Positions 1 to 64,000 of a stretch of 64,000 nucleotides of DNA are shown in pieces (within the stretch, counting starts at the first letter, position 1; every line of letters starts with the position of its first letter). The notes below the pieces were generated by a model, which worked only from the letters and a program-made list of their open reading frames with translations, was not told the DNA's origin and ran no database searches. Position numbers and translations under genes: made by a program. Origin of the DNA: Echinarachnius parma (lineage: Eukaryota > Echinodermata > Echinoidea > Clypeasteroida > Echinarachniidae); assembly GCA_037951105.1 (NCBI GenBank), contig JBAMJV010005523.1, forward strand, positions 62,001 to 126,000, in the 5' to 3' direction.

Positions 1-72
1 ACCCAAGTCCGCGACCAAGTTCATCGTAGTTCGAATTCCCGATGTTTTCACTCAGGCTCCAAAGGTTTATTT
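1..72 (-). CDS. Death-domain exon (partial), left gene copy
   Basis: Start of the fourth coding exon of the left gene copy; it continues past the window edge. The minus strand shows an acceptor (GACCAG) followed in phase 1 by INLWSLSENIG, then a stretch ending DELGRGLG. This matches the beginning of the complete death-domain exon at 29,076-29,327 (INLWSLSKNIG), including the acceptor and the phase. Death domains are six-helix protein-interaction modules that form oligomeric signalling complexes; only helix 1 and part of helix 2 are visible here. It lies downstream of the Pro-rich linker exon at 704-969, whose donor is also phase 1. I cannot tell whether the rest of this gene copy is intact. 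Confidence 0.7.
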
Positions 73-703
73 CTGGTCATTACCAATAATATGTAATGCG
101 AATAATATGTTATTAATGTAAATTATAAAACAACAAAACTATGATGATGCCGATGATTATGATGATAATTATAATAATAACAATACTATACTTATATTAT
201 ACTAATGAAAGTAATTATACAAACAATACTACTACAAATAAGAACACTTATGACACTAAAGAAAAATATTAATAGTGATAATTACAATAATACGTACAAC
301 CACAACTGGCCCTAACCCCCCCCCCCCCCCCCCCCCGATAGACACCTCTGGTGTTTTGGTCCAAGGAGGATTGTTTTAGTCACTATGTGGCCATTGCTCA
401 ATAAATCGAAGGCCTTTTGTGACCGCCACCCTCCCAAAGTACGCAATGCCACATCATGATTAATTTTACATGATGACCATGGGGTAAGATTAATAATTTA
501 AGCGCAGTAGAGTACATATTTGATTAATAGTTACTGCGATGATCATAATTATTATTATCATTATTCAATTCTGATTTATGAAAATGTAAATAATACCAAA
601 CAATGGTACAATTCAAGAAAAAGAAGAACGATCACAAATTAATTGGGATAGATTAACAACTGTTTAATTAATGCAATGGGTTAATTTGATGTATTGTTCT
701 TAC
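73..703. other. Intron, low complexity
   Basis: Intron between the Pro-rich exon and the partial death-domain exon. AT-rich, with ATA/AAT-rich low-complexity runs and a 21-base poly-C tract at 316-336. No other feature seen. Confidence 0.6.
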
Positions 704-969
704 CTGGATCAACAAAAACGTGGTCTCGAGGTGGCTGAGTATGAGCAGGAAGAGAAGAGGGAAGAGGTTGGGAAGAAGGAGAAGGATGAGAAGAAGATGG
801 AGGATTAGAGGAAGGTGGGGGATTAGAAGGAGGAGGAGGAGGTTGAGAAGGAAGTGGAGGTTGAGAAGGGGGTGGATTAGATGAAGAATGAAGAACAGAA
901 GAAGGAGGATGATGAGAAGGGGTTGCAGGAGGACGCGAAAGAGGCGTTTCATTATTGTTCGTCTGACGT
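704..969 (-). CDS. Pro/Ser-rich linker exon, left gene copy
   Basis: Third exon of the left gene copy, about 89 codons, flanked by an acceptor (ATGACAG) and a donor (CAG then GTAAGAAC). It enters in phase 2 and leaves in phase 1, matching its neighbours. It begins RQTNNNETP, ends DHVFVDPG, and between them carries an uninterrupted Pro/Ser-rich tract with runs such as SNPPPSQPPLPSQPPPPP. The equivalent exon in the middle gene (29,854-29,930) is only about 26 codons, with the same ends (QTYNEETPPPP ... DHLFLDPG). The tract is therefore an in-frame expansion in this copy. It probably acts as a flexible spacer between the propeller-like domain and the first death domain. An opposite-strand reading of this repeat is an artefact of composition. 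Confidence 0.7.
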
Positions 970-1476
970 CTGTCATGTCTGTGAAAGCAAGACATATGGT
1001 ATGTATTTTGAAAAGGGACATATCACAAGAAACATATTCAATGTATACTCGGCACGTCTGATTGTGAATAATTAAACAAGTACGGTATAGCATATACATA
1101 TCACTGTAGCAGAAGATAGCCGAAAGGTGTAATTTTGTGTTGGTGTGCTCTTGTTTCAAAATCGTTTATCCTCAATTTCACACAATAAATCAATAATTTC
1201 AAAAGTAGATTTCAAAATCTGGTAAAAACAATGTTCCTTATGAATATATGAGTCTTCACACATTTCTTATTTCGCGTGCACTTGCTCTGACTCTTTAATT
1301 GACTCTCGAATGAGTTAGGTTTGGGTTTGCGAAAAAACTATTATAATAACAAGGTTTAGTTAATAAAATTGTGTTTAAGTTGACAAATTTAGTAGAATAA
1401 CGGCCATTGAGTTTATTCAACTTTACACTCCTGGTATTATACATGTATAAGATGGAAAAGGAACGAATAACCGTAC
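970..1476. other. Intron
   Basis: Intron between exons 2 and 3 of the left gene copy; AT-rich, nothing else recognised. Confidence 0.5.
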
Positions 1477-1711
1477 GGTCTCTTGAACTCCACTCGAACA
1501 ACAAGGACTTCGTCGGCCATGTTTGTTGTGACGTGTAGCAGAAGATTCCCCGATGACGTCATGGCGGCATTCACATCACTGACAAGCGTGTTGTAGCGTT
1601 TGATCTGCAACCCCTTGACGACCTCGTAATTTTCTCCAAGCAATGACATTTCTAAAAAACTCTTTTGAGCTGCACTTCTGACGTAGATGACAAGAACCGA
1701 TCTATTTGGTC
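1477..1711 (-). CDS. Exon 2, end of N-terminal propeller-like region, left copy
   Basis: About 78 codons between an acceptor (TTTCCCAG) and a donor (CC then GTACGG); it enters in phase 1, as required by exon 1, and leaves in phase 2. The peptide starts GPNRSVLVIYVR and contains the runs SLLGENYEVVKGLQIKR and NAAMTSSGNLLLHV, with alternating beta-strand-like hydrophobics. It is clearly paralogous to 31,688-31,928, with the same splice borders. No named family recognised. I infer that it completes the beta-rich domain begun in exon 1, because it follows directly and has similar strand-turn-strand spacing. A separate small beta domain is the alternative. Confidence 0.75.
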
Positions 1712-1954
1712 CTGGGAAATACGACATATTTTATACATGTAGTAAGAAATTCTAACTGTACACAACGGTCAATAAAAATAATGGTAATTATGATGATACA
1801 AATATCATATCAATAGTAATACTATTGGTTATAAATATCATAACAATACTACAATTAATATTAATCATAATAAGAAGATGAACAGTTATTATGTTATCAG
1901 TATCATTCGCATCACTGATATTATTATAAATATTAGAAGTATTGTGATTAATTA

Positions 1955-1999
<45 letters not shown>
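1955..1999. repeat. (TGAT)n microsatellite
   Basis: About eleven tandem TGAT units inside the 1,712-2,253 intron of the left gene copy. The rest of that intron is AT-rich and shows nothing else. Confidence 0.95.
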
Positions 2000-2253
2000 G
2001 TGGAAAATAAATCCAAACAACAGTATGTTTGGTGTTCATTTGGCCCGTTCCATAGCATAAAACAAAAGTAAAACAGCAATAACATGTATAGAAAAAAATC
2101 GGGGGCACAAGGCACCCGCAATGAGCTCCCGGAAGTCAGAAAAGAGCCCTCATAAATGTACATACAGTGCTGCTTACAATGCACACTAACAAATTTGAAA
2201 ACTTTTCGTACAAGTACAGAAACGTTGGATATGAACGTAATTGCTCTTCTTAC

Positions 2254-2878
2254 CCGCAAGACATTTCTTTATGGTGATGTCCGCTTGAACCATAATGACC
2301 TGTTTCTGATACGATGCACCCGTCTTCTTCAGGACTTCGACACTCCTATTTTGCTTGTGCACCAGGACCGAACCACCCTCGAGGGGAACGATGTCAATCG
2401 AGCGATCACCGATAGCAATGTCGACGCCCTCTTCATAACGATAGGTGTCTGCACTCATCGCCCGAATCACGGACCCTTCTCCGAGGAGGATCCTCGCGAC
2501 ACCATCATCCCCGATATCGGTTGCGACAAGGTACGTTTTCTTCTTGAGCAAAACGGATATCGTCATTTTCCCCGCCGGGTCGTACACGCGCAGGTGGTCG
2601 TCAGCGAGGCAGACGAGGATACCATTTGGAAGCCACGCTGCGCTAATGATCTTGGTCTTTGATGGTTTTATGATCACCCCGCCCTTTCCGCCCTTTAATT
2701 CTGCGGTTTTTCCGAGCGATAGGTTCGCAAGTCTATAACAATACTCGCGTTTTTTCTTGTCGAAGTCCTGCAGAAGGAAACGTCCGTCTGATGAAGCGCA
2801 AACGAGTGACCACACGCCGCCTCGGTCGACTTGCACCGGGTCGCTCACTACGATGTCCTTTATCGAAATTCGATTCAT
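2254..2878 (-). CDS. Exon 1, beta-propeller-like domain, left gene copy
   Basis: First coding exon, 208 codons plus one base, ending at a donor (GCGG then GTAAGA). The start ATG (2,876-2,878) is chosen because the paralogue at 33,911-34,532 begins with the same residues, MNRISIKDI, and a purine lies at -3. Repeated strand-turn patterns resemble propeller blades: SDGRFLLQD (30-38), NGILVCLADDHLRVYD (85-100), a stretch around DIGDDGVARILL (121-132) and GGSVLVHKQNRSVEVL (168-183). No signal peptide or membrane segment, so probably cytosolic. The family is not recognised by name; WD40, NHL or tectonin-type propellers are the closest look-alikes. In this gene family the domain sits upstream of several death domains and may be a ligand- or partner-sensing head; that role is inference. 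Confidence 0.8.
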
Positions 2879-3340
2879 AGTTCAGGGTTTTCGGATGACG
2901 ATATCGGTAGTAATGCTAAAATGAAACTTAGTTTACTCTTAGTTGTAGTGATTTATTCCACTCCATTTAACAGCGCATAAAGGCTGACCTTCGTTGAAAA
3001 TTATCTACAGTAACTTGTTTCGAAAATATATGTTATTGCTGAAATATAGATAGTCCGTAAGAAACGTCGCCTTCACAGTGTGTAGTGTGTTAAAGCCTAT
3101 AAAACCTAACACTCTGGCTTCAAAGGTGAAGTTATATTGATTATAAACATATAATCATAAACGCATCTACTTAATGTACACACATGGCAAATGGGCGAAG
3201 TACAATTCCACACACGATGTGATGCTGAGGAAGATTATTGCATATACATGTTCCGCATTTGTCGCTTTGTAGGATAAAGCACACTGCGGGGTAGTCATGT
3301 TCTGCATACGCTATAAATGAATAATGGTAGCGGTGAAGCT
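2879..3340. promoter_or_regulatory. Conserved 5' flank of left gene copy
   Basis: Sequence upstream of the start codon that aligns with 34,533-35,060 upstream of the middle gene, for example the shared stretch around CGTAAGAAACGTCGC. It should hold the 5' UTR and promoter. No TATA box or other named site can be assigned with confidence. Confidence 0.45.
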
Positions 3341-3740
3341 ATAGAGTGGTGAAGTGTGACGTCATCAAAAATCTATTTTTAGAATTTTCCAATTTGAACT
3401 TCATTTTTCGAAAGAGCTTCAAAAATAATGTCTAAATACCTGAATACTGAAAATCAATTGAATATATTAAGTATTGGTTGTGATATGCCCATCCTAATGA
3501 ATTTTACTTCAATGGGTAATCAGTGTTATAATGCTCTGGTTCATAAAGTTATGAACTAGAGCACTATAACACTGATTGCCTATTGACAACAAATTCATTC
3601 GGATGGGCATATCTCAGCAAATACTTAACATATTGAATTTATTTTTAGTATTAGGTCATTTTTAATGCTTTTTCGGAAAATGAAGTTCAAACTTGAAAAT
3701 TAAAAAAATACAATTTTATGACGTCATAGCTTCTGTGGGG
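3340..3740. mobile_element. Palindromic MITE with TGACGTCA termini, copy 1
   Basis: Near-symmetrical foldback element. Its arms carry GTGACGTCATCAAAA at the left and TTTTATGACGTCATAG at the right; the centre (about 3,485-3,610) carries inverted GATATGCCCATCC and GGATGGGCATATC. A second copy is at 17,320-17,720. The paralogous flank near 35,060 lacks it, so it inserted after the duplication. Exact ends are uncertain. Confidence 0.8.
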
Positions 3741-4742
3741 TCTGACAAGCGGGAACGGAAATCGTCCTCCACCGACCCCTTTTAGGAATCCACCTCGCTC
3801 CATCCTCTGCAGAAAATTGAGTAAATGCGAAAATATAACACCACATGTTGGATGTTGGGCATATGCCGCCCACGCCCCTCCCCCCCACCCCCAAACAAAA
3901 AAATGAAATCAAAACTACAGTCAAACCTATCTTAGTGGCCACCTGCCTACAGCAGCAGTTAACCTGCCTATAGTCGGTGGCCATCAAAAGTTATCCCTGG
4001 CAGAGAAAAGAAACGCTATGAAACCTATTTATAGAGGTCACCTGTTTTAATTCAGTGGCCAATTTTCTGGTTTCCCGTGGATGGCCATTATATACAGTGA
4101 GTATAAGAAAGAAATTGTAATGTCTGGTGCCTGGAATACCCCTTTCTTCATGGTAAATGTGACCCCCATTCTGATATGAACATTTGAAAGAGAGTATAAT
4201 TATCAGAATCAATTACTAATAGTAATACCATGTTAGCTAAATCTCGAATAAAAGTCAACACCTATGATTGTTATACGAAGGACTTTATTTGTTGATTATT
4301 CAGCCTTTTACGAAAGGATTTAGGTCAAATAAACTTTGTTTTGCTTCGAGGAATATAATGTGTTCTTGCAATTTTTACGAATAATATTCGGCTGCAATGC
4401 GTTACTTGCCAACTTCTCCATATCATCATCATATGTATCAGTTGCAAAGTTGATTGTCAGACGCTGAAATAATCAATACGGGTTCGCTTCAAACTATAAC
4501 ACAGGGGACGACCCTCTTTCAATAATAAACAGCCCCATTGACAGACTCGAAAATCCTTTCAGTCATCACAATAAACGTGTAATAGAAAGGCGTCCATGAC
4601 AACTACAACACACTCATTGTCAACTACACTTTTTAATGGATATAATTTATATTTACCCCCTACTGTGCAGTTAAAGGGATCATGCATTACCAAATCGTTT
4701 TATCAATCAAATATCAGGGGGTTGTATAATGGAACAAGCTTC
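3741..4742. other. Intergenic, paralogous to 35,060-35,880
   Basis: No gene seen. At 3,916-4,098 lies a short foldback-like insertion beginning ACAGTCAAACCTATCTTAG and ending near TATATACAGTG; it is absent from the paralogous right block and is probably another MITE. The remainder aligns with the right intergenic block. Confidence 0.5.
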
Positions 4743-5283
4743 ATTAAAGGGACTTAGTAACATTGTCCAAATTCTCAAAATCCAATTAGAATTCTAGCGG
4801 TTTCTTCATACCTTGTTGTATTCGTATTAACAATACAAGCATGGGACAGGTTTCGGTTTTTCACATTTCCCTTTCGTTAAAAAATATTTACGATTGAAGT
4901 GTACAACGTGAGTGCAATGAGTTAGTGAATATCACTTTGCATATTTGATAATTGCTCGGCCATATAACGTCCATAAAACTTGACATTTTCACACATCACC
5001 GCGTGGACATATGACTGAAAAATGAGCGAAAATGAAAATTGATATTATTCGCTTACGCATTGCATTGGCTTTTGACATAGTATAACTATTCAGTAGATAT
5101 TCATAAATCTGAACACTTCAATCGTAAATATTCTTTATAACGGATGAGTAATTTAGAATCCCGAAATCTGCTCCATGATTTCTAATACTGTATATTGGTA
5201 AAGGTAAAGCGAATTATGTATGTGAGAACCGCAAACGTTTCAAGTACGTTTTGAGAATGTTGACAATGTGACCACATCCCTCT
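4743..5283. mobile_element. MITE family C, complete copy
   Basis: Inverted termini: AAAGGGACTTAGTAACATTG at the left and the complement of GACAATGTGACCACATCCCT at the right, with a shared inner TTCTCAAAA/TTTTGAGAA. Relatives lie at 26,646-27,480, and end fragments near 37,860-37,905 and 57,190-57,400. Confidence 0.7.
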
Positions 5284-6337
5284 AACATGTCTAATTGTAC
5301 CTATCCCTTCGCCATGTTCAATATTGTATTATTGTTCATAAACGTATTAACCTCAAGCTGTTTGTTCCCGGGTTTACCAAGTTCAGTATAATGTTTAAAC
5401 AAATATGAAGGGATAACCCCTCTTTAAACGCCAACTTTTCTGAATAAAGGTTGTCTACTCATAACTGGTTCCAGGTCGTTATGATGACTTTGATCAAACA
5501 CAGTAGTTGAATTGAATGGGCGAATTAATTATGCTCACAATCTAGTCTGTGAAAACGTCACGACAAAATGGATTTTTTATTTTTTATTTATATGAGATAG
5601 GATTGATCGATGCATGACTCACTCCGATTAAACTGTATTTAAAGAGATAACCTTTTGATCCGTGAAGACTTTGTGTTAGAACAATGAGTAGGTTGTCAGA
5701 TGGTGCAATATCATGCTGTGAATAGTCCACTCAAAGTGACTCAATGCAAGAGAATATAATATCACAAGCCTTTCATATTGCGCTTTATATGATCGATCGA
5801 TGCAAGTTCACTCCGATCAAACTGAATTTGAAAGGGATAACCCCGCTCCATGCCCTAAAGAAAGCTTGCTTTTGATTCGGGATTATATAAAACCATTTTC
5901 AGTTCAACTCAATAACGGTTTTATTCAACACAGTATAGTACGGTATGAATACAGTTAGCGTAATCATACATGTGTATTTTATTACATCGTAATTCTAATC
6001 AAGAATATGAAAAAACATTTTTAAAGGGATCTAGTCATTCTGTTCACATATGCAAACAACTAACAAAGGGTCGCGTTACGATGTATTGTTGTGATCCGAT
6101 ATGTCCACTGAGTGATGTGTGAAGGTTTCGTTATAAATGGATGTTTTTTGCCAAGTATGACATAAATGCAAAATTGTCATAACGATATATGAATTCCGAA
6201 AACCGAAACCTTTCCATCCTTCTTCTGTAAGTGATAATAACAATAATGTTTAATCATGCAAATAAAATATGCTGTAGGATCTGTTGATATTTTCAGTTTA
6301 ACGTTTAATTTGTAAATGCAAGGTAGGCATGTGTGAG
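5284..6337. other. Intergenic, paralogous to 36,320-36,700
   Basis: AT-rich, no gene. Parts align with the right intergenic block (for example around GATCGATCGATGCAAGTTCA). A family-C-like end (AAAGGGATCTAGTCATTCTG) lies near 6,025. Confidence 0.45.
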
Positions 6338-6722
6338 CAGTGGTGGATCTACGGGGGGGGGGGGGGGGGGGGGGGGGTTAGGGGGTTTGAACCCCCCCCC
6401 CCCCCCCCCCCCCCCCCTTGGGCTGCCAAGTGAAAATGTGATGTGCATAGAAAAACGCCATCATGTGTCCAGACCATTGGTCCAGACCCACACAGTATCC
6501 GCATCATCATTGGGTCAACCCCCCCCCCCCCCTTAGCAAAAAGCTAGATCCGCCCCTGTAGATGCCAGGAAAACATCACTTACGGGGGTTCAAAATATTT
6601 TTTAAAAAATCGCCTCGCCGCTACGCTGCTCGAACTTCGCCGCTTCGCGGCTCGTGGATCGCGATGCTCCGCATCGTCATTGGGTCAACCCCCCCCTTAG
6701 CAAAAAGCTAGATCCGCCCCTG
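6338..6722. mobile_element. Poly-G/C foldback MITE (family B) with 5-bp target duplication
   Basis: Begins CAGTGGTGGATCTACGG and ends AGCTAGATCCGCCCCTG, which are inverted. It is flanked by GTGAG on both sides (6,333-6,337 and 6,723-6,727). Long poly-G and poly-C tracts near 6,353-6,416 can pair. A second right end lies inside at about 6,558, so the copy is internally duplicated. Sister copy at 15,749-15,946. Confidence 0.85.

Positions 6723-6778
<56 letters not shown>
6723..6778. repeat. (GT)n microsatellite
   Basis: About 25 GT dinucleotides directly after the family B element. The following stretch to 7,615 is AT-rich with no recognised feature. Confidence 0.95.
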
Positions 6779-6781
<3 letters not shown>

Positions 6782-7615
6782 TTTGTGTTTGGATTCATTC
6801 ATTCAATTGTATTGTATTGAATAGTATCATGTAGTAATCATGACCATATTGTCTAACATTATATCTATAATTCCTATGATATTGAATGAAGAAAATTAAT
6901 AATACAATGTATTATACAAACATTAAATAGTGTGCGTGTGTGTATTTTGTGAACATTGGTATAAAAGGTAATAATTTGCTTAATATTATTTATATTTATG
7001 AAGCGATACCCAGGTTATGGAAAGAGGATTCGGATTTGATAAAAAATATCTAGAGGTTGATGTTGTGAATGTAGTATGTGGTGTTGTGAAATGATATTAG
7101 AGATTAAGAGTGGTGAGATATATTTGTTGGGTTGGCAGGCAGTTCATTTAGGATAAAAACGTGTAACACTTTAATTTATATGGTAAAGTATATTGTATTT
7201 ATGTCATGATCAAAGGGACAGTACCAACTTTGGAAAACATGTAAAACATACATTTTAAATTTTAGGGTTGAGGAAATTAAAGGAAATAGCCATTAAAATG
7301 GACAAGATATGATTACATTTTCAAAAAAGGGAGCAGCTTAGTTTTAATTAAGATGTATCTCTGTCAACCGCGAGCTTATAAAATGTATTTGTATCTTGCA
7401 GCCCGGTTTAATTACTTTTTGGTCTTATGTTTCTTCTTTTTTCCAAACAAAAAAAGGGAGTGGATTTTAACTTAGTAAGAAGTGTTTAAAGCGTGTGCGT
7501 GGCTTGGGTGGGTGTGTTTGGTGTAGGTGTAAGGGATAGAGGAGCAAAGTTTTGTTCCTGTTATTATCAAAATGTCCTTCCGTTGGTTTTTTGTCCTTTG
7601 CTTTCACAGAGTAGA

Positions 7616-8191
7616 TTAAAGGGATAGTTGAGCTTTGGTAGAGAGGGCGCTACACATAATCATTTTTTGTGAGATTATGAAAAACTGAGTATAAAATTTG
7701 AAAGAGCATAATATATTAGTGACAGAATAAACATTGTTTGATCAAAATCGGTTCAGAAACGGCTGATATATCCATAAACGTATAAACATTTGTAATAAAT
7801 GTGGGGCCCCACAAATATTAGGAAATTTTGAACCAACCGTTACAAATTTTTTTAAAATGCTTCCTCTTTTCAAAATTTTTTAAAAGAAGTTTTTTAATAG
7901 TTGTTAATTATCTCTCTATCTAATCACTATTTTTACGAACCTTCACATGCACAATATTTTATTTAAAATGGTTTAAACCAATTTGTGTTTAGAGAGCACC
8001 ATCTTGAGTTTGAACGCCTCTGTTTGAATGGTAAAAGGCTTTTTACTCAGTCGTTTGTGATTTTGAATTCCTTTCAAGCATGGTAGAGTTATAACTATTA
8101 GTTTATAATTTAATGGTGCAGGTTTTGGTTACTAAAAATTAAGTTTGACCAAAACTGTACTCTCTTTACCAGAACTCAACTATCCCTTTAA
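7616..8191. mobile_element. MITE family A, complete copy
   Basis: Inverted termini TTAAAGGGATAGTTGAG and its complement CTCAACTATCCCTTTAA. Inside are the family marks GAGAGGGCGCTACAC, GGTTCAGAAACGGCTGA and ATAACTATTAGTTTATAAT. It is the commonest foldback family here: other copies lie at 25,534, 50,891, 53,777 and 55,962, with several fragments. Confidence 0.85.
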
Positions 8192-8481
8192 GTGAAATAT
8201 AACTGAGCCATGAATTTTGTTTATGTAGTATAGGTTTGCTATTTATGCAGTTCTATCGTTATTAGTTCGTTTAATTATGTCTGTGTTTAAGAAATTCATA
8301 TTGAAAATTATGTTTTTTAGACTCGATTGTAAAACTCTGTAAATCTATTTGAAGGAATAAAACACTATTATAAAAAGGAAATTGGTACTATGTGTATTCA
8401 TTTTCATGGCTAGGGATGCGTGACATGTTTGGAGCACAATGTGCATGTACATACTGTTAAAATAATCTTTGGGGTCCACAT

Positions 8482-8950
8482 TAAAGGGATATTACAGTTG
8501 CGGTCAAACAGAATGTCAGTAACTAAAACTTATAGCTTATCGTTTACAACTAACAGTTATACTCCAATGATGCATGGTTTGCAGTGAAACATATTCACGA
8601 TTAAGTTACAGGGCTGTACATACAAAAACAGTCGTCAACACAAGAGGAAGAGGACGCCCTACAGACACAATAAAATATATTTTGAAAATGTGAATGTGAT
8701 GTTTGGTTAATATACATTTTCTATAGAGAGATTAACCAAAACAATATTAAAACCATGTTGGTATTATATCAAAAATGCGTGGAATATTTAACAACAAATC
8801 TTAAATTATTGAACAAAAGTTAGTCCCAAACATTGATTTCAATCGGATGTATTATTCAACCGATTTTTATCAAACAACATTAATTTCGTCTAAGAATGAT
8901 TTGTTTTGGGGGTTAATATTCCACTTAGTTTTGTATTACCTCTCAAAAGA
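8482..8950. mobile_element. MITE family A-prime, 3'-degraded copy
   Basis: Begins TTAAAGGGATATTACAGTTG and shares the middle section (GGTTAAGTTACAGGGCTG type, and a CAAGAGG..GCCCT stretch) with copies at 14,934, 36,765 and 38,690. The right terminus is not clear. Confidence 0.55.
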
Positions 8951-10992
8951 AACATTTCGTGAATCGTTCTTTCAACCAAAACAAAAACAAATGTTAGGCA
9001 AGAAGCCAACTGGGTTATAGATATGATACCCAAGATTAGGCTTTATAGACGGAGAAAGGGGCAAGCGGGGGATGATTTCTTTATTGGGATACATTTGTCT
9101 GTTGACTTCTCTTCCCCAGTGGAAAAAAAAAGGGGGGGGGTGAGGGGACTTGGAATCCACGCAAAGGGTATAACTCAGGACCCCCCTCCCCACACCGTCT
9201 CCTGAGCTTTACAACTCGACATAACGTGAGTCCAAGGTACAACTCATTTAATACATATCTCAGAACAATTAAATGATACACGGGGTAGACTTGATGTTTC
9301 AAATTAAGCAAAACCAGACAATCATCATTTATTATACATGTGTCAATATTGACTTCAATTTCAATCACATTGTATTTTACCAATAACATAAAATCATCAA
9401 AACAATACAAAACACTTCTACAGTATAGCCCAAATCAAACGGAATTGCATACTTCCCATACAAAGGGGGCGGGGAGACAGGATTAACTAGATGGATAATC
9501 CTTTACCTGTTTACTTAGGAAAGTTATCCCATGCAGGATCATTAGTTTTGGTAAAACAGTTTTCGTTCTAGGTCTGATTATGTGACCCCAAGTCAGGTTT
9601 CAAATGTGCAATATTTCAACAGAAAATCGGCCTGTTATTTGGCATCTTGGAATAACCAGAAAAGAAGTGTTCCTTTTCAATGAAAATTTCACACATCAAT
9701 TAGACATATCTTACAAGGATTTTGGTATCCAGTAGCATTGAAGTCTCAAATGTAATTTTTGACAATATCTAACAAAGTACATGGATCAATTTAAGCCTAG
9801 GAATACAGATATACTGTTTACTTCTATGACAAGCGAACAATCCTAAATAACAGGCGAAAGTTGTGTCGAAATCGGTAAAAATGTGAAGCCTGATATTGGG
9901 TCACAAAAAGCGACCCAGGAAGAAAACTACTCAACCAAAATTACTCATCTTGATATTATCTTTCTCAGTGTAAGATTCTCCTCCCAATGAAACCAATTAT
10001 TTTGTCAAAATGATTCGGGAAGTATTCCGTACCGTTAATAGGTCACCCTGTATAGTTGGAAATAGAGGCATCTACTAAAAAGCAAATCTGGTATGACTGT
10101 ATGTGCACACACATTATAGCTAAAATAATGAAAACTTATGTACATGTATAATAAGTAACGTTTGTAATTACATGTAGTAACAGCACAAAATGTGTTTCGT
10201 ATAGTTGCCATGATACTACAGCATATGATGTTATTTATTATTATTCAGATTAAAACTAAAGAAAGGGACTTTGCCGGAAAGAACGCAGTTTTACTCGAAA
10301 TAACCATAACCCTCAGGTATCGTTTTTTTAAATGTATAATACCACCTCGTACTTAAATTGAGTATTTTAACAAGCCAAATTGTGTCATTATTATAATATC
10401 ATAACACAAATGTAAACAAACAAAACTGAACGAAACAAACTTCAACCAATACCCATTACGATCTTGCACTGATCAAACAGCATTGCATGATATCGACTTC
10501 CTCAACTTATTGTAACATAAATAAATCCTTCTCAAAAAAAAAAAAAATAAAGGTCCTAACATCCATGGCGATCGGGAATTCATCTAAATTCATGGATGAA
10601 TTAATTACTCCAATTAAACCTATGTAGTATGAAATATCTTCAAAAAATAATAAATCATATGCAAGCACAAAGGGTCTCAATTTTCATCCTTCAGTGTCCA
10701 TAGCGATTCTTCTTTTATTAGTATTTCGCGGCAACACCCATGCGAATAAAATCATTCTATGCATATAACACATCAGAAAATGTGTATTAATTATACAACT
10801 TCCAATCGTTCTGTCATCTATACATCTAGATTAAAACATTGACCAATAATTCCACTACATGTTCACATTAAACAGCAAATCAATTATGTACAGTAATTGA
10901 CACAAGCTTATTGTTTATATATACAAGTAGAAGCTTTTGTATCACGAAGAAAAAATCAAAAATGAATTCATTATTCTTTGATATTCTTCTAT
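8951..10992. other. Intergenic block with an empty site for the LTR element
   Basis: No gene. It aligns with 37,350-37,850, 39,200-39,970 and, continuing, 46,490-47,060 on the right. At about 9,763-9,775 the uninterrupted sequence CAATATCTAACAAAGTACAT corresponds to the point where the LTR retrotransposon sits in the right block. It also contains a poly-G/C-rich stretch near 9,120-9,190. Confidence 0.7.
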
Positions 10993-11750
10993 ACAGGGTG
11001 GCCCGAAAAATAAAGTAACACAATGAACATGTCCATCGGAAAGGGTGTCTTTTCCAATGAAAAACGATACCAAGAGATACTAAGTGACATCATGTCAGGT
11101 TCCCATTTTTGTCAATATTTACCAAGTCATTGCCCGATAATTCACACTTACTGCCCGTTATAGCATCGGACAACTGTGCCCATTCTTTCGTTTCACAGCT
11201 GAATGCACACTAACAATGGCGCGCGTACTGCTACGCTATAACGGGCCGTATAAAGCAAAGTGCAAAATATCGGGCACATGACTTGGTAAAAATTGACAAA
11301 AATGGGATCCTGACATGGTGTCACTCACAGCGCCCTAAAACAAAAACTACTCAACCAAAGTGACTGTTCTTGGTATCGTTTTTCATTGGAAAAGACACCC
11401 TATCCGATGGACATAATAATTGTGTTACTTTATTTTGGGAAGTGCCTCGTTCCGTGTTTTTTTTTTTTGGCCACCCTGTTTAGTACATAAAAGCAAACTT
11501 GTCCAAGTGTTAGAGCAGTATTCATCACTACTAGTATTAAGTTGTCTTGCTGGTATATGGTTTATCTACTGCGCGTGATTTCCGAAAGTTTACTTAAAAA
11601 GTAATGCTTTATGATAAAGAAATGAGCGAAAAGGCAAGTTGCATTTGTTAACTCATTGGCATAGGGTTGAACACAGTTTTACACAAAATATCACCTTAAA
11701 AAAAAAAGTATACATAAGATCCTAATAACGAAACGAAAATATGACTTATA
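10430..11750. repeat. Single copy of the unit that is fourfold in the right block
   Basis: Matches one unit of the tandem array at 47,060-50,430 (shared anchors CCATTACGATCTTGCA, CATCCATGGCGATC and CATTGACACAAGC). It is split by a foldback insertion at 10,993-11,481. No coding potential seen. Confidence 0.75.
10993..11481. mobile_element. Mariner-like MITE with CAGGGTGGCC termini
   Basis: Inverted ends ACAGGGTGGCC and GGCCACCCTGT, with long inverted subterminal sections (the CCAATGAAAAACGATACCAAG region pairs with CTTGGTATCGTTTTTCATTGG). The paralogous units read TCTATAGTACATAAAAG across the site, consistent with a TA insertion. About 490 bp and non-coding. Confidence 0.8.
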
Positions 11751-11810
11751 GGAGATCAACTAGGCGCGAAAGGACCACAAGAGAACAAATACAATGCAAA
11801 TGTGTCCCTT

Positions 11811-11875
11811 AATGTAGTCATCCGTAAGGTATTTGTCAGCGACTCTTTGGAGTAGACCGCGGGCCGTCGGTCGAA
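11811..11875 (-). pseudogene. DD2 death-domain tail fragment
   Basis: Minus-strand reading gives GLLQRVADKYLTDDYIKG, matching the C-terminal end of the DD2 exons (GLSRIADKYLTDDF at 15,426). The upstream part of the domain is missing, and the donor GTAAGG seen in other copies reads TTAAGG here. Relic of an extra duplicated DD2 exon. Confidence 0.6.
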
Positions 11876-12149
11876 ATTCGTTCGTTTCGTGCCTCCCATA
11901 TCTATCTTATTTTTAACATATGGTGTACATAAATATAATATGATAACATTCTGAAATGTCGTCAAGCTCAAGAGATGCACATCCTTCTAAAAAAAAATGG
12001 AAAAAACATGACCAAAATTATAACACTCTCTGGAAATGTTTCCAATCGCAGTGCATATTTCATTGGAACGTAACGCGATCCCGTAAGCAAGAGCCAATCA
12101 GATTGCTTGTTTTATTGTTGCGCCAAATGATATGATGTACGTAACATCT

Positions 12150-12392
12150 ACATGCTCCAGACTCCCGCCGGGCCTCCAGGGCACAGGTCGGCTACGAAAG
12201 GAGGCACCAGGGAGGCATAACTCAAACGTCATCAGCATGAATATGGGAGGAAAGCCTGTTTTCTGTTTTATTTTCAACATTTGTGGTAAACTGAAGAAAG
12301 GACTACCTCCAAGATTCATGCTGATGGCGATTGCATTATGTCTCCCTGCCACCTTTCGTAGCCGACCAGTGCCACGGAGCTCAGGCGGCAAT
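12150..12392. repeat. Foldback repeat, short hairpin element
   Basis: Arms GGCACAGGTCGGCTACGAAA (left) and TTTCGTAGCCGACCAGTGCC (right) are inverted and about 150 bp apart, with further pairing inside (CATCAGCATGAA with TTCATGCTGATG). Probably a MITE; open reading on either strand is a by-product. Confidence 0.75.
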
Positions 12393-12486
12393 AGCCTGTT
12401 GCCGAAGTGCTAGCAGCGTATCGGTCAAATTCAAAAAGTATTTTCGGTCATTTTTCAAAGTGGTACTCATTCCTTATCTCTTTAGA

Positions 12487-12560
12487 ATTAAAAATGAGCA
12501 AAGAAAATGGGATTCCAACGGGATCCCGTTGGAATCCCATTTTCTTTGCTCATTTTTAAT
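12487..12560. repeat. Perfect 74-bp palindrome without spacer
   Basis: Two 37-base arms meet at GGGATCCC; pairing runs from ATTAAAAATGAGC to GCTCATTTTTAAT with no mismatch, and stops at 12,486/12,561. It lies between the DD2 relic at 11.8 kb and the last DD2 exon of the middle gene. Confidence 0.95.
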
Positions 12561-12955
12561 CACATTCTGGTCAGTTTCTCTATATGTTTGAATTAATCTT
12601 TAGAATTAATTTATCTAAACGAATTAATTTACTGTGAGTTGAGATTCCATGTATCCAACAAAATCCAGATAAAGTTTGTGTCATCACATCGCATCAAAAT
12701 ACATGAATTTTTAGCACAACGTACGTACAAACAAGCAATCTGATTAGCTCTAGTTTATGGGACAGCCTTACGTTCTAATGAGACTGGGGTTGGATTATTT
12801 TTTTCAGAGAGGGTTGTACAAAAAAAAAAGAAGCTTGTTCAACTGTTTGTAAAATGTATCATCGTTTGAGCTTGACGACATTTAAATTCGTGTTCAGTGA
12901 TTTATTCACTACCCCCATGCCAAACTCAGGTAGATCTCAGGGGCGAGGCATGCAC

Positions 12956-13246
12956 GTCAATAAATAAGGCGATTTCCAAAGTTCGGACCGCGGTTTAAGA
13001 CCGGCGCGGTTGAGGACCTGGCGCAGAGAGTTTTGGTTGTTCACTGCAGTCCGATTCCCCCAATGGAGCAAAGCGCGGTGTGCAGCATGTCCACAGTCTC
13101 CTACGTGAGCGGCAAGGATGGCCTCGAGCTCAGTGTGGGTGAAGTCCATAGCAAGACCAAGTGCGATGTACGTGTCGTGTGTCATTATGCGGCTGGGTAT
13201 ACTGCTAAATACCCAAAAGGGTACGCATTCACGTGTTGTCAACTCC
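12956..13246 (-). CDS. DD2 death-domain exon, most 3' copy of middle gene
   Basis: Acceptor AAATACAG then phase 2 entry (ELTTREC...). The core HDTYIALGLAMDFTHTELEA is followed by a second half containing ALLHWGNRT and LRQVLNRAGL, matching the other DD2 exons. The exon is 291 nt (97 codons), one codon longer than the other three. Its C-terminus (LKPRSELWKSPYLLT) has diverged from the usual SRIADKYLTDD, and the donor position reads GTGCAT, not GTAAGG. Read through, it stops six codons later (CMPRP). This could be the terminal exon of the gene or a decaying duplicate. Death-domain assignment rests on the amphipathic helix pattern and the shared W and L positions with the sister exons. Confidence 0.7.
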
Positions 13247-13329
13247 CTGTATTTAACACATGCGGGAATTAAAAAAAACACATTACAGTTCAAGCAAAGA
13301 GAGACCTCTTGTTGAGTAAACGGTAGTCC

Positions 13330-13675
13330 CAGTGGCGTAGTGTGGTCGGACTGATTGGGGGGGGGGGGGGGGGCACGCAAATTATTGGGGGCACACCTTA
13401 TGTATTTTTTTTTTTTTCAAAAAATGTTTGCGAATGCATTACGCTATTCAACAAACACAATTTTCCCGACCCAGCTCGAATTTTCCAGATAATAGTTTTG
13501 TAGAAAATTCACTTGCGTACGTGACAGACAGGCTACGAATTGTATGAAAAATTTATGGGCAGTATATAGTTATTCCGCTTATTCAAGCCATTAAAAGCAC
13601 ATAATATACACAAGATAGATCGATTGTGCATGCGTGGTTCATGCTGAAATTAATCGCGATCGCGCGCATAAAATT
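13330..13675. other. Intron with poly-G insertion
   Basis: Begins with CAGTGGCGTAGTGTGGTCGG and a poly-G run at 13,358-13,373, the mark of a poly-G foldback family whose other end I cannot place. A similar end (CAGTGGCGCAGCGTGGCCAG) is at 53,464. Confidence 0.45.
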
Positions 13676-14160
13676 GGCTAGAAATCACCAGTTAGGTGAC
13701 AGACAGAAATTTCTCGATATTGAATCAAATGCTTGGTTCGTTTTAAGTTTCTTCGCAATACATTTTCGCGGGAAATTTCACAGGCAGTTTGGTGACAGAC
13801 GGCACATTATCTAGAAAACTAATATCTAGAAATCTATTATCTAGAAATCTGTTATCTAGAAATCTGTTATCTAGAAAATGTGCATGTGTGTGTCATCGGC
13901 TACTGGCTCAATGTTATGCAGTGTGCGCACACTGACTAGAAATCACCAGTTAGGTGGCAGACAGAAATATGTCTCGATATTGAATCAAATGCTTGCGGTT
14001 CGTTATAAGTTTCATCGCGACAAATTTCGGCGGGAAATTTCACAGGCAGGTTGGTGACAGACGGCGAATTATCTAGAAAATAATATCTATAAATCTATTA
14101 TCTAGAAAATTGGCCTGTGTGTGTCATCGACTACTGGCTCAATGTTATGCAGTGCGCGCA
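13676..14160. repeat. Direct duplication with TATCTAGAAA microrepeats
   Basis: Two adjacent copies of about 250 bp (starting near 13,676 and 13,934) share AGAAATCACCAGTTAGGTG and GGTGACAGACGGC. Each ends in tandem 15-16 bp units of the type TTATCTAGAAATCTG. Located in the intron between two DD2 exons. Confidence 0.8.
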
Positions 14161-14272
14161 AAATGGCGCAGTATATCACCCGCGGTCAAGCTTCACCACG
14201 CATGATGATCTTTAAAATGGGCAAACAAGTCACTGAAAGAGAAGGTGGGCTATCTTTAATAAAGCTACTCGA
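14121..14272 (+). other. Conserved intronic segment, possible opposite-strand exon (copy 2)
   Basis: Plus strand reads MAQYITRGQASPRMMIF... and ends before a GGTGGGC donor-like site. Related segments lie at 17,855-17,930 (MAARVAASMSKMIIRSKHI) and 56,750-56,880. All sit one intron upstream of a DD2 exon, so they duplicated together with it. The reading could be a small first exon on the other strand or simply conserved intron. Confidence 0.3.
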
Positions 14273-14933
14273 CAGGTGGACCATTCTCATGGATCTAGCG
14301 TGTAAGAGTGGAAGGGGGGGGGGGGGGGGGATACATTTACCTAAAACGTCCAATCTGGACGATTGTGCGCGTATCTGAACCTGCAAGATTCCCTCAACGT
14401 GAAGGGGTACAATGTACAGTTAAACCCGTCTATAGCGACCACTGAAGGGACCGGTGAAAAGCGAGAAGTGGTCGCTATAGTCAATCAGGTGGTCGCATTA
14501 AACAGGTTGGCGGATATGCACATGTGTAATTAATTGGCATAATGTTCACGCACGAGTCCATAATTATTTTGATTTACTATTTGTTGCATGCATAACCACA
14601 ATACAAAATACAAATTATATATATATTGGCATATAATAATAATACTTCAAATGGTATTAAATTTGTGCATTATCTTTTTAAGTTAAATTGAAATTGCACA
14701 ATGTGTAAATTTGTCATTTATTTACTCATCATGATCGAACCAGCTACTCTTATATGCATGTGTTTAGTTTTGTATAGACTTCTGAATTCAAGATGCATTG
14801 TTTGGTCGTAACAAGCGCACATATTATCATTGCAAAGAGTGAGGAACACCCCGCCGTGTAAGTATAAATTATTTGTTAGATGTCACATTTGTTTTCCTTT
14901 TGTTTACAGTGAATCGGTAAGATGTATTTTAGG
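14273..14933. other. Intron; module shared with other DD2 exons
   Basis: Contains a poly-G run (14,317-14,330) and the stretch GATTCCCTCAACGTGA, also found near 55,070 and in weaker form at 58,100-58,190, each time downstream of a DD2 exon. At about 14,420-14,515 GTCTATAGCGACCAC and GTGGTCGCTATAG form a hairpin. Confidence 0.5.
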
Positions 14934-15366
14934 TTAAAGGGATAGCACAGTTTTGGTCAAACATAATTTTAGTAATTAAAATTATCAAATTATTATTATA
15001 AACTAACAGTTATTACGCGGAAAAGTACAGGGTCGTTTAAAAAAAGTGTTCTTAACACAAGAGGGCGCCTTCCATACACATTCAATTGTGACCATTTTTA
15101 ATCAACAAAGTAAACATAATGTGAATGTAATGTTTTGTAATGATTATCCAACAGAGATCAGCAAAAACGTGTAGCACTGTTCAATATTTTGTTTGATTAA
15201 TTATTGAATACAAATTGGTCCCCCACAATTATTCCGATCTGATATATTTTTTTCAGCTGATTCTATCATTGTGTGCTCTTTCAAATTGTGCACTCAGTTT
15301 TTCATGACCTCACAAACAATAATTTCTTGAAGTGCCATCTATAGCAAAATTGAACTTTCCCTTTAA
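14934..15366. mobile_element. MITE family A-prime, complete copy
   Basis: Begins TTAAAGGGATAGCACAGTTT and ends ATTGAACTTTCCCTTTAA; interior similar to 8,482 and 36,765. Sits just downstream of the DD2 exon at 15.4-15.7 kb. Confidence 0.7.
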
Positions 15367-15425
15367 CCAGAAGTATATGGATTTGTTTTGTTTGAAATAT
15401 AATAAAATTAAACTGTGTTCCTTAC

Positions 15426-15713
15426 ATGAAGTCATCCGTCAGGTATTTGTCAGCGATTCTTGAAAGACCAGCGCGGTAAAGGACCTGGCGCAGAGGCTTA
15501 CGGATGTTTACTCCAGTCCGATTTCGCCACAGGTGCAAAGCGTGTTCTGCAGCATCACATGCCTCCACGTGAGCGGTGAAGATGGCCTCCAGCTCAGCCT
15601 TGGTGAAGTCCATCATAGCGAGACCAAGTGCGATGTACGTGTCGTGGGTCACTATGTTATTGGATACATTGATAAGCACCCGATATGGTACATCTTCCAG
15701 TGTTTCCAAAGCA
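15426..15713 (-). CDS. DD2 death-domain exon, first copy of middle gene
   Basis: 288 nt between acceptor (CATACAG) and a GTAAGG donor, phase 2 at both ends. Reads LETLEDVPYRVLINVSNN, then HDTYIALGLAM, a helix region TKAELEAIFTAHVEACDAAE, ALHLWRNRTGVN and LRQVLYRAGLSRIADKYLTD. The helical spacing and the conserved W and leucines fit the death-domain fold. If the donor is not used, the next codon after the exon is TAA, giving ...TDDFM-stop. One extra Met (AMMD) relative to the sister exons. Because entry and exit phases are equal, the exon can be skipped or joined to the next DD2 exon in frame. Confidence 0.8.
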
Positions 15714-15748
15714 CTGTATGAATGAATCAGAAAATAAATTACAGTTCA

Positions 15749-15946
15749 CAGTGGCGGATCTACGGGGGGTGGGGGGGGGGGGGGGGTTAGGGGGTTAACC
15801 CCCCCCCCCCCCCCCCTTGGGCTGCCAAGTGAAAATGTGATGTGCATAGAAAAACGTCATCATGTGTACCCACACAGTATCCGCATCGTCATTGGGTCAA
15901 CCCCCCCCCCCCCCCCCCCCTTAGCAAAAAGCTAGATCCGCCCCTG
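15749..15946. mobile_element. Poly-G/C foldback MITE (family B), short copy
   Basis: Starts CAGTGGCGGATCTACGGG, ends GCTAGATCCGCCCCTG, flanked by GTTCA on both sides (15,744-15,748 and 15,947-15,951). The paralogous intron near 13,285 reads ACAGTTCAAGCAAAGAGAG without the insertion, so both the target duplication and the empty site are visible. Confidence 0.9.
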
Positions 15947-16145
15947 GTTCAAGCAAAGAGAGACCCCTTAATAATAATTTAAACATGTTCAGTTCGGATT
16001 CGTGAGGGTGCCATAATGCGTACTCCTATTGCGTACCGTGCTGCATAATACACACTGGCTCAAGTAGAGATCTAGTAACTTTTTGGCAAGTGCAAAAAGG
16101 GATAAATGATTGAAAAGTTGCGTATTATTTTGTGTTATCTGATAT

Positions 16146-16860
16146 TATTATTATTATTATTATTAGGCATTTAGTTACGCTATTCATAGTAAACTATATC
16201 ACAGCGCTTACAATAATATGCAGTATAACAACAAATCATAAACAAAATATTGACAAACCAAAGAATACTAAATAATAGCGAATCAAGTAGGAAATAGGTA
16301 CGTTTTTAGGAGTTTTTAAAAAAACATCCACTGATGGAGCAGCTTGTATACAGGAGGGGAGTTTAATCCACTCCTTAGCCGCTGCAACAGTGAATGTGCG
16401 ATCTCCTGCCTTACTTCGAGCTACATGAAAAGTTAATCGAAATGGGTCTGCATTGGAGCGAAGGCTTGTACGTACAGATTGATACATCTGAAGCAGGGAC
16501 ACTCATTGAAATACTCTGGTGCCTGATCATGAAAGAATTTATATACAAATAAAAGAATCTTAAAAACTATCCACTGTTTAATAGGTAACCAATTAAGGGA
16601 TTTAAGAAGTAACGACGGTCTAAACAAAAAATAATACGAGCAGCCCAGTTCTGCAAACTTTTAAGTCTCCTTATATATGTTTGAGGAACTTCTGTAAGCA
16701 GCCCATTACAATAATCCAACCGGGAAAGAACATGGCTGCGAATCACATGATGACATGCATCTTCAGATACATACTTTCTTATCTGTGATACATTTTTCAA
16801 CTGAAATCGTACATATTTACAAAGCTGGTCTATTTGGTCAGACATGGACATGTTACAATA
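16146..16860 (-). mobile_element. LINE 3' fragment (CR1/L2-like reverse transcriptase end)
   Basis: Three minus-strand frames carry consecutive pieces of the C-terminal part of a non-LTR reverse transcriptase: SRLDYCNGLLTEVPQTYIRR then QNWAARII, next LNWLPIKQWIVFKILLFVYK, next FTVAAAKEWIKLPSCIQ. These motifs (LDYCN, WLPI, W..LP) are typical of CR1/L2/jockey-type elements. Two frame changes show it is dead. The 3' end carries a (TAA)n tail at 16,146-16,166. It is 5' truncated, as is usual for LINEs, and lies in the intron between DD1 and the first DD2 exon. Confidence 0.85.
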
Positions 16861-17319
16861 AAAAATTACAAAGTAATGTTTGAAAAAAACACGTTACATG
16901 CCGGACGTCGTTTGGCCGAGTAATGAAAGAAAATACAAAGCGATATTCGCTAACTCATTCCACTGGCTTTGCACTCAGTTATAACTTTCCAGTTGAAAAC
17001 TAAAGGGAAATGCCAGTAGTGGGAAACGCCCCAAACGTAAAAAAATTAAATGTACGCTCTTAACCAATCATGTGAAAGAATATGTTTTTACTAATACGGG
17101 ATGATACAAATTTGGCCTGGAAACCGCCTACTTATTAATATGTTTGGTAAATTATACAGCTATCTACTGTGCATTGATGTCTCGCCGATGGTTGTATGTT
17201 GATATATAGTGGTGAATTGTTTGTTTGTTTGTTTGTTTATTTCCGAAATCACAACAATAAATACAGCAATGAAGTGCAACGGGGGATGACCCAATTCAGC
17301 AGAATACAAAAAAAACCGC
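16861..17319. other. Intron
   Basis: No gene; short (TTTG)n run at 17,218-17,238. Includes family-C-like remnants (CTAACTCATTCCACTGG type) near 16,950. Confidence 0.4.
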
Positions 17320-17720
17320 TGTTCTTCAAGTGTGATGTCATCTATGACGTCATAAAGACCTATTTTTAGAATTTTCAAATTTGAACTTCATTTTCAGAAA
17401 GAACATAATAAATAATGTCTAAATACTGAAAATCAATTGAATATGTTACGTATTGGCTGAGATATGCCCATCCGAATGATTTTTTCCCCAATAGGAAATC
17501 AGTGTTATAGTGCACTGGTTCATAACTGTATGAACCAGTGCACTGTAACACTGATTGCCCATTGAAGTAAAGTTAATTTGGATGGGCATATCTCAGCCAA
17601 TACTTCAATGATTTTCGGTATTTAGACATTATTTTTTATGCTCTTTATGAAAATGAAGTTCAAATTTGAACATTAAAAAAAAGAAGATTTTATGACGTCA
17701 TGGCTTCTGTACTCTATACA
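17320..17720. mobile_element. Palindromic MITE with TGACGTCA termini, copy 2
   Basis: Same foldback family as 3,340-3,740: outer CTATGACGTCATAAAG and TTTATGACGTCATGG, centre with inverted GATATGCCCATCCGAATG and GATGGGCATATCTC, spaced around a CACTGGTTCATA/TATGAACCAGTG pair. Confidence 0.85.
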
Positions 17721-17854
17721 CTCTCGTGCGATGCGTGTTAATCCTATGGCAAATGCGCACATGGTAATTCGCACGAGCGAATCGCTCGTACGAGCGTAGA
17801 TTTGGAGAGGGTTACTAGATCCCTTGATATGCAGTGCGTGTCAACTACCTAGTT

Positions 17855-17930
17855 CAAAATGGCGGCTCGCGTTGCAGCTTCCATGAGCAAGATGATCATA
17901 AGGAGCAAACATATCACTGGAAAGGTGGGC
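17855..17930 (+). other. Conserved intronic segment, possible opposite-strand exon (copy 1)
   Basis: Plus strand reads MAARVAASMSKMIIRSKHI, with a good start context (AAAATGG) and a following AAGGTGGGC donor-like site. It resembles a short targeting-peptide exon, but no downstream exon is identified. Related to 14,121-14,272 and 56,750-56,880; the latter has a stop in the same frame, which argues against coding. Confidence 0.3.
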
Positions 17931-18008
17931 TATACATAGAATGATCACCTCCAGGTAATATAAAAATGATGAACATCATCATTGTTTTTAAGCATTATTA
18001 ATTCGTAC

Positions 18009-18314
18009 CTGTAATTGTAGGTGAGATATTCTCCGCCGAGTCGCTTAAGTCCTGCGGCATTCAGCGCGGAGCGAAGGGGTTCACAAGTAGCCGTGTTTGA
18101 TGTTTCTTTCAGTGCTCAAACATCTGCAGGATCATTTCCCTACGACGGGATGGATTGCTGTCACTGAAATATCTGCGCCACTCGTCTGAATTAAGACCAA
18201 GCTCAGAGCACAGTCTCAACGTGCAGATATGCTCATCGTAGTGGTAAACCGAGCCACGAAAGTGCGGTCTCATCTCCGTTGCAATCTTTCTCAGCGTGTC
18301 AGGTGGATTATCAT
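18009..18314 (-). CDS. DD1 death-domain exon, middle gene, frameshifted
   Basis: Acceptor TCTCCAG, phase 1 entry, reads DDNPPDTLRKIATEMRP and continues through LRLCSELGLNSDEWRR to EMILQMFEH, then stops (TGA). The right-hand copy at 63.2-63.5 kb reads EHWKESSITATC at this point. The difference is one missing G near 18,110. After the lesion the other frame continues with the expected RSALNAAGLKRLGGEYL and a donor (ACAG then GTACGA). With one base restored in the count, the exon would leave in phase 2, matching the following DD2 exon. Either this copy is broken after half the domain, or the base is an assembly error. Confidence 0.7.
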
Positions 18315-19156
18315 CTGGAGACATGGGAATTGTGATGTGGGGGGGGGGGGGGGGGGGGGGGGGTTAAACACAAGTTATTTAGAACATTATATAACAATCA
18401 AAGACAAGCTCACTTTTTATCACAATCAAAGCAAGTAATACACAAGAATGACGAAAATGTAACAGGTAATTATAATTATACTATAATGCCTGTAAATGGG
18501 GAACTAAAGTCTGATGTCACATACTGTACTACCCAACCCATTTATTTACTAGGATAGTTACAAATAAAATAAGATGATACATGGCCATGAAACTTACAGA
18601 ATGTCCAAATGGTTAGTCCTATGGTTGTGTTTCTGTAAGTTCACTCGATTAAACCGTACAGCGCAAATCCTGCAAAGTTTGTAGCCTGATTACGCGCTTC
18701 GATTGTTCAATAGTTATATACAATATGTATAATGAATTAAACTAATAATAAGAAAATTACTAGAAATATCAGTTTTAGGTATTCATTTCAATGTACCTTA
18801 CTTTCTCTTGTTCCGTTTTTGCTTTTTCAAGTTGTGTAGATACTCTTCGTAAACTTTACGAGCTTGTTATGTTATACTTACTCATCAACCTTCAGACTTT
18901 TCATTATTAGTTGAGAGTTGTTGCTATTTAGTGGATCCTTCTGTTTCCAATATGTATTTTCCAATTGAGTTAATGATTATAATTGATATAGAAATAATTT
19001 GTTTTAATGTAATTGTTGTGATTGAATTTGATTTAATTGAATGTCACACATTACTGAGCATCGCCGTAAGAGCCACGTATTGCCATATGGAATGAGGAAC
19101 GTGGCCATTCAATTGCTATTTCGTGTCAATTATACTGCAAGAGGCGTGATAATCAT
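18315..19156. other. Intron, paralogous to 63,512-63,800
   Basis: Carries a poly-G run at 18,339-18,363 directly upstream of the DD1 acceptor. The stretch near 19,060-19,130 (CGCCGTAAGAGCCACGTATTG) matches 63,700 (CGCCGTAATAGCCACGTATTG), confirming that the two gene copies are paralogous beyond the exon. Confidence 0.6.
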
Positions 19157-19289
19157 TAGCCTTTAGTCAAGGCTCTATATGGCTTGGATATTCTCTATGC
19201 GATCGCGAGCTCTCGAGCTCGGCATTTCGCGGTTAGTACACTGCCGCTGTAGAACCTGCCAGACAGCACGATGCCTATCGGATAGGCTA
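19157..19289. mobile_element. Short MITE with 9-bp target duplication, copy 1
   Basis: Ends TAGCC...GGATAGGCTA; flanked on both sides by GATAATCAT (19,148-19,156 and 19,290-19,298). The paralogous sequence near 63,785 reads through without the insertion. Same ends as the 764-bp element at 22,219. A 9-bp duplication suggests a Mutator-type transposase. Confidence 0.85.
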
Positions 19290-19333
19290 GATAATCATTG
19301 ACAGTTACTATAGCATGGGCGTCGTTCAGGGGG

Positions 19334-20345
19334 GACGGGGGTCTGTCCTCATAGAAAGGGGGGGGGGGGTATCATGCGTGACCAAGGACTTGCCAAAAGC
19401 ACCTAAACAAGTATTTGCGTGGTGCAAAATATACACCCTAAGTAAGTATGATTATCGGTAATTTGCTACCCTAAGTAAGTAATCATTTTTTGTAAACCCT
19501 AAGCAAGTTATAAATATTTTTGATACCTAAGCAAGTAATCAATTTTGTGTAAATCCCTAAGCAAGTATGACTATTTTTGATACCCTAAGCAAGTAATCAA
19601 TTTTGTGTAAATCCCTAAGCAAGTTATGACTATGTTTGATACCCTAAGCAAGTAATCAATTTTTTGTAAACCCCTAAGACCCCGTTTACAGTGCAGGCCG
19701 GGCCGAGCCGGGCTCGGCCCGGCCTAAATTGCGGTACTCGGCCCCAATTTTGTGCGTTTACAGTGGCGGGGCTCGGCCTGGCAGTCCTTTCAATATTTTG
19801 TCGTAGTGGCGCTCTGCATGTAAACAAACGGTTATTTTTAGGGGGCGCCGGGGTCACAGTACAAAGGCGCGTTATTTGCAATGAATTGTTTTCCCAATTT
19901 GGTACCGCATTTGGCCCTGCGTGCGTTTACAGTGAGAAAAGGCCGGGCCGATCCGCGGCCGAGACAAGCTCCAGAGCGGGGCCAAATGCGCGGCCACTTT
20001 TGGTACCGCATTTGGCCTTTGAGCGTTTACAGTGAAAAAAGTTTTTTCACTGTAAACGGGGTCTTAGCAAGTTATAACTATTTTTGATACCCTAAGCACC
20101 TCAAAATGGTGACTAAAACTTGTTCTAGTGTTGAATGAACCCTAAGCAAGTAAGCTGAATTTTTGAGACCCTAAATGCGTAACTCATCAGCCTAAAAAAG
20201 ATACCCTTTTTCCTGATTTTTGGTGATTTTGAGACCCTATTCAAGATACTCGAGTAACTTGCCTGATCGTAAAAAAACACCTTTTTTACTCGAATTCTTG
20301 GTCACGCATGTGCCCCCCTTTCTATGAGAACAGACCCCCCGGGGG
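19334..20345. mobile_element. Foldback element with inner tandem repeats
   Basis: Outer inverted ends: GGGGTCTGTCCTCATAGAAA at the left and TTTCTATGAGAACAGACCCC at the right, followed inwards by inverted CATGCGTGACCAAG. The body is a degenerate ~60-bp tandem repeat built on CCCTAAGCAAGTAATCAATT (19,435-19,676 and 20,067-20,180). A second element is inserted in the middle (19,677-20,064). Confidence 0.8.
19677..20064. mobile_element. Nested GC-rich MITE with TA target
   Basis: Perfect 17-bp inverted ends AGACCCCGTTTACAGTG / CACTGTAAACGGGGTCT flanked by TA on both sides. Internal GTTTACAGTG units repeat several times. GC-rich interior (GGCCGGGCCGAGCCGGGCTC) unlike the surroundings. Inserted in the tandem repeats of the outer foldback. 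Confidence 0.85.
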
Positions 20346-20720
20346 CTGCACACTATGGGCTTCAATTATTAGTCCATCTGACCATTTGCACTGTATAATT
20401 ATTCAGAATTTTTCGTTATGCCCATGGCCATGAGATGTAACTAGCTATTTAATAGCTAATATTTACATACATAATTGAACATCTTTAGCTCTGGATATTG
20501 AAAATCCAAAAGCTTCCGGGTGCTCCGCCCCCGGACATCCATTCAGGTTGTAATATTGGTATTCCCTGACTGATACCATTCAGGGTTCCATCAGTGTGCT
20601 TGCAATGTGCACTCTATTATCTGTGACAACTAAATCTCAACGGGTAACGGGGGCCCTGCCCTGCCCCATGGGCCTGGGCCCGGGCCTGGGCCTGGGCAGG
20701 GACTTTAAAGCTGATTTTCA
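20346..20720 (+). repeat. Left arm of a long inverted repeat
   Basis: Pairs imperfectly, in inverted order, with about 23,500-23,930: CATCTTTAGCTCTGGATAT, CCAAAAGCTTCCGG and TTCCATCAGTGTGCTTGCAA have inverted counterparts there. Probably the terminus of a large non-autonomous element of about 3.6 kb. Confidence 0.6.
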
Positions 20721-22218
20721 TTAGGGTCCTTCTATACAATAAAATAGACAACACATTGAATCACATTACCTATCAAAAATACAACTAAACACGGTCCCTA
20801 TATACGCTGTCTACATAAACTATTCAAAACGTTAGGAAATGCAATGGGATGTAGGGAAAAACAATACAATGAATAGATTCAAACAATTTTTTAAAGCTGG
20901 TCTGACATGCAATATATTTGAATAGCTCCCTCTTAAGGTCATCAATTTTATTCTGGTTATCACTCTAGAACTGAAAATTGCTAGTCTACAACCAAGGCGC
21001 AACTATCATATTTTTATGTTAATAAAGTTTTAAAATGTGTATTTTGTCATTAATATAATATCATTCTCATTAATGGTATTATCTAAGTGATGTATAAAGT
21101 ATCAATATTTTTGCTTCATTACTATTGCATAACCTTTAATAGAGATATGCATTCATTATGTTGACTATTCGACACAAAGAGACTAGATTGGAGACTATCA
21201 ACTATGGTCATTTGATCTGGCTGGAGGTCATTCCCCACTGTGCTGAGGCCAAGGGTTAAGTGGCGTAAACCCCCAGTATATGACATATTTATTACTTTGA
21301 GTCCAGTACTCCTAAAATAATGACCACCAACCCCCCCCCCCCCCCCCCCCCCCTAGCTACCCTACCCCCACAATTTCACATAGTGCAGTCAGGCCATTAA
21401 TTTAATACATTACTACAATGATATAATGGTATACCCAGAGAGGTGGGAAAGACCTCTCTGGTATGGGTAACAGTGAGTGAGAGAATTCCTCCTATTTATC
21501 ATGGTGACCGATATGTGACTGCATTGTGAGTGCATACTTCTTAATTGGACATAGCTAACTGGCCTTGTTCTTCTATCAATCTAAGTCACTTTCCTATTTC
21601 AAATTTGCATTAATGCAATGTAATGTTCAGTAATGGTCGTATCTAATTAAATATTACCTTATTATTTCCCCCCCCTTTTTTGCAAAAAAAAATCCCCGAG
21701 TCTTAGAATGAGTATTCCTTATACATGCATTGGCCAGCTGATGGGAACAAGTATCATTTATAGAGTTATTACAGTTTTGCAAAGTAGTAGTCTGTCATTC
21801 TGTCATCTAAACGTCATTGTATATATAAGTTTTTTAGCGGGCGTCTTCAAAAGCAGAATAAGATAGAAAACTTGAGTTTAGTGTATGAACTCAGCACAGT
21901 AACCTTACTTTTGATTTACACTTATGATGTGTTTTAAACATTATGCCATGATGGTGTCTGGTTTAACTCCACATTTTATACCAGTGATATTTTAATTCAC
22001 ATGGTGATACAATGATTATTAAAATATACTTGGGTGTCATTGATGACTATTTATGAAAATGGCTGTGAGGAAAGAAGAAGAAAATAGAAGTATAGAATTA
22101 AGAGAAATGTTTATGTGTGGACACACCGTAATACTTAGAGTAATAGAGTACACCATCTGGAACATGCATGAAAGGAAGTGTGAACCCAACTATATTTTAC
22201 GACTTGTCCACTCTAGCT
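20721..22218. other. Interior of the long inverted-repeat element
   Basis: No convincing gene. Poly-C at 21,331-21,353; small hairpin at 21,432-21,471 (CCAGAGAGGT/ACCTCTCTGG). A 68-codon plus-strand open stretch at 22,053-22,259 resembles nothing known and runs into the next element. Confidence 0.4.
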
Positions 22219-22573
22219 TAGCCTATCCGATATGCGTCGGGCTTTCTAGCAAGTACTAATCGCGTTATGTGGACGGAACCACCGATGTCCGAACCCTATC
22301 CCAACGCCTATCATCACTCGTTTACTCAAACAGTTAAGTTTCTTTTATTTACTTTGTTCGCTGTGCGCTGTGCGTACAATTTCTACGAACTCCCTGCGAA
22401 GCTCTTTCATGAATATTTATGTGACATGGACCAAAATAGGCCAATGAGCGATGAGGCTGTAACGTCATTATGAACTCTATGCATGCATGCAGTGGCCAGA
22501 GTTACACACAGCATGCACAGTACAGTGCGCTTTGTACACGCGCTGTGCGCTGTCAGAGCCGTATTTGTGTGTA

Positions 22574-22611
<38 letters not shown>

Positions 22612-22982
22612 CGTGTATGTGTCTGTGTATTGATCATGTGGACGTGTGCGTCGGTGTATATGAACCCACAACATGTGTAGAGGCATTGCTTCATATGCAC
22701 GGGTACACATCATAGGGTACAGCTGCAAAGCGCCCGTTGTTTGAGTTGGCCAAAATCTGTTTATATACGGCTCTGTGGCCGTGTTCACCTGCAAGGCTTA
22801 TGAATAATGCATGAAAATACACTCGTCACACATACAATAAACATATATGAATAATGATGAGTAAATGACTGATGATAGGCGGATGCGCTCCGCGCATCGG
22901 GTTCGAGAACACCGGTTTTCCGTCTCCATATTAAACGCGATTAGTACCTGCCAGAAAGCTCAGACGCCTATCGGATAGGCTA
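22219..22982. mobile_element. MITE with 9-bp target duplication, copy 2
   Basis: Inverted ends of about 46 bp start TAGCCTATCCGATA; both flanks read ACTCTAGCT (22,210-22,218 and 22,983-22,991). The interior holds a (GT)n microsatellite at 22,566-22,608 and a short CATGCA-rich stretch, but no transposase. Same family as 19,157-19,289. Confidence 0.9.
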
Positions 22983-23499
22983 ACTCTAGCTGAAATAAAT
23001 CCTAGTGAGTGGTCAGGGGTTAGAGGGATCAAGGATATTTGTATTAGATTGGTACATGCAGTATGTTGTAGGGACCACATAGCGAAGATAATGGAAGGGT
23101 ATTATCATTTAAAAAATACAACAACAATGAGATAGATGTGAAAGAACATTGGAAGAAAGAGCAGAAAATTATCATGGGAAGAAAATAAGGCAGGAAACAA
23201 AAACCAAAATAAGATACAGATTTGGAAAAAAAATTGTAAGTATTATACAGACAATAAGAATAGAATAGGCAGGAGAAGAGAACTATTCATTGGAAAACGG
23301 GAAATACAAGGAGAAACATCAAGAACATATAATCTGTACTATAATAAACAAATTGGTCGCTTGCGTTAAAAACAAAGGCTACAATACAAACAAGATTACA
23401 ACAGTCCTGTTTTGTGGGATTTGTGCGTGGAAGCGAAGCGACCATCCCAGCAGCGTCCCCAGGATTTGGTTACCCTAACGTCAACTGACACGTAGCACA
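22983..23499. other. Interior of the long inverted-repeat element
   Basis: A-rich, no supported gene. It contains a short element-like end at 23,564 (AATTAGTACCTGCCGG), resembling the 9-bp-target family. Confidence 0.4.
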
Positions 23500-23930
23500 C
23501 TTCGTGAGCACTCTGGCAAGAAGCCCTTAGAAGGGTGGGGAGTAGGGGTCCGCTGTAATTAGTACCTGCCGGGGGCCAAGCGGCAGAGCCCCCTACCCTC
23601 AGCCTTTTGGATTTAGCTGGTGATTATAATTAACGTGCACTTTGCAAGCACCCTGATGGAACTCTGAATGGAATCAGTCAAGGGATACACCCACATGTGG
23701 ATCTCAATAGGGGTCAAGAGGGTGGGCCCCCAGAAGCTTTTGGATTTTCGATATCCAGAACTAAAGATGTTGTTCATATGCTCTAAAACAGGTAAAATAG
23801 TTAGCTACTAAATAGAAGTTATATAACGTTAGCTCAATTTTAGTAGGCATAGCAAGACATCATATATGCCTACATGGGACTGTGTCAGATGGCCTTAATG
23901 GGGCTCCACGGGCCGCAGCCTCCGGAAGAT
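23500..23930 (-). repeat. Right arm of a long inverted repeat
   Basis: Inverted counterpart of 20,346-20,720, for example CAGAAGCTTTTGGATTTTCG followed by TCCAGAACTAAAGATG, and TGCAAGCACCCTGATGGAAC. Confidence 0.6.
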
Positions 23931-24066
23931 TTTGGATTTTGGCAGTTAAGCACTCTCCAGATGTGGTTTTATAAAAATGTTGAATCAGCTTTCAGATATT
24001 GATGAAGAGGGGGCAGTGTGCCCTCATTTTAATGTCATATATTATTATATATTTCTGAACCCCAAC

Positions 24067-24860
24067 TATAGGTTTCCCGCTCAATTTCGCGATTCTGTCA
24101 TTCAAATGGGAGCAAAATGGGAGCAAACGAATTCGCGCGATTTGCGATCGTCGTGTCAAAGCAGCATTCAAATTCGTAAATAGTCGTTTAAAATCACGTC
24201 GGAGCAAGTGAATTTGCGCAAATGGTCATTCAAATTGGCACGTAGTCTACGCTGGTGTCTATTCGGTCATTCAAAATCGTGAAATAGCACGACGCGTTAA
24301 TTTGTATGCACAAAGTTGACATTTGGCTGCACATTCGCGAATTTGAGTGCCCATAAATGAACTCCTGTGTCTATTTACGAAAGCGTATGCGTATGCATGA
24401 ATTTGCTTGCACTTATTTAGAATTTGGAAGACCGATATCAGGCCCGTAGCCAGGATTTTTCAAGGGGGGGGGGGGGGGGGGGGGGGTTCGTTATTTACAA
24501 ATACGGGACCAAGACCAAACCAGAACGTGGCCGACACCAGGACCACTGTTTGAGAGTGAAATTGTTTTCGATTGAATTGAGAGTTCCAAAACGCTATTTG
24601 GTTGTCGTAGTTACGTGATGACAAATTTAAAAGGCACCCAAAGATATTCGATGCCGAGGCCGAGACCACGCCGGGTAAGATTGTTGACCATTGGTTTTAA
24701 AATCGACCGAGACCGGCAAAAGGTGGACCTTTCTGAATGTTGGGGTGGGGGTTGCATACGAGCATGGATACCAATAAATTACGCGGCAATGCGTGAATTT
24801 GAATGACCCTTAATATATTCGATTGAAAATTTGTTGTCAAATTGAGCGGGAAAACCTATA
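24067..24860. mobile_element. Foldback element with nested poly-G insert
   Basis: Ends TATAGGTTTCCCGCTCAATT and AATTGAGCGGGAAAACCTATA are inverted. The interior repeats ATTCAAATT and TTCGCG motifs. A poly-G tract at 24,465-24,486 follows the mark GGCCCGTAGCCAGGATTTTT, typical of the poly-G insert family. Confidence 0.75.
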
Positions 24861-24879
24861 TTTGAGGGTATAATTATAC

Positions 24880-24980
24880 AGGCCATCCCCACCTCAAAAA
24901 TTGGTGTGGGGGGGGGGGGGGAGGGCGAAATCCCCCCCCCCCCCCCCCCCCACTTCCCCCCGTGATCGACGCCCATGGTC
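24880..24980. repeat. Poly-G/poly-C hairpin
   Basis: A G-rich run at 24,906-24,922 is followed by a C run at 24,931-24,950, ending near GACGCCCATGG. It lies directly downstream (minus sense) of the exon at 25,002-25,169. Confidence 0.7.
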
Positions 24981-25001
24981 AAGCGAACCCGAATCCTTTA
25001 C

Positions 25002-25169
25002 CTCGTGGCTTGAAATGTCGTTTCGCATCGCTGTAAGATAACTCATCTAGCTTCACGGAGAAACCTGCGTCAGGTTCGGAGGTCTCACCTTCGGGTGGCG
25101 GAATGAGTGCGTCTTTTACCTGGCAAGCGACATCTCCTTGATCGGTGGTTTCTTTTAACTTATCAAGCC
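25002..25169 (-). CDS. Linker exon 8, middle gene
   Basis: 168 nt, acceptor CTCCTACAG and donor (CGAG then GTAAAG), phase 1 at both ends. Reads LDKLKETTDQGDVACQVKDA, then IPPPEGETSEPDAGFSVKLD and ELSYSDAKRHFKPRG. No known domain; acidic, probably a linker. It has no start codon of its own and is found only through splice borders and phase. The next exon in the gene (DD1 at 18.0-18.3 kb) also needs a phase 1 donor. Confidence 0.65.
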
Positions 25170-25533
25170 CTGTAGGAGTGGGGAGTTAAATTGCATGACT
25201 TAAATATATATTTTATCTAAATAGAAATCTAGAAAAGTCGATAAACTAGAAAAACATGATCTGGAGTAGTTTTTTAATTATGAACTTTGGATTAGCTGAA
25301 TGGAGCAAAACCTAACAGCGCCATTTCGGTTTAGGTCTTAATATAGGAGGGATACCTTCTCGGTGGTATAATATTTCATAATTTCTCAAAATTTTGTGAC
25401 AATAGTGCATTTCCGTGTTTTCGTACTCATTGTCGCTCTATCCGTTTGACCGAAGCATGTAGGATTGTACTATACAGCATGGATATTATCAACTGTGATA
25501 TAAGGTCTATGTCAAACTATTTGCGTTTCATTG
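25170..25533. other. Intron
   Basis: AT-rich intron upstream of exon 8; nothing recognised. Confidence 0.4.
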
Positions 25534-26083
25534 TTAAAGGGATAGTTGAGTGTTGGTATAGGGAGGCACTTCACAACATATTTGTTTGTGAGATAATGAA
25601 AAACTGACTGTCAAATTTGGAAGAACATTTTAATGACAGAATAAAACTTTATTTTAACAAAATCGGTTCAGAAACGGCTGAAGTATCCATTAACATATTT
25701 GTATTAAAAAATTCTTCACTAGGGGATATTTTGACTTTTTAAAAACAAAATAAAAATGCTTAAAGACTACTTTGAAAAGAATCTGAATAGGTTTTTAAAA
25801 AAGTGTTCATGATATCTCTATTGAATCATTATTTTAACAAAACATTAAATGTACAATTTTGTATAAAAATGGCTAAAACCAATTATTTTTTTAGAGAGCT
25901 GTAACGGCTCTTTTTGAATGATAACAGGGGTTTTACTTAGTCGTTTGTAATTGTGTATACTTTTCGAGCATGGTGAAGTTATAACTATTATTAATAATTT
26001 AATAATGACAACATTTTTGTACCATAATCGTGCGGGTTTTGGTTACTAAAGTTAAGTTTGACCAATATTTAACTATCCCTTAA
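25534..26083. mobile_element. MITE family A, complete copy
   Basis: Ends TTAAAGGGATAGTTGAGTG and AACTATCCCTTAA, with the family marks GGTTCAGAAACGGCTGA and GTTATAACTATTA inside. Confidence 0.8.
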
Positions 26084-26269
26084 AATGCTGTGTTTTATTG
26101 TCACAAAACCAGTAATGAATTGAGTATTTTTGTCTTCGTTTTAACAATCTCCTCTACCAATCATCTAAATGTTTAAAGTTTTAAAATATGTCTAATGTAA
26201 CTTCCATGACCAGGAACTATTAAAAGCTTAAAAAAAAACTATTAAGTAAACCAGGAAACGAAGCAAAAC

Positions 26270-26584
26270 CTCTCTCGGTGAGAACATTCACGTGTAAGTG
26301 GATAACATGAGACTCCACGTTGAGGCCGCAAAGCTGATATTCCTGGAAGTTGTTGTCCTTCATGACTTTCTGAAGTCCCTTTATTGCCTTGAGGCACTGT
26401 GAGGTCTTCGAAGTGTCCTCCTCAGTTATGTCGACCGCTGGTTGTTGGGCAACTTCTGCTTTGACCTGGACGCCCTGGGAGGCCTTTGAAGTGTCCTCCT
26501 CGGTTCTGTTGATCGCTGGTTGCAGGATACTTTCAGCTTGGTCCTGAATCTCCCGGTTTTGATGTTGAGCGTCGATTATTGTTT
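26270..26584 (-). CDS. Linker exon 7 with internal repeat, middle gene
   Basis: 315 nt, 105 codons, phase 1 at both ends (acceptor TGTCTTGAG; donor AGAG then GTTTTG, a weak match). Reads TIIDAQHQNREIQDQAES..., contains two related segments, QPAINRTEEDTSKASQ and QPAVDITEEDTSKTSQ, and ends NVESHVIHLHVNVLTER. No named domain; acidic and Gln-rich in the first half. The open frame through the whole exon and phase agreement with exons 6 and 8 support it. Confidence 0.6.
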
Positions 26585-26645
26585 CTCAAGACAAGAATGA
26601 GGACAGAATCGAATTAAGCTTATTGCATTTTAAAGATGTGGTGTT

Positions 26646-27480
26646 GAAGGGTCTAGTAACATTGTCCAAATTCACAAATCTTACCTAGAGCTCTATCGGT
26701 TATATCATACCTTGTTGTTTTTGTTGTATATACAAGTGGAAACATGGGAAGGGTTTCGATTTTCCCATTTCCTTTCGTTAAAAAAGAATATTTACGATTG
26801 TGTTCGGATTTTTATTTATCCACTTTAAAGGGAGTGTCCGCCTTTTGCAAACTGAATTTCAAAAGTAAAACGGTTATTTTCGTCTATGAACTAAAATGTC
26901 AGTTAACAGCTTGCCTGAAAAAGAATAGGGCTTGAAATCTCTTTCTCGTGGAGTAATAGACATGCAAATAATAAAAGCGACGGACCGTCGTTTATTTTGC
27001 GGGTCTTTGCCCGTGCAAGATATCGCTCACGATAGCTGCCGGCGCATTGCGGCTGTGCGTGAAACGCGCACAGATTGTGATCGAACAACGGCGCAAGGGA
27101 ATACTAAACAAAATACAGACTCGTAGAACTGACTTTGTAGTTGTTTATTCTCCATTATCGTGGTATATCTTTAAAACATGCCGTCAATCCAAATTACAGT
27201 GTTGTTCAATGCGGGTGATATATTCATCCTCATCCGTCTACTGGAAACTGTTCTGATGATTTTTAAAATGCGGACACTCCATTAAAAGTTATAACTGTGT
27301 ATAATGTCAGTGTATGCGTTAGTGAATATCATCTTGCTTTTTCGCTCATTATTCCTGGCTATATAATATCAAATGAACGTGAAAATGAATTCATTACTCA
27401 GTGAACATATCATATCACAACACAACAGTACAAATTTAATCAATCATATATTACTCTTTGCAAAATTAATAGATCCCTTC
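26646..27480. mobile_element. MITE family C carrying a nested foldback
   Basis: Outer ends GGGTCTAGTAACATTGTCC and a right end near ATTAATAGATCCCTTCAAGG. Inside, 26,823-27,286 is a second element with ends AAAGGGAGTGTCCGC and GCGGACACTCC. The nested insertion splits the GAATATTTACGATTG section seen intact in 4,743-5,283. Confidence 0.7.
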
Positions 27481-28024
27481 AAGGGATAAACAAAGGCATA
27501 AAAAAGCAGTTCCGCATTAAACTGTAAAACCTCAATTATCAATTGAAATTTATTTAATAATCGATTGCAATGACATAAAAGAAAAGAATATTAAAAACAC
27601 CAACAAACATGGCTTTGCCAATATAATCTATGACTTTTTGATAGCTTGGATGGCTTTTTTACGGCTACTTATTTACACAAAGTTAATGTTAAAGCAAATG
27701 TCGTATGAACAAACATGAAATAATAATAATTATTATAAAAATATTACACCAGAAAATAGATAAAGAAGTACATAAAACTAACAATATGCCCGGTAATGGA
27801 TTATCTCTAATTGCCACCTACTAAATCATCAACGTAAGCATTCTTGTAGATTACGTCACAGTAACTATCGGACGCATGATAGCCGTAATCAAAGATTTCA
27901 GACGTCATAAAGCGATGTGAAAATAAAATTGAATTGAATATAAGAAGGTCCGAAATACCAAGCTTTTTACAGTAAAAGCAATAACTAAACTATATTATTA
28001 AAATAACTGAATATATTGTCTTAC
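27481..28024. other. Intron
   Basis: AT-rich intron between exons 6 and 7; no feature recognised. Confidence 0.4.
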
Positions 28025-28114
28025 TGCAAGCATTTTCTTCCCCTGTGCGTGGCTCTTCGGGATCAACGACCGTCACTTCACCAGTCTTGGCATTCTTCTT
28101 CAGGTGGCCTCTTT
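28025..28114 (-). CDS. Linker exon 6, middle gene
   Basis: 90 nt, acceptor TTGTAACAG and donor (TGCA then GTAAGA), phase 1 at both ends. Reads RGHLKKNAKTGEVTVV followed by DPEEPRTGEENAC. No known domain; probably a spacer between the second death domain and exon 7. Confidence 0.6.
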
Positions 28115-28331
28115 CTGTTACAAGAAAGTAAAGGTAGTTCGGAGTCTTAAATGAGACGCACGGTATACCATCACGTGTACTTTGTTTGTATATGTACCAT
28201 GTCCAAGAAGTACACATTTTGATATTACGTTGAACAAATTGAATACGTTTTATAATAGTATATTTCTATAACATGAACTCTGTCAACTTGAACGGAACTA
28301 ACGAACAGAGAGTCTGAAACAAATATATTAC

Positions 28332-28652
28332 CCAACTGTCTTGCTAATTTCTTCAAAGTACTAGCTTTCAACACTTTGGAAACGGTTCTTGTCTGATCGA
28401 CGTTTGTATCTTGTACAGCCCTCCAATTGTACAGGACTTGGTACATCTGTCTAGCAGTGTTGCCATGGTGATCGCGGCGTATGAGGTTCATCTTGATGTA
28501 TGACGTATTGAGTCGCAGAGAGACTGGCACGGCGTGTTCCACAGGAATTTCTTCCTGAAGATATTCCAGATGGATCTTTTCCAAGGTGGTTTCAACGACT
28601 TGACCCTGACCATCATGCGACCGGGTGACGTATGACGACGGGTCTTCGGGTG
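28332..28652 (-). CDS. Second death-domain exon, middle gene
   Basis: 321 nt, acceptor CTTCTTGAAG and donor (TTGG then GTAATA), phase 1 at both ends. It begins PEDPSSYVTRSHDGQGQVV (about 45 residues of linker), then VPVSLRLNTSYIKMNLIRRD, then TARQMYQVLYNWRAVQD and VSKVLKASTLKKLARQLG. The last about 65 residues show the death-domain pattern: I..I helix, QM...L.NW in helix 4, L...L helices at the end. Such domains bind partner death domains. It follows a different death-domain type in the preceding exon, so the protein has tandem unlike death domains. Exact family assignment needs profile comparison. Confidence 0.75.
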
Positions 28653-29075
28653 CTTCAAGAAGGGTTAAAGGGTTACATTTCATAAAGTGTTTCAAACTGT
28701 GATCTTTGAGACTTCAATCAAACTAATACAATTGCAATATTCTTTAAAATTAGGTGTTCTAGTTTCATAAAGGGTTTTAAAAGTTTTTATCACGTAAATA
28801 CGACAACCAGAAAGCGTTTTGAAACTCTCAATTCAATCGAAAACAATTTCACTGTTCTATTGCCATAAACCAAGTAACAAAGTACGTGAGAAATGGTGAA
28901 GCACCACGTGACTTGGGATGCTTGGATCACTAGTTATCGATGGACCAGAGGAAAATTAATAGCAAGAAATCGTCCACAAAGTAACATGAACTTCCTTCTC
29001 ACAGCAAGAGGAAAGTAATCGTTAAATTAATTTTTCCAAATAAGCTGTAATAAAATAACACTGTGAACACAGTAC

Positions 29076-29327
29076 CTCTCTTGGCGAGCGAGTCTTGCCA
29101 GGCGTCCATACTGAGCAGGATGTCCTTCAGTTCTTGTCCGAGAACCAGGGCATCATCCGTCTCGCTACGCTGTATCCACGCCGACAGCATGGCAAAGGTC
29201 ACCTCTGGGAAGGCATCCACGTTGCTTCTCAAGTTGTCCAGTTCGGTGGGTTCGAATCCAAGGGTGAGACCAAGTTTGGTGTAGTCGGACTTCCCGATGT
29301 TCTTACTTAGGCTCCACAGGTTTATTT
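29076..29327 (-). CDS. First death-domain exon, middle gene
   Basis: 252 nt, acceptor TAACCAG and donor (GAGAG then GTACTG), phase 1 at both ends, one complete domain. Reads INLWSLSKNIGKSDYTKLGL, then GFEPTELDNLRSNVD, MLSAWIQRSETDDALVL and LKDILLSMDAW. W in helix 1, the LGF..TELDNL helix 2-3 junction and ML.AWIQR in helix 4 are characteristic of death domains. Preceded by the Pro-rich linker and followed by the second death-domain exon. The left gene copy shows the first 72 bases of its orthologous exon at the window start. Confidence 0.85.
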
Positions 29328-29330
29328 CTG

Positions 29331-29853
29331 GTTACGAAACATTGGTGATACGGACAAACAAAATCAGCATCAACAACACCATTGCAAAACATGAATGCAA
29401 TTAACCTTACAATTCTCTTTTCATAATTTGGTTATAACAATAAACATCCAACACCATTATCTCAAATCTTATTAAGAACCATTTCGTATCAAATTACCAA
29501 CAGTTGTGGAAACCTTTTTTTAGGCATACATCAAATTGTATGTTTCCGTTTTAGTCCGATTGGCCCCGGGGATTGGCCCATTAATGAGTTGTATTTGTTT
29601 GACTTCATCGTATTCTTTATAGTGTTTTGGTTCAAAAGATGTTTTAAGCTCTTGTATGGGGCCATTGCTCGATTACATCATACATCTAGCGTGACTTCCG
29701 TCCTTACAAATGTTCCCTTACATGAAAGATGTAAGGATGTCCAAACAATGGTAGGAATACAATTTAAACAGAATACGAATTCCAAAATTAAAAGGGCCGA
29801 ATCAAGTGTTTGATAATCATGATAATGTGTAGGTAATGGACTATTCATAATAC
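29331..29853. other. Intron
   Basis: Intron between exon 3 and exon 4 of the middle gene; nothing recognised. Confidence 0.4.
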
Positions 29854-29930
29854 CTGGATCGAGAAACAAATGGTCTGGTTCTTGAACATGTTTAGGGGGA
29901 GGAGGAGTTTCTTCATTGTACGTCTGAGGT
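29854..29930 (-). CDS. Pro-rich linker exon, middle gene
   Basis: 77 nt, acceptor CCCACAG and donor (CCAG then GTATTA), entering in phase 2 and leaving in phase 1. Reads PQTYNEETPPPPKHVQEP then DHLFLDPG. The short counterpart of the 266-nt exon at 704-969. Confidence 0.75.
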
Positions 29931-30805
29931 CTGTGGGAAGAGAACAAACGGTATGTATTTAGAAAGAAAATATTTGTATCAAAGGTATTAGTGAATCTTG
30001 CATGTAAACACTGAAGAGTTTATGATGAAGGCCATGAACTGATAAAAACCCTTGTGGTATTTGTTTACTGCGTGTGTCCTTCAGCAACACATTTAATCCA
30101 CAATAAATTACTGCCCTCTACCCAGGTGTATAAATAGGTACCATAGTCGGGTGTTAATAATTAGCCTTAGCGCCATCCTTAGTGACAGCTCAGGTAGTAT
30201 GCTCCCCGGGGAGTTGAGGAAGTATGCAATATCATTTTGTGGGTTTAAAATGTACCTGATGACCGTAGGTAATAATAATTAAATACATTTTTAACTGCAG
30301 TATTTATAGTAGCTGCGCTATATGAATGTTCATATTAGTATTACTATTAGATACAGCTTCCTTTTTTATATTTTAAATGATACCTTAATTGTTGTATATG
30401 TACATGTACATGTTCAAAGTTATGATAAAATATCCAGTGTGCATCATATTTCCATTGTTTTTTTGGCCGGTTTTAACGCAATTATATAAATCGAATTGTT
30501 TGTGTATTGGATTTTTTCAAATAATCTAATAACATTGTCAAAACCCTCACTTGCAACTGTAGCAATTATCACATGCATCATTACTTGTATTCGTATTACG
30601 AATAGAGGCATCGACCACCTTTCCGTTTTCCACTTCTCTTCCGTTATGAAGATATGTATGATTGTTGTGTACAAACTTGTGTATAAGTATTACTGTGTAC
30701 AAAGTCAGTGCAATGAGCTGGCGGATATTATATTGCATTTTTGCTCATTCCTCGGTCGTACAACATTCATTTAGAATGCAAATTTTCACATAATCACTTA
30801 TAATA
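29931..30805. other. Intron
   Basis: No gene. At 30,476-30,790 there is a degenerate family-C-like segment (CTAATAACATTGTCAAAACC near 30,525 and TTCCGTTATGAAGATATG). Confidence 0.4.
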
Positions 30806-31130
30806 ATAATAGTAATGTTTCGATTTATATAGCGCCTAATATGATTGATAATCATCTCTAAGCGCTTTACAATGATAATATTACCCCCGGTCATAGAATA
30901 CAATGCAAACCAGCACAAATTGTGTGCACCATCTCCACTCCCTGGGGAGCATTCCTTCCAAGCGCTCATGGGCTCAAGAAGATCGTTCCCATAAGGCTTT
31001 CACCTCCTACCGGGTCCCCATTTATACACCTAGGTAGAGAGCAGCAATTATGGATACATTTTCTTGCTGAAGGACAAAGGCAGTGGGCAGGGTTCGAACT
31101 CGGGATCTCATGATCGGAAAGCGCTCATTT
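30806..31130 (-). mobile_element. tRNA-derived SINE, 5' truncated
   Basis: On the minus strand: a tRNA-like anticodon/T-arm part with a B-box-like GAGTTCGAACCC, a body with CTACCTAGGTGTATAAATGG and CCCGGTAGG, then TAAAGCGCTTAGAG, GGCGCTATATAAATCG and an (ATT)n tail at 30,806. The A-box part is missing. This layout is common among marine invertebrate SINEs that share a LINE-type 3' tail. Confidence 0.75.
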
Positions 31131-31687
31131 TAGACATATTAGATTAAAAATATACCTTGTTTCAAGGATTGGCCATTTGTTTACACATGTCAGAACGTTA
31201 CTATATCCCTTTAATAATCCATCGTGAAAAAAAGTGTAAATGTTCGTCTTTATCAAGCACATTGTATACAGAGTGGTAGGTGCAGCACACTTAAGCTGAT
31301 GAACACATTACTTGTCAATCGTCGATATTAATATTAAAATAGAAATGTTACGATATTAACCGGTCATTAGATGTATTATGTTAATTCTGTTTTTTGTGAC
31401 ATAAAATGCACACCTTAGGGTGTTTCCCTTAACATGAAAATCGTGTTTAACATCTTTTCAATCACTGCAAATCTATCCTAAAATACACGTTAGTGTTTAG
31501 TGAAACACCCTGCTAGTTACTGTTGCCACAAAAAAGCTTGTGGTAATGTTCAAAAGAATTGTACAATAATTGACAGTTTCATGATAATTATACATGAATT
31601 TCCTTTTGCCAAGTAATGAGCAAAATACTGTATAGTGTTCGTTGCTGGCATATTGTACTGATCTAAGATGATTATATTAAATCGTAC

Positions 31688-31928
31688 GGGCTCTCGATGA
31701 TTTTGAACTCCACTCGACCGACAAGAACAGCGCTGACAGCCTTGAAAAAGACGTGTAGCAGAAGATCCCCCGATGACGTCATGGCGGCATTAACGCGACT
31801 GACAGGCGAGCTGAAGCGTTTGATCTGCAACCCCTTGACGACCTCGTAATCTTCTCCAAGCAGGGAAACTTCTAATTCACTCTTTAGATCCCGCTTGACG
31901 TAGATGACAAGAATCGATCGTTCTGGTC
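31688..31928 (-). CDS. Exon 2, end of propeller-like region, middle gene
   Basis: 241 nt, acceptor TATTCCACAG and donor (CCC then GTACGA), entering in phase 1 and leaving in phase 2. Starts GPERSILVIYVK, contains SLLGEDYEVVKGLQIKR and NAAMTSSGDLLLHV, and ends in RVEFKIIESP. Close paralogue of 1,477-1,711. The most variable part is the last third. Unrecognised family; probably the end of the beta-rich N-terminal domain. Confidence 0.75.
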
Positions 31929-33910
31929 CTGTGGAATAGGGAATAGGTATGTATACGTATTGTATAGTGTAAATTCAAACCTGTAAATAAAAAAAAAACA
32001 TTGTTCAAGGATAGCAATACAAATAATAATGATCATAATAAGTACACATTAAATTTGTCACCTTGATTACCAAATTACGTAATACGTATTCCCTGACATG
32101 TATCTTCATCAAGTATTTATTAGCAATATCACTAACAATTTCACAATCAGATGGCTCTTATCACGAATATCAGTTTGAATGTTTATTTAGAAAAATCAAT
32201 TTCTTCACAGCGCAGTTGCCGAGTAATACAAAATATCAAAATATGGGACAAATTCAAGCAGAATTGACCGTGATATCGGGATCCAAACATGATGGAAACA
32301 TAATCGCAAATTATAAAATCGATAAAAACTGCAAACGTTCACTGCTCATTGTCATGTGATTACGTATTGATGTTAGGTTGGCAATAATGATGCATGGCGT
32401 CATATCTAAACCGAACACAAAAAGTAACTACCCCCCTAAGCAAATGCTTATTATTGCATACCTTGTACTTATCTCAAGCTATTATTTTTGCCAATATATT
32501 TGTACAGTTGTTATAAACATTTCGTGTGAAAATCAGAGATATCCATCACTTCATGGCTGAATGAGCGCAGGTTAAAGACAAAATGACCTACTTTCAGAAG
32601 TCGCAAGAACTTACGTATGCCTGTACATTGTTGTAAAACAGCATTAAAGTGATTCGTGTAAAGTGTCAGATATTGCACAAAATGACATTTGAGTTTGAAA
32701 GAAAACGTCCACTTTTTACATAGTGAAAAAAACGAATATTGAGTTGATATTTTATCACCGAACACTGATGGCCTGCCGTAGATTTGTTGCAGTAATAATC
32801 GTCCGTTTGACGAATTCCGAACACGTGTTTATACAGACGGTACAGAATTTGCGGGCGCTCAGGGGTCGTTGCCGTCGTGCTGCCGAAGGCTTCGGCTACT
32901 CCGCAGCCCAGATTTCGTTATCGCGTGGCGCGCCACCGGCCGCGGCCGGGCATGTTCAACTACGAAAGTTGTACGTTTATCCAAAAGCGTTGGCTAACGC
33001 TTTTGAAATAATGATTTTTAATGATAATTATTTTACTATAAGCTAAACAACACGGCAGAAGAGAACTGAGGAAGCTCCAAGTAATTTTCGTGGAGTTAAA
33101 CACTTTACATGGATGTCTTTAATGGCTGAATGCATTTATTATGGCTTATGAAACAATACTGATTGATAGTCCATCCATTTTAATTTTTTAATGACACTCT
33201 TAGTTAAATGCATAAGTTGCAATTGTAAAACAGTTCAACTAAACATTTCTCAATACTCAATAAACTGCAATAAAAATATCAATTTTGCGAATTTTGAAAT
33301 ATCACTAAAATATTCTGGCGAAATTATGAAATTATGAGCTGTTGTTTAAGGGGGTAGTTACTTTTTGTGTTCGGTTTATAACTCATTATTCAATCAGGAA
33401 CACATACCTTTATATGCCCATGGATTTCCGAAAATATTATCAGTTAAAAAGGGGAAAATTTTAATGTTTTACGCCCACGGATGCAAATATTTCTGATCGA
33501 GAAGAGCTAGAAACTGTTTTTAATCTATCATAACAAGTATTGAGAAGAGATTCCAATAAAACAAATTCGATTTTGTTTTTCTTTTGTGCGCTACACGCGG
33601 TAATTTGTTCCCTTTGACGCGCGTGTACGCGTCCGTCGCTGTCCGTACGACCTTGGATGCAAAATCTTTTTGTTTAGCCCTTGACCTAAATTTTTCCAAA
33701 TACAAAATTTAGCTGAAGAAAGATATGGCCAATTAACTGATATTTTTACAATGACGAAGAAGTATTTTCCTACTATTATAGTAAACAAATAAAATCAAGA
33801 GCGTATTCAGATAATGAGTTGAATGATTTGTAGAAAGGACTTGGGACTAATTCGAAACATTTAAATACAACTAAACACAATTAATACGTAACAATAATGG
33901 GTAATCTTAC
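31929..33910. other. Intron 1 of middle gene, expanded
   Basis: About 2 kb versus 0.54 kb in the left copy. Carries the inverted pair CGAACACAAAAAGTAACTAC (about 32,410-32,430) and GTAGTTACTTTTTGTGTTCG (about 33,355-33,374), suggesting a foldback insertion of about 1 kb. A GC-rich island at 32,840-32,950 inside it has small palindromes (GAAGGCTTCGGC, GGCCGCGGCC). No gene supported. Confidence 0.5.
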
Positions 33911-34532
33911 CCGAAATACATTTCTTTATGATGATGTCTGCTGGAACCCTAACGACATTTGTCTGATAAGATGCACCCGTCTTCTTCAGGACTTCTACAC
34001 TTCCGCTCTGCTTGTGAACTAGGATCGAGCCACCCTCGAGAGGAATTATGTCAATTAAGGGATCACTGATGGCGATCTCGACGTCCTCTTCATAGCGATA
34101 CGTATCTGCGCTCATCGCGCTCATCACGGAGTCTTCTTCGAGAAGGAGCCTTGCGACGCCATCGTCCCCGACATCGGTTGCGACAAGGTACGATTTCTTC
34201 TCGAGCGCAACGGACCGCGTCACGTTGCCCGACGCGTCGTACACACGCAAGTAGTCGTTAACGAGGCAGACGAGGTAACCATTCGGAAGCGGTGCTGCAC
34301 TGATGATCTTGATCCCCGATGGTTTTATGATTACGTTTTTTTCGCCCTTCACTTCTTCGGTTTTTCCGAGTGACAGATTCGCTAGTCTATAACAGTACTC
34401 GCGGTTTATTCTGGCGTAGTCCTGCAGAAGGAAGCGTCCATCTGATGAAGCGCAAACAAGTGACCACTCGCCGCCTCGGTCGACGTGTACCGGGTCGCTC
34501 ACTTCGATGTCCTTTATCGATATTCGATTCAT
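33911..34532 (-). CDS. Exon 1, beta-propeller-like domain, middle gene
   Basis: 207 codons plus one base, donor (TCGG then GTAAGA), phase 1 exit. The start at 34,530-34,532 is preferred over an in-frame upstream ATG because the left copy begins at the same residue (MNRISIKDI) and has no matching upstream frame. Blade-like segments: SDGRFLLQD, NGYLVCLVNDYLRVYD, DVGDDGVARLLL and GGSILVHKQSGSVEVL. About three quarters identical to the left copy by eye, with one-residue length change near position 64. Differences are mostly conservative, so the frame is under selection. Likely a cytosolic sensing or scaffold domain joined to the death domains encoded downstream; the function is inferred only. Confidence 0.8.
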
Positions 34533-36698
34533 AGTTCGGGGTTTTCGGATGACGATATCGGTAGTAATGTTAACATGAAACTTATAGTTGTAGTGACTCC
34601 ATTTAACCACGTTAATCACGCAGGTTCACATGGTCTATTAGGGTTAGAGGTATTTATTTAACAATAACGTACATTTGGTTAAGCGGCTGACCTTCGTTGA
34701 CAATTATCTGCAGTTGTTTCGAAAATATATGTTATTGCTGAAATATAGTCCGTAAGAAACGTCGCAATCACAGTGTGTTAGAGCTTATAAAATCGAACAC
34801 TCTGGCTTTAAAGGTGAATTTATATTGATGACTTAATATATCAAATTATATGTTTAGTAAATGGCGTAAACATAATCATAAACGCATCACCGTATCGTCC
34901 AAACATTGGTAAATGGGCTAAGTACAATTCCACACACGATGTGATGCTGATGCAGAGTATTGCATTTAATTCCGCATTTGTCGCTTCGTAGGATAAAGCA
35001 CACTGCGGGGGTAGTCATGTAATGCACACACTAGAAATGAATAATGGTAGCGGGGAACCTATTGGGGTTTGACAAGCGGAAACGTCAATCGTCCCCCACC
35101 GACCCCTTTTAGGACCCCCTCACTCCATTATATGCAGGAAATTTAGTAAATGCGAAATATAACACCATTATGTTGGGCATATGCCCCCCCCCCCCCCTAA
35201 ATAAATGTCACCCCTTTTCTGATATAAACATTCCAGACAGAGCAAAATTATCAGAATCAATTACAACTCATTCCATGTCTGTTAAATCTGGGATAAAAGT
35301 CAACGACCACGATTATTATACCAAGGACTTAATTTGTTGATAAGTCAGGTTTCAACAAACGGCTTTTGGTCAAATAAACTTTGTTTTGCATTGAGGAATA
35401 TCATGTGTTCTTTCAATTTTTACAAATAATATCCATTAACCTCGCGAACGGTTTGAAGCGCCCCCTAAGTGTATAAAAACGTATTTTAGTTAAATGTATT
35501 CGAGACACAGGTAAATATTACATTGTTTTCATTCAAATGTACTAGCACGTGACCAAAATCCATTATACTATTCAGATGCATTGCGTACCCCGCCAACTTG
35601 TCCTTATCAAACGAAGCAGATTTATTAGTTGCAAAGTTGATTGTCAGACGCTGAAATAATCAATGCGGTTGGTTTCAAACTATTACATAGGGAACGGCCC
35701 TCTTTCAATCAAACACAGCGCCATAGGCAAAATAGAAACCCCTTTCAGTCGACACAATAAACGTGTAATAGAAAGGCGTCCATGACAACCACAACATACT
35801 CATTGTCAACAACACCTTTTAATGGATATAATTTATATGTATCCCCTACTGCGTGGTTAAAGGGAACATCGCCAAATCACTTTAGATGTACGCTTTAATA
35901 TACTTATCGTTGCTAATTATAAATTATTTTTTTCAGACTTTGAAATCTACTTTACAGGGTTCTAGTAAGTTAATGACACGTGCAAAAAGTGACAAGGGTT
36001 GTTACAATGTGTATGGTTGTGGTCTGACATGTCCACTTAGTAATGTGTGAACATTTTGTGTTAAATGGATATTATATGTCCAAGTAATGAGCGAAATGCA
36101 AAGTTACATTATATGCACTAACTTATTACAATGACTTTATGGATATATTTATGGATATTTTCAGCCGTCTCTGAACCAATATTGATCAATTAAAGTTTAT
36201 CTTGTCATTATAATTGTATGTTTTACTCAATTTTAATCCAAGTTTTTCATTATCTCACAAACAAATATTATTTCGTGCAGCGCCCTCTATACCAACACTT
36301 AACTACCCTTTAAGCAGATCCCGTCACGTTTAGTGATTGTTCACAAACGTATTAATCTGAAGATGTTCGTTCCCGTGTTGATAAGTTCAGAATTGTAAGA
36401 ACAAACTGTGCAGGGAGAACCGATTTTTAAACACCGACATTCATAAATAAAGTTTGTTTACCTATTATTGGTTCCCGGTCGTTATGATGAGTGTAATCAA
36501 CAACAATAGTTGAATTGAATGGGCGAATTGATGATATGCTTACAAACCAGTCCGTGAAACGTCATTACAAAAATGAATTGTTCTTATGAAACAGGATCGA
36601 TCGATGCAAGTTCACTCCGATCAAACTGTATTCAAAAGGGATAACCCCGCTCTATGCCCTAAAGAGAGCTTGCTTTTGATTCGTGATGACTTTTTTTT
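34533..36698. other. 5' flank and intergenic block, paralogous to 2,879-6,000
   Basis: The first ~500 bases are the conserved upstream region of the gene. The rest aligns with the left intergenic block but lacks the MITEs at 3,340, 3,916 and 4,743. Poly-C at 35,182-35,197. A family A half-element lies at about 36,130-36,317 (ends CAACACTTAACTACCCTTTAA). Confidence 0.5.
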
Positions 36699-37850
36699 AA
36701 CAAAGAGTAAATAGGCAGGTGGTGCAATATCATGCTATGAATATGGCCATTCTTAAGGGGATCTAGTCATTTTGTTGACATATGCACAAACTACCAAACT
36801 GTTACACAAAAAAAACGGTTATTATCCAATGATGCTTGAATGGTAATAAAACGAATATAAACGGTTAAGTTACAGGGCTGTTTTCATAATAAATAACAAA
36901 CAGCCGTTAAAACAAGAGGGCGCCCTCCAGACACGTCAAGTTTCAACAACAAAATTATCAAACAAGTGAATGTGATGTTTGGTCGAAATAATTATTCTAT
37001 AGAAAGATCATCAAAAGATAATTTAGGACCATTTTGGTATTATTTCACAAAATGTGTGGGTTAAACAAAAATAATCTTAAATTATTACATACAAATTTAA
37101 CACAAACAATTATTCCGATCAAATATATTTATAAATATTTCAGCTGCTTCTAAACCGATTTAGATCAAACAAAGATGATTCTGGTTTTATAATTGTAAAT
37201 TCTTGCACATTTTACACTTAGTTTTTCATTACCTCACAAATAAAAATGTCTCAATCGACTAAACCTAAACTAAACTATCCCTTTAATCTGTATATTAGGT
37301 ACTCACACAGTCATGACAGTATATCTCATTTTGAGTAGGCAAGGGGCCAACGGGGATCGAGATATACCCAATATCAGGTATTAGACGGGTAAGTGGGCAA
37401 ATTGGGGAACAGTTCTTTATTGGAATATATTTGTTTATTAACTTCTCTTTCCCACTGGGAAGGGGGTGAGAGGGCTTGGAATCCCCACACGGGGTAGAAC
37501 TCCGCCCCCACCCCCTTCCTCCGCCTCCTTAGCTATACACTTCAATTTGGAATTGTACTGCTAGAAACTATAATCAGCAACACTTAAACAAAGAACGGGG
37601 TGAACCAAATCGAATCGAGCAAATGTAGACAATCATAATTGATTATATATGTGTCAATTTCCATTACATTTTCGATTTCCAATAAAAGCAAACATATTAA
37701 ATACACTCATAAACATGGTTAATACAACAAATAAAAGCACTTCTACAGAGTAGCCCAAATGAAACGGAATGGCTTACTTCCCATACAAAGGGGGCGGGGA
37801 GACAGAATTAACTAGATGAATAATCCTTTACCTGATTACTTAGGAAAGCT
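36699..37850 (+). repeat. Local duplication, copy 1
   Basis: Starts CAAAGAGTAAATAGGCAGGT and ends near ACTTAGGAAAGC; repeated at 38,618-39,727 in the same direction. Contains a family A-prime MITE (about 36,765-37,287). No gene. Confidence 0.85.
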
Positions 37851-38107
37851 AGAATTCCGAGTAAGTTTTTAGGATTTGGACAATGTTACTACATCATTCG
37901 ATTAATAGCATTGCAAGCAGTCTATACTGTATGCAGTGTTCGAATAGTCTAATAAGGATTTTGTGTTTTCACTTCCTAGTATAACTATTTTCTACAGGCC
38001 AATGAAGAACTGAAATACTTATTAATTCAGATTCTTTACCGGCAAAATGTAATAATTTCGTAAAGATTGGAATTTCTCGAATTTTACGGGATTATGTTTT
38101 TCATATA

Positions 38108-38617
38108 TTAAAGGGATAGTTGAGTTTTGGTATAGAGAGTACAGTTTTGATCAACCTGCATTTTAGTAACCAAAACCTGCACCATACCATTACAAACTAA
38201 TACTTATAACTCCAACATGCTCGAAAGAAATACTTACACAGGACTAAGTAAAAAGCCTATTATCTTTTTAAAAGAGCCTTTTAAACTCAAGTGGGAGCTC
38301 TCTAAAAACTCATTGGTTTCAAACATGTTTAATACAAACAATTTGCATGTGATGTTTTGTTAAAATAATGATTAAATATCATCAAAAATTATTTTGAAAA
38401 CCTCTTATATAATTTTGTTCAACGGCTGGTTCGAAATGATTGAATTATTGTGAGGCCCGACAATAATTACGAATGGTTATATATTAATATATCTATGGAT
38501 ATTTTCAGCCGTCTCTGAACCAATATTGATCAATTAAAGTTTATCCTGTCATTAAAATTGTAATCTGAGTTTTTCATTACCTCACAAACAAAATTTATTT
38601 CGTGCAGCGCCCTCTAT
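38108..38617. mobile_element. MITE family A copy at the duplication junction
   Basis: Begins TTAAAGGGATAGTTGAGTTT and ends in GTGCAGCGCCCTCTATA, where the second duplication copy starts. The right terminal bases are missing, so the junction falls inside the element. Confidence 0.65.
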
Positions 38618-39727
38618 AACAAAGAGTAAATAGGCAGGTGGTGCAATATCATGCTATGAATGTGGCCATTCTTAAGGGGATCTAGTCATTTTGTTGACAT
38701 ATGCACAAACTACCAAACTGTTACACGGTTAAGTTACAGGGCTGTTTTCATAATAAATAAAAACAGCCGTTAAAACAAGAGGGCACCCTCCAGACACGTC
38801 AAGTTTCAACAACAAAATTATCAAAAAAGTGAATGTGATGTTTGGTCGAAATAATTATTCTATAGAAAGATCATCAAAAAATAATTTAGGACCATTTTGG
38901 TATTATTTCACAAAATGTGTGGGTTAAACAAAAATAATGTTAAATTATTAGATAGAAATTTAACACAAACAATTATTCCGATCAAATATATTTATAAATA
39001 TTTCAGCTGCTTCTAAACCGATTTAGATCAAACAAAGATGATTCTGGTTTTATAATTGTAAATTCTTGCAAATTTTACACTTAGTTTTTCATTACCTCAC
39101 AATAAAAATGTCTCAATCGACTAAACCTTAACTAAACTATCCCTTTAATCTGTATAAAGTACTCACACAGTCATGACAGTATATCTCATTTTGAGTAGGC
39201 AAGGGGCCAACGGGGATCGAGATATACCCAAGATCAGGTCTTAGACGGGTAAGTGGGCAAAGTGGGGAACAGTTCCTTATTGGAATATCAATATTTGTTT
39301 ATTCACTTCTCTTTCCCACTGGGAAGGGGGTGAGAGGGCTTGGAATCCCCACACGAGGTAGAACTCCGCCCCCACCCCCTTCCTCCGCCTCCTTAGCTAT
39401 ACACTTCAATTTGGAATTGTACTGCTAGAAACTATAATCAGCAACACTTAAACAAAGAACGGGGTGAACCAAATCGAATCGAGCAAATGTAGACAATCAT
39501 AATTTATTATATATGTGTCAATTTCGATTTCAATTTCCATTACATTTTCGTTTTACAAAAAAAACACAAAAAAACATATCAAATACAATCATAAACATGG
39601 TTAATACAACACATAAAAGCCCTTCTACAGAGCAGCCCAAATTAAACGGAATGGCATACTTCCCACATAAAGGGGACGGGAAGACAGGATTAACTAGATG
39701 GATAATCATTTGTCTGTTTACTTAGGA
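38618..39727 (+). repeat. Local duplication, copy 2
   Basis: Direct repeat of 36,699-37,850, about 1.92 kb away, with a ~65-base deletion near 38,725 and few substitutions. Confidence 0.85.
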
Positions 39728-39972
39728 AAGTTATCCCATGCAGAATCATTAGTTTTGATTAAACAGTTTCCGTTCTAGGTCTGATCTTGTGACCCCATGT
39801 CAGGTTTCAAATTTGCCATATTTCAACATAAATCAGCCTGTTATTTGGCATCTTGGAGTAAACCAGGAAAGCAGTGTTTTTTAATGAAACTTGTACACAT
39901 CATTCAGACATATCTTACAATGATTTGGGTATAGGATTAAATTCTCAAATGTCTTTTTCAGCAATATCTAAC

Positions 39973-41681
39973 TGTCAGATCTTGATACTGAAATTACCAA
40001 GTCTGATTTGATAGATGTGGTTCTGTTATAAATATTAGATTACTATGCAAAGAAATAAGGCACGACATGCGGAAGATATAATTTAATATATTTTGTTTTT
40101 ATTAACATGAAAATTGAAACCATCATTGGTTTGAAATAAACACATATCTAAGCAAAACATAATTTAACTGGCGCCATTATCACAAAATAATAAGAGATAA
40201 GTTCAGTTATCATTATTATTTATATTAAGGGGATACATTAATGGGTGGATAGCACCTTAAAGTTCAGTTGCTGTTGACACCAATCCTCGCGAAGACCAGA
40301 GGGTGAAGTATTCGCGAAAGATTCAAGTTGAGGTTGCAGACCCAGTCTGCGTAGAAAAACATGACGGTATGGGCGTCGGCTGAAGTGCTTGCGAGAGTTC
40401 ATCGCGTCGAAGTTGCAGACCCAGTCTGCAATGATGTGAAGCGCGCGGTGGTTGAATTCCCCATGACGGGCGTCGTGGAGGACGATCGACTGCACCGCGA
40501 TGCTGTGGACATCTAGGCCCGTAGTCGAGATGACTGGAGTTGCGGAGTCGTGCCGGAGCCGGTTCGAAGACCCAGTGGTGCCAACGCGGAGCCGGATGGA
40601 AGCCGGTATGACGGTTGGATCATCGGAGCTCGGGTCGGTTGAACAGCGGATTGGAGATCTCCGTTGTAGCTTGGCGTGACATAGCCCGGAGTTAGAGATA
40701 CTCGGTGGAGTTGAAGATGCTCGTTAGAGCCGAAGATAGAGTTGACGATAGTCGTAGAGCCGAAGTTAGAGTTGAAGATGCTCGTAGAGCTGCTCGTTAG
40801 TCGTAGAGCTGCTCGTTAGAGTTGAAGATGCTCGTAGAGCCGAAGTTAGAGTTACTGATGCTCGTAGAGTTGACGATATTCGTAGAGACCTCATTGAAGC
40901 TTGAAGTTAGACATTAGTAGAGCCCAGCTGGTTCAGATTTTTGGTGACAGATACCGATGAAGAGGTATGGTGACGGCAAGGTGGAGGAGGCTTTACCCAG
41001 CATCATGGTGGTTGGATTGCTGGGTGCTTTCCGGCATAAAATTAACTAATACTCTAGCCCAACATCAGGCTGGTATCTGGTGTATCACCTGCTCAAATTC
41101 ACGACCTTCCATACTCAGTGACTGATGCTATCTGTGTCACTTGACTATTCTCTCACATCCACTATAACTTACAGTACCCAAATCCAACGCACATGAACAA
41201 AAGAATGTTCCCGCCCAAAATCATAGTAAATGCAACTTACTGGAGGTGACCCACTCACACAAAACTAGTCGATACCAGTTCCCTTCTTATTTACTACCCT
41301 GGATAGGTACTAGGCATTACATACCAAAACTATTCAACCATCTCTTTGAATGAACAACTTTCACAATTGTCCTATCTAAACTTCACTCACGTGTACAATA
41401 AACATTCAGCTTCTGTACACACTATTTCTATACAATTCTCACTTTGCATGAACACACTCCCTATTATTAAATCAGGGATATCTCTGGTTCCATCTCAAGC
41501 TAAACCATATACAATAACCCTTAACAATGAGCTTGTGTGCACACTAAATATACACAAATCCGGGGCCTTATAGCCTAAAACACATGCTCACACATTAAAT
41601 AAAAAGAAGCAGTCACACATGACTGAATTTATGGTCAAGTGTGGATGCCCAAATCTCTTAAAACGAAGTCACTCTGTGACA
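39973..41681 (-). repeat. LTR (3' LTR in element sense)
   Basis: TG...CA ends, same length as 44,777-46,485. Contains a degenerate GTTAGAGTTGAAGATGCTCG minisatellite at 40,690-40,890. An 85-codon open stretch at 40,238-40,495 occurs in both LTRs and is not considered a gene. Confidence 0.95.
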
Positions 41682-41682
41682 A

Positions 41683-41698
41683 TATCCCCCACCTTCAA
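41683..41698 (-). other. Polypurine tract
   Basis: Minus strand GAAGGTGGGGGATAT lies directly before the LTR start TGTCACAG; the usual primer for plus-strand DNA synthesis. Confidence 0.8.
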
Positions 41699-42314
41699 GA
41701 AATTTCTATAATTTCAAAAAAAAGTAAACTGGGGTAATTTGTCCCAAAACAACAACCTACAAAAATAAAGGTTCAACATAAAAAATAAAATTGTACTTTC
41801 AATTCGTCTTGCAGTCCTTCGGACAGTACATGTCTCTCCCTATATATCTTCAAGAAAATTATAGACAGTCAAAACATTACTTTCTTCGTTTCCAAATTTG
41901 TACTTGTTTTTTTTTTTTCAAAACCAAAACAAAATGTAAAAACAAATTGAATCAACCTGCAAAACAAAAGAGAAAAATAAACTAATCCGTAGTCAATTAT
42001 ATTCCAAGAGTCGGCAATCATGTCAATCGCAATAAATTTATATCTGAAAGAGAAATAACTGAATCCGTTATTAATCATCAGCTCCATTCCCAAATTCAGA
42101 AAAATCTGTCAATCATATAAAGAAACATATATGAAAAGGAAAATACAAAATTTGTTGTCAGTTCTATCCAATAGTCAGCTGGCATCCTGTAAATCATATA
42201 ACAAACATAATATGGAAAAGGGAAATACAAATTCCATTGTCAGTTCCGTTCCAATGTCAGAAAATCTATGAAACCTGCAATCAAAAATCAAAGTTAGTGT
42301 TTAATTAATAGATT
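41699..42314. other. Non-coding 3' part of the LTR element
   Basis: About 0.6 kb between the end of the ORF and the purine tract; AT-rich with two related segments (AGAAACATATATGAAAAGG and CAAACATAATATGGAAAAGG), no coding. Pol would be expected around here in an autonomous element. Confidence 0.6.
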
Positions 42315-44522
42315 TCACCTTTCCTTAACCCTTCTGCCCCACCTCACAAGAAATGTCTTTAAGTCATCACTTCTGTGACACTTCCAAAAGTCACATCTGA
42401 GCAGGAGGAGAAAGATCCAAAAGCGCCACATGCCTCTAGAGCTAACGAGGTCACATCCTTCATGACCAGAAGTGGTCACATGCACTCCCAAGTGCACCAA
42501 GATCAACGTGCCCACAACAAAGGAGAGGCAATCCTCCCATACATCACCTCTCACTTCATCTGAGAACACAACGATGTCAGGATTCACTTCACCAACATCA
42601 CTCTCACTACCATCTTCAACACATCCTGTGAAGCTGATATCCGTCTTGTCAGCATCCTGATCACCACAGAAACTTCTTTCGCTGACCTGACAAACATCCT
42701 GTGTAACATACACACCAACTGATCGAGACAACTCCCTAGACATCACATCAGACTCATCTGCATTAGACCTGGTCTGAATCGTCCGTGTAGACTGAAATTC
42801 CACACCATCCTCGGAAGCATCTATCGATCCAGCTAGTTCTGACTTCATCCAAGAAGTTGAACCATCACCTGTAGAAGATAACCCTACAGAAACTTGTGAA
42901 GACACCTCTTCACAACCAGAAACTTGTGAAGACAATTCTTCATAACAAAAAACTTGTGAAGACAGCTCTTCACAACCTGAAATTTGTGAAGACAACTCTT
43001 CACATTCTGAATCTTGTGAAGACAATTCTTCACATCCAGAAACTTGTGAAGACAACTCTTCACATTCAGAAACTTGTGAAGACAACTCTTCACACTCTAC
43101 CACAGACTCACTCGCAATGATCTTGGTAGAACCCAGTGTAGACTGCACTTCCACACCTTCAGACGGAGACCTAATCTCCTGAATACTTCCCTGGGAAGAT
43201 TCCAAAAATCCTTCAAAACAAGAACTGCAACATGATTCCAACGAATCAAAATATGCCGCTTCCACCTGCGTCACATGAAGGGGAAACACATCACACCCAT
43301 TTAGAGATTCCAAAATTCCATTAGAACTCTCACCCGATTCCAATGAATCAAAATCTGCCGCTTCCACATGCGACACATCAAGGGGACACACATCACACCC
43401 ATCTTGAGTTTCCGCTGCTCCCTGGGAAGATGCTAGCGAACCAACCTCTCGATGCACTGGAAATACATCATCAGCTGACACAACATCATACAGTGGTTTG
43501 GGTACCTGTTGGGGCGGCCTGGAAATTACCTGCCTCGTCTGATCCCTTACGTCCACTGCAGTTGCTCGATGATAATCAGGCTTCCAGTTCACATCTGGGT
43601 CGTCTGGTCCCCGGACATCAGTCACATTACCAATAATAAGATCATACACAGGGGAAAGCATACAAAGAGCATCAATCTTACCCTTGAAGAAAGGAGTATC
43701 AATCTCGATGCTTGCCACTGCAAAGACCTTGGCTGTCCCGTCTACAAGCACGCAAGTCCGCTGCTCTCCAGTAAACTGTTCATCTCGTACAAGGTCACGC
43801 CTCACCGCCACAATTGAACATCCAGTGTTCCGTAGCACCTGCACAAGTCTCCCACTAACCATCCCATTGCAGACTGGCAACACGTCTCGACGCACATCAC
43901 ATGCCTCTGCGGAAAGTACTGGAAGACTATCTCCCGATGCTAACTTAACTGCCGTTCCAATATTAGTGAGGTTCTCCTCTACAAGCGGTGACACCTGGAC
44001 AACTCGACAGAGCCCCTCCTGATGAGCTTCCTCCCGTGGGTCTGGAGGGTCGGCTGTACCTGAAACCGGTTCAGCCTTTGGTGCAACATTTGCATCCCTA
44101 CCCTGGGTAAGACTTGTGCCCATCTCACTTTGACTCTGCTTGCCCGAACACTGCCATGAGAGATGACCTTCGCTATTACAAAGAAAACATGTTACTGACT
44201 TTTTAGACTGGTTATGTTTTTGACTTGCATCTTGTTTAGTTACGTTAGTATCTTTCTTATTACTGAACTGCTGGGCTCCATTTATTTCATTTTCTCTCCT
44301 AAGTTCCTCTAACTTTTTTCTTTGGGCAACTAAATTAATTTCAAACCTTATTTGCTCAAATTGCTCTGCTCTTTCACATCTCTCCTCTTCCAAACATTCA
44401 TCCACGTATGCCTTTAAATCTAACCCACTCAAACCAAACTTCTCTGCTTGTGCAATGTACCTGTCTCTCTCCATACTGAAGGATACACCAGAAAACAAAA
44501 TTTCGCACTTACCGCGCTGCAC
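42315..44522 (-). CDS. Gag/protease-like polyprotein of the LTR element
   Basis: 735 codons, uninterrupted. Residues about 17-80 are charged and coiled-coil-like (KFGLSGLDLKAYVDE, then Glu/Arg-rich). A CCHC zinc knuckle, CFLCNSEGHLSWQC, is at 112-125. Only about 30 residues separate the two, so the capsid part usual for gag seems to be missing. A retropepsin-like section follows at about 215-312: the active-site triplet reads NTG at 232-234 where catalytically active enzymes have DTG, and YDLIIGN at 293-299 fits the second conserved motif. It is therefore probably inactive. After that the protein is Ser/Glu-rich, with a doubled segment (VEAADFDSLES, VEAAYFDSLES) and seven 10-residue repeats of the ECEELSSQVS type at 475-544 (DNA 42,891-43,100). 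The tail has hydrophobic runs at 668-682 and 699-708. Met-17 is an alternative start. Confidence 0.85.
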   Translation of the reverse strand: MQRGKCEILFSGVSFSMERDRYIAQAEKFGLSGLDLKAYVDECLEEERCERAEQFEQIRFEINLVAQRKKLEELRRENEINGAQQFSNKKDTNVTKQDASQKHNQSKKSVTCFLCNSEGHLSWQCSGKQSQSEMGTSLTQGRDANVAPKAEPVSGTADPPDPREEAHQEGLCRVVQVSPLVEENLTNIGTAVKLASGDSLPVLSAEACDVRRDVLPVCNGMVSGRLVQVLRNTGCSIVAVRRDLVRDEQFTGEQRTCVLVDGTAKVFAVASIEIDTPFFKGKIDALCMLSPVYDLIIGNVTDVRGPDDPDVNWKPDYHRATAVDVRDQTRQVISRPPQQVPKPLYDVVSADDVFPVHREVGSLASSQGAAETQDGCDVCPLDVSHVEAADFDSLESGESSNGILESLNGCDVFPLHVTQVEAAYFDSLESCCSSCFEGFLESSQGSIQEIRSPSEGVEVQSTLGSTKIIASESVVECEELSSQVSECEELSSQVSGCEELSSQDSECEELSSQISGCEELSSQVFCYEELSSQVSGCEEVSSQVSVGLSSTGDGSTSWMKSELAGSIDASEDGVEFQSTRTIQTRSNADESDVMSRELSRSVGVYVTQDVCQVSERSFCGDQDADKTDISFTGCVEDGSESDVGEVNPDIVVFSDEVRGDVWEDCLSFVVGTLILVHLGVHVTTSGHEGCDLVSSRGMWRFWIFLLLLRCDFWKCHRSDDLKTFLVRWGRRVKER

Positions 44523-44754
44523 CTAACTATGCCGCGGTGTGCTCTTACCGGCCCCTGCAGAACTTGGAACACCAAGCTGGGTAAAGCCTCTGTGCCTTGA
44601 TCTGCGCCAGTCAACCATCTAGTGAACCTTAAATACTTAGAACAAAGAAGAACAATGTAACATTAATACACACAAATAATAGTTTGTTTAAGAAGCCATA
44701 TATATCTTGTCATAGTAATCACTTTATAGTTTAACCCGATCTATCAGAAAGAAG
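44523..44754 (-). other. Leader of the LTR element
   Basis: About 230 bases between primer site and the ORF start; no gene. Confidence 0.5.
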
Positions 44755-44774
44755 GAGTCCCTTCGTGGTCGCCA
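44755..44774 (-). other. tRNA-Arg-type primer binding site
   Basis: Minus strand TGGCGACCACGAAGGGACTC, two bases after the LTR end. It is complementary to the 3' end (with CCA) of an animal tRNA-Arg of the UCG type as I remember it. Sets the orientation of the element. Confidence 0.85.
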
Positions 44775-44776
44775 AT

Positions 44777-46485
44777 TGTCAGATCTTGATACTGAAATTA
44801 CCAAGTCTGATTTGATAGATGTGGTTCTGTTATAAATATTAGATTACTATGCAAAGAAATAAGGCACGACATGCGGAAGATATAATTTAATATATTTTGT
44901 TTTTATTAACATGAAAATTGAAACCATCATTGGTTTGAAATAAACACATATCTAAGCAAAACATAATTTAACTGGCGCCATTATCACAAAATAATAAGAG
45001 ATAAGTTCAGTTATCATTATTATTTATATTAAGGGGATACATTAATGGGTGGATAGCACCTTAAAGTTCAGTTGCTGTTGACACCAATCCTCGCGAAGAC
45101 CAGAGGGTGAAGTATTCGCGAAAGATTCAAGTTGAGGTTGCAGACCCAGTCTGCGTAGAAAAACATGACGGTATGGGCGTCGGCTGAAGTGCTTGCGAGA
45201 GTTCATCGCGTCGAAGTTGCAGACCCAGTCTGCAATGATGTGAAGCGCGCGGTGGTTGAATTCCCCATGACGGGCGTCGTGGAGGACGATCGACTGCACC
45301 GCGATGCTGTGGACATCTAGGCCCGTAGTCGAGATGACTGGAGTTGCGGAGTCGTGCCGGAGCCGGTTCGAAGACCCAGTGGTGCCAACGCGGAGCCGGA
45401 TGGAAGCCGGTATGACGGTTGGATCATCGGAGCTCGGGTCGGTTGAACAGCGGATTGGAGATCTCCGTTGTAGCTTGGCGTGACATAGCCCGGAGTTAGA
45501 GATACTCGGTGGAGTTGAAGATGCTCGTTAGAGCCGAAGATAGAGTTGACGATAGTCGTAGAGCCGAAGTTAGAGTTGAAGATGCTCGTAGAGCTGCTCG
45601 TTAGTCGTAGAGCTGCTCGTTAGAGTTGAAGATGCTCGTAGAGCCGAAGTTAGAGTTACTGATGCTCGTAGAGTTGACGATATTCGTAGAGACCTCATTG
45701 AAGCTTGAAGTTAGACATTAGTAGAGCCCAGCTGGTTCAGATTTTTGGTGACAGATACCGATGAAGAGGTATGGTGACGGCAAGGTGGAGGAGGCTTTAC
45801 CCAGCATCATGGTGGTTGGATTGCTGGGTGCTTTCCGGCATAAAATTAACTAATACTCTAGCCCAACATCAGGCTGGTATCTGGTGTATCACCTGCTCAA
45901 ATTCACGACCTTCCATACTCAGTGACTGATGCTATCTGTGTCACTTGACTATTCTCTCACATCCACTATAACTTACAGTACCCAAATCCAACGCACATGA
46001 ACAAAAGAATGTTCCCGCCCAAAATCATAGTAAATGCAACTTACTGGAGGTGACCCACTCACACAAAACTAGTCGATACCAGTTCCCTTCTTATTTACTA
46101 CCCTGGATAGGTACTAGGCATTACATACCAAAACTATTCAACCATCTCTTTGAATGAACAACTTTCACAATTGTCCTATCTAAACTTCACTCACGTGTAC
46201 AATAAACATTCAGCTTCTGTACACACTATTTCTATACAATTCTCACTTTGCATGAACACACTCCCTATTATTAAATCAGGGATATCTCTGGTTCCATCTC
46301 AAGCTAAACCATATACAATAACCCTTAACAATGAGCTTGTGTGCACACTAAATATACACAAATCCGGGGCCTTATAGCCTAAAACACATGCTCACACATT
46401 AAATAAAAAGAAGCAGTCACACATGACTGAATTTATGGTCAAGTGTGGATGCCCAAATCTCTTAAAACGAAGTCACTCTGTGACA
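44777..46485 (-). repeat. LTR (5' LTR in element sense)
   Basis: 1,709 bp, no difference from 39,973-41,681 noticed by eye. Should hold the promoter for the minus-strand transcript; no individual promoter site identified. Confidence 0.95.
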
Positions 46486-46490
46486 CTAAC

Positions 46491-47059
46491 AAATTGCATG
46501 GACAGATATACTGTTTACTTCTATGACAAGCGAACAATCCTAAGTAACAGGCGAAAGTTGTGCCCGACATGGAGTCACAAAAAGCGACCCAGGAAGACAA
46601 CTACTCAACCAAAATTACTCATCTTGATATTATCTTTCTCAGTGTAAGATTCCCCTCCCAGTGGAACTAATCATGTTGTCAAAATTATTCAGGAAATATT
46701 CCGTACCGTTAATGGGTCACCCTGTCTAGTTGGAAATAGAGGCATCCACTCAAAAGCAAATCTGGTATGACTGTATGTGCACACACATTATAGTTGGAAT
46801 AATGAATACTTATGTACATGTATACGTTCGTAATTAGTAACAGCAACAAATATGTTTCGTATGGTTGCCATGATACTACAGCATAAATGATGTTAGTTAT
46901 AATTATTCAGATTAAAAGTAAAGAAAGGGACTTTGCCAGAAAGATCGTAGTTTTACTCGAAATAACCATAACCCTCAGGTTTCGTGTTTGGAAATGTATA
47001 ATACCACCTCGAACCTAGATTGACTTGTTATAAAGCCAAATTACTAGTTGTGTAATTAG
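46491..47059. other. Intergenic, paralogous to 9,770-10,430
   Basis: Continuation of the block interrupted by the LTR element (GATATACTGTTTACTTCTAT is shared with 9,808). No gene. Confidence 0.6.
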
Positions 47060-50000
47060 TATAATATCATAATACAAATGTAAAAAAAACTACACTGAAC
47101 GAAACAAACTTCATCCAATACCCATTACGATCTTGCACTGATCAAACTGCAATGCATGATATCGACTTCCTCAACTTATTGCGACATAATTAAATCATTC
47201 TCAAAATTAGACCCCTAAAGGTCCTAACATCCATGGCGATCCTGCATTTATCTAAATTCATGGATTAATTAACGAGTCCAGTTAAACCTATGTAGTATGA
47301 AACATCTTCAAAATGTATCAATCATACAACCACAAAGGGTCTAAATTGTCATCCTTCAGTGTCTATAATTTCATGCATATATAACACATCAGAAAATAAA
47401 CCTCAAATTGTATTAATTATCAAACTACCAATATTTATGTCATCTATACATCAAGAATAAAACATTGACCGAAATGAACACTACATGGTCACATTTAACA
47501 GCAAAGCAACTATGTACAGTCATTGACACAAGCGTCGATTTTCACCGTTTGAATACAAGAAAAACACTTTTGTGTCACGAATAAAACAAACTTTAAAAAG
47601 TAAATTCCTCATTCCTTAAGATTGTATAATTATATAAAATATAAAAGCAAGCTTTTCCAAGTATTAGAGCATCATACATCGCTAAAAATAATTAGTTATT
47701 TTGTTGGTATTTGTTATATCCACCTATTAGCGAGAGTAGTATGCCAAATCAATGTTTTATGGTCAGGAAATGACCGAAAAGGCAAAGTAGCGATTGCTCA
47801 CTCATTGGCGTAGGTTTGTAAACATTTAAACAAACAATTGATAACCTTTAAAACAAATATATATCCTGATAACGAAGCGGCAAGTCAATTCGTTGCATAA
47901 TTATCATAATATCATAACACAAAGGATAAACTAAAATTAACCTTCAACAACATAATACACATTACGATCTTGCAGTGATCAAACTCCATTTTATTATTGA
48001 CTAGCCGACTAATTAATATATAAATCCTTCTCAAATTAATCCACTAAAGGTTTTAACATCAATGGCGATCCTGCATCTATCTAACTTCATGGATGAATAA
48101 GTAAGTCTAATAAACCTACGTAGTAAAGAAAACGTCTTCAAAAATGTAAACAAATTATATACAAAAGATCTCAAAATTCATCCTTTGAACATTGTCCATG
48201 GCGATTCTGCTTGCATTAGTATTTCGCGGCAATACCCAGTATGACATGATTCCATACATATTACACATCATTAAATATACCTCAAATTGTATCAATTATC
48301 CAACTACCAATCTTGCTGTCACATATACCATGTATACATCAAGAATAAAACATTGACCAAAATTAACATTAATTTGTTTAACAGCAAAGTAACTATGTAC
48401 AGTCATTGACACAAGCATTGATTTTCACCATTTGAATAAAGTAAAACACTTTTTTGTCACGAATAAAACAAATTACAAAAGTGAATTCCTCATTCCTAAA
48501 GATTGTGTATATAGTACATAAAAGTAAACTTTTACAAGTATTACAGCATTATCCATCACTATAATAGTTTAATTCTCTTGTCGGTATTTGGTATATCCAC
48601 TGATTAGCGAAAGTAGTATGACAAATCAATGTTATGTGGTCAAGAAATGAGCTAAATGGCAAAGAAGCAAATGTTTCACTCATTGGCATAGGTTTGTAAA
48701 CAGTTAAACAAAAAACGTCTAACCTTAAACAAAACATATATATCCTGATGACGAAGCGGCAAGTTAATTAGTTGCATAATTATTATAATATCATAGCACA
48801 AATGATAAACTAAAACTAATCTTCAACCAATACCCATTACGATCTTGCAGGGATCAAACCCCATTGTATGATATTGACTTGCCAACTTATTGATACATAA
48901 ATCCTTCTCAAATTAAACCACTAAAGGTCCTAACATCCATGGCGATCCCACATTTATCTAACTTCATGGATGAATTAATTATTCCAATTAAACCTATGTA
49001 GTATGAAACATCCTCAAAGAGAATAAATCATACAAGCACAAACGGTCTCAATTTTCATCCTTCAGTGTCCATGGCGATTCTGCTTATCAATCATATTAGG
49101 CGCTATATAAATCGAATATATTATTATTATTATTTATTCGTATTTCGCGGCAATACCCAGTATGAAATGATTCCATGGATATAACACATCAACAAATATA
49201 CCTCAAATTGTATTAATTATCCAACTACCAATCTTTCTGCCATCTATACATCTAGATTAAAACATTGACCAAAATGAACACTACATGGCACATTTAACAG
49301 CAAAGCACCTATGTACAGTAGAAGTAGAATATTTTGTGTCATGAAGAAAAAAGTGAATTCTTCATTTCTAAAGATTGCTTATATACTACACAAAAGCAAA
49401 CTTTCCAAGTATTAGAGCAGTATACATCACTATAGATAATTAATTATCTTGATGGTGTTTGGTATATCCATTGATTAGCGAGAGTATTATGACAATCAAT
49501 GTTTTCTGGTCAGGAAATGAGAGAAAATGCAAAGTGGCAATTGTTCACTCATTTGAAAAGGTTTGTAAATAGTTAAACAAAAGACGTCTAACCTTTAAAC
49601 AAAAAATATATCATGATGACGAAGCGGCAAGTTAATTAGTTGCACAATTATTATAATATCATAACAGGAAATGATAAACTAAAATTAACCTTCAACCAAT
49701 ACCCATTACGATCTTGCAGTGATCAAACTCCATTGTATTATATTGACTTGCCGACTTATTGATATATAAATCCTTTTCAAATTAAACCACTAAAGGTCCT
49801 AATATCCATGGTGATCCTGCATTTATCTAACTGTATGGATGAATTAAGTATTCCAATTAAACCTATGTAGTATGAAACATCTTCAAAATGTACAAATCAT
49901 ACAACCAAAAAAGATTTAAATTTTCATCCGTGAGTGTCCATAGTAATTCTGCTTTCTTTGGTAGTTCGCGGCACCACCCTGTATGAAATGGTTCCATGCA

Positions 50001-50430
50001 TACATAATTGTACATGGTTAGGGTTAGGGTATAAATGGTATAAATCTAGATTTCAAAAATGACCAACATTCCCACATTTAACAGCAAAGCAATTATGTAC
50101 AGTCATTCACACAAGCGTCAACTTTCACCGTTAATAGAAGCTTTCGAATCACGCGGGAAAAATACAAATTGGATTCATAATTCGTAAAGATTGTCTATAG
50201 TACATAAAAGCAAACTTGTTCAAGTATTGGAGCATTATACATCACTATATATACGCAATTCTCTTGCTGGTATTTGTTATATTTACTGCTCGTGATTTGC
50301 GAAAATTTACTGACAAATGAATCCTTTGTGGTGAAGAGCGAAAATTGAGCGAAAAGGCAAATGGCAATTGTTAATTCATTGGCATAAGGTTGTATACAGT
50401 TTTTTTTAAATATCACATTTAATCACCTCG
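47060..50430 (+). repeat. Fourfold tandem array of an ~860-bp unit
   Basis: Anchor ATTACGATCTTGCA recurs at about 47,123, 47,961, 48,838 and 49,706, giving periods near 840-870 bp. Each unit repeats CCATGGCGATC, TATTTCGCGGCAA-type, CATTGACACAAGC and TAGCGA-type sections in order. Units have drifted and carry different small indels. The left intergenic block has one unit only (10,430-11,750). No coding frame persists across units. Confidence 0.85.
49087..49137 (+). mobile_element. SINE/LINE 3' tail only insertion in unit 3
   Basis: ATTAGGCGCTATATAAATCG followed by an (ATT)n run, the same tail as the SINE at 30,806, is present in the third array unit only. Confidence 0.75.
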
Positions 50431-50645
50431 ATTTGGAACAAAATTACTCTATCGATAATAGAGACTGTCCTCCTTTTGCATGTTTTGCAAGCCAACATCG
50501 AGTGGCGAGATAAAAATGTTTATGAAAGAAAATGTCATTTAAGATAAAGTCTGAGAAGGATAGCAATTACTAATACATTTTTGTGGTTTAAGCAGTGTAT
50601 TGATATTTAGTTCTTGAAATAATAAAGTATATATCTTCCATCTAT

Positions 50646-50850
50646 TTATGTGGCGCCATCAATAAGAGGTGTTGATGCACTCGTCGCTTGAAAGATTGAA
50701 CCCCATCGTCGTCGATCTCTTCGACTATAATGCCTGATGTATTCCAAAGAGGGACTGATGGGTGAAACAAAACTCCTGCCTGTTGAGCGAGTTCTAGAGG
50801 CGGGTATTGTGATGGCATGTATCAGCATTGCCCTGCTGTTGAGATTATTT
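50646..50850 (-). CDS. Possible terminal exon, unrecognised
   Basis: Minus strand: a good acceptor (TTTTTTCTTTCAG near 50,851) followed by an open frame NNLNSRAMLIHAITIPASRT... ending TSASTPLIDGAT and a stop. Rich in Ser and Arg; no domain or paralogue in the window. Could be the last exon of an unseen gene or chance. Confidence 0.2.
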
Positions 50851-50890
50851 CCTGAAAGAAAAAAATGAAAACAATTTCAGCATGAAATAG

Positions 50891-51433
50891 TTAAAGGGGT
50901 AGTTTAGTTTTGGTAGAGAGGGCGCTGCACATCGCAATTTTTTGTGAGGTAATTAAAAACTGAGTGTCAAATTTGAGAGAACATGCAATTTTAATGGCAG
51001 AATAAACTTTATTTGGTCGAAATCGGCCCACAAACGGCTGAAATATCAATAAATGTATCTGATCTTATAATTATTTGGGGCCCAAATAATTAACGGTTTT
51101 TTCAAAAAATTCAAAAAAATGCTTCCACTTTTTCAAAAAATTTCGAAAATGTTATTTAAGTAGTTGTTGATGTTCTCTCTATAAAATCAGTCTGGTAATA
51201 AAACATCACATGCATTATTGTGTATGGAAAATGGTTGAAACTGACGCTTTTAAAAAAGCGCCCTCTCGTGATCAAAATGGCTCTTTTTGAATGATAACAT
51301 GCTTTTTACTTAGTCATTTTGCAAGTTTGTATACTTTTCGAGCATAGTGGAGTTATTACTATTAGTTTTTAAGGTTATTGTCCAGGTTTGGTTACTAACG
51401 TTGAGCCTTACCAAAACTAAACTACCCCTTTAA
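50891..51433. mobile_element. MITE family A, complete copy
   Basis: Inverted ends TTAAAGGGGTAGTTTAGTTT and AACTAAACTACCCCTTTAA. Very similar to 55,962-56,508, forming a subfamily with GGGGTAGTTTAG ends. Confidence 0.85.
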
Positions 51434-51634
51434 ACTCGATCTTGATTTTTTCCGGCAACGGTGTTAACAATCCTATCAAAATGTAAGTAATTATTTGTTT
51501 AGTAACAATGTCCAGTGTTGATTGAATCTACCGTGGTCCATGCATATTGTTCATGGCTCTTCATCAAAAACAGTTTTCGCGATAAGCTAGACTACATCAA
51601 TACCTGAAAATCAAGAAGAACTTCGTCAATAATA

Positions 51635-52617
51635 ACTGACGATTTTCACGACGACTCGCAACGACTCGCAACGATTTACTAGAACGAATCGACTCGATTT
51701 AACAACGAATTGGGAATAATTGTACGGCGATTCAAGACGAATATTCGTTCTTCGTCGTTGTTCGCACGGGCGTAGCGAGTTACGTAATACCCATTCAACT
51801 GGGGGGGGGGGGGGGGGGATGGATGAATATATCACCCCCCCCCCCCCCCCCCACTTGAATGGGTATCAATGTCATGTCTACGCCCATGCTTGTTCGACGA
51901 GTCAGTTCGTCCTTCTTTTGTCTTTAACCAAATGCGTTTGAAAAATCGTGGCAGAAAAAATGTTGTGGTCCCATAGTGGCGATTTTTTACAACGAATTAT
52001 CATTCGTGGAAAAAATCGCTTGAGTCGTTGCGAGTCGTTGTAATTCGTTCTTCGAACCGTTGCGCATCGCGAAGAACGCCATGAATCGTGTTAGCACAAC
52101 GAATGTTTTGAACCGGTTCAAAACTATCGCCATGTCGCAACGATTTCCTCACATTCTTTTCATGGAACAATCGGGCAGTGCACAATATGAACAATCGGAC
52201 TTATTTGAGTCAGTTCCATGGGCGTAGATCTGTCATTGATACCTTTCAACAGGGGGATGATCTATTCATTCACCCCCCCCCCCCCCCCCTCGCGATGAAT
52301 AGGTATTACGTAAGTCTCTACGACCATGGTCAGTTAAAAAAAACGGACAGCGGCGATCTTCACAACGAAGCCATACGAGTTGCAACGAATTGCAACGATG
52401 TGGAAAGACTTGACACGAATATGCAACGGTAAATACAATGATTTTTGGTGAAAATCGTCGTGGCGTGGAGATTGTTTTGAACAGTTGAAGACGGCGATTT
52501 TGGCTCCGCTTTCACGATTTTCTTCACGATGCGCAACGGTTTTTGGGGAAGAACCGATACGATGTAACACGATGCAACACGACCAAATCGTTGCGATTCG
52601 CCGTGAAAATCGTCAGT
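51635..52617. mobile_element. Foldback element with two nested poly-G/C hairpins
   Basis: Outer ends ACTGACGATTTTCACG and CGTGAAAATCGTCAGT are perfect inverted repeats; the body repeats ACGACTCGCAACGA-type units. Nested hairpins: 51,768-51,893 (GGGCGTAG...TACGCCC, poly-G 51,801-51,818 with poly-C 51,835-51,852) and 52,216-52,330 (GGGCGTAGATC... with poly-C 52,264-52,279). Confidence 0.85.
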
Positions 52618-52629
52618 ATGGGACTGGGC

Positions 52630-52945
52630 CTTAATACAAAATTGTGCACGTGTTGATTTGTTAAAATAATGATTAGATGGGTCATCAACAACAATTTTGA
52701 AACCTCTTTTGAATTTTTTTTGAAAAATTGTAATCATTTAATAATTTTTTGTTTAAATATCGAATAAATCTGGGGCCCAGATTTATTCCGAACCAATATA
52801 TTTATTGATATTTCAGCTATTTCTGAACCGATTTTGATCAAATCAAGTTTATTCTGTCAAATTTGACACTCAGTTTTTTCATTAGGCCTATGTCAAAACA
52901 AATTATTTTGTGCAGCGCCCTCTATACAAAAACTGAACTAAAATT
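52630..52945. mobile_element. MITE family A, right half
   Basis: Contains TTGATATTTCAGCTATTTCT, TTGTGCAGCGCCCTCTATAC and ends ACTGAACTAAAA without the terminal CCCTTTAA. Left half missing. Confidence 0.65.
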
Positions 52946-53776
52946 ATTATGTATAATAGAAATAGCTACACTTTTAACCAAAATTAAATGTTGTATTAAA
53001 CAAATGAGTGTCTTAATTGTGCATATAAAATAATGGTTTCCAAATCCAACTGTAAATTTAAAGTTAAACTTAGGATCTTTATGAAACACCCCCGGTCATG
53101 TTACTGTACTTAGTTTAAGTGTAAGCAAACACATGACCAATGCATTTTAAAGATCTAAAAAACTAATCCGGAAAGGAAAGACACAAAATGTATGAATAAT
53201 TACCATAATCTACGTTGATCTAGTAACCTGTTCCATTGCTTCTTAATGTTGATGGCCGTCTTCCTCATGTTTACTGGGTCTAAATTAAATAAGGAAACGG
53301 AAACCATTTTGCTAAGAATGATATGTTATAACATTATAACTGATACATATTTCGTTCTTCTAAATAATGACGTAAAATGTTTTGATGGACATACGTTGAA
53401 TCATGGGTCCATGGTTGAACCAATGCTCCTGAAGCAAGAAAGATTGTTGTAAAATGTCATACCAGTGGCGCAGCGTGGCCAGAAAGAATGGGCACGTTAT
53501 TTGTCGGGGCACACACTATGTATTTTTGTATTTTCCCGTTTACTCGAGAATCTTTTTTTTTGTTTTGTTAGTTGTGAGGTTTTGCTTAGTTTTGAAACAG
53601 TGTGGGAGTAACCTTGGTAAGGTCATCTGGATAAGAATTACTTCCCTCCAAATGCTCGCATTGTGAAATTCAGATTTAAAAAAATGTATTTGTCCTCGTC
53701 TCGCGGCATCGAGACGCTCAGACCATAATTTGACTCCGGGCTTTGAATCTATTCCTACCAAGCAAGAGGCCGCTAT
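52946..53776. other. Intergenic
   Basis: No supported gene. A 68-codon plus-strand open stretch at 53,246-53,452 has no features. At 53,464 an element end CAGTGGCGCAGCGTGGCC resembles 13,332. Confidence 0.4.
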
Positions 53777-54161
53777 TAAAGGGATAGTTGAGTTTTGGTA
53801 GAGAGGGCGCTAGACTACTTTTTTTTGTGAGGTAATGAAAAAGTAGGCTAAGTGTAAAATTTGCAAGAGCATAATATTTAAATAATAAAATCATCTTTGT
53901 TTGATCAAAATCGGTTCAGAGACGGCTGAAATATCCATAAATATAACAATTTGTAATAAAGCCCCACAATATTTCATTCAAAATGGTTTAAACCGATGAG
54001 TGTTTAGAATGATAACATGATCTTGACTACGTCATTTGTAATTTTGTGTTCCTTTCTAGTTATAACTATTAGTTTGTAATGTAATGATGCAGGTTTGGGT
54101 TACTAAAATTCAGTTTCACCAAAACTGTACTCTCCTTACCAAAACTCAACTATCTCTTTAA
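53777..54161. mobile_element. MITE family A, internally deleted copy
   Basis: Ends TTAAAGGGATAGTTGAGTTT and AAAACTCAACTATCTCTTTAA; about 385 bp versus about 550 bp in complete copies. Confidence 0.8.
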
Positions 54162-54312
54162 CTTTCAAAAACACCGCGCGGGCAACGACGTACTATACGC
54201 GTACTAGATCCCAGATCCAAACCACACCGCATAACCACATTACGAATCGCCCGCACAAACAAAATTTATTTGCTTATGAATTGTATGTAAATATAATTGC
54301 TCTTATGTTTTG

Positions 54313-54388
54313 ATTGTAAAGCGCATTGATAGTTCTTACCAGTTCTTAAATGCGCTATATAAAAATCAGCTATTATTATTTTGTATTA
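54313..54388 (+). mobile_element. LINE/SINE 3' tail fragment
   Basis: TTGTAAAGCGCATTGATAG ... AATGCGCTATATAAAAATCA then (ATT)n: the conserved 3' tail of CR1/L2-type retroposons and their SINEs, with no body attached. Confidence 0.65.
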
Positions 54389-55191
54389 TTATATGAAAAG
54401 CCGAACTCCGTTTCTCCCCCGATCCAAACAGAGTGTAATCATGGTAATGCGTCGCTATTGAATTACACGACCGTGGACGGTCGGGGGTCGGTCGACCCAT
54501 TATATATGCAGTAAGCGATCGGACTTACCTGGCTAAGGAAAGGCTGAACGGCAGTGTACCCTCGCCGCCCCGAACTTTTCAATTTCATCTTGATTTTTGA
54601 GAATTTAGTCATATTTAGACCGAATTATGCAAGTATAGTTTTTTGCATTTGGTATTTCAGCAATATTTTCTCATGTTCAAGGGCAAGCTGAACAGCTCAT
54701 TTGTAAAATAATATTTACAAACCTCGTTTGTATTGTTTATGCCAAATTATTGGAGTCACATACGTATACGAGACCCCACTCCGTTAAAACTAATGTGCGT
54801 ATTTTTTAGAGCATAGAAAGACATTTGTTGCCAATACAAATTGATAGCGTGGACTTGGCATAGACATGACGGGTATACCGCTCGTGTAACCTAGATGGTC
54901 AGAAACCCTACCTATACGCTTTACGAGAAAGATCCAATTACAAGAAAGATCCATTTACCGTATGTGGGCCTCTCTCGTATATTATGGATCTAAGAGCGGA
55001 AAGGGGGAGGTAAATTCATTACGGCTCAATCTGGATGAGTTGCGACGTATATATGACGTCGCTAGATTCCCTCAACGTGACTGAGTATATATATATTGTT
55101 TTGTTTTAAGGTGAAATAGTAAGATATATTTTAGGTTAACCAGAAGTAATTATATTTTTGTTTAACAATGCAATAAAAATGTGTTCCTTAC
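54389..55191. other. 3' side of right gene copy
   Basis: No gene recognised. 54,960-55,090 matches 14,280-14,410 (GATTCCCTCAACGTGA), a module that travels with DD2 exons. The 3' UTR of the right gene may start here. Confidence 0.45.
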
Positions 55192-55479
55192 GTGTAGTCC
55201 TCCGCCAGGTATTTGGCAGCGATTGTTGAGGGACCAACGCGGTTGAGGACCTTGCGCAAAGGGTCGCGGTTGTTCGCTCCCGTTCGATTTCTCCATAGAA
55301 GCAAAGCGGGGTATGCCGCAAGTACATAACTTCCTTCTTGAGCCGTTACGATAGCATCGAGCTCAGCTTTGGTGATGTCCATAGCAAAACCAAGTGCGAT
55401 GTACTTGTCCTGAGTCACTATGTTGTAGGATAAGTCCCTAAGCACCTGAGAAGGTACGTCTTCAGGTGTTGTCAAAGCC
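55192..55479 (-). CDS. DD2 death-domain exon, second copy of right gene
   Basis: 288 nt, acceptor TAAAATACAG, phase 2 both ends. Reads LTTPEDVPSQVLRDLSYN, DKYIALGFAMDITKAELDAI, ALLLWRNRTGANN and LRKVLNRVGPSTIAAKYLAE. Ends with the overlapping donor/stop: ACGTAAGG gives ...DYT-stop if unspliced. The CRITICAL helix W and leucines are kept. No lesions seen. May be the last coding exon of the right-hand gene, as no further DD2 exon is seen before the next gene's start at 34.5 kb. Confidence 0.8.
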
Positions 55480-55961
55480 CTGTATTTTACATAGAGTGAA
55501 TCAGACAATAAATGACAATTTCAAGCAAAGAAAGACCTCTAAATAATTGATTACAGGAATTCGTTAATCCTATGCGTGATGCTATTTTTGTGAACCATTT
55601 TGCACAATATGCTGCATGCACACTAGACCAAAAATTAGTCTTTCTCAGGGGCCGCGGAAGCGGGGGGGGGGGGGGGTGGGGGCTGGTGGGCTGCAGCGTG
55701 TTGTTAACTCAGGATCACAACTTCACATAAAAAAAACTGTTCATACTGAGATTTGTACTGAGGGCTGGAGTTGTGCGTGTGCGCCTTGACTACCATTGCC
55801 GATTGCGCTAGCGCTTTCTAGCAAACGAGTACCATGCCCTGTGTTATCAAGGATCTTGCACGCGCGGTCACTTAAACTGCCTTTCACTCGGCCTAAAAGG
55901 ATTTATGACATCGAGGCGTTAAGTTCCCGATATCTTACTTATTATTTAATTTTCCTTCCAA
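55480..55961. other. Intron
   Basis: The first part (TTTCAAGCAAAGAAAGACC) matches the equivalent introns near 13,285 and 15,950. Poly-G at 55,660-55,677. No gene. Confidence 0.5.
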
Positions 55962-56508
55962 TTAAAGGGGTAGTTTAGTTTTAGTAGAGAGGACGCTGCA
56001 CATCACAATTTTTAGTGAGGTAATGAAAAACTGAGTGTCGAATTTGAGAGAACATGCAATTTTAATGGCAGAATAAACTTTATTTGGTCAAAATCGACCC
56101 AGAAACGGCTGAAATATCCATAAATATATCTGATCTTATAATTATTTGGGGCCCAAATAATTAGATGATTTTTTCAAAAAATTAAAAAAATGCTTGCACT
56201 TTTTCAAAAATATTCAAAAGCGTTTTTTAAATAGTTGTTGATGATCTCTCTATTTAATCATTATTTCAATAAAACATCACATGCATAATTTTGTATGAAA
56301 AATGGTTGTAACCAATGCCTTTTTAGAAAGCGCCCTCTTGTGTTGTAATGCCTCTTTTTGAATAATAACGGACTTTTTACTTAGTCATTTGTAATTTTGT
56401 ATACCTTTCGAGCATGGTGGAGTTATAACTATTAGTTTATAATGTTACTGTCCACGTTTGGTTACTAAAGTTCAGCCTTACCAAAACTGTACTACCCCAG
56501 GCCTTTAA
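55962..56508. mobile_element. MITE family A, complete copy
   Basis: Ends TTAAAGGGGTAGTTTAGTTT and a right end interrupted as CTACCCCAGGCCTTTAA. Sister to 50,891-51,433. Confidence 0.8.
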
Positions 56509-57410
56509 GTGCTTCGTATTGCACACGAGCGCAGTAAAATGCCAAACTGAGAAGTTCAAAGTACGAAATGACCGAGCTGCGTTACCAAGTGGCGACCGAG
56601 TTGCCCATATAGATTGTGCACCTACAAATCTAGCCGGATTGCTTCAACACAGTACGAACACATTAGAGTTCCGACTGGGGATGAAGGTGGCTGGTATGAC
56701 GTCATAATATTAAAGGAGATCCCATATCGTGGTGGATTTTGCTTAATACATGTACACTAGCTCAATGTTATGGAGTGCGCGCAAACTAGCCTATTATCAC
56801 CCGCGGTCAAGCTTCCTCACCCATGATGATTTATACGAGGGGCAAACAAGTCACCGGAAGAGAAGGTAGCTAGCTACGGTATCTTACAGCTGATATTCAT
56901 AAAATGATATCCAATATGTAAGAGCAAAATGAGGAAAGTACACACTTGCGATATAGATCCATTTACCACAAGTGGACCTTTATCTGTTAAGGGATTGTTG
57001 AGTTTTGGTATAGAGGGCGCTACACAACATAACTTTTTGTGAGATAGTGAAAAACTGAGTGTCCAATTCGAAAAAGCATGCAATTTTAACATGTTTGATG
57101 ACAAAATTAACTGTATTCGATCAAAATCGGTTCAGAATTTTGGCTGAAATATCCATAAACATAACCATTTGTACTAATTGTCGGGCTTTCACTAACTCAT
57201 TGGACTGATTTGTACACGGTTTCGACGATCCAGTGGATAACATCTGAACACTTCAATCGTAAATATCTTTTTAACGAAAGGGAAATTCGAAAAACCCGAA
57301 ACCTGTCCCATACTTTTACTGTTAATACGAATACAGCAAGGTATGCGGGAACCGCTATAATTCTAATTGAATGTTGAGGATTTGGACAATGTAAGTCACT
57401 TACTCCTAAT
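56509..57410. other. Intron with conserved segment (copy 3) and MITE pieces
   Basis: 56,750-56,880 corresponds to the plus-strand segments at 14,121 and 17,855 (CCCGCGGTCAAGCTTCCTCA; GGGCAAACAAGTCACCGG) but has an in-frame stop. 56,988-57,183 is a family A fragment (GAGTTTTGGTATAGAGGGCG) and 57,190-57,400 a family C fragment. Confidence 0.5.
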
Positions 57411-58110
57411 TTTAAAGGTTCCCTGAAATCCAAATGCAAGTTGCCTTCAAATATTGTGTATTAGTGTATACACTATACATCAACTATTTGTTAAAGTATC
57501 CTTAATATTGTTGGCATCATTGCAAATGGAATGTTACAATCGTCCTAATAATTCATATTACTTTTCAAAAATCTGCTATCAAAAGTTATGAAATTGCTAC
57601 CCGTGTTTTGCCTTTGATCAGCCCGCTGTGTGCTGGTACGATTCGTGACGTAGCAAGTAGGGTGATCGCTTAATATCAGTGCCTTTCTTGTCCTTGTCAT
57701 GGTTGAGCCTATCTGACATAGGAACTGTTATTGAAATTGAGAGTTTGTCAGTTAGAATAGTATTCAAACATGTGATGCTATTGTGAGCAAGCCCTCAATT
57801 ACTGAAGAAATTAAGAATACAGGGTGGAATGCAACTTCTCCGAAGGTGAGGTCTTTTGTTCATCTCCAGTTAGCATGGTTAGTTGACCAGTGATTGAGAG
57901 ATGACGTCACAATGGGTTATTAATCTGGAGAGTTTTTTTATTTGAAAGATGGGCCTTGGCAAGCTGAAACAAGAATAAATACTAAAAATGTTTTAGAATA
58001 TACAACACATAAATGTAGGTCAAATAGTTAACAAAATATAGTTGATGTATAAACTAATACACAATAGTTGAAGGCAAATTGCAACAGGATTTCAGGGAAC
58101 CTTTAAAGTG
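57411..58110. mobile_element. Foldback MITE with ~85-bp inverted ends
   Basis: Left TTTAAAGGTTCCCTGAAATC ... and right GATTTCAGGGAACCTTTAAA are inverted; pairing continues through GCCTTCAA and TATTGTGTATTAGT. No coding interior. Confidence 0.85.
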
Positions 58111-58253
58111 GATCTAGACGGTAAGAGCGGAAAGGTGGAAATAAATTCACTACGAGCCAATCTAAATGGAATGTAACGCCTATATGATGTATTGATTAAC
58201 TGAAGTATTGATTTTTTTCGGAAAAAACAATGCAATATAAATGCGTTCCTTAC

Positions 58254-58541
58254 GTGTAGTCCACCGTCAGGTGTATGTCTGCGATTCTTGAGAGACCAAC
58301 GCGATCGAGGACCCGGCGCAGAGGGTTTCGGTTGTACACTCCGGTCCGATTTTGCCACAAGTGCAAAGCGTTGAATGTAGCATGTTCAGATTTCTTTTCT
58401 TTCTCGGTGAAGATAGCCTTGAGCTTAGATAGGGTGAAGTCCATAGCAAGACCAAGTGCGATGTACTCGTCGTGTGTCACTATGACGTAGGATATCTTCT
58501 CAAGCACAGACGAGGGTACGTCATCAGGTGGTATCAAAGCC
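58254..58541 (-). CDS. DD2 death-domain exon, first copy of right gene
   Basis: 288 nt, acceptor TAAAACACAG, phase 2 both ends, donor/stop overlap ACGTAAGG. Reads LIPPDDVPSSVLEKISYV, DEYIALGLAMDFTLSKLKAI, FTEKEKKSEHATFNALHLW and LRRVLDRVGLSRIADIHLT. The helix 3-4 loop is more charged (EKEKKSEH) than in the other copies. Intact. Preceded in the gene by DD1 at 63.2-63.5 kb. Confidence 0.8.
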
Positions 58542-58690
58542 CTGTGTTTTACACAAGAGTGGTAATAATTTGGTAATAAAATCAGACAGTAAATTACAGT
58601 TGAAGCAAACAAGAACTCTTGTTTAGTTGGAGGCAGTTCGGATGCGTAAGGCAAGGCGTCAAACAGAGGCAGCGGGATCCCGCAGTCGCC

Positions 58691-58833
58691 GGTCGCGCGT
58701 GAACGATATGTGCGACGCGCTCTCCTGAAATGCGTTCTGGCCGCAAAGGAACGTTTGTTGAGGTCGCGCGTGAACGATATGTGCGACGCGCTCTCTTGAA
58801 ATGCGTTCTGGCCGCAAATGAACGTTTGTTGAG
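58691..58833 (+). repeat. 71-bp tandem duplication
   Basis: Two consecutive copies starting GGTCGCGCGTGAACGATATG at 58,691 and 58,762, differing at two positions by eye. CpG-rich compared with its surroundings. Confidence 0.9.
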
Positions 58834-59638
58834 GCCTTAAAGTTTAACATGGTCTTAAAGGTATGGTCATAAGAAAACTGCCTCAAAATTGGGTTTTACT
58901 GTATCTAAGGTAGATTTTCATGAAGATTACTAATACAAACATATTTTCCTCGTGGGAAAACCCGGTAAAATAAAAAAAAATCAACTTGTAAATTCACTTT
59001 CGGAACCCCCATAAAAAAACTGAGTCCCGGGCGAACAAAAAATGACGTCATCTTTGTGACGTCACCTGCAGGCAATCGCAGTTTAGCTCGGTCATAGTCG
59101 TACACGCTGAGTGCAATACTCACGTTGACACAGAGATATTATTTCCATTTGTTTCAATATTTGCAAACATTTGTTCAGGTTTATATCATGGACGATATAC
59201 ACTCAGATGTGTAGCTGCATCCTGCTACAATTCATTTCTTAGCAATTCTTAAGCATTTTCAGTAAAACCTCAATTTACAAGCAAAAACGAGTTTGTTTTA
59301 CAAGCAAGTCATAGGCTCTGCATGTAAACAATGCACATTCCTCCGCGTTGCGGTCTGCATGTGATGTCATGAATCGGGTGACACGTGCGCACATTCCCGC
59401 TCTGCTATAAATGACTTTTTTTTAGGAGCATGGAACGCCGATGCGTAATAAAGCAAAAAAGTTGCATGAAATTTACCTTTTTTCCCAACTTAAGGATTTC
59501 TTTGAAAAAAAAAGTGTGGTATATCAATAAAGGCACATATTTAAAGTTATAAACCTGAATCAAAGCCGGGATTTTCCCCCTCCTTTAAAGTGTAACACGG
59601 TGCCTAATTAGCTACTGACAAAGTAGATACTGCGTGCG
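58834..59638. other. Intron
   Basis: No gene supported; contains AAATGACGTCA / TGACGTCACC around 59,040-59,066, a short palindromic pair. Confidence 0.4.
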
Positions 59639-59644
59639 CGTGCG

Positions 59645-61963
59645 TATGGCAAGCCGTTTTAACATTTATTCCTATTTCTTGATATCAAGAATTCAATTCT
59701 TGATATCAAGAATTCGACTTCTTGATATCAAGAATTCATTTCTTGATATCAAGAATTCAATTATTGATATCAAGAATTACCATTGCTTTACAACAGAAAA
59801 TCATTTCTTGATATCAAGAATTCATTTCTTGATATCAAGAAATCAATTCTTGATATCAAGAATTCATTTCTTGATATCAAGAATTCAATTCTTGATATCA
59901 AGAATTCATTTCTTGATATCAAGAATTCGAATTCTTGATATCAAGAATTCGAATTCTTGATATCAAGAAATAATTTTCTGTTGTTAACCAATGGTAAATC
60001 TTGATATCAAGAATTCAATTCTTGATATCAAGAATTCGATTTCTTGATATCAAGAATTCATTTCGTGATATCAAGAATTCGATTTCTTGATATCAAGAAT
60101 TCATTTCTTGATATCAAGAATTCGAATTCTTGATATCAAGAATTCGATTTCTTGATATCAAGAATTAATTTCTTGATATCAAGAATTTATTTTTTGATAT
60201 CAAGAATTCGATTTCTTGATATCAAGAAATCAATTCTTGATATCAAGAATTCATTTGGATATCGAGCTCAAAAGTAGTGGATAAATTCACAGTTGAATTC
60301 GAACGCGAGAGTTGTGCAGGTATTCATTCTGATTTCGAACGCAAGATTTGAGCAGGATTACATTCTGATTTCGAACGCAAGATTTGAGCAGGATTACATT
60401 CTGATTTCGAACGCAAGATTTGAGCAGGATTACATTCTGATTTCGAACGCAAAAGTATTGCACGATTTCCTCCTGAGCGGTGCGGTGTCTAGTCCAGATT
60501 CAGGAAGTGCTTTGTGAACACACACCATGTACACACCGCCCTATACGACTCGCGCTATAGCTAGAGCCTATTCACAAAACTGCCGCATAGCAGTCTCTAG
60601 TCCAGATTCAGGGCGTGCTTTGTGAACACACACCATAGATCTGTGTACACACCGCCCTAGAGCCTAAGTAAACATAACTGCTGCAGTCTGAGCCCAAATA
60701 TCGGCCACGTGCGTTTTTATCATTTCGTGATATGTTGCCAATAAACGTTGCGTAAACCTGTTGTAAAGATTGTCCCTTGTGCAATAAATATGTCCACGTG
60801 TTTTTCTGAATGATCAATTGTAAAATATACTTGTATTTTAGTTGAAATAGTAACGTCAGATGTGATATTTTAAAAGCAAAATAACTTCTAAAAAGACTTA
60901 CAAATACGCATTGTAAATGCACAATTTGGCAACATATCACAAATTCATTAGTTCCGCATGAATTCTTGATATGTTGCCAATTTATCATTTTTACAATGCG
61001 TGTTTTGTAAGTCAATTTAGATGTCTTTTTGCTGAAAATGATCAGATCGGACAGTATTATTTTAAATGACGTGATCAAAAATATTTTGAAATAAATTGCG
61101 CAGTAAAAACGTGAATATATTATTACACACGGGGTAATCTTTGCTACAGGTTTGCGCATTGTCTATTGGCAACATATCACGAAATGATTTCTTGATATGT
61201 TGCCGTTTTACGTTTTTGAAAGACGTGTGTTTTATAACAAGTAATTAAACTGGAAAATCACATCCAACATTTTCAATGTAACATTAATCAATGGTCTAAA
61301 AAACATATGTTTAAACAGTATGAAATGAAAATTTTCTACAAGGAATATCACAGAGACAGTAAATGCACTGCAAACTGGCAACATGAATTCTTGCATTAGT
61401 TGAATTTTCGCGATACATTGACTTTCGACACCGCACCACTCAGGCAGGATTCATTCGTGCACAACTTTTGCGTTCGAAATCGAATCACAATGAATTTGAG
61501 CGCAACTTTTGAGCACGAAATCAGAATGAATTTCTGCATTACATTTGCGCTCGAAATCAACTGTGAATTTTTGCATTACTTTTGCGCTCGATATCAAAAT
61601 AATTCTTGCAATAGTCTTGCGTTCGAAATACGAATTGAATTCTTGATATCATGAATTCTATGTTTTGATATCAAGATTTGAATTCTTGATATCAAGAAAT
61701 GAATTCTTGATATCAAGAATTGAATTCTTGATATCAAGAAATGAATTCTTGATATCAAGAATTGATTTCTTGATATCAAGAAATGAATTCTTGATATCAA
61801 GAAATGATTTTCTGTTGTAAAGCAATGGTAATTCTTGATATCAAGAATTGAATTCTTGATATCAAGAAATGAATTTTTGATATCAAGAAGTCGAATTCTT
61901 GATATCAAGAATTGAATTCTTGATATCAAGAAATAGGAATAAATGTTAAAACGGCTTGCCATA
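59645..61963. mobile_element. Nested foldback element built of 16-bp palindromes
   Basis: Inverted ends TATGGCAAGCCGTTTTAACA... flanked by CGTGCG on both sides (59,639-59,644 and 61,964-61,969). Left arm (59,675-60,255) has about 25 and right arm (61,636-61,935) about 13 copies of TTCTTGATATCAAGAA or close variants, spaced 20-22 bp. Further in come inverted arrays of a TTTCGAACGCAAGATTTGAG type unit (36-bp period, 60,293-60,450) and their complement (61,450-61,640), then CCTGAGCGGTGCGGTGTC / GACACCGCACCACTCAGG, then ATTTCGTGATATGTTGCCAA / TTGGCAACATATCACGAAAT around a centre near 60,950. No transposase. Open readings here are repeat artefacts. Confidence 0.9.
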
Positions 61964-61969
61964 CGTGCG

Positions 61970-62554
61970 ATCGCTTCTGCCTAATACCACACCGCTTCGC
62001 ATGTCACGTACGGCCGGCCGACCCGCCTGATTGTTCGTTCGTCGCGATATACTCTTGATAGATAGATCATGAAATCACACCAGCAGAATGTTGTTGTTGT
62101 TTTTTTTTGTATTAAGTGAGTATTTAAGAAAAAAAGAAATAGCCTAAAAGGAAGAATAACTTTAACACAATAGGCCTATATTTAATGTTAACTTGCTGCT
62201 CTTCTTTTTCTTTGTTTCATTTTTAAAACTAGGCCTACTTCTTAAGTTATTTATTTCACTCATTAATTCTTTGTTTCTTTCCTCTTATCTTATTTCATTC
62301 TTCTTCTTCTTTTCACCTTTTTATCCTTTTATAGGCCTACTCTTTACTGTTAGGCCCAGCTAGCTATTTGATTTATTTATATTTGTTTCCATTTTCTTTC
62401 TTTTCTTCTTTCTTTCTTTCTCCTTCATTTGCTTCTTCTTTCTTTTCTTGTAAGTACATGTTCTTTCTCTTGTCCCTCTTCCCGTGTTATTTTTGTTTTC
62501 TTCCTCTATTCCTTCAGTTTCTTTGTCGAATATTGAAATGTAGACCCAACAAAA
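61970..62554. other. Pyrimidine-rich stretch
   Basis: TTTCTTC-rich at 62,200-62,530; TAGGCCTA motifs at 62,171, 62,230 and 62,332. No gene. Confidence 0.6.
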
Positions 62555-63205
62555 CAAAATGAAACTCAACCCAAGTAAATGTGTTGTAATGAATGTATAG
62601 TTCGTATAACGGAAACAGTAGCACCCAAGATAACAATAGGCAATCTTTAATTGAATGAAGTGTCAGTAGTCAAACTACTAGGAGTGCTAGTCCAAAACGA
62701 CCTGAAATGGTCCAGTCAAGTAACCGAAATCATCAAGCGAGCAAGCATGACATTGCATATGCACCGCATTCTGAAGGGTTTCAAACTTCCGGCAGAAGAT
62801 TTGCTGGTTGGTTATTGCTCATAATTATGTGCGGCCTGTTGCAGAATATTGTGCGCCTGTTTGACATTATGGCCTAACTGAACAACAGACGACCCAGATT
62901 GAGAGAATCCAGAAAAGGGCTTGTCGCCTCATGCTTGGTTCGCAGTACAATACCTATGTAGATGCATTGGCTAAATTAGGCCTCCCGTCTCTGGCTGCAC
63001 GGAGAGAGAAATTGTACTTAAATTTGGCGAATGGCTCCCTCCCTCACGTGCCTCATTGAGCTCCCGCACACTCCGCAATGGCCATCAGGACTATTCTGAG
63101 GTCTTTTGTAGGACCGAGTGATACAAGAAAAGTGCTCTGCCATACCCCATAAGGCTATTGAATGCAAACTCATAGTTCATTCATAAAACATTTGTATATA
63201 TATTG
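62555..63205 (+). mobile_element. LINE 3' fragment (non-LTR reverse transcriptase end)
   Basis: Broken plus-strand frames carry the C-terminal part of a non-LTR reverse transcriptase: KLNPSKC, VKLLGVLVQNDLKWSSQV, RILKGFKLPAEDLLVGY, then YVRPVAEYCAPV, GLTEQQTTQIERIQKRACRL and, near the end, PYPIRLLNANS-stop. Several stops and frame changes; 5' truncated. Its 3' end, a short TATATA tail, runs directly into the DD1 exon at 63.2 kb. Confidence 0.85.
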
Positions 63206-63511
63206 TGTAGGTAAGATATTTCTCCCCTAGTCGCATCAGTCCTGCGGCATCCAGCGCGGAGCGAAGAGATGCACAAGTAGCCGTGATTGATGATTCTTTC
63301 CAGTGCTCCAACATCTGAAGGATTGTTTCTTCATGGCTGGACCCCTTCTGCTTACTAATACGTTTGATCCACTCGTTTGAATCGAGACGAAGCCCAGTGC
63401 ATAGTCTCACCGTGAAGTCATGGTCATGATAGTTGTAACACACACCACGGTAGTCATGGTTAAACGCCATCTCCCTTGCGATCTCGTTCAGGATGTCCCG
63501 TGGAATATCAT
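63177..63511 (-). CDS. DD1 death-domain exon, right gene, 3' end replaced
   Basis: Acceptor TGATTCAG, phase 1 entry. Reads DIPRDILNEIAREMAFNHDY, FTVRLCTGLRLDSNEWIKR, ETILQMLEHWKESSITATC and LRSALDAAGLMRLGEKYLTY, a complete DD1 domain without the frameshift seen at 18.1 kb. After ACCTACA the sequence departs from the middle gene's exon (which goes on to a donor) and enters the LINE tail, adding TIYIQMFYE and a stop. The normal donor is gone, so splicing to the DD2 exons at 58.5 and 55.4 kb would need another site. This copy may end here. Confidence 0.75.
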
Positions 63512-64000
63512 CTGAATCATTTGTGGGGTTTTAACACGACATGGTTTTTAGATCATTGTATAATTTATCAAAGTAAGTGAGACACAAGGATGACTGAATT
63601 GATGTATGTAATTATCATTATTCTACAAAGCTTATAAATTACATTTCTTCGAGCTTGTTTATGTTATATTTAATCATTCACACTTTCCTGATCATCGCCG
63701 TAATAGCCACGTATTGCCATGTTCGTGTCATGAAATGAAACGTGGCTATTTAATTGCTATTTCCTGTCACCAGCGTAACAATAAGTGACAGTTACTATAA
63801 GTGTAATTGGCACTTACGTTTAGGCAGCGCTAAATGTTCAAGATGTTCAGAATTCGGCCATTATTTTTAAGTCAGCCATGTTGACTATCGTGGCTAGTGT
63901 AACGGTTATGGGAGTGGCCGGGTGTCTGACTTGGCCATTCTCTGGATATTCCATGGCTCTACAAGACCCGCGTATTACCATGATTACGGAGTGCTTAATA
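63512..64000. other. Intron, paralogous to 18,315-19,320
   Basis: Aligns with the region upstream of the middle gene's DD1 exon but lacks its insertions, giving an empty site near 63,785 for the element at 19,157-19,289. No exon found; earlier exons of this copy lie beyond the window. Confidence 0.6.

Follow-up and report, generated by a model that had tools for sequence, protein, structure and literature searches.

The window (the whole stretch of 64,000 nucleotides analysed here) contains repeated groups of paralogous exons on the minus strand, which raises the question of whether they belong to one duplicated gene type and what protein such a gene would encode. The first exon of the head is seen at 2254-2878 and 33911-34532, and the second at 1477-1711 and 31688-31928. 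Exons for death domains fall at 12.9-18.3, 28.3-29.3, and 55.2-63.5 kb.

Gene copies and predicted exons

The preliminary description proposed a tandem array of at least three genes, with matching splice borders and phases at 0-2.9, 12.9-34.5, and 55-63.5 kb. The matching borders and phases were seen exon by exon, and the array is larger than proposed. The 194 kb contig that includes the window (C5517) carries four collinear copies (A to D) of one gene type, all on the minus strand, as in a tandem multigene array. The window itself holds the head of copy A, the whole of copy B, and the tail of copy C. The exons at 55-63.5 kb are indeed paralogous, but they are only the tail of copy C and not a whole third gene. 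The search for further copies beside the window, which had been suggested, found copy D farther right on the contig. An Rfam scan of the window gave no matches at the gathering score. The features in window coordinates are as follows.

2254..2878, minus: copy A E1, ATG and first part of the head, 208 aa; homologous to copy B E1
1477..1711, minus: copy A E2, remaining head; splice borders and phase
704..978, minus: copy A E3, Pro-rich hinge; splice borders and phase
1..72, minus: copy A DDA (death domain); extends beyond the window's left edge, with DDB, E6, E7, and E8 following outside it
33911..34532, minus: copy B E1, head; homology, splice borders and phase
31688..31928, minus: copy B E2, head; splice borders and phase
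29854..29930, minus: copy B E3, short Pro-rich hinge; splice borders and phase
29076..29327, minus: copy B DDA, first death domain; open frame has E 0.003 against Pfam Death, under the cut-off
28332..28652, minus: copy B DDB, second death domain; copy D counterpart has Pfam Death E 5.8e-7
28025..28114, minus: copy B E6, linker; splice borders and phase
26270..26584, minus: copy B E7, N-terminal portion of the E7-E8 domain, which may be TRADD-N
25002..25169, minus: copy B E8, C-terminal portion of that domain
18009..18314, minus: copy B DD1, death domain; frameshifted by 1 base
15426..15713, minus: copy B DD2a, death domain; GTAAGG donor overlaps an apparent stop
12937..13246, minus: copy B DD2b, death domain with a divergent 3' end, probably the last exon; stop and AATAAA just downstream
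63177..63511, minus: copy C DD1; open frame has E 3.8e-4 against Pfam Death, just under the cut-off; end set at the first in-frame stop, the expected donor being absent
58254..58541, minus: copy C DD2a; splice borders and phase
55192..55479, minus: copy C DD2b; AlphaFold2 pLDDT 79.8, six helices

Exon order, splice sites, and phases agree across copies (entry-exit phases: E1 0-1, E2 1-2, E3 2-1, DDA, DDB, E6, E7, and E8 1-1, DD1 1-2, DD2 2-2), and the splice borders read exon by exon are canonical. The predicted spliced reading frames are open over E1-E8 in copy A (732 aa), E1-E8 in copy B (695 aa), and E3-DD2b in copy D (670 aa). The coding phase is stop-free in 24 of the 25 exons of these three reads, the sole exception being a TGA in copy A E8, while most, but not all, of the alternative phases contain stops.

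Apparent stops just past the DD2 domains were considered as gene ends and rejected: in five DD2 exons of copies B, C, and D (all except B DD2b) a conserved GTAAGG donor overlaps them, and therefore they are probably intronic. Between E8 and DD1 there is a short conserved segment, which was rejected as an exon by eye because it has no consistent open frame with splice borders.

There is a fifth copy on contig C1763, with the same order from E1 to DD2b and E3 unmatched there. On contig C787, E1, E2, DDA, DDB, E7, E8, DD1, and three DD2 exons are collinear on one strand with no internal stops (exon types searched). The number of DD2 exons per copy varies from 0 to about 5.

Death domains, E7-E8 domain, and head

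The proposed order, in which a pair of unlike death domains precedes DD1 and DD2 domains that vary in number, is supported, and so is the death fold. The Pfam Death profile (PF00531, curated cut-off 22.6 bits) scored above the cut-off in all three joined proteins scanned (A 28.3, B 23.4, D 73.7 bits), with four stretches in copy D. Among the single exons of copy D, DDB (30.0 bits) and DD1 (22.7 bits) were over the cut-off; DDA (16.4 bits) and DD2b (12.1 bits) were under it, and DD2a gave no match. None of the 10 window frames scanned singly was over the cut-off. DD2 is the weakest death domain by sequence, and copy C DD2b is predicted as six helices (pLDDT 79.8). In a Foldseek search with this model, every one of ranks 1-30 of 48 had a death-domain title (E 0.022 and TM 0.73 at best; no match with E <0.001). 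The model superposes on the death domains of THOC1/p84, ankyrin-G, FADD, and RAIDD with a TM-score of 0.72-0.73, but the identity is just 11-17% and the host proteins are otherwise unrelated. The profile thus supports a death fold for the joined proteins, DDB, and DD1, and the predicted structure supports one for DD2. By eye only, 12 possible relatives with a single death-domain exon, at other places in the genome, were set aside.

The Pro-rich hinge (E3) was borne out, while the "linkers" of the preliminary description need amending. E7 and E8 together probably encode a single folded domain, to which single-exon paralogues in other parts of the genome are homologous. This domain may be a TRADD-N, for which the comparisons are suggestive only. 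TRADD-N profiles (PF20694, PF13820) did not match E7-E8 in any of the four copies at E up to 10, and genome searches found only other genes (PF13820, one match of three scored; PF20694, four of seven). An hhalign comparison of E7-E8 with the TRADD-like_N exon of this genome (L061) gave a score of 16.4 (probability 1.4%, E 0.035), which was reached by 1 of 200 column shuffles. The same comparison was equalled by 68 of 200 shuffles with the single-exon paralogues alone and by 16 of 200 with both combined.

The first head exons of copies A and B are 72% identical over 224 aa (E 1e-113), and the E1 proteins are 76% identical. The head had been described as propeller-like. The model is all-beta but of low confidence (E1 alone, without E2; 13 strands, pLDDT 36.4), family matches and repeat tests gave nothing significant, and we say only that the head may fold as a beta-propeller. 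Many of the best 50 of 1125 Foldseek rows for the E1 model are, by name, presumably propeller proteins, with TM <=0.28 among these 50. HHalign self-comparison found no repeat in the head, and the score of a window-chain repeat test was reached by 28 of 200 shuffles. Ten heads compared with Pfam matched no propeller family significantly (WD40, NHL, or other); the best were BBS2_Mid (E 0.014, three heads), WD40 (0.098, one head), and ANAPC4_WD40 (0.22, one head), and three non-propeller families were similarly weak. A PDB profile search found nothing significant (DNA polymerase alpha subunit B came first at E 0.12, and SCAP had 0.24), and NCBIfam gave no matches to head plus hinge.

Among nine heads (partial or broken ones, L044-L048, excluded), dN/dS was below 1 in all 36 pairs (median 0.42), and by this measure the head is under purifying selection. 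In DD2a, dN exceeded dS in 9 of 15 pairs, whereas DD2b pairs, like head pairs, were below 1. The DD2a counts are small and the pairs non-independent, and the median of the seven pairs with dS above 0.05 is 0.82. The input was six DD2a and four DD2b of 17 extracted sequences; one extra reading each of C and D, two identical sequences (L051), a truncated DD2b-type sequence (L055), and the diverged pair of copy B were dropped. L056 yielded no sequence in the extraction, and the DD2b-type sequence of L054 was not caught. A pairwise comparison excluded pairs involving a broken exon (C E1 or B DD1).

Proposed function and alternative readings

On balance, we lean towards a tandemly duplicated family of intracellular multi-death-domain scaffolds with head-nucleated death-domain assembly. 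The protein would start with a conserved all-beta head (possibly a beta-propeller), followed by the Pro-rich hinge, two unlike death domains, the E7-E8 domain (possibly TRADD-N), DD1, and DD2 domains whose number depends on the copy. None of the four joined proteins has a 19-residue stretch with a Kyte-Doolittle mean of 1.6 and therefore there is no obvious membrane helix; the proteins would be cytosolic. The head might bind a conserved ligand or partner, and binding or clustering could expose the death-domain string. The exposed string would then nucleate homotypic assembly, for which Myddosome- and PIDDosome-type platforms are models, and recruit death-domain adaptors, kinases, or caspase adaptors. 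The family would thus act in signalling and, by analogy, in immunity. Tandem duplication would create the copies and a birth-and-death process would strip them of parts, a pattern to be expected in an immune gene family.

It is very unlikely that two neighbouring gene types co-duplicated, one with head, hinge, DDA, DDB, and E6-E8 and the other with DD1 and DD2. Copy A stops by the TGA at the end of E8, before any DD1, no DD1 or DD2 was found to its left on the rest of the contig (tblastn at E 1e-3), and the intron from E8 to DD1 in copy B is about 6.7 kb, all of which would suit separate genes. However, the exit phase of E8 and the entry phase of DD1 are both 1 in copies B, C, and D, and the 670-aa frame of copy D is open over the E8/DD1 junction. 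Copy C has no in-frame ATG from the upstream stop to the DD1 domain, and therefore an upstream coding exon is required. Moreover, the order E8-DD1-DD2 was found again on seven other contigs (C787, C1763, C9876, C5206, C3299, C9699, and C2441), some of which may be mutual alleles. A single gene from head to DD2, as first proposed, is thus supported as most likely. The claim that each gene encodes the full layout was too strong, since on this contig copy A lacks DD1 and DD2, DD1 of copy B is frameshifted, the head of copy C is broken, and no head was found for copy D.

None of the four copies on the contig is fully intact, which would fit a decaying cluster of mostly relics whose layout no longer yields protein here. 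Besides the lesions of copies A and B and the missing DD1 donor of copy C, E1 of copy C (part of a head placed beyond the window, near 80 kb in its numbering) has an early stop and a frameshift, and no head of copy D was found on the contig. DDA of the C1763 copy contains a break, and one head match elsewhere has three stops. We consider such decay unlikely, since the heads have dN/dS below 1 throughout, the spliced reads are long and open, and all exons searched on C787 are open; some of the indels may be assembly errors.

Similarly improbable is a regulator or decoy whose string titrates death-domain adaptors, or pathogen factors that target death domains, instead of starting a signal. No catalytic domain was found by Pfam in the exons scanned, the dN excess of DD2a is unlike the head and DD2b, and the structures that match DD2 include one of FADD bound to a bacterial effector (6aci). 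However, many known signalling scaffolds likewise have no catalytic domain, and the DD2a excess is subject to the small counts given above. A doubtful but somewhat less improbable idea is a distinct class of polyvalent scaffolds, in which a single chain holds several unlike death domains in a set order from the outset and one head seeds or titrates assembly. In this class, the tail length would change by exon duplication and be homogenised between copies, and DD2a would partly diverge under pressure from pathogen factors.

Relation to known families

Death domains are building blocks of platforms for cell-death and immune signalling. The well-known death-domain platforms of animals join separate proteins with one death domain each. 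If the scaffold reading is true, one chain here carries at least five unlike death domains, already joined to one another and preceded by a conserved head, and the repeat number varies. Such a family would permit direct tests of death-domain valence and order against signalling threshold, and of the evolution of invertebrate immune scaffolds via exon duplication. Apaf-1 also has a death-fold domain and propellers within one platform-building protein, but it has a CARD instead of death domains, and the head is N-terminal here. No Pfam match to NB-ARC, as in Apaf-1, was found in the exons and joined proteins scanned.

The best reading is a duplicating family of intracellular death-domain scaffolds or sensors, of the same general sort as the expanded Death/TRADD-N families of marine invertebrates, and the comparisons below refer to the part of the source paper considered here. 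Expanded Death/TRADD-N families, some with propellers, have been described in marine invertebrates (Kaur et al. 2021, PMC8195603), and the Death-like/TRADD-N expansions include hemichordates, echinoderms, amphioxus, bivalves, cnidarians, and sponges. Like them, the present family is expanded and has Death-like domains adjoining a TRADD-N (here only possible), and in some lineages they carry beta-propellers and low-complexity linkers, as possibly here. Unlike them, the possibly propeller-like part is N-terminal here, and death domains flank the E7-E8 domain on both sides. Relative to that part of the paper, the layout looks undescribed, in a type of expanded immune gene family already known from animals, and the source data of the paper may list the same layout. 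The DED-TRADD-N-linker-WD40 proteins of Branchiostoma also are expanded and combine a Death-like domain, TRADD-N, a flexible linker, and a propeller in one chain (PMC8195603). As described there, they differ in their reverse order, in having a DED instead of several death domains, and in their highly variable propellers, whereas the head of the present family appears to be under purifying selection.

Exon series and copies on the contig

Exon anatomy was drawn from minus-strand open frames compared among themselves, with the flanking contig included and each border read singly. The contig, C5517, has 194,085 bases, of which 62001-126000 are the window, in a genome of 1.2 Gb in 14,790 contigs with animal-type genes, and a single exon series recurs along it: E1 (with the start ATG) and E2, which make up the head, E3 (a Pro-rich hinge), the death-domain exons DDA and DDB, the linker exon E6, E7, E8, and the death-domain exons DD1 and DD2. 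Four paralogous genes carry the series.

Gene copies on contig C5517 (window coordinates)
Copy A: 2878 leftwards, beyond the window edge; minus strand; E1 to E8, the last ending in TGA
Copy B: 34532-12937; minus strand; all exons, with a frameshift in DD1 and a diverged DD2b end, a stop and AATAAA
Copy C: 80269-55192; minus strand; early stop plus frameshift in E1; two DD2 exons
Copy D: E3 to two DD2 exons; minus strand; open over 670 aa

Every internal border used has AG before and GT after the exon (predicted splicing), and the phases from E1 to DD2 are common to the copies (0-1, 1-2, 2-1, 1-1, 1-1, 1-1, 1-1, 1-1, 1-2, 2-2). The start ATG in E1 has a similar context in copies A, B, and C. 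Of 25 exons, 24 lack a stop when read in the coding phase, and the other phases mostly carry stops; the predicted spliced read of E1-E8 is open over 732 aa in copy A and 695 aa in copy B, and that of copy D over 670 aa. Copy C has lost the AG that the other copies use at E3, and thus its border was placed at a downstream AG; its DD1 lacks a donor at the site used in B and D and was drawn up to the first stop. Copies B, C, and D have two DD2 exons each. No DD1 or DD2 was found left of copy A on C5517, and no E1 or E2 of copy D in the rest of the contig. Since copy D contains a stretch of N, more exons may hide there. A tandem duplication of 3485 bp (C5517 51670-58638, outside the window on its left; 99.94% identical) doubles E8 of copy A and is either a recent event or an assembly artefact.

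Death domains, E7-E8, and the head

With Pfam Death (cut-off 22.6 bits), the joined proteins of A (28.3 bits), B (23.4), and D (73.7, in four stretches) all pass. Among the single exons of copy D, DDB (E 5.8e-7), DD1 (1.1e-4), DDA (0.0099), and DD2b (0.22) gave hits at these E values and DD2a gave no hit, and none of 10 window frames scanned singly passed the cut-off. DD2 was therefore modelled, with the structure predicted from four window exons. The model has six helices (mean pLDDT 79.8, pTM 0.73); two of five models are at the best quality and the remaining three are at 42-52. Foldseek gave 48 matches in PDB, with 1wxp as the best (E 0.022, TM 0.73); judged by title, every match down to rank 30 is a death-domain entry, and the lower ranks are mixed. 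Since none of the 48 has E < 0.001, the argument for a death fold is the consistency of this list.

Single-exon paralogues on C4999, C8430, and C5618 align across the E7/E8 junction (E 0.002, 0.003, and 0.03), and a profile comparison with them gave a probability of 96.5% and a score that 0 of 200 shuffles reached. Thus, E7 and E8 probably encode one intron-split domain. On two of these contigs the E7-E8-like match has a DDB-like match upstream of it, at about 1.4 kb on C5618 and about 9 kb on C8430, and therefore the pairing may predate the array gene family. One TRADD-like_N exon of this genome, which presumably resembles DEDD, matches PF20694 (E 4.8e-13). E7-E8 matches this exon with E 0.035 (1 of 200 shuffles better); the single-exon paralogues alone give this match no support (68 of 200), and the combined profile supports it weakly (16 of 200). 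Pfam detected no TRADD-N in E7-E8. On these comparisons, TRADD-N stands as a lead for E7-E8 and not as a result. In the genes L061-L063 (on C9926, C9300, and C13352), a TRADD-like_N exon is followed downstream by partial repeats of itself.

The head is probably a beta-propeller, judging by eye from its strand and glycine pattern. A profile scan of the heads of A and B matched no propeller family, and 10 heads scanned against Pfam gave no significant relative; the weak matches were to the propeller-type families BBS2_Mid, WD40, and ANAPC4_WD40 and to HET-s, Tsi1, and PH_34. HET-s_218-289 was weakly matched by two of the 10 heads (head-exon alignment A4; best E 0.015), probably by chance. The E1 model is all-beta at very low confidence (pLDDT 36.4), and its Foldseek search has many propellers among the best 50 of 1125 rows, with TM at most 0.28; this list is not taken as proof of the fold. 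Two repeat tests of the head were both negative: in one, 28 of 200 shuffles reached the observed score, and the other was an HHalign self-comparison.

Copies elsewhere in the genome and turnover

Whole-genome exon searches gave 14 matches for E1 (18/18 candidates scored), 15 for E2 (16/16), 23 for DDA (63/63), 27 for DDB (134/134), 45 at E up to 1 for E7-E8 (46/46), 18 for DD1 (54/54), and 46 for DD2 (115/115). The Pfam Death family occurs at no fewer than 149 places (at least 149; 149 of 150 scored match, among 479 candidates). There are fewer genes than matches, since some genes are matched in two pieces and some contigs appear to be haplotypes: C8537 resembles the other haplotype of A and B by its spacing, and C9699 that of one C1763 gene by equal scores, yet the heads differ. 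Two matches lie inside long open frames: one of E2 (C9699:59739-59981) in a frame of 2610 aa, and a partial one of DDB (C9876:64869-65003) in a frame of 1781 aa.

A fifth copy, on C1763, has the same order from E1 to DD2b, with E1 partial, E3 unmatched, and a break in DDA. Exon matches on one strand of C787 run E1, E2, DDA, DDB, E7, E8, DD1, DD2, DD2, DD2, and no match of the types searched (E1, E2, DDA, DDB, E7-E8, DD1, DD2) contains a stop. With matches grouped by nearness, no DD2 was found by A; B, C, and D each have two, C787 and C5206 three, C3299 four, and C1763 five (21-30 kb).

Between C and D, dS drops along the gene (DDA-E8 0.210, DD1 0.122, DD2a 0.035, DD2b 0.059), which suggests that the 3' part has undergone gene conversion or has spread recently. 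Two distinct subtypes, DD2a and DD2b, recur in the same order at several loci (C5517, C787, C1763, C2441), and the DD2 exons there have dS below that of most head pairs; gene conversion of the 3' part across these loci is possible.

Between copies B and C, two direct repeats of 1715 bp each (39970-41684 and 44774-46488, 2 mismatches) flank a minus-strand open frame of 735 aa (42315-44522) with a CCHC-type motif by eye, and 39970-46488 resembles an LTR-type mobile element that inserted recently. In copy C, palindromic-unit arrays around TTCTTGATATCAAGAA (59643-60268 and 61600-61965) lie in inverted arrangement between the DD1 and DD2a exons, with 290-nt arms 99% complementary.

Proposed working and selection

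Among the search results listed, read from their abstract openings, no publication named the architecture, which may nevertheless be in print. The part of Kaur et al. 2021 (PMC8195603) consulted reports marine invertebrates with expanded Death-like/TRADD-N families, propeller fusions included, and associates these families with retrotransposons. Domain shuffling in amphioxus, as far as the consulted part of PMC2575513 describes it, is a parallel to the architecture.

The array gene product is most likely a scaffold or sensor, in which the head would bind, the hinge would keep it apart from the death-domain string, and the string would nucleate assembly. A Kyte-Doolittle scan found no 19-residue stretch averaging 1.6 or more, and thus, by hydropathy, the protein is likely to be intracellular, or at least non-membrane. 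It is very improbable that the head-to-E8 and DD1/DD2 parts are two separate genes. A decoy product is unlikely.

A decaying cluster is about as unlikely as a decoy; the frameshifts of B and C speak for it, and the open reads of A, B, and D speak against it. By Nei-Gojobori, dN/dS is below 1 in 36 of 36 head pairs (median 0.42) and 6 of 6 DD2b pairs (median 0.38). For DD2a it is above 1 in 9 of 15 pairs, with small counts; 7 of these pairs have dS > 0.05, and their median is 0.82. For the separate exons on C5517, dN/dS ranges from 0.26 to 2.59, with many values of 0.4-1. The head is one of the gene's better conserved parts, and this speaks against hypervariable recognition by the head.
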